A stretch of 32,459 nt of DNA. Source: a virus. The notes below the pieces were generated by a model that worked only from the letters and a program-made list of their open reading frames with translations, was not told the DNA's origin and made no database searches. Below are positions 1 through 32,459 of the stretch, piece after piece. The stretch spans positions 1 to 32,459 of the IMG/VR virus record IMGVR_UViG_3300036859_001050; one strand, 5' to 3'. The translations under genes and the position numbers were made by a program. Numbering within the stretch: position 1 is the stretch's first letter; every line of letters begins with the position of its first letter.

Positions 1-357
1 TCAGATCAACTTTGTGAAAATTGGTATGTCTTCGGACTCATCTCCGAAGCGATTTTCCATGTTGGATCTCCATGATGCAGCATTGAAGCCCCGAATTTTG
101 CCTAACGTGCCCGTTATGCCCAGCTTCTCCCAAAACAGCTGTCTTTCCCGCCTCGCGCGCTCAATCACGTCTATATCGAAGATGTCGGGGTTCTGTACGG
201 CACATATATCGAAAATCTCGATGCTGCAGGGAGGAAAGCACTCGTCACTCAACCCCTGCTTGCAGTGCTCGATGTAGTCCTCGAGCAACTTCTTCTTCTG
301 CGCGACCGTCTTGAATCGCTCCAACATTCGTTTGCCGGTGATCGCGCTTATTGCCAT
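1..357 (-). CDS. Small terminase-like DNA-packaging protein
   Basis: A 118-residue protein. Its C-terminal part contains FWEKLGITGTLGKIRGFN followed by a W-x-x-x-M-x-N-R-F-G pattern. I recognise this from phage 'DNA-packaging protein'/small terminase-like proteins, in which a short HTH region precedes a conserved FWEKLG...GFN...W..NM.NRFG block. The N-terminal part is helical and basic (MLERFKTVAQKKKLLEDYI). I chose ATG 357 because it lies 7 nt after the methyltransferase stop at 365; a longer frame to 423 would overlap that gene. The stop codon is the first base triplet of the window. A separate and more conventional small terminase is found at 30689-31321, so the role here (second packaging factor or DNA-site recognition) is inferred from the motif. 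Confidence 0.6.
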   Translation of the reverse strand: MAISAITGKRMLERFKTVAQKKKLLEDYIEHCKQGLSDECFPPCSIEIFDICAVQNPDIFDIDVIERARRERQLFWEKLGITGTLGKIRGFNAASWRSNMENRFGDESEDIPIFTKLI

Positions 358-364
358 AGAAAAA

Positions 365-1576
365 TTATGGATTGAGGACTGCTTTCTTCTCGGTGAAGTT
401 CTCCCATCTCTCCACGATGACATCGCAGTACTTTGGATCGAGTTCTATCGAATAGCACTTCCGTTCCAGCTGCTGGCAGGCAATGAGAGTCGTTCCCGAT
501 CCTGCAAAGAAATCGATGATGAGATCATCGGTCTTTGAGCTGTTTTGCAACGCTTTGGCCACCAGTTCAATAGGCTTCATCGTGGGGTGCTCCCTGCTTG
601 CGCTCGGCCGCCGCACATCCCACACCGTTGTCTCCGTTCTCCCACCGTACCAGCTGTGGGATCCCCCCTCGCGCCATCCGTACAGGATAGGCTCGTGTTT
701 CCATTGGTAATCCTGTCTACCCATTACGAAGCTGTTCTTATTCCATATAATGCATTGTTTCAGCAGGAACCCTGCCAGCTCGAATGCTGTGCGGAAGTTC
801 ATTCCCTCAGAATCGGCATGACACACGTAGGCGGCCGCGCCCTTCTTTGAGACTCCTGCCATGCTCAAGAAAGCGTCGCACAGGAACTTTCGGAATACCT
901 CTGGCGAGGGAAAGCTATCGTTTGAAATCTTGAGTGCATCCTTCGTTTTTCCCTCGTAGTTCACGTTATAGGGAGGGTCGGTGAAGATCATGTCTGCCAT
1001 CTGACCGTTCATGAGCATCTTTGCATCGTCTAATTTTGTCGCGTCACCGCAGAGCAGCCGGTGCTCACCGAGGATGTACAGATCGCCGAGCTTTGTCTTC
1101 GGTTTTTTAGGAACAGGCGGAGGCTCGTCTTGGATCACATCTTCAGGGTTGAGTTTTTTTAGCAGTTGGTCGATCTCTTTACTACTGAAGCCGTACTGCT
1201 CGGGATCGAGGTGGTGCGTATTCAAAAGCGCAACGAGATCCTCCTCCACGTATTGACCCCAGTGATTGTTCTCGATAAGCGCGCGTTCTACTGCCTCTTT
1301 CTCCGAGATGTCGGAGAATTTCACCGGTATGGCTTCCCATTTGAGCTTCTCGGCTGCTCTATAGCGCTGATTGCCTGAGTAAATCGTTCCCTTTCTCGTA
1401 GCAAGAAGAGGGCGGTCTTCCATGAACTCTGGTCGTTTATTGAGTGAGTCGCATAATTGCTCGAATCTCCGATCTTCAATCATGCGCGGATTCCACGGCG
1501 CTGGCTTCAAATCTTTCAGTGCCACATATATGGCAGGCTCTATCTTTTTGCCGATCATGGTCTTTTCTTTAGGCAT
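365..1576 (-). CDS. ParB-like domain fused to DNA methyltransferase
   Basis: A 403-residue protein. Residues about 8-130 form a ParB/Srx-type domain, with WNPR near residue 28, the GNQRYRA motif near 68 and a following IENNHWGQY segment. Residues about 165-400 form a beta-class DNA methyltransferase: DPPYNV (motif IV, about 200), a target-recognition stretch, HPTMKP (about 330), then FFAGSGTT (motif I, about 356) and a SIELD motif. The DPPY form fits N6-adenine (or N4-cytosine) methylation. Such ParB-methylase fusions are common next to phage packaging genes and probably protect phage DNA from host restriction. ATG 1576 is chosen because it lies 10 nt after the T-run of a leader hairpin, the layout seen at other genes here. 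An in-frame ATG follows at 1558, and an upstream GTG at 1669 would translate through the hairpin. Confidence 0.9.
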   Translation of the reverse strand: MPKEKTMIGKKIEPAIYVALKDLKPAPWNPRMIEDRRFEQLCDSLNKRPEFMEDRPLLATRKGTIYSGNQRYRAAEKLKWEAIPVKFSDISEKEAVERALIENNHWGQYVEEDLVALLNTHHLDPEQYGFSSKEIDQLLKKLNPEDVIQDEPPPVPKKPKTKLGDLYILGEHRLLCGDATKLDDAKMLMNGQMADMIFTDPPYNVNYEGKTKDALKISNDSFPSPEVFRKFLCDAFLSMAGVSKKGAAAYVCHADSEGMNFRTAFELAGFLLKQCIIWNKNSFVMGRQDYQWKHEPILYGWREGGSHSWYGGRTETTVWDVRRPSASREHPTMKPIELVAKALQNSSKTDDLIIDFFAGSGTTLIACQQLERKCYSIELDPKYCDVIVERWENFTEKKAVLNP

Positions 1577-1586
1577 ATGGGCACAC

Positions 1587-1663
1587 AAAAAAACCGCACA
1601 GCCCTCGGGCAGTTCGGATTTCGATGATGTTTCTATGCTACGCCGTGTCTTAAGTGGCTGCAA
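1587..1663 (-). promoter_or_regulatory. Promoter plus leader hairpin before methyltransferase
   Basis: Read on the minus strand, a TTGCAG (1663-1658), exactly 17 nt, then TAGCAT (1640-1635) are followed by a hairpin with CTGCC and GGCTG arms around a CGAG loop. Outer CCG/CGG pairs and seven T close it (T-run at 1593-1587). The ATG at 1576 follows 10 nt later. TTGCAG with the same 17-nt spacing recurs before the scaffold gene. The hairpin has the form of an intrinsic terminator, yet it lies between promoter and gene, so it may act as an attenuator or as a 5' leader structure. Confidence 0.55.
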
Positions 1664-1691
1664 ACGCACTCAGCATGCCAATTGTAACTGA

Positions 1692-2018
1692 CTATTCAGA
1701 ATCGTCATTCGTGGCCAACCGTCGGATGCAGTTAAGTACTCGGTAAATATCAAGATATAGATCCATTGCTCGTGACATTGAGTTGAGGGTGTCGGGGAGA
1801 GTATCAATGGGACAGTAGCGAAATCTCCTGCCTTCGTGTGGACTATTACTTAATTTCATATCTATCAATATCTCGAAGAAGCAATTAGCGAATATCTGAT
1901 CACTCTCATCGAGCTTGGCGAAATCTTTTTCAAAGAAATCCATAATGATCAGTGCTGCCTCCTTCAGCCTCTTGTTTTCTTCTCGTCTCGCCGAGGGCGT
2001 GGAAGATGGATTATTCAT
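1692..2018 (-). CDS. Hypothetical protein, 108 aa
   Basis: I do not recognise this protein. It starts MNNPSSTPSARREENKRLKE and is largely helical, with an acidic central region (MDFFEKDFAKLDESDQIF) and a C-terminal helix containing two cysteines. ATG 2018 overlaps the last 8 nt of the upstream HTH gene (stop at 2011), which suggests translational coupling. The frame extends upstream to 2195, but that stretch is arginine/serine-rich shadow sequence inside the HTH gene. It lies in the early-type minus operon between the HTH protein and the methyltransferase; its role is unknown. Confidence 0.6.
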   Translation of the reverse strand: MNNPSSTPSARREENKRLKEAALIIMDFFEKDFAKLDESDQIFANCFFEILIDMKLSNSPHEGRRFRYCPIDTLPDTLNSMSRAMDLYLDIYRVLNCIRRLATNDDSE

Positions 2019-2223
2019 GGACGGTGGTTTGATCCTTATGTTTGAGCGCGAAGAGTTTCTTTGTACGCACGAGTTCTTCGATCCTGCCCTCCGGCATCCC
2101 AAGGATCTCTGCTGTTTCTTTGAGCGAGAAGAGCGGCTGCACCCTATCGCGCTTCTTCGGCTGGGGACGGCCGTCCGCAAACGCTTGTATAGCATCGTGC
2201 GGGATTAGGAAGTTATCGAGCAT
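2011..2223 (-). CDS. Small HTH (excisionase/MerR-like) protein
   Basis: A 70-residue protein whose C-terminal half (FSLKETAEILGMPEGRIEEL) matches the helix-turn-helix_17/excisionase pattern: an aromatic-SxxExAxxLG helix, a turn, then a recognition helix and a basic wing (VRTKKLFALKHK). It is short for the family and ends just after the wing. The N-terminal part (MLDNFLIPHDAIQAFADGR) has no known match. ATG 2223 is preferred over an upstream start at 2286, which would add a hydrophobic stretch. It is one of three small HTH proteins here (others at 3277-3513 and 31899-32126) and may be a DNA-binding regulator acting on phage operators. Confidence 0.65.
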   Translation of the reverse strand: MLDNFLIPHDAIQAFADGRPQPKKRDRVQPLFSLKETAEILGMPEGRIEELVRTKKLFALKHKDQTTVHE

Positions 2224-2397
2224 AGGATAGTAAAATGGGAGCAATAGTGCCTTGGTGCATTCACAAAAAACAAGGCTCAAATGCAATTACAAAAAGGAGG
2301 CATCAGCTTTGCGGCTTATCTAAGCTGCGCATCTTTTACAAAGTCTTTGAATAAACGTGAGTGATTTATATATGCAATCCGTACATCGGAAATTATG
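2224..2397. other. Intergenic region with a 16-mer shared with 32166-32181
   Basis: A 174-nt gap between trmB and the small HTH gene. No gene is seen. On the minus strand it holds TTGCATATATAAATCA (2377-2362), which is identical to plus-strand bases 32166-32181 inside the TGC array before another HTH gene. A TTGACA overlaps the end of trmB, but no -10 hexamer sits at a normal spacing. GGAGG near 2297 on the plus strand is not followed by a credible open frame. Confidence 0.45.
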
Positions 2398-3171
2398 TCA
2401 ATCATGGTTGTCCCGCCAGAGACACTCAAACATACCCCGCAGCATAACTGCCATCTGAGGATACTCCATCATAATCGAGGACATGCCTTTCTCGTCACAG
2501 TGCATCGTGAACACCGTATTATCAGCAATAACCAGCAGCACGTTCGTGCCTTCGGAAAGCTGCATCGCTGTACGCAATTCTCCCTCATGAACGCGGCAAA
2601 TGTTGTGCCCTACAATCGCCACATCTCCCGCAGCAAGAACCCTGATATCCATGCCTTTGGCGTAGCCGTCTGCATATCCATTCTGCATAAACTGCAACAG
2701 TTCTGTGTTCATTTCTTTGTGAAGCAATGCAACCGCCAGAATCTTATTGGAGGAACACCGGTTGCCGATTTCCTCCAGCGATCTTTTCACTGCCTTCATG
2801 CCCTCGTGAAACTCCACGCTGGGCGTGGATCCGTCGGGATGGAAGTCGTACTGATCGATGAAGTGCTGTACTGCTTCCTCGTTCATCCTGAATTGCTGCG
2901 TGCGTCCTTTGAACCACCGGCGCAGCGCGTCGAGTTCCTTTGCCTTCCAGCGTGGCTTTGAATTCATCATGAACTTCGTCACCATCTGGCGCTCGTGGAG
3001 CTTCTTGAGCGCATACTGCACCGACGATGTTCCGATATTCGTCTCCAAGGCTATCCTCGAAAGATCCATCGCCCCTTTTTCGAGCAGAGTTGAGTACACG
3101 ATGATCTCATGTGGGTTCCAATCCGTCTGTTCGAGCATGTGGCGTATCCCAAGAGGCAGAAAATTGCTCAT
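2398..3171 (-). CDS. TrmB-family transcriptional regulator
   Basis: A 257-residue protein. Residues about 12-75 form a winged helix of the TrmB type: MLEQTDWNPHEIIVYSTLLE, then DLSRIALETNIGTSSVQYAL and LHERQMVTK, i.e. helix, recognition helix and wing. The remainder (about 100-257) is an effector-like C-terminal domain with alternating strands (KILAVALLHKE, MDIRVLAAGD, TNVLLVIADNTVFTM), like the phospholipase-D-like/sugar-binding C-terminal domains of TrmB proteins. TrmB proteins usually respond to sugars or metabolites in archaea and some bacteria and are unusual in phages. It lies downstream of the HTH gene at 3277-3513 in the minus operon. It may control lysis/lysogeny or host genes; the ligand cannot be told. 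Confidence 0.8.
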   Translation of the reverse strand: MSNFLPLGIRHMLEQTDWNPHEIIVYSTLLEKGAMDLSRIALETNIGTSSVQYALKKLHERQMVTKFMMNSKPRWKAKELDALRRWFKGRTQQFRMNEEAVQHFIDQYDFHPDGSTPSVEFHEGMKAVKRSLEEIGNRCSSNKILAVALLHKEMNTELLQFMQNGYADGYAKGMDIRVLAAGDVAIVGHNICRVHEGELRTAMQLSEGTNVLLVIADNTVFTMHCDEKGMSSIMMEYPQMAVMLRGMFECLWRDNHD

Positions 3172-3276
3172 GAAGGACAGGATAGTAATAAAGTTGCCAA
3201 TGATACACTTTTATTACCCAATAAAGAAATCATTTCAGCACGGCAAAAGCCGAAGGACGCCTGTTCTCAAGCTGCT

Positions 3277-3513
3277 TCAATCCTCGATTTCTTGAGTATA
3301 TTTCTCCAAATACTCCTTGATAGCGCTTTCCGGTATGAACACGCGTGCCTTCTTCATCCCCTCCGTTTTGATGCGCTGCACGCGCAATTTTCCGTCCATG
3401 ATCAATTGCCGAATAGACCGCTGTTCCAAACCGAGAAGCCTGAGTTCCGCGACCTCTTGTACGGTGTATCGCGGTTCAACGCGTGTGATTTCCTTTTTGC
3501 TCGACTTGGTCAT
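3277..3513 (-). CDS. Excisionase-like HTH DNA-binding protein
   Basis: A 78-residue protein. Residues about 15-65 match the helix_turn_helix_17/excisionase family: RYTVQEVAELRLLGLEQRSI is the first helix pair, RQLIMDGKLRVQRIK the recognition helix and wing, and VFIPESAIKEYLEKY the terminal helix. The extended basic N-terminus (MTKSSKKEITR) could bind DNA. ATG 3513 is preferred to an upstream start at 3543 that overlaps the array. It is the first gene transcribed leftward from the divergent control region and faces the TGC arrays, so it is a candidate for the protein that binds them. Confidence 0.75.
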   Translation of the reverse strand: MTKSSKKEITRVEPRYTVQEVAELRLLGLEQRSIRQLIMDGKLRVQRIKTEGMKKARVFIPESAIKEYLEKYTQEIED

Positions 3514-3545
3514 GGGATGCGCGGGGAAAGTGATCCAAAGCATTT

Positions 3546-3648
3546 TGCACGATTCATGCTTTGAGTGCTATCCGTGCATTCTAATTCATAGTTGTGCATA
3601 GTGGTGCAAAGTTTTGCAAAGCGTTGCATTTCAAATAATAGAAAGTGC
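3546..3648. repeat. TGC array A, about 10-bp period
   Basis: TGC starts at 3546, 3557, 3566, 3575, 3595, 3605, 3615 and 3625, with another at 3646. The last four full steps are exactly 10 bp with the form AGTnnTGCAw. The array lies directly upstream of the HTH gene at 3277-3513. One TGC per helical turn means the same face of the DNA is presented repeatedly, which fits cooperative protein binding. Confidence 0.7.
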
Positions 3649-3679
3649 AATATGACCTTGATTATATCATAAATTGATG

Positions 3680-3698
3680 TTCTTTCATACTGAAAGAA
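3680..3698. promoter_or_regulatory. Perfect 8-bp inverted repeat, operator candidate
   Basis: TTCTTTCA and TGAAAGAA are separated by TAC. The 19-bp palindrome lies 13 bp upstream of a minus-strand TATAAT (3666-3661) and covers the expected -35 region of that promoter, which lacks a good -35 hexamer. This is the usual geometry for a dimeric repressor or activator site. The bound protein is unknown; TrmB or one of the HTH proteins are the local candidates. Confidence 0.5.
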
Positions 3699-3793
3699 TA
3701 TCCCCGTGTGTGGCATTTCTGCTCTATATCTAGCGTATTTCTGGCACATGGCGCGATTGTGGGTAAAACGTGAGAAAACGGCTCCATGATTGG

Positions 3794-3839
3794 TGCAAAG
3801 TGCAAATAAGTCGAGTGCAAAGTATTGCATAGTCATGCA
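3794..3839. repeat. TGC array B before the plus operon
   Basis: TGC starts at 3794, 3801, 3816, 3826 and 3836, the last three at exact 10-bp steps, with AGT between units as in array A. It lies about 55 nt upstream of the first gene of the plus-strand operon (ATG 3893). Probably bound by the same factor as the other arrays. Confidence 0.65.
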
Positions 3840-3892
3840 AAGTGAGTAAATGTGGGCATAGTCGCACTTCTACATTCTACCCCTTCTACAGT

Positions 3893-4117
3893 ATGGCCAC
3901 CGCCTCCACCCTCGAGAAACTCCTCGCAGAATGGCAGCCCAATATCTGGGAACTCAAGCACGAAGCTGAGATCCAAAACGATCACTGGATTGTGTACGGA
4001 TACCACGAGGCACATGACAAGGAACTGCACATCGAAGGGAAGACACCCCTCGAAGCGATGCAGAACTTCATAGCCAAGATGCAGTACCTCGATAGCACTT
4101 CTCCTGTCGATCTCTGA
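3893..4117 (+). CDS. Hypothetical protein, 74 aa
   Basis: A small protein starting MATASTLEKLLAEWQPNIWE. The middle is strand-like (WIVYGYHEAHDKELHIEG) and is followed by a helix (TPLEAMQNFIAKM). I do not recognise the family. ATG 3893 is chosen over ATG 3842 because the upstream extension is cysteine/serine-rich and overlaps array B. The leader is pyrimidine-rich with no Shine-Dalgarno. It is the first gene of an operon whose next two genes look like a recombination pair, so a role in phage DNA metabolism is possible. Confidence 0.6.
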   Translation: MATASTLEKLLAEWQPNIWELKHEAEIQNDHWIVYGYHEAHDKELHIEGKTPLEAMQNFIAKMQYLDSTSPVDL

Positions 4118-4145
4118 TCCTTTTTCCTTTACCCCTTTTATTTCC

Positions 4146-4946
4146 ATGCCTACAGCAGCACCAGCACCGGCACTCATGATCACGCACGGCGCGGATCTCA
4201 CATCAACGGCGCTCGAGAAGAACCTCGAGGAAACATCGAAAAAAGGAAAGCTCATGGACAAATTTATTAAGGAGAGCCTCAAAGAAGGTGTCGACTTCGA
4301 TAAGCCGTTCGCAGCGGCCGTGAAGAAGACTCTCCTGAAACCCGGCTCTGAAAAGGTATGCGTCCTCCTCAATCTGATGCCAGTCTTCAGAAAGGACGAG
4401 GAGACGATGGTGCACCTTTCGAGCGATGTGCGCGGCAGCAACGTCGCCTTCCTCTGTGAGCTTGTCCATCGAAGCAGCGGAACAAAGGTAGCGGAGGGAC
4501 GTGGTTCTGCAGCTCTCACTGAGCCGAACATCAAAGGGAACCTGAACTCGGCAATCAAGATGGCAGAGAAACGTGCACAGATGGATGCCACACTCCGCGT
4601 CGCCGCGCTTTCGGATCGCTTCACGCAAGACCTTGAGGATCCTGTCTATAAAGAGAAGATGTCCGAGCAAATATCTGATAAGCCAAATGATGTGCCTCCT
4701 CCTGCAAAGAGGCAGGCCGTCACACCGGCACAGGGCAAGCTGCTCTTCGATCTTTGGGAGGAGCTTGTGAAGATCGGAGAGGTCACCAGAGAGAAATCGG
4801 ACGTCACGCGAAGAATGACGCTCAGGAAACTCTACGGCGTCCGTTCCTCGAACGACCTCACGAAGGCACAAGCCTCGGATTTCATTGACCGCATGAAAGA
4901 GCGCATCCACAGAGTCAAAACCAAAACAAAGCCCTCCACAAAATAA
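4146..4946 (+). CDS. Putative single-strand annealing/recombination protein
   Basis: A 266-residue protein. It matches a family of phage and mobile-element proteins that I know by pattern: KPGSEK (65-70), an xGxGxA segment (about 118-122), N-x-AIKMAEKRAQMDATL (about 135-150) and FTQDLED (159-165). The C-terminal part (193-258) resembles the small helical tail of RecT/ERF/Rad52-like proteins (LFDLWEELVKIG, LRKLYGVRSSNDLTKAQASD). The family is usually annotated hypothetical. A DNA-annealing role is inferred mainly because a RecB-like exonuclease follows 39 nt downstream, mirroring lambda Red and RecET pairs. The leader is pyrimidine-rich and lacks a Shine-Dalgarno site. Confidence 0.6.
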   Translation: MPTAAPAPALMITHGADLTSTALEKNLEETSKKGKLMDKFIKESLKEGVDFDKPFAAAVKKTLLKPGSEKVCVLLNLMPVFRKDEETMVHLSSDVRGSNVAFLCELVHRSSGTKVAEGRGSAALTEPNIKGNLNSAIKMAEKRAQMDATLRVAALSDRFTQDLEDPVYKEKMSEQISDKPNDVPPPAKRQAVTPAQGKLLFDLWEELVKIGEVTREKSDVTRRMTLRKLYGVRSSNDLTKAQASDFIDRMKERIHRVKTKTKPSTK

Positions 4947-4985
4947 TTCCTCTCTCATTTTCTTATTTTCATTCCCCATTTCAAC

Positions 4986-5936
4986 ATGCTCACGCCTCAA
5001 CAAATCGAGCACTTCCCTGTAGCGCATCTGTCGCCCTCCGCCATCCGCCAATACCTCGGTGACCGGCAGGGATTCTTCAAGCGATACATACGGCTGGAAT
5101 TCGACGAGAAGCGCTCTCCGGCCGCCGTAGAGGGCACATGCGCCCACGCGATAGTTGCGGACTACTGGACTGCGCACAGCGAAGGCAAGGCGAAATCCTT
5201 TGATTGGGAGCGCGCTATGCGCGGACGTATCAATCACTTCTTCTCTCCTGAAAATCAGGAATACAGCCTCATCGATTGGGGTAAGACTGGCAGCGAGGAG
5301 ACCTCCCGCAAGAAGGTGGAAAAGATGATCGGGTTCTACATAGAAGAATTGCCCGACTACACCCCGATCACCGTCGAACAAACACTCATCTCCGATTTCG
5401 AAGATATGAAAAACAACACGCAGCCCATCGCCATCAAATGCGTCACGGACTTGGTGAACAGCCTCGGCAAAAAGAAAATCGGTATCGTCGACCACAAATT
5501 CACATCACGCATCAAGGAGCAAAATGAAGTCGCACCGGCATATGAGATACAGGCGTGCGCAAACTTCTTCGTGGTTCGTAAGCACTTCGGAGTGAACCCC
5601 GAATCAATGGTGTTCGATCAGATAAAAACGTCGCAAAACAAAGACGGATCACCCCAGCGTGTGCGCTATGAGATCGTCTTCACGCCAAAGATCCTCAATC
5701 GCTTCATCGTGCTATACCAGCGTATCGTTGCCGAACTCTCAGGCATGCCGCTCATCGATGAAGACACCGGCACGCTGGCCTTCCTCCCGAACCCCGATGC
5801 GCAATTCGGCGCTGAAGAATCATGGCTCGACTTCTGCGAGGAGGTCGATAACCAGAGGCAATGGACGATGGCCGACATCCGCCGCGTGCGCAATAACCGG
5901 TACTCAGCAGAGGGCGCTGAAGCACTCGATCTCTAA
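4986..5936 (+). CDS. PD-(D/E)XK exonuclease, RecB/Cas4-like
   Basis: A 316-residue nuclease of the PDDEXK_1 type. Visible core: LSPSAIRQYL (15-24) and the GTCAHAIV helix with His54, then E131, D155 in KCVTDLV, and D169-x-K171 in IVDHKFT, followed by a Y-x-x-Q-x-x-x-x-x-F helix (186-195) like the QxxxY motif of RecB nucleases. There is no terminal cysteine cluster, so an iron-sulfur cluster as in Cas4 is unlikely. It would act as a 5'-3' or processing exonuclease partnering the annealing-like protein upstream. ATG 4986 follows a pyrimidine-rich leader without Shine-Dalgarno. Confidence 0.85.
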   Translation: MLTPQQIEHFPVAHLSPSAIRQYLGDRQGFFKRYIRLEFDEKRSPAAVEGTCAHAIVADYWTAHSEGKAKSFDWERAMRGRINHFFSPENQEYSLIDWGKTGSEETSRKKVEKMIGFYIEELPDYTPITVEQTLISDFEDMKNNTQPIAIKCVTDLVNSLGKKKIGIVDHKFTSRIKEQNEVAPAYEIQACANFFVVRKHFGVNPESMVFDQIKTSQNKDGSPQRVRYEIVFTPKILNRFIVLYQRIVAELSGMPLIDEDTGTLAFLPNPDAQFGAEESWLDFCEEVDNQRQWTMADIRRVRNNRYSAEGAEALDL

Positions 5937-5977
5937 TTTCTCCTTCCTATGCCTAGGCAATAAGTTCTGGCCTGAAA

Positions 5978-6007
5978 TTGCAAATGTGGGGGGGGGGGGC
6001 GTATTGT
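5978..6007 (+). promoter_or_regulatory. Poly-G tract between -35-like and -10-like hexamers
   Basis: TTGCAA (5978-5983), an 18-nt spacer holding 12 consecutive G (5988-5999), then TATTGT (6002-6007) and a start codon at 6020. In phase-variable promoters of other bacteria (for example Neisseria porA) a homopolymer in the spacer changes length by slippage and tunes transcription. The same G-run is also in frame with an alternative ATG at 5984, so a translational effect is possible too. A 12-G run can also be a sequencing error in length. Confidence 0.5.
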
Positions 6008-6019
6008 TCCGACATTTCT

Positions 6020-6400
6020 ATGATTACTGCAAGTGCTCCCTATAGGGAAAAATTGACGTATATCGCAGAAGATGATCACTTCATCGCATCTACGATAGAG
6101 ATTCTCCTGAGAGAACACGGGGTAGAGGTGCAGGTGGCAAAGGATGGAGAAGAAGTGATCAAACTAATAGAAGAAAGATTGCCACACCTGTTACTTCTAG
6201 ATTTGCTTATGCCGCGAATGGATGGTTATCAAGTTTTAGCATACATACGAAATAAGCAGTACGTATTCCCGATCATCGTCGTAACGAATATGAGTTTAGA
6301 AGCTGACAAAGAATTGTCGTTAGACGTTAGCGACATCATTGTTAAGTGCAACCTCGATGAAGAGGAACTTTGGAATCGTATAAAGAAATTTCTTGAGTAA
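6020..6400 (+). CDS. Stand-alone response-regulator receiver domain
   Basis: A 126-residue CheY-like protein with every core residue: acidic pocket E17/D18/D19, phospho-acceptor D61 in LLLLDLLMPRMDGY, T89 in VVTN and K109 in IIVKC. It has no output domain. It should accept a phosphoryl group from a host histidine kinase and signal by protein contact, or act as a sink. ATG 6020 is used; ATG 5984 would add a short Gly-rich tail encoded by the poly-G run. The gene is visibly more AT-rich than its neighbours, so it is probably acquired cargo. Receiver domains are rare in phages, so it may modulate host signalling. Confidence 0.9.
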   Translation: MITASAPYREKLTYIAEDDHFIASTIEILLREHGVEVQVAKDGEEVIKLIEERLPHLLLLDLLMPRMDGYQVLAYIRNKQYVFPIIVVTNMSLEADKELSLDVSDIIVKCNLDEEELWNRIKKFLE

Positions 6401-6433
6401 GGTTTCCGATTTATTTTTTTCAACAACCTATGT

Positions 6434-6628
6434 ATGGAATACTCGTCAATGACCGACGCTCAGGTGATAGAACTGCTACGGCAGGCGCGAGAATTCCCTT
6501 CGGATATTCATTTGATCCATCGCATTTACAAAATGCAACGGGATGAATATCTAAAGGCGCAGAAACTGTTAGAAGGTCTCAAAATTCCGAAAGAACCTCA
6601 AGTCACTGAGGTCATTTCTATTTCCTAA
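6434..6628 (+). CDS. Hypothetical protein, 64 aa
   Basis: A small helical protein (MTDAQVIELLRQAREFPSD..., then IYKMQRDEYLKAQKLLEGLK). I do not recognise it. It follows the receiver gene by 33 nt and shares its AT-rich codon use, so the two probably arrived together. Its end overlaps the end of the convergent membrane-protein gene (6618-6881) by 11 nt, so no terminator separates the two strands. It might be a partner of the receiver protein, but that is only by position. Confidence 0.55.
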   Translation: MEYSSMTDAQVIELLRQAREFPSDIHLIHRIYKMQRDEYLKAQKLLEGLKIPKEPQVTEVISIS

Positions 6629-6881
6629 GTAACTTCTCGAGTTTATGAGCGAGGCCATAGCCGAGTAATGCGAGGAAGGCGGTACTCGCGCTACTGAGGG
6701 CATCGGGAAACTTCTGCACGAATTCCATAACGCCGACGTCGCCAGAGAGAAGAGAGCTAGCCAGCGCAGCAATAGCAGCAATGGCTGTGAGCAACCCCGC
6801 CAATCCAGCAAGGAAAGCACCGGCCGCGCCGATGAAGGATTTATATCCATTGAGGAACGGAAGAAGGTTAAAAATATTCAT
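6618..6881 (-). CDS. Small membrane protein, second holin/pinholin candidate
   Basis: An 87-residue protein. Residues about 15-47 form one long apolar stretch (SFIGAAGAFLAGLAGLLTAI and following) rich in Ala/Gly, and a second weaker apolar helix (STAFLALLGYGLAHKLEKLL) ends in a basic tail. It lies directly after the endolysin gene in the lysis cassette. Small Ala/Gly-rich two-helix proteins in this place are often holins or antiholins. ATG 6881 is preceded by a pyrimidine-rich leader. It has no sequence match I can name, so the role is inferred from topology and position. Confidence 0.55.
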   Translation of the reverse strand: MNIFNLLPFLNGYKSFIGAAGAFLAGLAGLLTAIAAIAALASSLLSGDVGVMEFVQKFPDALSSASTAFLALLGYGLAHKLEKLLRK

Positions 6882-6900
6882 ATAAAGAAGAGGGAAAAAA

Positions 6901-7461
6901 TTACGGCAAAGGAACGTTGAGACGCTCAAGCGCTCTTTGGAGCACCTTTGGCTTCTCGGCGGGTTTGAACTGGGGCATGGGCAAAGATGCGCCAGCGGCC
7001 ACCTGTTCGAGCGTGAGGCCGCCTGAATAGTGGAAATGCGGCTTATCCTGCCCCCATATGGCATATCCCCACGTTATGCCCAGTTCTTTGGCTATACGCG
7101 CGATAGTGTTGAACGGAGCCTCACCGTACCAAACGCTATACAAAAGCGTGCTGAGGCGCGTCAGCGGGGCTATATCTACGGCCAAACCGTGGCAGTGCCA
7201 CGAGTATGGGCACTTCACGTCGGTGACTGGCGGGACGTTATGGCGCTTAGGATCGTAGCCTGCCACCCACGGCCGACCTTTCCGGTATTGATCGAGCTGC
7301 TCTTCCGTCGTGCGCTTCCCACCGTCGTCTGGAATGCGGATGTAGATCCCAGCCATCGCAATTCTGCAGAAAAACTCTGTGAACAATCGCTGCGCCTCTG
7401 GACGCAAGTACCTGAGCTTTGCGAAATTTGCAGCCGTGAATTTTGAGAGCGCGACTTTCAT
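6901..7461 (-). CDS. Endolysin, M15-type L,D-peptidase
   Basis: A 186-residue protein with the peptidase M15 (VanY/L-alanyl-D-glutamate peptidase) signature: the KRTTEEQLDQYRKG region (49-62), then SWHCHGLAVDI (87-97; zinc ligands His89 and Asp96) and KPHFHY (140-145; His142/His144). It should cut the peptide stem of peptidoglycan at the end of infection. No signal peptide is visible, so release is expected through the holin. ATG 7461 overlaps the holin stop by 4 nt (ATGA), indicating coupled translation. A short C-terminal tail (PAEKPKVLQRALERLN) could be a wall-binding or regulatory end. Confidence 0.85.
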   Translation of the reverse strand: MKVALSKFTAANFAKLRYLRPEAQRLFTEFFCRIAMAGIYIRIPDDGGKRTTEEQLDQYRKGRPWVAGYDPKRHNVPPVTDVKCPYSWHCHGLAVDIAPLTRLSTLLYSVWYGEAPFNTIARIAKELGITWGYAIWGQDKPHFHYSGGLTLEQVAAGASLPMPQFKPAEKPKVLQRALERLNVPLP

Positions 7462-7799
7462 TCAGAGGATTTGAAGAAAATGGATTTGAAAATTGCGGAG
7501 ATGAGATTGAGCATCTCGATTCCCAGATACCCTCCAATGCCTGCAGCAATCACCGGCCACGTCTTATCGTCCGTCATTGTTGAAACGTAGAGAGCAGTCA
7601 TTGGACCCGCGAATCCTGAGATGATGCAGTTGGCAAGCAGCGCCAGAAGGAATGAAACAGGCCGCATGGGTTTTTTGTCTCGCATGTTTGATGAGAGGAA
7701 ACGCACGACGCCGCCTATTCCAGCGATGACAATCCAGCTCTTCGGAATGTTCATCCGCGAGACAGGTGTGCCGAGTGTTTGAGGGATGACGTAGAGCAT
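7458..7799 (-). CDS. Holin, LydA/phage holin superfamily III-like
   Basis: A 113-residue membrane protein with three probable transmembrane segments: about 20-36 (WIVIAGIGGVVRFLSS), 47-70 (VSFLLALLANCIISGFAGPM) and 82-106 (WPVIAAGIGGYLGIEMLNLI). The GGVVRFL start, the FAG turn between helices and the AGIGGYLGIE segment fit the LydA-type holins. It precedes the endolysin with a 4-nt overlap. Holins oligomerise in the inner membrane and time lysis. A short charged C-terminus (KSIFFKSSE) is typical. Confidence 0.75.
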   Translation of the reverse strand: MLYVIPQTLGTPVSRMNIPKSWIVIAGIGGVVRFLSSNMRDKKPMRPVSFLLALLANCIISGFAGPMTALYVSTMTDDKTWPVIAAGIGGYLGIEMLNLISAIFKSIFFKSSE

Positions 7800-7821
7800 G
7801 AAAATTACGGGGAAATATCAA

Positions 7822-8112
7822 TTATTCTTCGCTCCTCTCGGGTGGATCATCGGGCGGCTGCACCGATCCACGCGGAGGCGCGGGTTCTGTTTCCTCCTGT
7901 ACTTCCACCAGCTCGAAACCCTCGGGAACGGCAATCGTATTGCCAGCTCTGATACGAATCGGTTCTGCCTCTGTTCTGTTCTTCATCGGCGTCACCTGAA
8001 CGAGCACAATGTCCGTGCCATCGGTGACGGCGCGGTAGAGCGTCATGTCCGCGTACTTGCTGCCTTCTTTCGGAACGATGCGGGGAATGCTGTGGAATTC
8101 GGCGTGTCCCAT
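7822..8112 (-). CDS. Hypothetical protein, 96 aa
   Basis: A small beta-rich protein starting MGHAEFHSIPRIVPKEGSKY, with strands DIVLVQVTPM and AEPIRIRAGNTIAVP and a Pro/Glu-rich disordered tail (EETEPAPPRGSVQPPDDPPE). No family is recognised. It lies between the collar/fibre protein and the holin, where small tail-fibre accessory or chaperone proteins are common. The leader is pyrimidine-rich (TTTCCCTTTCACCTT before ATG 8112). Confidence 0.6.
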   Translation of the reverse strand: MGHAEFHSIPRIVPKEGSKYADMTLYRAVTDGTDIVLVQVTPMKNRTEAEPIRIRAGNTIAVPEGFELVEVQEETEPAPPRGSVQPPDDPPERSEE

Positions 8113-8139
8113 AAGGTGAAAGGGAAATAATAAAAGCGC

Positions 8140-9699
8140 TTAGGCGTATTTGATGACCATCGGGATCGTGAGGTACGGATTCATGATGTTGGGGTTCGCG
8201 TTCGACTGCATGCCGCCTGTATATGCAGGAGCGGATCCAGCGCCGGTCACCTGACAGCCTCCAGATTGCGTACCGCAAGCGCCTGTGGGTGTCTGGTGAG
8301 TGTGATCGATGTTGATGATGTCCGCGCCTGCAGAGCCACCGAGTCCTTTGCCGTTTGCGGTCGTGATGCGCGAGGCATTTGTGCCACCGAGGTTGTCGGG
8401 AGATACCGCATTGCGGCCGCGCGTATCGGGAAGATTGAACGTCGTACTTCCATCCCCGAGACCATACGGACAGTGGAACAGTGAATGAGTACCGCTCTGT
8501 GAGCCAGACGTGTTCACAGCAGAGCCGCCGCGCGTGGTTGAGACGCGGAAATCATTCGCGCTCAGTCCTGCAGATATGACGTAGTAAATCGTGTTTGCGC
8601 TGAGTCCCGTTGGGAGCGCGCCGGTCGTCGTGAAATAGACTGGATCGCCTTCGACGAGTCCGTGGCTATTCAGCGTGAAGACCGCAGGCGATGCGATGGT
8701 CACCGTGAAGTTCCCAAGGTTCGGCACAAGAACGTTGAATAGCAGAGAGTATGTCGAGCGCGAGAGCGCCTGTCCGTAGCAGAAAAGCCACGTCGGAGGA
8801 GCGGCTTTCGCAGGCCAGAATTTCATGGATCCAATTTCCTGACCATCGGGTGTATTCCCCGGTACTGTGATGAGCTTGAACACGTCATCTGTGCTGTCGT
8901 ATGTGATGCCGAACGTCATGCCCGCTTTGATATCGTTCGAGACCAGATCGATGTTGTTATGCTTCTTGATCGTTTTCGCTGCGAGACCATCGACGGCGAC
9001 GGTGGTTGTTCCTGTATTGTTATTCGCTGCCTTGAAGAACAACGTAAATTTATCCGCATAGGAGCTGATTTTCGGATCCAAAGCGATAGTGATTGCGTTC
9101 CCCATGCCACCGACAGTTCCGAATGAGTTTAGGAAACCCTGTCTCATTATCTTTTTCAAAACGCCATCCTTCACCTGAGTGAATGGCCGCATGTCCGTGA
9201 TCTGGTTGTCCGTGATCTGCGTGTCAGATGCTGGCACGCTGACTAGGGCGAGGGTAATGGCATTTGCAGGCTCGGCCGGTGCTGAAGGCGACCCTGCGGG
9301 TGTGCCAGCGATGTTTTCAATGATGGCGATGTTCGACGCACTTCCGTTGGGATTTTGAGAGACATCTATCCGCAGAACGATTCTGTCGATTCTCGGATTG
9401 GTTGTATCTGCTGCAGTGACGATGATGTTTTCCACTGCGTCGCTGTCAAAATGCACCTTGTACGTTTTCCCATGATTAACATTTGTATTGGTGATTTCTA
9501 TCAATGCTCTCCCCGGTGCGACATCCACAGTCATATTCGCCCCAGCTGCTCTCTGTGAAACACGAAATGCAGTCCCGACACCCTCAATGACTCCTTCCTC
9601 GAGATATGCCCGCTCAAACTGCATCAGCTCGTAGTCGTTCCAACCGGGGACAACCGTGGCCGATACGGAACTGCCGATAATGGAGATTCGCTTTGTCAT
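8140..9699 (-). CDS. Tail collar/receptor-binding fibre protein
   Basis: A 519-residue protein. Residues about 10-175 resemble the baseplate/fibre N-terminal domain of siphophages (WNDYELMQFERAYLEEGVIE and an alternating beta pattern up to ITDMRPF). About 190-280 is a fibre repeat domain with a TTVAVDGLAAKTIKK strand. About 288-519 is a phage tail-collar domain: PPTWLFCYGQALSRSTYSLL, then GDGSTTFNLPDTRG and HTHQTPTG. The collar is split by an insert (about 330-408) with an Ig-like TIYYVISAGLSANDF pattern. It likely carries the receptor-binding tip. ATG 9699 is used; it comes 4 nt after the leader hairpin T-run. Confidence 0.8.
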   Translation of the reverse strand: MTKRISIIGSSVSATVVPGWNDYELMQFERAYLEEGVIEGVGTAFRVSQRAAGANMTVDVAPGRALIEITNTNVNHGKTYKVHFDSDAVENIIVTAADTTNPRIDRIVLRIDVSQNPNGSASNIAIIENIAGTPAGSPSAPAEPANAITLALVSVPASDTQITDNQITDMRPFTQVKDGVLKKIMRQGFLNSFGTVGGMGNAITIALDPKISSYADKFTLFFKAANNNTGTTTVAVDGLAAKTIKKHNNIDLVSNDIKAGMTFGITYDSTDDVFKLITVPGNTPDGQEIGSMKFWPAKAAPPTWLFCYGQALSRSTYSLLFNVLVPNLGNFTVTIASPAVFTLNSHGLVEGDPVYFTTTGALPTGLSANTIYYVISAGLSANDFRVSTTRGGSAVNTSGSQSGTHSLFHCPYGLGDGSTTFNLPDTRGRNAVSPDNLGGTNASRITTANGKGLGGSAGADIINIDHTHQTPTGACGTQSGGCQVTGAGSAPAYTGGMQSNANPNIMNPYLTIPMVIKYA

Positions 9700-9703
9700 A
9701 CGC

Positions 9704-9782
9704 AAAAAGCCCGCACAGCCTTTCGGCAGTCAGGTTTTCGGAGGTGTGCTTACATCATACGCTCACTAGAGCTGAGCCTCAA
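9704..9782 (-). promoter_or_regulatory. Promoter plus leader hairpin before collar gene
   Basis: On the minus strand TTGAGG (9782-9777), 17 nt, TATGAT (9759-9754). After about 15-20 nt comes a hairpin CTGCC-GAAA-GGCTG with a GAAA tetraloop and a CCTG/CGGG lower stem, then TTTTT (9708-9704), then the start codon after 4 nt. TTGAGG and TATGAT with the same spacing are repeated exactly before the gene at 22086. The hairpin core matches those at 1587 and 26313. Confidence 0.6.
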
Positions 9783-10923
9783 TCTCCTTTATTTTCAGTT
9801 TCAGCTCCTCAATGGCCGACGCATCGAGGAAAGCAGCTGTGATGAATACTCCCGCCTCAGAGAGCGTGAACCTGATTTCCTCATGTCCATTCTCATCCGA
9901 ATCTACGGTGATTTCAGCTATGCGCTTTGTGGTGGTGAGTGTCCTGTTTTCCGTGATGAAATGGACGGTGACGAGATCCCCGACAACCACATCGCTGTAC
10001 TGCAATCCTGTCACGCTATTGGAGCCAGTAGCTGGATTGAATTTCTTTGATGCAAGTGTCGGCTCAACGCGAAAGTCCGTGATCGGATTGGCTCTCTGGG
10101 AGAGGTACGAAGAAGTTATGGAATCAAGTGTGGTTTGGTTATTCGCATCATTGAAGTTTTTTCTTTCGATGAGCTTTCCGTAAATTGCAATGCTGGCAGC
10201 ATCACTCTGCGTGCTCGTGATGGGAGATCCGCCCGACGACACTCCGATGATTTTGTTCGCCATCGGCCGACCATCATCACCGACATTAATCCTATTCACA
10301 TTCGACCCCGGTTGTCCGTCTCTCCTGAATGTGAGAGTAACGATAGTGCTTTTGTCTGAGCCGAGTGCGGGAACGAAATTAAAGACTCCACTGTCATCAA
10401 TCTCAAACTCCGCGTTGTGCGCTTGTGCAAGCTGTTCCCATGCACGCAAGATTTCTCGGCTATCCATAGTGAGGTCACGCGTCGTCGTCACCCCGCCAGT
10501 TCCTGTCACGATACCGGTGTTCTCATCATTCGTGTTCGTATCGGTGAGCAGTCCAAATGCCTCCATGCTGCCCTGTCCGTTGAATAGCTCATTGCCTCCC
10601 GTGTATCGCTTAAGGAAGAGGTCGAGCATGCCGACGCACAAAACCTCAATTTCGTTATCCACCTCATTGGTGGCTTCTATGTAGCCAAACCACACAGCCT
10701 CGTATTCGCCCGACATATCGCGTTTCTTACGGTATAGGCGCACACGCCGATAATGGCGCAGATTTTCCTCCGTGGCCTTCTCGTGGAACTTTTGCATTGA
10801 AAAAACCATCTTCCCCGCCGCATTGATCCGCTTGCCCCAGCTGCGCACAGTAATGGCAGGAGTGAAGAGCACCGTTTGAACGGCCGATGTCCCCGTTGTT
10901 TGGTAGATGTCGATGCGGTACAT
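9766..10923 (-). CDS. Siphovirus tail/baseplate hub, Gp37-like
   Basis: A 385-residue protein starting MYRIDIYQTTGTSAVQ. It has the pattern of ReqiPepy6 Gp37-like tail proteins: an N-terminal split beta domain (VRSWGKRINAAGKMVFSMQK; RLYRKKRDMSGEYEAVWFGY), a middle part with an ILRAWEQLA helix, and a C-terminal domain after SQRANPITDFRV ending in a helical tail (EELKLKIKEIEAQL). It would form the hub at the tail tip. ATG 10923 lies 2 nt past the stop of the Dit-like gene (10925), so translation is probably coupled; the longer frame to 11019 is shadow. Confidence 0.7.
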   Translation of the reverse strand: MYRIDIYQTTGTSAVQTVLFTPAITVRSWGKRINAAGKMVFSMQKFHEKATEENLRHYRRVRLYRKKRDMSGEYEAVWFGYIEATNEVDNEIEVLCVGMLDLFLKRYTGGNELFNGQGSMEAFGLLTDTNTNDENTGIVTGTGGVTTTRDLTMDSREILRAWEQLAQAHNAEFEIDDSGVFNFVPALGSDKSTIVTLTFRRDGQPGSNVNRINVGDDGRPMANKIIGVSSGGSPITSTQSDAASIAIYGKLIERKNFNDANNQTTLDSITSSYLSQRANPITDFRVEPTLASKKFNPATGSNSVTGLQYSDVVVGDLVTVHFITENRTLTTTKRIAEITVDSDENGHEEIRFTLSEAGVFITAAFLDASAIEELKLKIKEIEAQL

Positions 10924-10924
10924 A

Positions 10925-11860
10925 TCAAATCCACGCGTCTCTCCACTGAACGAGCAGCTGCCCCGAGAGATCAGCAGGAGTAGCGTCTTGGAGGGTGAAG
11001 TCGTTATCGCCCGGCTCAATGAAAATCCAATCGGAGTCCGTCGTCAGCGCGCCGCTCTGATCCGTCTCTACTCCGAGCGTGCTTGTCTTGATGATCGTTT
11101 GATTTGCCACATTGATGGTGAGTGTTTCTCCAGCCGAGAGCGCCACACCCGCTCCGTTGCTGAAATCCATCTCTCTACCGGTCGTTACGTTTTTCACTCG
11201 CGGATCTGTAGCTGGACCCGAGACAACGATCACAGGTGGTGTTCCAAATGTTCCATTATTGGTAGCGGTTAGCGTTGCGGCATATGTGTCTTGGATGACC
11301 ATCAAATCGCTATCGCCGAATGTGGGGAGTTCGCCGTCCTGTACGGTGAGGGTGGTTGTAAGAAAGGATTCTGGACCATTCTCGGAGTTCAGTGCCTGCG
11401 CATAGAGCGCGGGATCCTTTGCGTACATGACGAAAGAAAACTTGCGCATTTCCGGCGCTGCAACATCAAGCAATACGAATTCTGGAGGCTCGATGAGCTT
11501 TGCGTATATCTGCTTTCCAATACCGTCTTCATCCGCAATCAGTAACAGTTTGTATCCATCGTCCCCGTCGAAATCCTGCGCAACCGAGAGTCCGATGGCT
11601 TTTATAAGATTTTTCTCCATCGTTTTGCGCGCTGCCTGTGAGGATGCGTGTATCTCTCCCTTGAATGGGAGGATGCGCGCTTGGTACTGCGAAAGGCTGT
11701 CCTCTGTGCCGTGCCCTCCCTGCTTATCCTTGTCGCTCTTGCGCGTGGAAAGCGTGGAGAGAAGCTCCGGCGTATCCTTCAGCACATAGAAGTCACTGGT
11801 CGCAGAGAGGTTCTGGTTTAGGAGAACGCTGCCAATGGTGACTTCGATCTCGAGAGCCAT
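10925..11860 (-). CDS. Distal tail (Dit-like) protein
   Basis: A 311-residue protein that begins MALEIEVTIGSVLLNQNL and shows the GHGTEDSLSQYQARILPFKG segment typical of the phage tail-component family (Dit/ORF46-like) N-terminal domain. A C-terminal galectin-like beta domain follows (PPVIVVSGPATDPRV, LSAGETLTINVANQTI). It ends in LLVQWRDAWI. It would form the hexameric adaptor below the tail tube that carries the receptor-binding parts. It follows the tape measure and precedes the hub protein, as expected for siphophages. Confidence 0.75.
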   Translation of the reverse strand: MALEIEVTIGSVLLNQNLSATSDFYVLKDTPELLSTLSTRKSDKDKQGGHGTEDSLSQYQARILPFKGEIHASSQAARKTMEKNLIKAIGLSVAQDFDGDDGYKLLLIADEDGIGKQIYAKLIEPPEFVLLDVAAPEMRKFSFVMYAKDPALYAQALNSENGPESFLTTTLTVQDGELPTFGDSDLMVIQDTYAATLTATNNGTFGTPPVIVVSGPATDPRVKNVTTGREMDFSNGAGVALSAGETLTINVANQTIIKTSTLGVETDQSGALTTDSDWIFIEPGDNDFTLQDATPADLSGQLLVQWRDAWI

Positions 11861-11868
11861 AGATGCAC

Positions 11869-11919
11869 AAAAACCCCGCCGCCCGAGGGCGGTTGGGTTT
11901 CAAGTATGCCTTTATTCTA
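11869..11919 (-). promoter_or_regulatory. Promoter-like -10 plus leader hairpin before Dit gene
   Basis: TAGAAT (11919-11914) overlaps the end of the tape measure gene region and is followed by a very stable hairpin, CCGCC-CTCG-GGCGG flanked by AAACCC and GGGTTT, ending in TTTTT (11873-11869). ATG 11860 comes 8 nt later. No good -35 is seen (ATGCGC at the 17-nt position, inside coding sequence). The CTCG loop and arms match the hairpin at 22098. Confidence 0.5.
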
Positions 11920-11922
11920 CGC

Positions 11923-14919
11923 CTAGAACGCCTTCCGCGCATGCCAGCGCACCATGCGGGGATTTGCCATCGCTTTTGCGCTATCCCCATGGAAATGCTG
12001 TGTGAGCTTCAGGCTGCGAGAATTATTCGTATTGTTCGTCACCTCTCCTCCATCCGCAAAATGCGGCACGGGGAATCGCATGTTGTTGATCGCCTCGAGC
12101 AGCGGACGGTGCATTTTCACGGCTGCAGCGCGCACAACGAACTCACCGCTGCTGAGCATCGCGGGAACCCTGTCTTCTGTTGGACCCCCCGGTCCAAAAA
12201 CGAGGCCACCGTGAGCGAACTTCGCGGCACTCCTTGATGCCGACTGCGCCGCCTTGATTGCGGAGATAGCTTCCAGAGCTTTCTGTTTTATCGCATCAAA
12301 GCGTGCGATTTCCGCGTTCTTGAATGCCTCCTGCGCCTCATTGCGTATCGCCACCTGTCCGACAATCGCGTTGGTAATGTCCAGCTGCAATTGCCGGTTC
12401 AGATCCAGTTCCGTTTGCAGCGCATTTCTCTTGTCCTGCAGCTCCTCGGCATGTCTTACCTGCGCTGCGGTCAGTTCGTTTTCATTGGCCTTCAGGAATT
12501 CCTCCAGTCGTTCTTCTTGGAACGCTTTCTCCAGCTCTTTGCTCAACTCGATTTCGCGCTCCTTCTGCTTCAATGTTTCCTCGGCAATCGCTTTTTCCGA
12601 ATCGAACTGAAGCTGCAGCTTCTCAAATATACTTTTAGCATTGGCGAGCTTATCCAACTCCTTTACGAATTCGACTACCTTCGGATCAAACTGCGCACCG
12701 CCCTCAAGGAATTTCTGCCCCTCTTGAAACGTCTGCTTTGCCGCAAGGAGCTTCTCCATGTCTGATTGATCGAGTTCCGATTTTCCATCGAGTTCATCAA
12801 TCGTTTTTCTCGCTTCCACAAGCTGCGTTGCGATGTCCTTTGCCAGACTGACGCGCTCGGATCCCTCTTTTCCGAATCGCGCATCGAATTCTTCTCGCAA
12901 TTCAAACGCCTGTTCCGTCAGATCCCGCAGACGCTTTATTGAATCATTGGTCATGTCCTCCAGCTCCCCTTGGAGCCTATCGACCTCTTTTGTGACACCG
13001 CCAAATTCGTCTTGCAGCTCTTTCGTCTGCTCGGCCATGCCTTCTAGTAGATCCTTAAAGTTACTCGCGCGACGCACGTCGAAGGCAGCACCGGCATCAT
13101 CGCCGATGCGCTTGAGGATGCGCTCTTCTTTCTCCGAGATGCCCACAGTGTTCTTCCTCACCTCCAAGACTTCTTTCAGTATTTCTCTGCGCTGCTTCAG
13201 TGCCTTCAGGTTCGCCTCATCGATTTCCTGCTGGGATTTCTCCAGTTCCTTTTCCTCTTTCTTTTGTTCTGCAGTCTTTCCTCCACCCTTTTCCTTATCG
13301 AGAGAATCAATATTTACTCCTCCTCCCCCGAATTTAGGCAAAGGCGCACTGCCACCTCTCAGTTTGCTCGTTTCTTCCACTATTTTTCGTGCGTCCCTGA
13401 AGCGTTTCGCTAATGCCGCAGCAGAGTCACCGCCTTCGATGCCTTCTTTGATCAGAAGATCGGCAGCGCCCTTTTCCGCGAGTCCGAAGAACTCAAACGG
13501 TTTGCGCACGACACCGGCGCTGAAATTGATGAATCCCTCGGTGGCATCTTTGATGCTTGCACCGAGCACGATCACATTTTCAATTAAGTCGCCAATGGCT
13601 CTTCCCACCTCTGCAATGAACGGAAGCGCAGCCTGAAAGCCAATGGTCAGCCCCTCAAGGACAACATCGAGTGCCGGTTGCAGCTGCTCACCGAATGCAT
13701 TTCCAAGATTGGATACTGCCTCACCCAAACTGCTCATGCGCTTTTTCGTCGTGTCCGATGCGCGCTCGAATTCCTGCTGCAGTGACGATGCGGAATCACC
13801 GAGACCATCAACTGCATCCTGCGCGCCTCTGGATGCTTCCTCCGCAGTTTTCAGGTTGGCGGCAAATCGCTGCAATCCTTTATCAGTAGCCAATTTTGCG
13901 AGTTCGCGCGTGAGGCGACGATCCCCGATACCCAATCCCTCGAGCACGGATCCGATATCGCGTCCCGTCTGGCGCAGACCATCAAGGAATATTGCGAATG
14001 CGGCAACGGGATCCTCAGCGAATGTCTTTTTGAATTTCGGACCCATCTCAGCGCCGAGAAACTTTGCAAACTTGTCTGTATCTTTCTGCATCTCAAAGAG
14101 TGCTGACTGGAACCCCGTGGAGAATGCTTCCGGCTCTGAGCCGACCTCTTCCATTGTTGCTGCGAGCGCGAGCAGAGACTCTTTCGATGCGCCGAACGTT
14201 TGAGAGAGGGAAGCGAAATTCGTCACGTTGTCGGCAATGTTCGAAGATGATGCGGCCGCCGTGTTCGACAGCTCGTTCATGATCGAGAGCAGCACCTCTG
14301 AGTCCCTCGATTCCAAACCGAACAAATTCAGCAGTCGCGCGGTCTTATCAGATGCTTCCTCGGAACTTCCCGCGTAGTCCTCCATTGCGATACGCGACAG
14401 GGCTATAACGCGTGTAAAGTCCTCCAGTCCCTTCGCACCCTCACGAGAGAAGATGCCCAGTCTCCCTCCTGATGCAGCGATATCGGCAAGCTCCGCTTTC
14501 GTGATGCCGGTCTCGACACCGAGTTCGGATACGAACTTCTTCAGATCCCGCATTTCCGATCCCGTAGCCCCCGTGACTTTGCGCACCTGAACCATCTGCG
14601 CCTGAAAGTCGATGGCACCCACAATCGCGCCCACGAGGGCATCCTTCACGCCACGGATCGCCTTCATGATGGCAGTCGAGGCGATATTCCCCAACGTGAA
14701 CGCTCCGAAGAGGCTCTTAAACGAGATGCCTGCCTTACCAGCCGCTCCGCCAGCACCCGTCGCACTTTTCTCTACATCCTTAAGCGCTTTGTCTGTTTTC
14801 TTCACGCTCGGGTTCATTTTATCGAGCAGCTGCTGCAGTTTTTTGGTGTCAGCTTGAAATTTATTGAGATCAATCTCCGCTTCAAATTCGATTCCCCCTA
14901 CTTTTTCATTTTGCGGCAT
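11923..14919 (-). CDS. Tail tape measure protein, TP901 type
   Basis: A 998-residue protein. Residues about 70-400 are a TP901-type core: IDFQAQMVQVRKVTGATGSE, GITKAELADIAASGGRLGI and SLSQTFGASKESLLALAATM. Apolar segments lie near 70-105 and 425-455. Long coiled coils follow (about 550-900, KEEKELEKSQQEIDEANLKA). The C-terminus (GGLVFGPGGPTEDRVPAMLS, then GEFVVRAAAVKMH) is a recurrent tape-measure ending. By the usual 0.15 nm per residue the tail would be about 150 nm. It is preceded by TGC array C, so it has its own control. ATG 14919. Confidence 0.93.
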   Translation of the reverse strand: MPQNEKVGGIEFEAEIDLNKFQADTKKLQQLLDKMNPSVKKTDKALKDVEKSATGAGGAAGKAGISFKSLFGAFTLGNIASTAIMKAIRGVKDALVGAIVGAIDFQAQMVQVRKVTGATGSEMRDLKKFVSELGVETGITKAELADIAASGGRLGIFSREGAKGLEDFTRVIALSRIAMEDYAGSSEEASDKTARLLNLFGLESRDSEVLLSIMNELSNTAAASSSNIADNVTNFASLSQTFGASKESLLALAATMEEVGSEPEAFSTGFQSALFEMQKDTDKFAKFLGAEMGPKFKKTFAEDPVAAFAIFLDGLRQTGRDIGSVLEGLGIGDRRLTRELAKLATDKGLQRFAANLKTAEEASRGAQDAVDGLGDSASSLQQEFERASDTTKKRMSSLGEAVSNLGNAFGEQLQPALDVVLEGLTIGFQAALPFIAEVGRAIGDLIENVIVLGASIKDATEGFINFSAGVVRKPFEFFGLAEKGAADLLIKEGIEGGDSAAALAKRFRDARKIVEETSKLRGGSAPLPKFGGGGVNIDSLDKEKGGGKTAEQKKEEKELEKSQQEIDEANLKALKQRREILKEVLEVRKNTVGISEKEERILKRIGDDAGAAFDVRRASNFKDLLEGMAEQTKELQDEFGGVTKEVDRLQGELEDMTNDSIKRLRDLTEQAFELREEFDARFGKEGSERVSLAKDIATQLVEARKTIDELDGKSELDQSDMEKLLAAKQTFQEGQKFLEGGAQFDPKVVEFVKELDKLANAKSIFEKLQLQFDSEKAIAEETLKQKEREIELSKELEKAFQEERLEEFLKANENELTAAQVRHAEELQDKRNALQTELDLNRQLQLDITNAIVGQVAIRNEAQEAFKNAEIARFDAIKQKALEAISAIKAAQSASRSAAKFAHGGLVFGPGGPTEDRVPAMLSSGEFVVRAAAVKMHRPLLEAINNMRFPVPHFADGGEVTNNTNNSRSLKLTQHFHGDSAKAMANPRMVRWHARKAF

Positions 14920-14930
14920 GCTACTAAATT

Positions 14931-14964
14931 AGCATAATTCTGCATTAGTTTGCATTACTTTGCA
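14931..14964. repeat. TGC array C, exact 10-bp period
   Basis: TGC starts at 14941, 14951 and 14961, with AGC at 14931, all at exact 10-bp steps, of the form nnTTTGCATT. The array lies 12 nt upstream of the tape measure start codon and between it and the chaperone gene. It matches arrays A, B, D and E. Confidence 0.7.
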
Positions 14965-15645
14965 TCATAGAATCCGTCTGGTGACCGACTCTTTCTTCAC
15001 GCTCCTGTTTTTCACTTTTGCAACATGCTCCTTCGTCTCCTCAATCATCTGCGCCTTTCTTGCTTTCACTAGCGGATTCTTCGACATTGAAATGAGATCA
15101 TCTTTTGTGTTCTGCATGCGACCCTTCTCGGTTTGTTCCCGAATGAGCCAAGTGAAAGAATCCAAATACACTCCAAATTGCCGCCAAGACAAGCTCATAA
15201 TCGCCTCATGTGACAGCGCGCCCTTGCTCGCCTGCATGAGAAACGCGATCTGGCGCATAAACCACACACAGGGCTGCTCCGATTGCTTCTGCTCCCCCCA
15301 GCCGGTCTTTCCCCTGAAGCGTTTATTGAGCGCATCGAGGATGCTCTCGAGATCCAGAGAGCCGCGCTTCCCTCTGAACGGCAAGCACCGCAGATCGCCC
15401 TCCAGCGTCCCCACGTCACCCGCAGTGATGTGTGCTTTGAGGAACGGGAAAATAATCTCATGGGCTTGTTCGATGAAATCGTCGTGACTCATCTGGCGTG
15501 CCATCAATTGAAGCACCTCAAACACCGTTGCCTCTGCAAAATCGAAGATATATTCACGTTTTCCAATGACAAAACGAACCGTGTAGGACTCAGGGATGAA
15601 ATCGCCCAGATCCATGTAGATCGGTGCACTCGTCAGTTTTTGCAT
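14965..15645 (-). CDS. Tail assembly chaperone
   Basis: A 226-residue protein between the tail tube and tape measure genes, the usual place for a siphophage chaperone. N-terminal half: IYMDLGDFIPESYTVRFVIG, FAEATVFEVLQLMARQM, then a helix FIEQAHEIIFPFLKAHI. C-terminal half is helical and basic (MSLSWRQFGVYLDSFTWLIR; KARKAQMIEETKEHV). Many phages make the long form by -1 frameshift, but here a single frame covers both parts, so no frameshift is needed. A G-rich stretch near 15295 could slip but gives only an arginine-rich shadow. Three staggered ATGs precede; ATG 15645 is in frame. Confidence 0.65.
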   Translation of the reverse strand: MQKLTSAPIYMDLGDFIPESYTVRFVIGKREYIFDFAEATVFEVLQLMARQMSHDDFIEQAHEIIFPFLKAHITAGDVGTLEGDLRCLPFRGKRGSLDLESILDALNKRFRGKTGWGEQKQSEQPCVWFMRQIAFLMQASKGALSHEAIMSLSWRQFGVYLDSFTWLIREQTEKGRMQNTKDDLISMSKNPLVKARKAQMIEETKEHVAKVKNRSVKKESVTRRIL

Positions 15646-15662
15646 ACATACATTTTACCGCA

Positions 15663-15697
15663 CGGGAAAACTCTGGACGATGCCCAGAGTTCTCCCG
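15663..15697. other. Strong stem-loop between tail tube and chaperone genes
   Basis: A 14-bp stem with one G-T wobble: CGGGAgAACTCTGG pairs with CCAGAGTTTTCCCG (as read on the minus strand) with a 7-nt loop. No T-run follows on the minus strand, so it is not a standard terminator for the tail operon. It may protect the 3' end of the abundant tail-tube mRNA or reduce flow into the chaperone gene, which is needed in smaller amounts. Confidence 0.65.
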
Positions 15698-15716
15698 TTT
15701 CCCCTTACTCTATGCC

Positions 15717-16505
15717 TCAAGTTGCATTGATCTCGTCGGTGATAGTCCATGTCGACCCCTTATCACCTTCGAGACTGACTGGCATGACGCCCACGTCGCC
15801 TGCATTTTCAACATCCACAAACGGGATGAGCATGTCAGAGGCGGCGATAGCCGAGTCGAGCGTGATGATTCTCTCGATAGTGGCATCGTTCTCGGATGGA
15901 CCCGTAATCTTCACATAGCGCGGCGTGGCCGTCTTGCTGGAGCCTCCCGAGAGCACCTGAGCAGCTGCAGGCGTGTAGTTGTAGACGATGGTGACGCTCT
16001 GCGCCTCGGTCGTGACCGTTGCAGAGTCACGGATCACAATTCCCCAGCGACCCGTTCCAGCATCTTTCACGACAAAGTAGTCTGTGTTGAGCACAATCGC
16101 ACCGTTGACGCCGAGCGTGACGGAAGTGATTGTCGGCTTGCTCAAATCGTTCATCTGATTTTGCAGCTCAATGAATTTGTCATAGAGCCATTTGCCGGAA
16201 GCAACGACCTGATTCGCTCCTGTCACGGGTGTACCCGCCTGCGTGGTGCGCGTTACGAGTCCCTTGAACAATTGTTCCAAGTTCGGCATATGCCCCGGCT
16301 CCAACCAATCGAAATCGACAACACCGGTAATGCGGATCTTGTTGATGATCGTACCCTTGTTATCGGAATCCACCTTGATGCGCTCCTGTCTCCCCGTGAA
16401 TTTCACATTGCGCACCGCACCGAGATCAACAAGAGATCCCGAGTCGTCACCGACCTCGATGTTGCCGTACTCAATGAGGAGTGCTGATTGATCTGCTGCT
16501 GGCAT
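15717..16505 (-). CDS. Major tail tube protein
   Basis: A 262-residue protein starting MPAADQSALLIEYGNIEVG. The N-terminal part (GAVRNVKFTGRQERIKVDSDNKG) fits tail tube proteins with their characteristic early beta sandwich. The later part (GRWGIVIRDSATVTTEAQS) contributes the rest. It lies between the small gene at 16535-16780 and the tail chaperone, followed by a strong stem-loop, in line with high expression. The leader (TTTTTCTTTCCCTCTATCC before ATG 16505) is pyrimidine-rich. Confidence 0.72.
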   Translation of the reverse strand: MPAADQSALLIEYGNIEVGDDSGSLVDLGAVRNVKFTGRQERIKVDSDNKGTIINKIRITGVVDFDWLEPGHMPNLEQLFKGLVTRTTQAGTPVTGANQVVASGKWLYDKFIELQNQMNDLSKPTITSVTLGVNGAIVLNTDYFVVKDAGTGRWGIVIRDSATVTTEAQSVTIVYNYTPAAAQVLSGGSSKTATPRYVKITGPSENDATIERIITLDSAIAASDMLIPFVDVENAGDVGVMPVSLEGDKGSTWTITDEINAT

Positions 16506-16534
16506 GATGGATAGAGGGAAAGAAAAACAGAGTG

Positions 16535-16780
16535 CTACTTGCTATCGACTGACTCCCAAACGCCGTTCGTTTTGCGCAGGCGCTGGAGTGCTTCTTCTCT
16601 CGGGAACGTGTACTCCTGCCCTTTTTTCCCGAGCGCGCCCTGTACGAAGCAATTGCGAAGCAGCCTGAGCGTGAGAGTCTTGCGTTCATCAGAGGATTGG
16701 CCTTCGAGTGCAGGCGTTAACTCCTGCCCCTCTTCGAGTTCCGCAGTATCGGCCGTGTCTCTGAACTGTCTGCGAACCAT
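16535..16780 (-). CDS. Hypothetical protein, 81 aa, tail region
   Basis: A small acidic-then-basic protein (MVRRQFRDTADTAELEEGQE, then LLRNCFVQGALGKKGQEYTF). I do not recognise it. It sits between the tail terminator and the tail tube genes. ATG 16780 follows the T-run of the nearest hairpin by 7 nt; the frame extends upstream to 16876 but would translate the hairpins. Confidence 0.55.
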   Translation of the reverse strand: MVRRQFRDTADTAELEEGQELTPALEGQSSDERKTLTLRLLRNCFVQGALGKKGQEYTFPREEALQRLRKTNGVWESVDSK

Positions 16781-16787
16781 AGAATGC

Positions 16788-16884
16788 AAAAAAGCCCCGC
16801 CGTCGGAGACGGTGTGGCTTCGTAGAATGGGAAACAAAAAAAGCCGCCGCGCGCAGGCGGTATGACTTCGTTGCACTCAGTATA
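16788..16884 (-). promoter_or_regulatory. Tandem leader hairpins with promoter-like -10
   Basis: TATACT (16884-16879), then two terminator-like hairpins in series. The first has CCGCC/GGCGG arms with seven T (16842-16836). The second is GCCACACCGTC with GACGGCGGGGC arms around TCCG and six T (16793-16788). ATG 16780 comes 7 nt after the second. No good -35 is visible at 17 nt (TTTCCT). This is the only doubled example in the window. Confidence 0.5.
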
Positions 16885-16887
16885 GCA

Positions 16888-17340
16888 CTAAGGTCTAACG
16901 AAGGAAAAATCGAAAAGCAGGATCTGCACTTTCTCGTCCAATTCCTCGGAAAAACCGTCAACTGTATTCACATATCGAGCCGTCATGCGGAGTCCGCCGT
17001 TCGGATCGGGAGCGCCATTCGCGTCATACTTTCCCCAAGTCACCCGTTTGCCTGCAAAGTAGTTAATGATGGCCTCTCGGATTTGCTCCAAGCGGTCGTC
17101 ACCCTTCGTTGCGCTGCTCTGCAGGCCGATAAGCTCTATCTCGATGCGCTCCTGAGCAACGCGCACATCGTTCTGCTCGGTGTTGATGACTCTGCGGAAG
17201 ATCACGATCGGATAACTGCCCTCCTGCCGGAGCGCGTCGACATCGCTTCGCATATCCTGTTTTATTTTCGCGCCATCCACCAGTCCCGTGAGCACGGGAC
17301 CAAAGCGAAGCTCCCTGTAGATGGCGTCCTTGATGGTCAT
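16888..17340 (-). CDS. Tail terminator/completion-like protein
   Basis: A 150-residue protein starting MTIKDAIYRELRFGPVLTGL. A helix, then alternating strands (SYPIVIFRRVINTEQNDVRV, ERIEIELIGLQSS) and a helix (RLEQIREAIINYFAGKR) and strands to the end fit the DUF3168/tail terminator fold (as in lambda gpU-like proteins). It follows the HK97-gp10-like gene by a 4-nt overlap (17337-17340), the usual gene order before the tail tube. The function is inferred from fold pattern and place. Confidence 0.6.
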   Translation of the reverse strand: MTIKDAIYRELRFGPVLTGLVDGAKIKQDMRSDVDALRQEGSYPIVIFRRVINTEQNDVRVAQERIEIELIGLQSSATKGDDRLEQIREAIINYFAGKRVTWGKYDANGAPDPNGGLRMTARYVNTVDGFSEELDEKVQILLFDFSFVRP

Positions 17341-17957
17341 GTGAGCAATTCCACCATTCGCGCGACATCGCTCGTGATGGTGGCTTTCTTGCGGAAGAAG
17401 GCGATGGTGAAGGGATGGCGACCGGCTATGCCTTGCTCAAATATTTTTCGAGCAATGAGGCGCACCACAAGTAGATCACGGGTGACGGGATCCAGTGGCG
17501 TTCTTTTTCCACCACTACCTCTCCCTCGACCCATGTTTTTGATGATCGCAGCACTCGCAGCGAGTTCTTTTCGCAGAGAATTGAGCGATGGATTGGCAGG
17601 CAGTCTTTTGATGATGCCCTTGCGTCTTGCCCATCCGATCAACGGCGCGAGTGGAGGTGGTTTCCCTTTTTTCGGACGTCGGCCGAATTCCACCACCGGC
17701 GCGTATTCCAATGGATTGAATACGGAAATCCTGAGCCTGCTGCTGTCAATGCGCGGCTCCGATCTTGTCGTGGCTCCCATGAGTAACCCTTGATCGATGG
17801 CACCGGCGTTTTGGATTTCGTTTTGCACCTCAGCCACTGCATCGTCAGCCCACGCAGTGAGACCGAAGACGAGCGCGCGCTCCCTATCCTTCATCTCCTT
17901 GGGAATCCTCTCCCTGATGCGCGACAGTGAGCCTTTCTTGATACGAAAAAATGCCAT
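17337..17957 (-). CDS. HK97-gp10-like neck/tail protein
   Basis: A 206-residue protein. The FNPLEYAPVVEFGRRPKKG segment is the mark of the HK97 gp10/minor tail family (YAxxVEFGT-type). The N-terminal part (ALVFGLTAWADDAVAEVQNE) is helical; a basic linker (GRGRGSGGKRTPLD) follows. It probably closes the neck or joins the tail to the head connector. It overlaps the terminator-like gene by 4 nt, so the two are cotranslated. Confidence 0.72.
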   Translation of the reverse strand: MAFFRIKKGSLSRIRERIPKEMKDRERALVFGLTAWADDAVAEVQNEIQNAGAIDQGLLMGATTRSEPRIDSSRLRISVFNPLEYAPVVEFGRRPKKGKPPPLAPLIGWARRKGIIKRLPANPSLNSLRKELAASAAIIKNMGRGRGSGGKRTPLDPVTRDLLVVRLIARKIFEQGIAGRHPFTIAFFRKKATITSDVARMVELLT

Positions 17958-17958
17958 G

Positions 17959-18336
17959 CTATGCGGGGGTGCCGACTACGGATGGAAGGATATCGATCTG
18001 ACCGGCCTTTGCGGTCATCCATGAACCATCTGCCATTTTCAGGCGCAACTCGTACTGCTTATCGTTCCCCGCATGTCCTTCGGTTGTTTCTCCGAGTTTC
18101 ACCCTGATTTTTCCGTTCGCCTCATCGAGCCACTCAATATCCGATGGATCCTCATCTGTGAGCGCGATGAAAGGGGTGCTTTCAGAGACATCATTTTTTA
18201 CGGAAAAATACACACGACCGGTAGCGGTTTTTGGGATCGGCTCGCCCTGTAGTGCCGCATTTGACCACCGGTCGCCGTATGTGAGCGTAAAGTCAAAAAA
18301 GCCGCGCTCGGCTTCATATACTTTCAGATTGGCCAT
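17959..18336 (-). CDS. BppU-N-like/Ig-like structural protein, 125 aa
   Basis: A 125-residue beta protein starting MANLKVYEAERGFFDFTLTY. It has the alternation of phage BppU N-terminal-like domains (TGRVYFSVKN, ending in KAGQIDILPSVV), an Ig-like fold often fused to receptor-binding parts. It lies next to the 827-residue repeat protein. A TACAAT (-10-like) lies 7 nt before the ATG, and a terminator-like hairpin with six T lies inside its first codons (18295-18314). The role is inferred from pattern and position. Confidence 0.5.
   Translation of the reverse strand: MANLKVYEAERGFFDFTLTYGDRWSNAALQGEPIPKTATGRVYFSVKNDVSESTPFIALTDEDPSDIEWLDEANGKIRVKLGETTEGHAGNDKQYELRLKMADGSWMTAKAGQIDILPSVVGTPA
18295..18314 (-). 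promoter_or_regulatory. Terminator-like hairpin inside a coding start
   Basis: AAGCCG-AGCG-CGGCTT followed by T within codons about 8-14 of the gene at 17959-18336. It resembles the leader hairpins but sits after the start codon. It may be a coding by-product of E-A-E-R-G-F-F, so weak. Confidence 0.35.
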
Positions 18337-18348
18337 ACACATATTGTA

Positions 18349-20832
18349 TCACAGCTCGATCTCTTGCCCTTCTGCATCGTTGAGTACGAGCACACGCGCA
18401 CCGGCTATGTCGTTGAGCTTCAGAAACGCACTGTCCCTCACATCATTCACGTTGGCATCTTGAGTGTCGCGCACATCATTCACGTCCAGAGTCGCAATCG
18501 CGGACACATCATCCAATCCCAAGAAAAACTCTCCGAGGAATTTCCCCGCAATGGCGACAGCGGAGAACAGGAGAGCATCTGTGCCATGCGAAACGGTAGA
18601 TTGCTTCTGCAGAAGCGCATCAGTGTCGTGTGCTATTTGCTGCGCCTTGCGGAGTAAAGAATCCGTCTCGTGCCCTCTGCTGAAGGTGCCTTTGAGGAGA
18701 GAATCCACGGATTGCTGCACAATCTGTGTCGCCCTGAGAAGGCCATCCGTGGAATGTTCCTTCGTCTGCGTGGCTCGGAGCAGCGCATCGGTATGGTGAG
18801 TGCGAGTAAAGGTAGCGCGCAGCAATGCATTTGTTTGATGAGCAATCGCGGTTGCTCCTTTCAGGAGAGAATCCGTGACGTGGGTTCTTACCTGAGTCGC
18901 CCTCAAAAGCGCATCCGTAAGGTGTATTCTCTGAATGGTCGCTCTTAGCAGCGCATCAGTGCTATGCGTCTTTGTGAGGATAAGAATGAGGTATGCGTCC
19001 GTCCTATGCTGGCTACTCTGAACGGCACGCAGAAGCGCATCCGTCGTGTAGCTTCTTGCGAATGCGACGCGTAGTAACGCATCGGTCGACTGCTGAACGA
19101 TCTGAACGGCGAGAAGCAGGGCATCAGTGGTGTGCGATACGGAGAATATCGCACGCAGCAAAGCATCGTTTGTGTGCTGTACCGTGCGGACTACGAGCAG
19201 GAAGGCATCGGCTGAATGCGACTTGGAGACCGTAGCCTTTAACAAAGTATCCGTGGAATGCTGAACGGCTTGGATAGCCTTCAGTAGGGCATCGGTGAAG
19301 TGATTCACTGTAAAGACAAACCGCAAATATGCGTCTGTTTGGTGAGCAATCGAAGCAGTCGCCCTCAGTAATGTATCTGTGGCATGAGTTTTGGTGAGCG
19401 CACCTCGTAGCGTCGCGTCAGTGAAATGCACCTTGGTGACCGCGCCCTTCAGATCTGCATCAGTAGCATGCGATAGAGTTATCGTTCCCTTCAAATCTGC
19501 ATCAGTCGCATGCGCAACGGCACGCGCACCCTTCAAGTCGGAGTCGGTTGCGTGTGTGAGCGTCCTCGCTCCCTTTAGATCGGCATCCGATGTGTGAAAA
19601 ACCGTTTGCTCGTCTTTCAGGCTCGCATCTGTCGAGTGTGCGAGAGATTGTGTTTTTTTGAGAAGTGAATCTGTCGTGTGGCTATTCGACTGTGATCCCT
19701 TCAATACAGCATCGGTGGTATGCGTTTTCGTATACGTCTGCAGTGCAAGCTTGATGTAAAAATCGTCGATCTGCCAGTTTGTGTCTGCGTCATCTCCTGA
19801 ATTGCGGAAGCGGCCAAAACCGAATCCTGCATCACCCTCGGCAGAATGCGCACTGTCCGTGACATCGAGCACCTGCGTGCCGTTCCGATACACGGTGATA
19901 GCCGTCCCCTTCATCGCAAGTTCCCAGATTTCTCCAACTGCATAATCATCACCTGAACCATCGTACAGGCCGAGTTCCGTCCACGACCCCGAAACCATTT
20001 TGAATAGTCGGACGTGGTAATCGGCAGAGAATTCAATCGCATAGAAGTTGCTCGCATCCTGTACGCGACCGAACATGTACATGACATCATCTCCAGAGAG
20101 ATCAACCGCACTCATCTTCAAAAGCACGTTGTAGTCGGCAGATCCGATGGATGTACTGTTTTTATAGTGCGATCCTGCAGAGAGTCCTGTGCTGTTTATC
20201 TGCGCAGTGTCCGTGGCCGCTTTCGCTTGGATATCCTTCGTGCCAAAGTCTTGAAACTCTGACCACGATGACGCGCTTCCGGTGTCTGGATTATGGCTTG
20301 CCAAAGACGTATCCGACTCTGCGGTGAAGCTGTCATACACCTTCGTCGTGCCGCCGAGAAAAATGAGTTTCACCCGCACGTAGTCCACGCTGATCGGCCA
20401 CGAGGAACCGGCGATGTTGCGGGATGTGAGCCGCACACGGAAATTTGTATTGCTGAATTCGCTCTCGCTCCATGCCCTTCCCCACAGACCTCCCAAAGAG
20501 AAATCTGTATCACTCGTTGGGATATTTACGATCTGCTGCGCGGACGTGTAGTTCGTGCCTCCATTCCACGACAGATCCACATCAAGATCAGCAGTATTGA
20601 AGGTGTTTTGTTTGGCCTGGATTTCGACAACAATCCCGATCAGCGATGCGCCTGCTGGGAACGATGCAATATTGAAATCATAGAAATCCTGCTGCTCGTT
20701 ACTAGCGTCACTGTCCGCATACGAACCGTTATCGGAAAGCGCATTGCTGGGGTTCGTCCATGCGTTGTAGTCCTCGCCCGTGGAACTTGGGTAATACGCG
20801 CCGAGAGTCGATAAAACTGAAGGCGCAGCCAT
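18349..20832 (-). CDS. Repeat-rich fibre protein with lectin-like domain
   Basis: An 827-residue protein. Residues about 1-150 form a beta domain (SFPAGASLIGIVVEIQAKQN, FRVRLTSRNIAGSS). About 155-365 form a concanavalin/LamG-like lectin domain (DVMYMFGRVQDASNFYAIEF, YRNGTQVLDV, GDAGFGFGRFRNSGDDADTN). About 365-760 consist of some 28 tandem 14-residue units, consensus HxTDALLRAT plus four variable residues. The C-terminus has short LNDV/VNDVRD repeats. It looks like an adhesion or fibre protein. It sits between the head-closure and gp10-like genes, an odd place for a fibre. Confidence 0.7.
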   Translation of the reverse strand: MAAPSVLSTLGAYYPSSTGEDYNAWTNPSNALSDNGSYADSDASNEQQDFYDFNIASFPAGASLIGIVVEIQAKQNTFNTADLDVDLSWNGGTNYTSAQQIVNIPTSDTDFSLGGLWGRAWSESEFSNTNFRVRLTSRNIAGSSWPISVDYVRVKLIFLGGTTKVYDSFTAESDTSLASHNPDTGSASSWSEFQDFGTKDIQAKAATDTAQINSTGLSAGSHYKNSTSIGSADYNVLLKMSAVDLSGDDVMYMFGRVQDASNFYAIEFSADYHVRLFKMVSGSWTELGLYDGSGDDYAVGEIWELAMKGTAITVYRNGTQVLDVTDSAHSAEGDAGFGFGRFRNSGDDADTNWQIDDFYIKLALQTYTKTHTTDAVLKGSQSNSHTTDSLLKKTQSLAHSTDASLKDEQTVFHTSDADLKGARTLTHATDSDLKGARAVAHATDADLKGTITLSHATDADLKGAVTKVHFTDATLRGALTKTHATDTLLRATASIAHQTDAYLRFVFTVNHFTDALLKAIQAVQHSTDTLLKATVSKSHSADAFLLVVRTVQHTNDALLRAIFSVSHTTDALLLAVQIVQQSTDALLRVAFARSYTTDALLRAVQSSQHRTDAYLILILTKTHSTDALLRATIQRIHLTDALLRATQVRTHVTDSLLKGATAIAHQTNALLRATFTRTHHTDALLRATQTKEHSTDGLLRATQIVQQSVDSLLKGTFSRGHETDSLLRKAQQIAHDTDALLQKQSTVSHGTDALLFSAVAIAGKFLGEFFLGLDDVSAIATLDVNDVRDTQDANVNDVRDSAFLKLNDIAGARVLVLNDAEGQEIEL
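18565..19735 (-). repeat. About 28 tandem 42-bp (14-residue) repeats
   Basis: Each unit encodes H-x-T-D-[AS]-x-L-[KR] and about six more residues. Units keep exact 14-residue register without gaps that I can find. Codons differ between units, so amplification is old or selection acts on the protein. Early units read DADLKGA, later ones TDALLRAT, pointing to two or more subfamilies. Fourteen residues equals two heptads, so a coiled-coil shaft is possible. Confidence 0.85.
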
Positions 20833-20834
20833 AG

Positions 20835-21302
20835 CTATTCAGAAGAGCCGCCGTCCCAGATTTCTCCCTCATGAGGATGAATGTTAGGCGCATAAAACCA
20901 TCGCGTGCCTTCTTTCCAAGTAGGCATTTGCTCGATATGCCCATCTTCAAAGACAGCAGAAATGCATTCACTCACAATTCCCTTATTTGTGCGTCTCTGC
21001 AGGCCGACGATCCACACTGTACGCTTCTGTCCAGCATCGTTTCCCCACTGCTCACACCTTCGCCTGAAAATGAGGCGGCAACCCTCATCGACGTGCACAC
21101 AGAGAATAGGAAAATCTTTTGGGAGCTGCCCCACGGTGAGCAGCATGAATCCTTCAAGTTCGTTGCGCTTGATGTCCCCATACTTATTTTCGCTACTGTC
21201 AGCGTTAAACTGGCGTAGCTCCGTTCCGTCTTTGTACACGGCGATCCATTGGTACTGCATGGAATTGAGGGGAAGATGGCATTGTATTGCCCGATGATTC
21301 AT
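20835..21302 (-). CDS. Hypothetical protein, 155 aa
   Basis: A beta-rich protein whose core reads MQYQWIAVYKDGTELRQFNA and LIFRRRCEQWGN, matching small phage proteins of unknown role that I have seen before but cannot name. ATG 21302 lies 6 nt after the upstream stop; ATG 21260, which begins the core, is an alternative start. The C-terminal part (GTRWFYAPNIHPHEGEIWD) is polar. It lies in the block that interrupts the connector region. Confidence 0.6.
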   Translation of the reverse strand: MNHRAIQCHLPLNSMQYQWIAVYKDGTELRQFNADSSENKYGDIKRNELEGFMLLTVGQLPKDFPILCVHVDEGCRLIFRRRCEQWGNDAGQKRTVWIVGLQRRTNKGIVSECISAVFEDGHIEQMPTWKEGTRWFYAPNIHPHEGEIWDGGSSE

Positions 21303-21307
21303 AGGTT

Positions 21308-21538
21308 TTATTCGATGACCGCTACGTTCTCCGGCCGCGTCCACCAGCCGTATCCTTTCTCACAAAGACCGTCGCACTCATGCGCGACAGGAACGTGCTG
21401 ATCGAATTGCACGCCGATGAATTTCCCGGGATTTTCTTCCTCACCATTCACAGCAACGACCTGAGCTTCCCGAGGACAATCGGGAGCGTCGTACACTTTC
21501 ACGCGGATGCCGACAGAGAGTTCTTCCAGTTTTGCCAT
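21308..21538 (-). CDS. Hypothetical protein, 76 aa
   Basis: A small acidic protein, MAKLEELSVGIRVKVYDAPD, with two Cys and a Trp pair (LCEKGYGWWTRPENV). No family is recognised. ATG 21538 lies 18 nt after the stop of the gene at 21556-22086; the longer frame to 21826 overlaps that gene and is arginine-rich shadow. It is part of the inserted block. Confidence 0.5.
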   Translation of the reverse strand: MAKLEELSVGIRVKVYDAPDCPREAQVVAVNGEEENPGKFIGVQFDQHVPVAHECDGLCEKGYGWWTRPENVAVIE

Positions 21539-21555
21539 AAGAGCAGAGAAAGGGA

Positions 21556-22086
21556 TCAGGTTTCGTCGTACTTCCAAGTGAATGTCTCCTGAGCGGTAGC
21601 GCCCGGTGACGCCGTGGAACCGACCTCGATCTGATACACGAAACGCGAGCCGAATTGACCCGTGCCCGTTGCGGATCCAGCGAGAGACTTTGGAGAGCCG
21701 GAGGTGAGTCCGAACACATCTACAGGGCTTCCGGTGATTCCTGCATGGTTGCCCGTCGTGAGCTGCGTACCGTTGCCCGCAGACCCGGTTGCCTGAACAT
21801 AGGACGTTGCTTCCTGTCCCTTGCATGTAACTCCTGTGCCGAAGTTGTTAGATCCATCGGAATACCATCGCAAGTTATCGATAGTGCCGGAGGGAGCGAC
21901 GGTGCAATCAAGGCGTGTGGTTACCCAATATGAGTAGTTCGTTCCAGAGGGAGGAATCGTAATTGGAGAAGCCGTATCGTTTGTGGAATGCGCATCGGCC
22001 GCATTCGCGCGCGTATTGATCGACGTAATGTCGGTGGCTGTCGGACCCGCACCGGTGAGCCGTCTGATGAGAACTGTTGCTGGCAT
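21556..22086 (-). CDS. Hypothetical structural protein, 176 aa
   Basis: A Ser/Thr/Gly-rich beta protein, MPATVLIRRLTGAGPTATDI, with YSYWVTTRLDCTVAPSGTI and a C-terminal strand pair (FVYQIEVGSTASPGATAQET, TFTWKYDE). Its composition is typical of phage decoration or fibre domains. It is the first gene of the block inserted in the connector region. ATG 22086 is preceded by a leader hairpin and promoter, so the block has its own control point. Confidence 0.6.
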   Translation of the reverse strand: MPATVLIRRLTGAGPTATDITSINTRANAADAHSTNDTASPITIPPSGTNYSYWVTTRLDCTVAPSGTIDNLRWYSDGSNNFGTGVTCKGQEATSYVQATGSAGNGTQLTTGNHAGITGSPVDVFGLTSGSPKSLAGSATGTGQFGSRFVYQIEVGSTASPGATAQETFTWKYDET

Positions 22087-22097
22087 AATGCAGATAC

Positions 22098-22181
22098 AAA
22101 AAACCCGCCGCCCGAGGGCAGTGGGATTTCAGTGGAGAAGTGATGTGCTTCTATCATACTCCACCCCCTCGGCCGCCTCAA
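22098..22181 (-). promoter_or_regulatory. Promoter plus leader hairpin before the 22086 gene
   Basis: TTGAGG (22181-22176), 17 nt, TATGAT (22158-22153), a small GAAG/CTTC hairpin, then CTGCC-CTCG-GGCGG with CCCAC/GGCGGG outer pairs and TTTTTT (22103-22098), followed by the ATG 11 nt later. It has the same -35 and -10 hexamers and spacing as at 9704-9782. Confidence 0.6.
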
Positions 22182-22505
22182 CTACACGACCGTGTCGCAT
22201 ACGGCATTCAGATGATGGATCTTGCGCGCGTCACGCGACTTTGCGATTTCGATCACCTCGTACACCCGACTTTCATGTTCAATTCGATCACGAACGGATA
22301 ACTTTGCACTCTTTGGCAATACAACGATAGTTCGCACGCGCGTGGCGTGTTGCACCTTCTCTCCAGAGGCCGAATAACGCTCTCTCTTGAGCACACGGCA
22401 CTTGATGGGAGCCTGAGCGCTCCATGACTCGGTATCGGTCTTGCCGTGCGTTACGGTGCGATTCTTGATGATGCAGGAATCGCTCAGGAGGGAAGAGAAG
22501 CTCAT
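22182..22505 (-). CDS. Head-tail joining/head-closure protein
   Basis: A 107-residue protein with the SPP1-gp16/phage_H_T_join pattern: a leading helix (MSFSSLLSDSCIIKNRTV), a beta barrel (KCRVLKRERYSASG; RVRTIVVLPKSAKLSVRDRI) and the ending RVYEVIEIAKSRDA. It would seal the connector after packaging. Its start overlaps the adaptor gene stop by 4 nt (22502-22505). Confidence 0.7.
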   Translation of the reverse strand: MSFSSLLSDSCIIKNRTVTHGKTDTESWSAQAPIKCRVLKRERYSASGEKVQHATRVRTIVVLPKSAKLSVRDRIEHESRVYEVIEIAKSRDARKIHHLNAVCDTVV

Positions 22506-23008
22506 GAGGGTGGCGGAACTTTATCGGGATCCGTCACATCGATGCCTGCACTCCTGCTAACGAATCCGTTCAGGAGTGTTTGTGCGGATTGCGATAGCGT
22601 TGCGCGCGAGAAATCGGTGCCTTCACCGGCGAGGGTTTCGCTGTAGGAGCCATCACCTCCAATAGAGCGCTGCTTCACTGGATGATCGACTGGCAGCTCG
22701 GCCGTCTCCTTTTCGTTCCACCATTGCGTATAGAGCCACTCCACCTGTCTCAAGGTAGCTCGGGAAACTTTGTAGGGTATTTCGGGATTACCGTCGTCAT
22801 CGAGATCGTACAGGCGCGGAAAGACGCGGTTTGTTACGGGATCATCGGGGTGATGTTCTTGTGGACCAACAAATGCATCGATCTGATCCTCTGCGGTCTG
22901 AATCAATATTTTCAAATCTGCATCTCCAAGATCGCGGAGATCCTCGATGAGTGTCTGTGCTCTCACCTCCGATACGGTGATGTACTGCGGATCAGGGACT
23001 GATGCCAT
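22502..23008 (-). CDS. Head-tail connector/adaptor protein
   Basis: A 168-residue protein, MASVPDPQYITVSEVRAQTL, with helices typical of gp15/gp6-like adaptors (LGDADLKILIQTAEDQIDAF, ATLRQVEWLYTQWWNEKETA). It binds the portal and the closure protein. The leader CCTCCTTTTTCC before ATG 23008 is the complement of a Shine-Dalgarno, and so is pyrimidine-rich like others here. Confidence 0.68.
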   Translation of the reverse strand: MASVPDPQYITVSEVRAQTLIEDLRDLGDADLKILIQTAEDQIDAFVGPQEHHPDDPVTNRVFPRLYDLDDDGNPEIPYKVSRATLRQVEWLYTQWWNEKETAELPVDHPVKQRSIGGDGSYSETLAGEGTDFSRATLSQSAQTLLNGFVSRSAGIDVTDPDKVPPPS

Positions 23009-23026
23009 AGGAAAAAGGAGGATGCT

Positions 23027-23326
23027 CTACGCCCACACTCTTAATTCCACCGTGTCGCCGCCTGCGCCGGAGGCAAAGTAAATGGTGTGCTTGTTGAGAT
23101 TCAGGTGATCCTTCTTGTATTCCACGTTCGCCTTGAGGGTCTGATACGCGCCTGTTGGACCCGCTACGCGCCCCTGAACGAATGAATGCCGAACGTCGGC
23201 ACCATTCCTACTGCGAAATTCGATGGCTTTCGTATTCGCGGGGAGTTCCTGCGCATACTCCTCATCGAGATTCGTGAGTTCTACTGCATAGTCTTGCGCG
23301 TTGACGGCATAGTCGATATTGGCCAT
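23027..23326 (-). CDS. Hypothetical head protein, 99 aa
   Basis: A beta protein, MANIDYAVNAQDYAVELTNL, with AIEFRSRNGADVRHSFVQGR and KHTIYFASGAGGDTVELRVW. I cannot name the family. It lies between the HhH protein and the adaptor; the alternation and lack of helices fit a head decoration or a trimeric capsid-stabilising protein. This is inference from place and composition. Confidence 0.6.
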   Translation of the reverse strand: MANIDYAVNAQDYAVELTNLDEEYAQELPANTKAIEFRSRNGADVRHSFVQGRVAGPTGAYQTLKANVEYKKDHLNLNKHTIYFASGAGGDTVELRVWA

Positions 23327-23337
23327 GGAGAGCGTGG

Positions 23338-23799
23338 TTACTCAGCAAAATACGACTGCACCTTCTCAAATGAGTTGCCGAGCAGCTCCTCCATTTCCTC
23401 GGTTCTGCTCACCATTGCTTCCTTGAGCGCGGAGACAGTCGTGACGCCTACGCCCTCGAGCTTTTGCTTCAGGGTATTGCCGATCCCCGGCACAACGGTG
23501 ATGTCCTCCTCGGGATTGTGATTGTCATCTCCGCCCTCATCGGAATCGCCATCTTCGTCACCGGCCTGAGTGCCCTTCTTGTTTCCATCGACGACTTTTC
23601 CATCCTGTTCACTCGCAAGACGCAGACCCTTCTGTTTGGCATTGGCGCTCACGATTTCACATGAACCATCCTTTGCAAATCGCTCCAGTTCTTTCAGCTC
23701 CTCTTCCTTCTCGGTTGAATAGAACTGGCTGGGCTGGAGCAGCAGCTTTTGCGGATGGCTCTGCAATTGAAAAGCCTCTTTGATGCGGTATTGCTTCAT
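23338..23799 (-). CDS. Head-region protein with helix-hairpin-helix end
   Basis: A 153-residue protein. The N-terminal half (MKQYRIKEAFQLQSHPQKLL) has a beta/helix pattern; a very acidic linker follows (GDEDGDSDEGGDDNHNPEED). The C-terminal 50 residues (VVPGIGNTLKQKLEGVGVTT...) match a helix-hairpin-helix DNA-binding domain (GIGxxxxxKLxxxGV). This is unusual for a structural gene and suggests a link to DNA inside the head or during packaging. The start overlaps the upstream stop by 1 nt (TAATG). Confidence 0.68.
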   Translation of the reverse strand: MKQYRIKEAFQLQSHPQKLLLQPSQFYSTEKEEELKELERFAKDGSCEIVSANAKQKGLRLASEQDGKVVDGNKKGTQAGDEDGDSDEGGDDNHNPEEDITVVPGIGNTLKQKLEGVGVTTVSALKEAMVSRTEEMEELLGNSFEKVQSYFAE

Positions 23800-24185
23800 T
23801 AGCTCGAATGGGAAGGGAGTATTTCAAGTGTGAGTGCAAGCAGACCCTTCCCGCCTGCCGTCGTCTTTGCGGTAGCAATGAGGATCTGGTCGCTCGTCTC
23901 GAATGGAGTGCCCGTTGGATTGGCGTCAGCGTCCTCCTCGCCAAAGACTGCGCTCGTGGCAACTGTGACCGTTGCGAGTGTCGTTGCGCCTTTCTTCACC
24001 GTGACGGTGCCAGCGTCCGTGCCAGCGAGTGCTTTCCTCACGACGTGATCCACGCGCTTCAGCTTCACGCGATAGGGCAGCTTTGGAAGCGGGAACTCGC
24101 CCTGTTCTCCTGTCTCGAATGAAACGGGAACATGGATCGTGTGCTCGGTGCCGATGAGTGGAACGGGGTAATTCTCGTCTGGCAT
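23799..24185 (-). CDS. Hypothetical head protein (decoration?), 128 aa
   Basis: A beta-rich protein, MPDENYPVPLIGTEHTIHVP, with GTVTVKKGATTLATVTVATS and a C-terminal GKGLLALTLEIL strand. No family can be named. It follows the major capsid gene directly, where decoration or head-fibre proteins usually lie. Confidence 0.6.
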   Translation of the reverse strand: MPDENYPVPLIGTEHTIHVPVSFETGEQGEFPLPKLPYRVKLKRVDHVVRKALAGTDAGTVTVKKGATTLATVTVATSAVFGEEDADANPTGTPFETSDQILIATAKTTAGGKGLLALTLEILPSHSS

Positions 24186-24207
24186 AACCAGTTACGGAAA
24201 TGAGGAA

Positions 24208-25386
24208 TTAGATGCTCACGTTGTAGATATCGATGTGATCGACACCGACTCCCTTCACAACGACGAAGAAAGAGCCTTGCATCGAGAATCGAAGTTCACG
24301 CGATGAGTTTTGCGGTTCTTTCACTGGACCGCGCAGGATATCGCCAACCCTCCAGCCCTTGCGGAGTTTGTTCTCGGTGACGATCTCGATGCGGTTCAGA
24401 GGCATCGACTGATCCTGCACGAACGGCAGCTCTTTGCCTTGGAACATGTATGCCGTGCCGTTATCCGTGCCGATGACACCGGCCTCCGCGCGCGTGGTGC
24501 GGATGAATTGCTCCATGAGCGGATCAAACTTCCGCTTGTTCGCAGGGTTCAGGTAAATGTGACTGGGGTTTCCACCCTGATTCCACACGGAGATCAGCGC
24601 ATTCTTGAGCACCGTTTCGGGATCGGTAACGCCCGTGGCGTTGTACCGAAGGGGCGTGCGCACACCACCACCATCGGAAAGCTGATGGAGAATGCCAGCC
24701 GTTGTTGCTGGAACCTGCGGAGACTTCGTACCCACCTCCTTGCGGCCGAGCACTGTCGTGGCCGACAGTCTGCGGAACATGCGATCCAGCGCCTCCATGA
24801 TGAGTTGCGGCTGTTCCTCAAACATTTTGCGTGCCTGAATCTCGTCCGTGAAGGTCATGTCGATTGTTTCCACAAAGACCTGAGTGTGGTTCTCGTATTT
24901 CCCCGTCTGCTCTGCGAAGGACTCAACGTTCTTGAGATCCACATCATGGATAGCCTTACCGATGATTTTGAATGCAACCGTGTCCGCGTGAGTGGCTGCA
25001 GTCGTTCCACCATGACCGCGCTTCCACACATCGATGGTATTGCCCGAGCGATTCACGGATTTCACAACCGCCTGCTCGCTTTCCACCTCGATCACGTCAC
25101 CCACAGTCAAAATGCCGATAGAAGCAGCTGGCAACGGAAGAGCTGTGGTAGCCGAGTTATTCCAGCCCGTGCCTGCACCATTACCGACGACACCGGTGAG
25201 CGCCGTGCGGGAGCGGTCGTAAATTTCAAATTTGAAATTATCGACCTTTTCCTCGGGAGCACCGAGTCGGTTGTAAATAATTCCCTCGTCTTTACCAAGG
25301 GTGATGTCCTTGGCGATGCCAAGGATGAGCGGATCAACGACCGAAGTGGGGTCGTCGAGATGCCAGTGAAGTCCTACGTCCATCAT
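24208..25386 (-). CDS. Major capsid protein, SU10/DUF5309-like
   Basis: A 392-residue protein placed directly after the scaffold gene. The pattern GNPSHIYLNPANKRKFDPLM, TTRAEAGVIGTDNGTAY and LPFVQDQSMPLNRIEIV recalls the SU10/DUF5309 HK97-fold capsids. The E-loop/N-arm region is near NRLGAPEEKVDNFKFEIYDR. The C-terminal strands (LRFSMQGSFFVVVKGVGVDH) are also typical. There is no maturation protease gene nearby. The pyrimidine-rich leader (CTCTCCTTTTCC...) precedes ATG 25386; an ATG follows in frame at 25383. Confidence 0.85.
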   Translation of the reverse strand: MMDVGLHWHLDDPTSVVDPLILGIAKDITLGKDEGIIYNRLGAPEEKVDNFKFEIYDRSRTALTGVVGNGAGTGWNNSATTALPLPAASIGILTVGDVIEVESEQAVVKSVNRSGNTIDVWKRGHGGTTAATHADTVAFKIIGKAIHDVDLKNVESFAEQTGKYENHTQVFVETIDMTFTDEIQARKMFEEQPQLIMEALDRMFRRLSATTVLGRKEVGTKSPQVPATTAGILHQLSDGGGVRTPLRYNATGVTDPETVLKNALISVWNQGGNPSHIYLNPANKRKFDPLMEQFIRTTRAEAGVIGTDNGTAYMFQGKELPFVQDQSMPLNRIEIVTENKLRKGWRVGDILRGPVKEPQNSSRELRFSMQGSFFVVVKGVGVDHIDIYNVSI

Positions 25387-25418
25387 GATGAGGGGGTGGA
25401 AAAGGAGAGAAATGATTA

Positions 25419-26213
25419 CTATTTGCTCTCCGACTTGTTGTGCTCCTTGGAAAGTTCGAACATCAGGGTGTTCTTCTCGTTCTGCTCTTTGGGAGTGAGG
25501 TTCGGCTTATCGAGAAGCTCCTGATAGCGCACCTTCTTCCGCTCGAGATCGCTTTTCCCCGGCGTCTTCGTGCTGGAAGGAGTGTTGTTGCCAAATCCAC
25601 CTTTCGCCTCGGTTCCCGCGAGCTTCAGAATCGTGGGGATGAGCTTGAACTGCTCAGCGAGATCGCGTCCTTCGAGTAGAGCCTCGGCGTCTTTGCGCTT
25701 TTCTTCGTCCTCAATGGACTCAAGCGCATTCTTCACTTGCTCTGCAGCAATCTTCTCGTAGGAATCGACCTTCTTCTGCAGCGTGGCTTTCGTTTCCGTC
25801 GTCTGCGCAAGCTCTTTCTCTTTGGTCTCAAGAAGCTCCTTGGTCTTCCCTTCCTGCTTCATCTTCTCCTCTTCCTCGGCTTTCTTCTTGTCCTCGTGTT
25901 CCTTGAGCTTTGCTTCTGCTGCTTCGCGTCCTACGCGCTCTTTGTCGCGTTCCTCGACGAGAGTTTCAATGCGGGTCTTGGCGGTCTTCTTCTTATCGTC
26001 ACCCTCTCCTTTCTTTTTTCCATCATCGCCTTCATCACCGCCCTTTTTGCCTTTTTTCCCGTCATCGTCACCTTCTCCTTCACCGCCATCGCCTCCGTCG
26101 CCGTTTCCTCCATCGCCGTCACCGGCCATGTTGAGGATGTACGGACCAAGGAACATCGATGTCAGTGGTTTGGCACAAGTCGGATGTAAAAGAACGTCAG
26201 GCTTTGAAGCCAT
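25419..26213 (-). CDS. Capsid scaffolding protein
   Basis: A 264-residue protein. Residues about 30-75 are an extreme Gly/Asp/Lys low-complexity run, 75-180 a long charged coiled coil (TRIETLVEERDKERVGREAA), and the rest helical with DLERKKVRYQELLDKPNLTP. This is the profile of phage scaffolds, which assemble with the capsid protein and are then lost. ATG 26213 opens the frame and gives an apolar start; an internal ATG at 26129 just before the Gly/Asp run is an alternative. The 99-nt leader after the hairpin has further structure. Confidence 0.75.
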   Translation of the reverse strand: MASKPDVLLHPTCAKPLTSMFLGPYILNMAGDGDGGNGDGGDGGEGEGDDDGKKGKKGGDEGDDGKKKGEGDDKKKTAKTRIETLVEERDKERVGREAAEAKLKEHEDKKKAEEEEKMKQEGKTKELLETKEKELAQTTETKATLQKKVDSYEKIAAEQVKNALESIEDEEKRKDAEALLEGRDLAEQFKLIPTILKLAGTEAKGGFGNNTPSSTKTPGKSDLERKKVRYQELLDKPNLTPKEQNEKNTLMFELSKEHNKSESK

Positions 26214-26248
26214 AGGGGTTCGGGGTAGTGGATACGGATTCCGCCGTG

Positions 26249-26269
26249 CCGCTCGTTGCGCTTGAGCGG
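26249..26269. other. Leader hairpin CCGCTC/GAGCGG before scaffold
   Basis: A 6-bp GC stem with a 9-nt loop in the leader of the scaffold gene, downstream of the T-run hairpin at 26313. It adds structure to the 99-nt leader; no T-run follows, so it is not a terminator. Confidence 0.45.
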
Positions 26270-26312
26270 GGAAGCGAGTCGAGGTTTAACGACTCCCGAG
26301 AAGTCGACATAC

Positions 26313-26388
26313 AAAAAGCCCGCACAGCCTTTCGGCAGTTCGGGTTTCGGTACGCAATTATGATACGCCCTACAGTCAATGACTGCAA
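26313..26388 (-). promoter_or_regulatory. Promoter plus leader hairpin before scaffold gene
   Basis: TTGCAG (26388-26383), 17 nt, TATCAT (26365-26360), then CCCG-AACTGCC-GAAA-GGCTGTG-CGGG and TTTTT (26317-26313). The -35 matches the one before the methyltransferase. The ATG of the scaffold is 99 nt further on, longer than in the other cases. Confidence 0.6.
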
Positions 26389-26434
26389 ATGCGATTCAAA
26401 AAAGTTCGTGAGACCGCATCGGGAAGCGATCTCT

Positions 26435-27304
26435 TTATGCGTTTGCTACTGTCCTCCTGAAGTATGCGACTGCTTTGCTGTAGAGACCGGGGCGCTGCAT
26501 TTGCAGCTCCTCGAAGCTCACAGGCTGTACAGTGTGGCGACAGTTGGGATGCGTCGATGCGGGAGGGAGCGCGTGTTGCAGGAGATCGATGTACTTTCTC
26601 TCTTCCCATTCATTGCAGATGTCATTGCCATCGATGTCTGGCCTGAGCGTGGGGAATATCGCAAACCGCCGACCGCTCGCAAGCAGCTGGTTTTTCGCAC
26701 CGAGGTTATAGGCTGTGACGTTCTGTGAGCGCACGAGAAGATTTGCATACGCCTCGAGACTGAACTTCTGTCCAAAGCCATTCTTTGCTTTTAGCACTGT
26801 GAAGCCCTGATCCTGCAGTTCCCTGACAATTTCGCTCTGCGTTCTTGAGGACGAAGCACCCTGAATGAATCCCTTGATCACGCGCTCTTGGATTCTGCGT
26901 TTCTCGATGACCGCACGGGTTGCATCTCGCTGCAGACCGCTCATGGTTGTGCCAAAGTCGAGAAACGCTTCCTGTATCAAACTCTTCACCGCCTCCTCCG
27001 GCACACCGACAAAACGCACCGAGAAATCCTCGTCTTCCTCGAATTCTTTTATCTGATCAAACGTCTCCTTGGCTCCTGCGTTCATTATGCGTGGGATTGA
27101 ACGCTCTGCCCATGTGAATGCCTTCACTTCCAGTTTCGATATTACGAATCCAATGGCCTTTATTTGCTGCTTTTGGAATTGCGAAAAACTACCGCCCTTT
27201 TGATTGGCCACGATCTCGATCAGCTCTTTTTGCGCTTCGCGGAAGAGCCGAAGGATCTCATCGTTACTCGCGCCCTTCTCATTGATTTTCTGGAAGATCG
27301 ACAT
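26435..27304 (-). CDS. Minor head protein, SPP1 gp7/Mu gpF-like
   Basis: A 289-residue protein, MSIFQKINEKGASNDEILRL. Residues near 240-275 hold CNEWEERKYI, then PPASTHPNCRHTV, the Cys/His cluster of the Mu F-like family. The N-terminal helices (VISKLEVKAFTWAERSIPRI) bind the portal. It follows the small membrane protein with TGATG coupling (27304), so ATG 27304 is used. A longer start to 27373 would run into that gene. Confidence 0.78.
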   Translation of the reverse strand: MSIFQKINEKGASNDEILRLFREAQKELIEIVANQKGGSFSQFQKQQIKAIGFVISKLEVKAFTWAERSIPRIMNAGAKETFDQIKEFEEDEDFSVRFVGVPEEAVKSLIQEAFLDFGTTMSGLQRDATRAVIEKRRIQERVIKGFIQGASSSRTQSEIVRELQDQGFTVLKAKNGFGQKFSLEAYANLLVRSQNVTAYNLGAKNQLLASGRRFAIFPTLRPDIDGNDICNEWEERKYIDLLQHALPPASTHPNCRHTVQPVSFEELQMQRPGLYSKAVAYFRRTVANA

Positions 27305-27513
27305 CAGAAAATGAAGAAAGCGATGCGTATGGTCACAAGCAGCGTGAACACCATAAGCAGACACACACCCCACATGACGGCGAGTGCTAGTAACACTTCC
27401 CGCCTACGATATTCGAGAAGAGCATCGATGGTTCGCTTCACTTTCTCTTCCTCGAACGCCTCACTAGCCCTGTGTGGATTGGGAAAAATGCTGGAGAAGG
27501 GTTTGTGCATCAT
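27304..27513 (-). CDS. Small membrane protein between portal and minor head
   Basis: A 69-residue protein, MMHKPFSSIFPNPHRASEAF. Residues 23-35 are a charged helix; the last 30 are one apolar transmembrane stretch (VLLALAVMWGVCLLMVFTLL...). It lies between portal and minor head, overlapping the latter by 1 nt (TGATG). A membrane anchor in the head gene region is unusual. It may tether assembly or be a moron; the role is unknown. Confidence 0.65.
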   Translation of the reverse strand: MMHKPFSSIFPNPHRASEAFEEEKVKRTIDALLEYRRREVLLALAVMWGVCLLMVFTLLVTIRIAFFIF

Positions 27514-27521
27514 TTGGAGGG

Positions 27522-29027
27522 TTATGGCTTATCGCCCATTGCGGCGAGGGTTTCCTGCACGCGAGTTTTCATCGCTTCCTCTTCTTCGTCTTGAATGCGG
27601 CCTAATTCCTCTTCAAGTTCGTCGCCCTCTATGCCTTGGAAGCTACCGACTGCCGTCTCACGCGATGCCAAGCCGCGACCGAGAGCATCGCCCCAGACCC
27701 TCTCGTCCATTTCCCAATCTTTGGGAATGCCCTGATCGAAGGTAACGCTCATCACGAGCTTATCTGCCTCCTTCTCGCCCTCGATTTTCAATCCGATGCG
27801 CATGATATCTCTGATCGCTTCATCATATTTCCTCTCGTAGCGTCGAACCCGCTTGAGGAAATTCATCATGCGCGTGCGTAGCGTCTCTGCGCGCTCGGCC
27901 TGTCCTCCCTTCTCATCCTCGAGTACAAAACTGTCTGGCGTCTGTGTGAGCTTTGCGATCTCCCTGAGCGTCATTTCCATGTGTTTGAATGCCTGCTCAA
28001 TGAGCGGATTTTCATTCGTGATGTACCGCGCGTCGGGTTCTCCCGCTTTTGCAATCAATACCTCGACATCGGAACTCTGCACCTTTCCCGTTTTTGGATC
28101 CCGTACCACCGAGCCATCGGGCACTTGAATTTTAGCGTTCAGATGTTTGAGGAATTGTATGGAGATTTGCGTCAGTCGGTCGTTCAGCTCTTCGAGTAGC
28201 GGCATGACGCGCTTGAAGATGGATTGTCCGTATCTCTGTATAACGGTCTTTCGCAGATTCACCGTCACAAGCGGTAGTTCATCAATCTTCGTATCCTGCC
28301 TGTATCGCAGCGTTTCTGCCTCCGTACCGCTATCGCTTTTCTCCACCACCTTTTGCACGTTGTCGCCCTTGGGAACGAGATCCAACGTTTCGAGAGATGC
28401 GGGATCGCCAATCTTCCCGCCCTTATCCTCAAAGAGTGCATACTCGATGATGGCGGTCTTTTCCTCCATGAAATAATCCTCCACGTACACGTACTTTTTA
28501 CTCACGCCATCGGCCTGCTGGTGCGTGAGGTAGCTGACAATGCGCACGTTGGTGGGATCAGCGCCGTTCGGCACTCCCGACCAATTCGGGAACCAGTAGG
28601 AGTATGGAATTTCCTCCACGACGGCCTCGTTGCCTTTGCCAAATAGTTTGAAATGCGTGTGGCCGATTGCCTGCAACAGCTGCGAGGATTCCTCCATGCG
28701 CTCCTGAAGCCGGTTGTCATCGATGATCCTATCGATCTTCGTTTTGACCTTTTCCTTTCCCTCCGCTTCGATTGCCACCTGAAAGGGTTCTCCAAAAAGG
28801 AAGTCTGTACCGACGTCGACGATGAGGGGTGCGACATTGAGTGCCTTTGCGAGTATCTCCGCTTTCTTTTTGTCATTGCTGAAGTACTCCTTCAGGCGAA
28901 ACGCTCCCTTGTCCGTTTTCCCTTCGTAATCGAACGCATCGGAATTGAGCAGCTTGAAGTACCGATCTTCAATCGCAACGCGCTCCAGTTCCTCACTCGA
29001 GGGGAAGTCTTTGAGATCGTAAGGCAT
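27522..29027 (-). CDS. Portal protein, SPP1 gp6-like
   Basis: A 501-residue protein between terminase and minor head. It has the SPP1 gp6-type profile: an N-terminal part (KALNVAPLIVDVGTDFLFGE), a clip/wing region with ELPLVTVNLRKTV, and a stem-helix region (MTLREIAKLTQTPDSFVLED, then RAETLRTRMMNFLKRVRRYE). The acidic C-terminus (EEELGRIQDEEEEAMKTRVQ) faces the inside. ATG 29027 lies 12 nt from the last TGC of array D. Confidence 0.88.
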   Translation of the reverse strand: MPYDLKDFPSSEELERVAIEDRYFKLLNSDAFDYEGKTDKGAFRLKEYFSNDKKKAEILAKALNVAPLIVDVGTDFLFGEPFQVAIEAEGKEKVKTKIDRIIDDNRLQERMEESSQLLQAIGHTHFKLFGKGNEAVVEEIPYSYWFPNWSGVPNGADPTNVRIVSYLTHQQADGVSKKYVYVEDYFMEEKTAIIEYALFEDKGGKIGDPASLETLDLVPKGDNVQKVVEKSDSGTEAETLRYRQDTKIDELPLVTVNLRKTVIQRYGQSIFKRVMPLLEELNDRLTQISIQFLKHLNAKIQVPDGSVVRDPKTGKVQSSDVEVLIAKAGEPDARYITNENPLIEQAFKHMEMTLREIAKLTQTPDSFVLEDEKGGQAERAETLRTRMMNFLKRVRRYERKYDEAIRDIMRIGLKIEGEKEADKLVMSVTFDQGIPKDWEMDERVWGDALGRGLASRETAVGSFQGIEGDELEEELGRIQDEEEEAMKTRVQETLAAMGDKP

Positions 29028-29038
29028 GATAATATTTT

Positions 29039-29072
29039 TGCACTAAATTGCATCACTCTGCAATGCTTTGCA
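29039..29072. repeat. TGC array D before portal gene
   Basis: TGC starts at 29039, 29049, 29059 and 29069, exactly 10 bp apart, with the last unit reading CTTTGCATATAT as in array E. It fills the gap between terminase and portal and lies 12 nt from the portal start codon. Confidence 0.72.
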
Positions 29073-29090
29073 TATATTTCAGATAGCGCA

Positions 29091-30680
29091 CTACATTGAA
29101 TCCAGTCCCAGCTCACTCTTGGTGGCCGATCCTCGTCCTGCACGCAGCGCGTTCGGAATCAAATAGAGTCCGATGGCAGATTCCATCACCGTATCGTCTT
29201 TGTACCCCTCCATTGCGCAGTATTTCCCTTTGTCATCGATGATGAAGCGGAGGAATTCCTGCTGGGCAATCTTGTCATAGATTTTCACCTCCTCCTCGTC
29301 GATGAGCTGCGCGAGGTGATCGATGATGAGCGGTTTCGTTTTGAGGTTCGTGTACCAACCCCACTTCGTTTGCAGTTTCTTGCTCTTGTGATCGACTGTT
29401 TCCGTCGTGTGAATCATGCCGTGGGGATAGGGAACACCGTCCATGCGAACGTGCTCCACGAGGTTATTGATGACGGTAAGACCATGATCCGTCGCCTCAA
29501 TTGCAATGTACGCTGTGTTGTATTCCATGCCCAAGCGATACGCGATCTGATGCACTTTTGCATATGGCCATTTCCCTCGGAACGCGCATACCTTCTGGAG
29601 CGTCTTGCAGTCCCATACGCCGATAGAGGTGTAATCGGTTCCTCCTTCTGCCCCCTCTCCATCCAGCTGCTCTGCGCCTGCTCCCGATGCACAGTCCACG
29701 GATACGAGATAGCGTCTGTCTTTGATCGGCCGTATCCAATACTTCAACCGGCCTTCCATCTTCGTGACGATAGGTTTACGGATGACCCAATCCATAATCT
29801 TCTCACGGTCGAACGGTGACTTGCCAGTGGTGAGGAATGCCTCTTCTGCTGTGCATGGGAACTCCTGTTTGAACTTCTTACGCCTTGAAGGATCTCGGAG
29901 TTTTCGGCGACGCCATGCGATATTCCCGAGCTTCATGTTCGGCACACCCAGCAGCTTTTTCTCCTCATGGGTAAGCGTCTTCTTGAACTTCTCTTCATTT
30001 TCGATCTCATCGCAGTAGTCGGCGTGATCTTGGAAGCCGAAGAAGAGAGAATGGTAATCGCTCAGATGAGCAACGGCATCTTCCCATGCTTCGTAGAAGT
30101 TCCCGCCCACACCGTTGGCAGTTGTCTCTCCCGTCACATCGCCACCCTCTACCACGGCGTTCAGTGTCGCGGTCAGCGCATTCTCGGCGTCTTTGATGTG
30201 CGCCCATTCGGAAACGTGCAATCCATGGATGGTGTCAGAGCGCACCTCAAGCGCCACATAGATGCGTGAATCCAGTTCCTCGAAATACAATTCATTGACA
30301 TTGTCGTACTTCGCCTTTGGCTTATTCCATACGCGCCCATCGGCGAGCGTGAAGGAATCGGGGCATGACTCGTATGCAATCTTGATAATGCGGAAGAGTT
30401 TTTTGAGCGAGTCGCGTTTGTGGGCGAGGATGACCGTCGTATAGTTTCGGTTGAAGAGTGTCTTATCGAGGTGATAGATAAGACAGAAGGTCGACACTCC
30501 TTCCTGACGTGCCTTGAGGATCAAAATTAGATGCCATTCCATCAGTTCTGCTTTGATCCTTTTTTGGATTTCGTTCAGTTTAAGCTTCTTCTTCACGCCG
30601 GGGATTTTGGTCTGGATCTTGTAGAGGTGCTCGATGCGCCACCATTTGTTCCGCATGCGTTCTTGATCTATTGGATGCAT
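29091..30680 (-). CDS. terL: Terminase large subunit
   Basis: A 529-residue ATPase-nuclease. The Walker A-like KARQEGVST (56-64), ILAHKRDSLKKLFR (84-97), Walker B LHVSEWA (154-160; Glu158) and coupling motif GETTANG (184-190) mark the motor. The nuclease has VSVDCASG (Asp329) and AIEATDHG (Glu395). It packages DNA through the portal and cuts it. ATG 30680 is 9 nt past the small subunit stop. The early MRNKWWRIEHLYKIQTKIPG lead is typical of this family. Confidence 0.93.
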   Translation of the reverse strand: MHPIDQERMRNKWWRIEHLYKIQTKIPGVKKKLKLNEIQKRIKAELMEWHLILILKARQEGVSTFCLIYHLDKTLFNRNYTTVILAHKRDSLKKLFRIIKIAYESCPDSFTLADGRVWNKPKAKYDNVNELYFEELDSRIYVALEVRSDTIHGLHVSEWAHIKDAENALTATLNAVVEGGDVTGETTANGVGGNFYEAWEDAVAHLSDYHSLFFGFQDHADYCDEIENEEKFKKTLTHEEKKLLGVPNMKLGNIAWRRRKLRDPSRRKKFKQEFPCTAEEAFLTTGKSPFDREKIMDWVIRKPIVTKMEGRLKYWIRPIKDRRYLVSVDCASGAGAEQLDGEGAEGGTDYTSIGVWDCKTLQKVCAFRGKWPYAKVHQIAYRLGMEYNTAYIAIEATDHGLTVINNLVEHVRMDGVPYPHGMIHTTETVDHKSKKLQTKWGWYTNLKTKPLIIDHLAQLIDEEEVKIYDKIAQQEFLRFIIDDKGKYCAMEGYKDDTVMESAIGLYLIPNALRAGRGSATKSELGLDSM

Positions 30681-30688
30681 AGCGAGTT

Positions 30689-31321
30689 CTAAAGTGGCTC
30701 ATCAGTCTCGCCCTTTTTTCTCTTGTGCAGCTCTTCTGTGGTTTTTGCTCGGGTGTCCTCCTCCTCGAATTCCTCGTAGCTGGCGGCATTCGCACCAATA
30801 TTCCTATTCGTCTGCTGCGTGAGGCGCTCAGGCTGCCCAAGAGCGCGGAAGTGCATGCGATAGAAACGATCAACCGACTCCATGGACCCAAAAAGTTTTG
30901 TGAGTCTTCTCTCCGCCTCTCTCGCCCGTTTAGGATTCCCTGAGTGCAACGCCTCGACATCTTGCTTAAGTGTCTTACAGAAGACTTGCATCACCCCTTC
31001 AAAGGTATGAACGATATCGTCGAGAATGTGCTGCTGCTTCCTCAGTCGTTCTTCATGAAATTCCTTCCACTGTTTGGACTCTTCCACTTTGAGACGCTCA
31101 ACGAAATTATGCTCAAGCGCATATCTCTCCCATGTCTGACGCGTCGAGGGGACACGATCATCGGCAGCATCCGACGCACGGCGCATAGCTTCAGCGACTT
31201 TTCCGCCAGCAGCAGCCCAATACTGATAGAGGATCTCAGACTCGTACTGTCGGAGATCGGGCTGTTTTTGGTTCGTTTTGGTTCGTTTTGGTGCGATGGT
31301 GTGCGAGCGCTTCTTAGACAT
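30689..31321 (-). CDS. Terminase small subunit-like protein
   Basis: A 210-residue protein placed directly before the large subunit. After a basic start there is an HTH-like region (YWAAAGGKVAEAMRRASDAA, then TRQTWERYALEHNFVERLK) followed by long helices and an acidic tail. It should recognise the packaging site and recruit the large subunit. The ATG 31321 leader has no Shine-Dalgarno; a GC hairpin lies 27 nt upstream. Confidence 0.68.
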   Translation of the reverse strand: MSKKRSHTIAPKRTKTNQKQPDLRQYESEILYQYWAAAGGKVAEAMRRASDAADDRVPSTRQTWERYALEHNFVERLKVEESKQWKEFHEERLRKQQHILDDIVHTFEGVMQVFCKTLKQDVEALHSGNPKRAREAERRLTKLFGSMESVDRFYRMHFRALGQPERLTQQTNRNIGANAASYEEFEEEDTRAKTTEELHKRKKGETDEPL

Positions 31322-31347
31322 TGGGTATAATGGGAAGGGATAGAAAC

Positions 31348-31383
31348 GAGGGAGAGGCGCGCTTGCGCACGTCCATCTCCCTC
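31348..31383. other. GAGGGAGA/TCTCCCTC hairpin before terminase
   Basis: An 8-bp perfect stem with an inner GCGC/GCGC stem. No T-run follows on the minus strand. It sits directly before the small terminase gene, where packaging (cos/pac) sites often lie; could also be a leader structure. Confidence 0.4.
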
Positions 31384-31414
31384 TAAGGTCTCCTTCTGCA
31401 TTGGCGCGGGGTCT

Positions 31415-31561
31415 CTAGTCGCGTGCTTCGCTGACTGTTAGCAGGCGGGCGGATCGAGCCGCACTGATCGCCGTGCTGGTGCGCAACGCGCTCGGCACGC
31501 CATCCTTACCAAGCACGGGGCAATGAACTGGCCGAGTAAGGAATGAGACTGTCTCATGCAT
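31415..31561 (-). CDS. Possible small protein, 48 aa
   Basis: MHETVSFLTRPVHCPVLGKD begins the frame, with a basic end (ISAARSARLLTVSEARD). Its ATG at 31561 overlaps the upstream stop by 8 nt, so coupling is possible. The frame could extend to 31603. No family is recognised; the region is GC-rich and the coding status is uncertain. Confidence 0.35.
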   Translation of the reverse strand: MHETVSFLTRPVHCPVLGKDGVPSALRTSTAISAARSARLLTVSEARD

Positions 31562-31898
31562 TGGGAGCTTGGTCGTAGGGTCTGGAAGGTATGAATGTTG
31601 CATTCGTGATGGTCTGCATCCTCTTGAGTTTTGATTGCATCGATGCGTGGATCAGCAGAAATTTTTCTTCGATGAGAATCCAGTAGAAGTACCGCCCATC
31701 GCGCTTAGATTCAATGAGAACAACACCATCTCTGACTGCATACTTGAAGTGCAGACCCTGAAAGCTGGCAAGTGTTGGAAATGCGCCAGTGAGCTTTCGG
31801 AATGCATTTGTGACATCATCCGTTGGGAGTGTTTCTTGCCTGTGAAATGGAGCGGATGAATCCGTCATGGCTTTGCAGGAGCTTCGGTAGGTGTTCAT
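31554..31898 (-). CDS. Hypothetical protein, 114 aa
   Basis: MNTYRSSCKAMTDSSAPFHR begins the protein. A core with aromatic strands (FKYAVRDGVVLIESKRDGRY, FYWILIEEKFLLIHA) suggests a small beta fold, followed by a basic helix. I do not recognise it. ATG 31898 follows the HTH stop with no gap (TGAATG). It lies in the small regulatory-type block before terminase. Confidence 0.6.
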   Translation of the reverse strand: MNTYRSSCKAMTDSSAPFHRQETLPTDDVTNAFRKLTGAFPTLASFQGLHFKYAVRDGVVLIESKRDGRYFYWILIEEKFLLIHASMQSKLKRMQTITNATFIPSRPYDQAPNA

Positions 31899-32126
31899 TC
31901 AGGGTGCCTTCTTCCTGCTGAATCGTTTGCGCACAAAATCTTCGGCATCCGACTTCTTGATTCTCCACAAATTCAGGCGGCCTCCGTCTGGTTTGAAATT
32001 CGCGCTGGGAAGTTCCCCTGACTGGAGGAACCTCACAAGGGTTCTCTTGCCCACAGGAATGATCTTTGAATCAATTAATTCCTGTAATGATAGAAATTCG
32101 CCGGAAGTGTCGGTAGTTGCCCGCAT
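31899..32126 (-). CDS. HTH (excisionase-like) DNA-binding protein
   Basis: A 75-residue protein. EFLSLQELIDSKIIPVGKRT is the first helix pair, LVRFLQSGELPSANFKPDGG the recognition helix and wing, and WRIKKSDAEDFVRKRFSRKK a basic terminal helix. It matches the helix_turn_helix_17 pattern. ATG 32126 is chosen; a TATAAT lies about 14 nt upstream (32145-32140), and TGC array E overlaps the -35 area, so it may regulate its own gene. The transcript would be nearly leaderless. Confidence 0.7.
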   Translation of the reverse strand: MRATTDTSGEFLSLQELIDSKIIPVGKRTLVRFLQSGELPSANFKPDGGRLNLWRIKKSDAEDFVRKRFSRKKAP

Positions 32127-32146
32127 GGATTTATACTGGATTATAA

Positions 32147-32170
32147 TGCTATACTTTGCAATACTTTGCA
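32147..32170. repeat. TGC array E upstream of HTH gene
   Basis: TGC at 32147, 32157 and 32167, exactly 10 bp apart (ACTTTGCAAT then ACTTTGCATA). It overlaps the minus-strand TATAAT at one end and lies where a -35 would be. A 16-mer continuing from the last unit (32166-32181) recurs inverted at 2362-2377. Confidence 0.7.
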
Positions 32171-32198
32171 TATATAAATCATTGACACCGGCAACCTG

Positions 32199-32459
32199 TT
32201 ATTGATCTGAAATACTATCTCTGAACTCATCGCGCTCGTATTTTTCCTCAGCCGTAAGCTGTCTTTGCATATCGCCTCTGTCATTCACGAACCCCGCGAT
32301 CTCTCCAAAAATGATGCGCGCTTTGTTATGGAATTTTCTGCTCTTGCAGCAGTTGAGGAACACCGTGATTTTGCGCTGTAGCTTCTCCCTATCCTCTTTC
32401 GAGAGCCTTCCCGCCTGCCGCACGGTCTTCTCTGCATATGCCTCGTCTGTGAATTCCAT
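32199..32459 (-). CDS. Hypothetical protein, 86 aa, at window edge
   Basis: MEFTDEAYAEKTVRQAGRLS begins the frame with the ATG at the last three bases of the window, so it could start further out if the molecule is linear and longer. It is helical and basic with a CC pair (FLNCCKSRKFHNKARIIFGE) and an acidic tail. No family is recognised. If the ends join, it would follow the packaging-like gene at 1-357 with TGAATG coupling. Confidence 0.55.
   Translation of the reverse strand: MEFTDEAYAEKTVRQAGRLSKEDREKLQRKITVFLNCCKSRKFHNKARIIFGEIAGFVNDRGDMQRQLTAEEKYERDEFRDSISDQ

Follow-up and report, generated by a model that had tools for sequence, protein, structure and literature searches.

Helix-phased TGCAAAGTnn arrays at gene starts of a phage genome as candidate operators of its late promoters

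Five gaps at gene starts in a 32,459-nucleotide phage sequence (the window, meaning here the whole stretch of DNA that was analysed) carry arrays of a directional 10-bp unit, TGCAAAGTnn, oriented towards the assigned gene or operon, and three of these gaps precede late virion gene groups. Our overall reading, to which we give roughly even chances, is that the arrays are promoter operators for a small phage winged-helix protein, most likely of the HTH_17 class, that would activate the late genes. Repeat operators are already known from phages, and what is new here is a multi-promoter design, in which one repeat is common to several promoters of a phage with no recognised Alt/Ltr protein. The host belongs probably to the phylum Patescibacteria.

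Phasing and position of the arrays

An original prediction, made from the letters of the window, had claimed a 10-bp periodicity of TGC at five sites, and this periodicity is real. TGCA is repeated three times or more, with steps of exactly 10 bp, at 3595 (four copies), 3816 (three), 14941 (three) and 29039 (four), and TGC, not TGCA, recurs three times at exact steps from 32147, so that the phased-run scan recovered the exact steps claimed for the arrays at 14941, 29039 and 32147. A phased run of this kind appeared in none of 500 dinucleotide shuffles, and 12 pairs of TGCA lie 10 bp apart against a shuffle mean of 0.8 and a shuffle maximum of 5. A weight matrix of two adjacent units (TGCA is present in 15/15 of the units used) returned the same five sites and nothing else above the null maximum. 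Since non-coding DNA makes up 6.5% of the genome and yet includes 100% of each of the five arrays, a confinement expected by chance alone at about 1e-6, coding DNA is free of the pattern; the same periodicity in shuffled or coding DNA, which would have spoken against the prediction, was seen in neither.

Array 1 (3575..3634, plus strand) reads TGCATTCTAA TTCATAGTTG TGCATAGTGG TGCAAAGTTT TGCAAAGCGT TGCATTTCAA, then AATAAT. It had been proposed to span 3546-3648; the exact phase is limited to 3575-3634, where one unit is degenerate (TTCATAGTTG), and the TGCA at 3546 and 3646 are out of phase. Flanked by a leftward HTH_17 gene and a rightward operon, it lies directly downstream of a leftward promoter-like site with TATAAT (3688-3661). 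Array 2 (3794..3845, plus strand) consists of an isolated TGCAAAGTGC, then TGCAAAGTAT TGCATAGTCA TGCAAAGTGA, upstream of the rightward operon, whose first ORF (3893-4117) is followed by GemA-like and PD-(D/E)XK exonuclease genes; the steps proposed for 3794-3839 are exact at 3816-3836, but the copy at 3794 stands 22 bp upstream. Both arrays (3.5-3.8 kb) are oriented towards the rightward operon. For the run at 3595 this is so although the leftward HTH gene also adjoins it.

The remaining arrays are on the minus strand. Array 3 (14931..14964) reads TGCAAAGTAA TGCAAACTAA TGCAGAATTA TGCTAATTTAGTAGC-ATG of the tape measure gene, and array 4 (29039..29072), which fills the 63-bp gap between TerL and portal, reads TGCAAAGCAT TGCAGAGTGA TGCAATTTAG TGCAAAAATATTATC-ATG of the portal gene; the first unit of each is 45 bp from the start codon, and the fourth TGC of each begins 15 bp before the ATG. 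Array 5 with its promoter (32126..32170) reads TGCAAAGTAT TGCAAAGTAT AGCAT-TATAAT-CCAGTATAAATCC-ATG of the HTH_17 gene heading the terS-terL operon, with a perfect TATAAT 25 bp from the first unit. The array foreseen at 32147-32170 is upstream of this gene if translation starts at the ATG at 32126, the most likely start; a longer ORF (31899..32171) begins inside the array.

Late promoter layout and candidate regulators

Compared over the three late promoters (HTH–terS–terL, portal and tape measure), the distance from the first unit to the start codon is 45, 45 and 44 bp, and -10-like hexamers (TATAAT, TTTAGT and AATTAT) each start 25 bp into the array, those of portal and tape measure with only a 4/6 match to TATAAT. 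A row of two to four direct repeats stands just upstream of each putative -10, whose position is predicted from sequence, and neither a sigma-70-like -35 nor a -35/-10 pair was found on the gene strand of the late arrays. To judge by sequence, array and -10 together resemble a promoter cassette that depends on an activator and varies the theme of the direct-repeat operators bound by Alt/Ltr at late promoters. The binding sites of Ltr activators are rows of about four direct repeats, imperfect in sequence, and the four of TP901-1 Alt lie between -76 and -32 (PMC13123087). The likeness to these systems (TP901-1 Alt, Sa3int phi13 Ltr, RinA/ArpU superfamily) is a row of repeats that closely precedes a late -10 and stands before terS/endonuclease and structural genes; in contrast to them, the array-bearing phage has repeats at three separate late groups and in the early region, its arrays come closer to the -10, no Alt/Ltr/ArpU protein is recognised, and its unit is 10 bp as against 18 bp for the repeats of phi13 Ltr. 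The DNA upstream of the late arrays is AT-rich and has room for a repressor position, an observation that counts against an activator.

The window encodes three HTH_17 proteins (Xis/BldC class), of which HTHa is above the Pfam cut-off and HTHb and HTHc are just below it. HTHa (3277..3513, minus strand; HTH_17 at 1.7e-7, weak excisionase and Cox-like PHROG matches) is leftward, adjoins array 1 and is a candidate regulator. HTHb (31899..32126, minus strand; HTH_17 at 9e-6, 26.3 bits against a 27-bit cut-off, weak excisionase PHROG match) is the first gene of the packaging operon, itself under array 5, and a candidate array-binding regulator. Its predicted structure has a mean pLDDT of 57, with excisionases among the top fold matches, none of them significant, and owing to this low confidence it is not used as proof. 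HTHc (2011..2223, minus strand, with a presumed start) is the third HTH_17/Rv2175c-type winged-HTH protein. A PDB sequence search with HTHa and HTHb gave no matches. Alternative candidate binders are a TrmB-type winged-helix regulator (2398..3171, minus strand; PF01978, 4e-7) and an 86-aa protein of no known family (32199..32459, minus strand), which lies directly upstream of array 5 in the usual position of an Ltr late activator and is modelled, with moderate confidence, as a wingless helical bundle. The PHROG and Pfam scans of window proteins gave no match to an Alt/RinA/ArpU/DUF1492-type activator, a search by sequence profiles that Ltr families without sequence similarity could escape, and no integrase, in a window that may be a fragment; no replication initiator was recognised among the proteins scanned.

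BldC binds head to tail on direct repeats, one protomer per turn, and forms filaments (PMC5859096; PMC11963761), while RdfS can activate transcription and also attenuates its own promoter (PMC11963761). A class that includes BldC, RdfS and Xis is known to occupy direct repeats with one protomer per turn. The likeness of BldC (Streptomyces) and RdfS (ICE) to our candidates lies in small HTH_17-class winged-helix proteins, a variable repeat number and, presumably for the candidates too, one protomer per turn; BldC differs in its AT-rich 9-bp repeats and loose specificity, as against the well-conserved TGCAAAGTnn. Excisionases of the lambda Xis, P2 Cox and Pukovnik Xis type, which share the fold class of HTHa, HTHb and HTHc, bind cooperatively to phased direct repeats (PMC11963761) and act chiefly at attachment sites, whereas the phage arrays mark gene starts and no integrase is recognised.

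Cooperative protein binding on one face of the DNA, as originally proposed, is the best reading of the exact phasing, common orientation, gap confinement, the constant spacing of 44-45 bp from three start codons and the resemblance to late-activator operators, while the binder and the activation we infer. In the mechanism we propose, a small phage-encoded winged-helix protein, most likely HTH_17 (Xis/BldC-type) with HTHb or HTHa as best candidates, would fill the directional sites head to tail, one per helical turn. In the promoters of the late groups (HTHb-terS-terL, portal, tape measure), the sites would stand in for the -35 and continue into the -10, and the bound filament would therefore recruit host RNA polymerase, so that the genes for packaging, head and tail come on at the same time, presumably late. 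HTHb would be a member of its own regulon, and arrays 1 and 2 in the 3.5-3.8 kb control region would bring the HTHa gene, along with the rightward operon, under the control of this protein as well. More tentatively, an excisionase-fold HTH_17 protein, not one of the Alt/Ltr type, may be the late switch of a Patescibacteria phage, its head-to-tail filament on TGCAAAGTnn rows giving each late gene group a portable promoter cassette. If the operator reading is right, the one word TGCAAAGTnn would mark the entire regulon of the phage, so that sequence would reveal the promoters and the probable activator, and three small proteins would suffice for a test in E. coli; the excisionase/BldC class would be extended to late-gene activation, and a handle would be gained on gene control in phages of a phylum with few cultured members. 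The arrays suggest that helix-phased direct repeats are usable as a late-promoter signature in uncultured phages.

Relatives and arrays in other genomes

The nearest relative found (L271/L358), with 60% identity in TerL, 56% in portal and an unchanged order of the late genes, is free of TGCA pairs spaced 10 bp apart and has no HTH_17 in its 36.6-kb record, and its TerL and portal ORFs are 9 bp apart, compared with 63 bp in the array-bearing phage. Absence in close relatives had been named as evidence against the prediction, and the arrays are indeed absent at TerL 60%, yet HTH_17 is absent there too, which points to a lineage-specific regulator-operator pair and not against function; this co-absence, set against the presence of both in the window, comes from one relative only. 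A distant relative in G166 (TerL 34%) is also without arrays. Single-protein scans with HTHa, portal and TerL returned no close relatives, a methyltransferase scan returned only methyltransferase relatives, and in GenBank phages TerL matches were all below 60% identity, with no matches for portal, capsid and TrmB.

In unrelated phages, phased TGCA arrays stand beside Alt/ArpU/DUF1492-like late-regulator genes in 8/69 cases, against 1/71 for phased CATG; the regulator-neighbour test (7/68 against 1/71) gives a Fisher p of only 0.03, under a model with a selection bias, 5/7 of its training regulators being from the TGCA set. Such arrays occur ahead of a -10, at the stop codon of Alt/ArpU-like genes. 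Viral contigs hold at least 119 TGCA x4 stretches against 90 of CATG x4, a global enrichment that is at most weakly shown, and for this reason a single array elsewhere means little and the regulator-neighbour comparison is more telling. HTH_17 genes are not generally adjacent to phased TGCA arrays in other phages, the association being weak: a match within about 300 bp, itself weak and partial, was seen in 4/50 records.

A Parcubacteria contig (L232, JACQLU010000087.1) has two TGCAAAGTnn-type arrays, TGCAAAGTAA TGCAAAGTGA TGCAAATTTC and TGCAAAGTAT TGCAATGTGA TGCAAAGTAG, both preceding a DNA methyltransferase gene. It differs from the window in its gene content (methyltransferase, ATPase, nuclease-like), among which late phage genes were not recognised, and has no HTH_17. 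Host-wide use of the array was rejected: with 2 mismatches allowed, the array has no other copy in the genome of L232 outside that contig, and it is found in 4/380 genomes of its phylum at up to 1 mismatch, its order and class being represented by one genome each.

Alternative explanations

That the arrays are operators bound by something other than HTH_17, such as an unrecognised Alt/Ltr-like activator (e.g., the 86-aa protein encoded at 32199-32459), the regulator of TrmB type or one from the host, is possible if doubtful. It would fit the absence of sequence similarity among most Ltr families, the Alt/ArpU-like genes that accompany phased TGCA arrays elsewhere, and the two arrays before the methyltransferase gene of an HTH_17-free Parcubacteria contig; however, the 86-aa protein has neither a family match nor a wing in its model, and the scarcity of copies in the genome and phylum of that contig argues against a host regulator. 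An HTH_17 protein could instead polymerise over promoters and start codons as a repressor, silencing the late genes as well as its own, for example in lysogeny. The final TGC in the arrays before portal and tape measure, so near the start codon, the location of array 1 directly downstream of the HTHa promoter-like site, and the self-attenuation of RdfS (PMC11963761) are in its favour, but the best -10 at array 5 is downstream of the units and not upstream, the gene strand before the late arrays lacks a sigma-70-like promoter and an integrase was not recognised in the scanned proteins, and we regard repression as unlikely.

Replication-origin iterons, or integrase/excisionase arm sites scattered over the genome, are very improbable, since three arrays precede late structural genes with a constant spacing to the ATG and neither an integrase nor a replication initiator was recognised in the scanned proteins, even though HTH_17 belongs to the fold class of excisionases, arrays 1 and 2 form a group in the early control region, and phased TGCA arrays in three other records (L122, L129, L160) adjoin, by eye, apparent tRNA attachment sites. 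Chance or a functionless simple tandem duplication is hardly credible: phased arrays of other tetranucleotides do exist in phage collections, as the CATG x4 stretches illustrate, but five same-unit arrays in a 32-kb genome, all in gaps, are at odds with the shuffles and with the expected gap confinement, and non-core positions vary between units of one array.

It had also been suggested that the arrays and a set of leader hairpins are two control systems dividing the genome between them, a division that was not established. The number of terminator-like hairpins is raised (34 against 20.4, sd 4.2), but several of them look like ordinary intrinsic terminators.

Phased TGCA arrays in the window

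The window contains 199 copies of TGCA, and 12 pairs of this word are spaced 10 bp apart, compared to 0.8 in dinucleotide shuffles. Moreover, exact 10-bp-step runs of three or four TGCA were found four times in the window and never in 500 dinucleotide shuffles, and thus the proposed periodicity of TGC, one word per helical turn, was confirmed against shuffled sequence. The repeated element can be described as a directional 10-bp unit, TGCAAAGTnn: TGCA never varies among the 15 units considered, most of them continue with AAGT, and the final two bases are free. When the window was scored with a weight matrix of this unit, the null maximum was exceeded at exactly five sites. Units are arranged in five arrays, two on the plus strand (array 1, 3575..3634; array 2, 3794..3845) and three on the minus strand (array 3, 14931..14964; array 4, 29039..29072; array 5, within 32126..32170). 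According to the gene models made in this analysis, only 6.5% of the window is non-coding, and all five arrays are located wholly inside this small share, so that the pattern is absent from coding DNA. The arrays are real, and very probably functional operators.

Gene layout and promoter-like geometry

Late genes form a leftward block comprising terS, terL, portal, minor head, SU10-like capsid, tail genes, tape measure, Dit, and M15 endolysin, while the early operon is rightward, with GemA-like and PD-(D/E)XK genes, and the left end of the window carries a ParB-methyltransferase and small regulators. Position 1 of the record is exactly a leftward stop codon and position 32459 exactly a leftward ATG, as if the window had been cut at gene borders from a longer contig.

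Array 3 is located upstream of tape measure, array 4 upstream of portal, and array 5 upstream of the HTH_17 gene at the head of terS-terL. In the gene direction, array 3 consists of TGCAAAGTAA TGCAAACTAA TGCAGAATTA followed by TGC, array 4 of TGCAAAGCAT TGCAGAGTGA TGCAATTTAG followed by TGC, and array 5 of TGCAAAGTAT TGCAAAGTAT followed by AGCAT. Counted from the first base of unit 1, the start codon lies 45 bp downstream in arrays 3 and 4 and 44 bp downstream in array 5, and offset 25-30 is occupied by AATTAT, TTTAGT, and TATAAT, respectively. If this hexamer is the -10 element, transcription would start approximately 37 bp into the array, producing a leader of about 8 nt, and unit 1 would span -37 to -28, the place of a -35 box. 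A search of the gene strand at the late arrays found no standard sigma-70 pair. Such short leaders are plausible, since few genes possess a Shine-Dalgarno-like leader when the gene starts of the whole window are judged by eye. Pyrimidine-rich leaders, such as TTTCCCTCTATCCATC-ATG, are recurrent at these gene starts. GC-rich hairpins with T runs downstream of them are also present within the late block, at 11873-11892, 16794-16812, 22105-22121, and 18298-18315 (minus strand), and terminator-like sites in the window number 34, compared to 20.4 (sd 4.2) in shuffles.

Arrays 1 and 2 are both placed in a divergent control region, with units reading rightward. Array 1, beside the gene HTHa (3277..3513, minus strand), is also just inside a leftward promoter-like site, a weak assignment given that one site was found and 1.2 were expected. 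In this leftward promoter-like site of HTHa, the -35 is overlapped by an inverted repeat, TTCTTTCATACTGAAAGAA, at 3681-3702, possibly the operator of another regulator. The early region further encodes a lone CheY-like response-regulator receiver domain at 5978-6400 on the plus strand (PF00072, E 4e-21), directly preceded by a G run at about 5987-5999, for which phase variation and an artefact of assembly are both conceivable.

Phased words in other phages and a candidate binder

The phasing of a short word is in itself not rare: a scan of viral contigs for four copies at 10-bp steps gave at least 119 stretches for TGCA and 90 for CATG. The two words were compared for their neighbours by a profile of Alt/ArpU-like late regulators, known phage activators of late genes that act on direct-repeat operators. 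Such a gene was found within 400 bp of 8 of the 69 distinct TGCA arrays among the matches listed, versus 1 of the 71 CATG arrays. Among the same matches, eight of the nine regulator genes in those TGCA loci were near an array, and in most of these loci the array straddles or abuts the stop codon of the regulator, with a -10-like hexamer downstream of the array. In one phage locus (L141), a second phased array with a different word, CATACTTTGT CGCACTTTGG CATACTTTGT and then GGTATAAC, is located at 3471-3545 directly after the Alt/ArpU-like gene, and a CATG-word phased array is also present in a locus from another phage (L365). Phased late operators with several different words seem to exist.

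The simplest reading is that the arrays of the window are operators of this kind with a different protein. Their use in late-gene activation is probable. Three HTH_17-type proteins are encoded in the window, namely HTHa, HTHb (31899..32126, minus strand), and HTHc (2011..2223, minus strand), and the chance that a protein of this type is the array binder is about even. Two members of the HTH_17 class, BldC and RdfS, bind DNA head-to-tail with one protomer per turn (PMC5859096, PMC11963761), and RdfS is capable of promoter activation (PMC11963761). In the proposed mechanism, a filament on units 1-3 would end in a protomer placed to meet RNA polymerase at the -10, and the HTHb operon would be self-reinforcing, because HTHb itself lies under array 5.

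Relatives and putative host

Scans with single proteins revealed no kin of the window phage. Portal and TerL matched one genome, from the phylum of a Parcubacteria MAG, and a two-sequence TerL alignment built with the match in that genome was used to reach one good relative (L271), with 60% identity in TerL, 56% in portal, and 54% in capsid, in which the late gene order of the window is kept. No TGCA pair at distance 10 was found in L271 or in L358, the rest of the DNA of that relative, and HTH_17 had no match at E 0.1 in its 36.6-kb record. Furthermore, the TerL and portal ORFs are separated by 9 bp in L271 versus 63 bp in the window. These three differences suggest that the arrays were either gained in the window lineage or lost in the L271 lineage, and that they may co-vary with HTH_17, as judged from this sole comparison. 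Absence from close relatives, the refuting outcome named beforehand, is thus seen in this relative, but with HTH_17 missing as well it speaks for a pairing of regulator and operator specific to one lineage, and not against a function.

Two arrays of the TGCAAAGTnn-type unit are located ahead of a methyltransferase gene in a Parcubacteria contig (JACQLU010000087.1), and such arrays are absent from the remainder of that genome and from nearly all of the 380 genomes of its phylum. Taken with the portal and TerL matches, this contig points to a probable host within the Patescibacteria.
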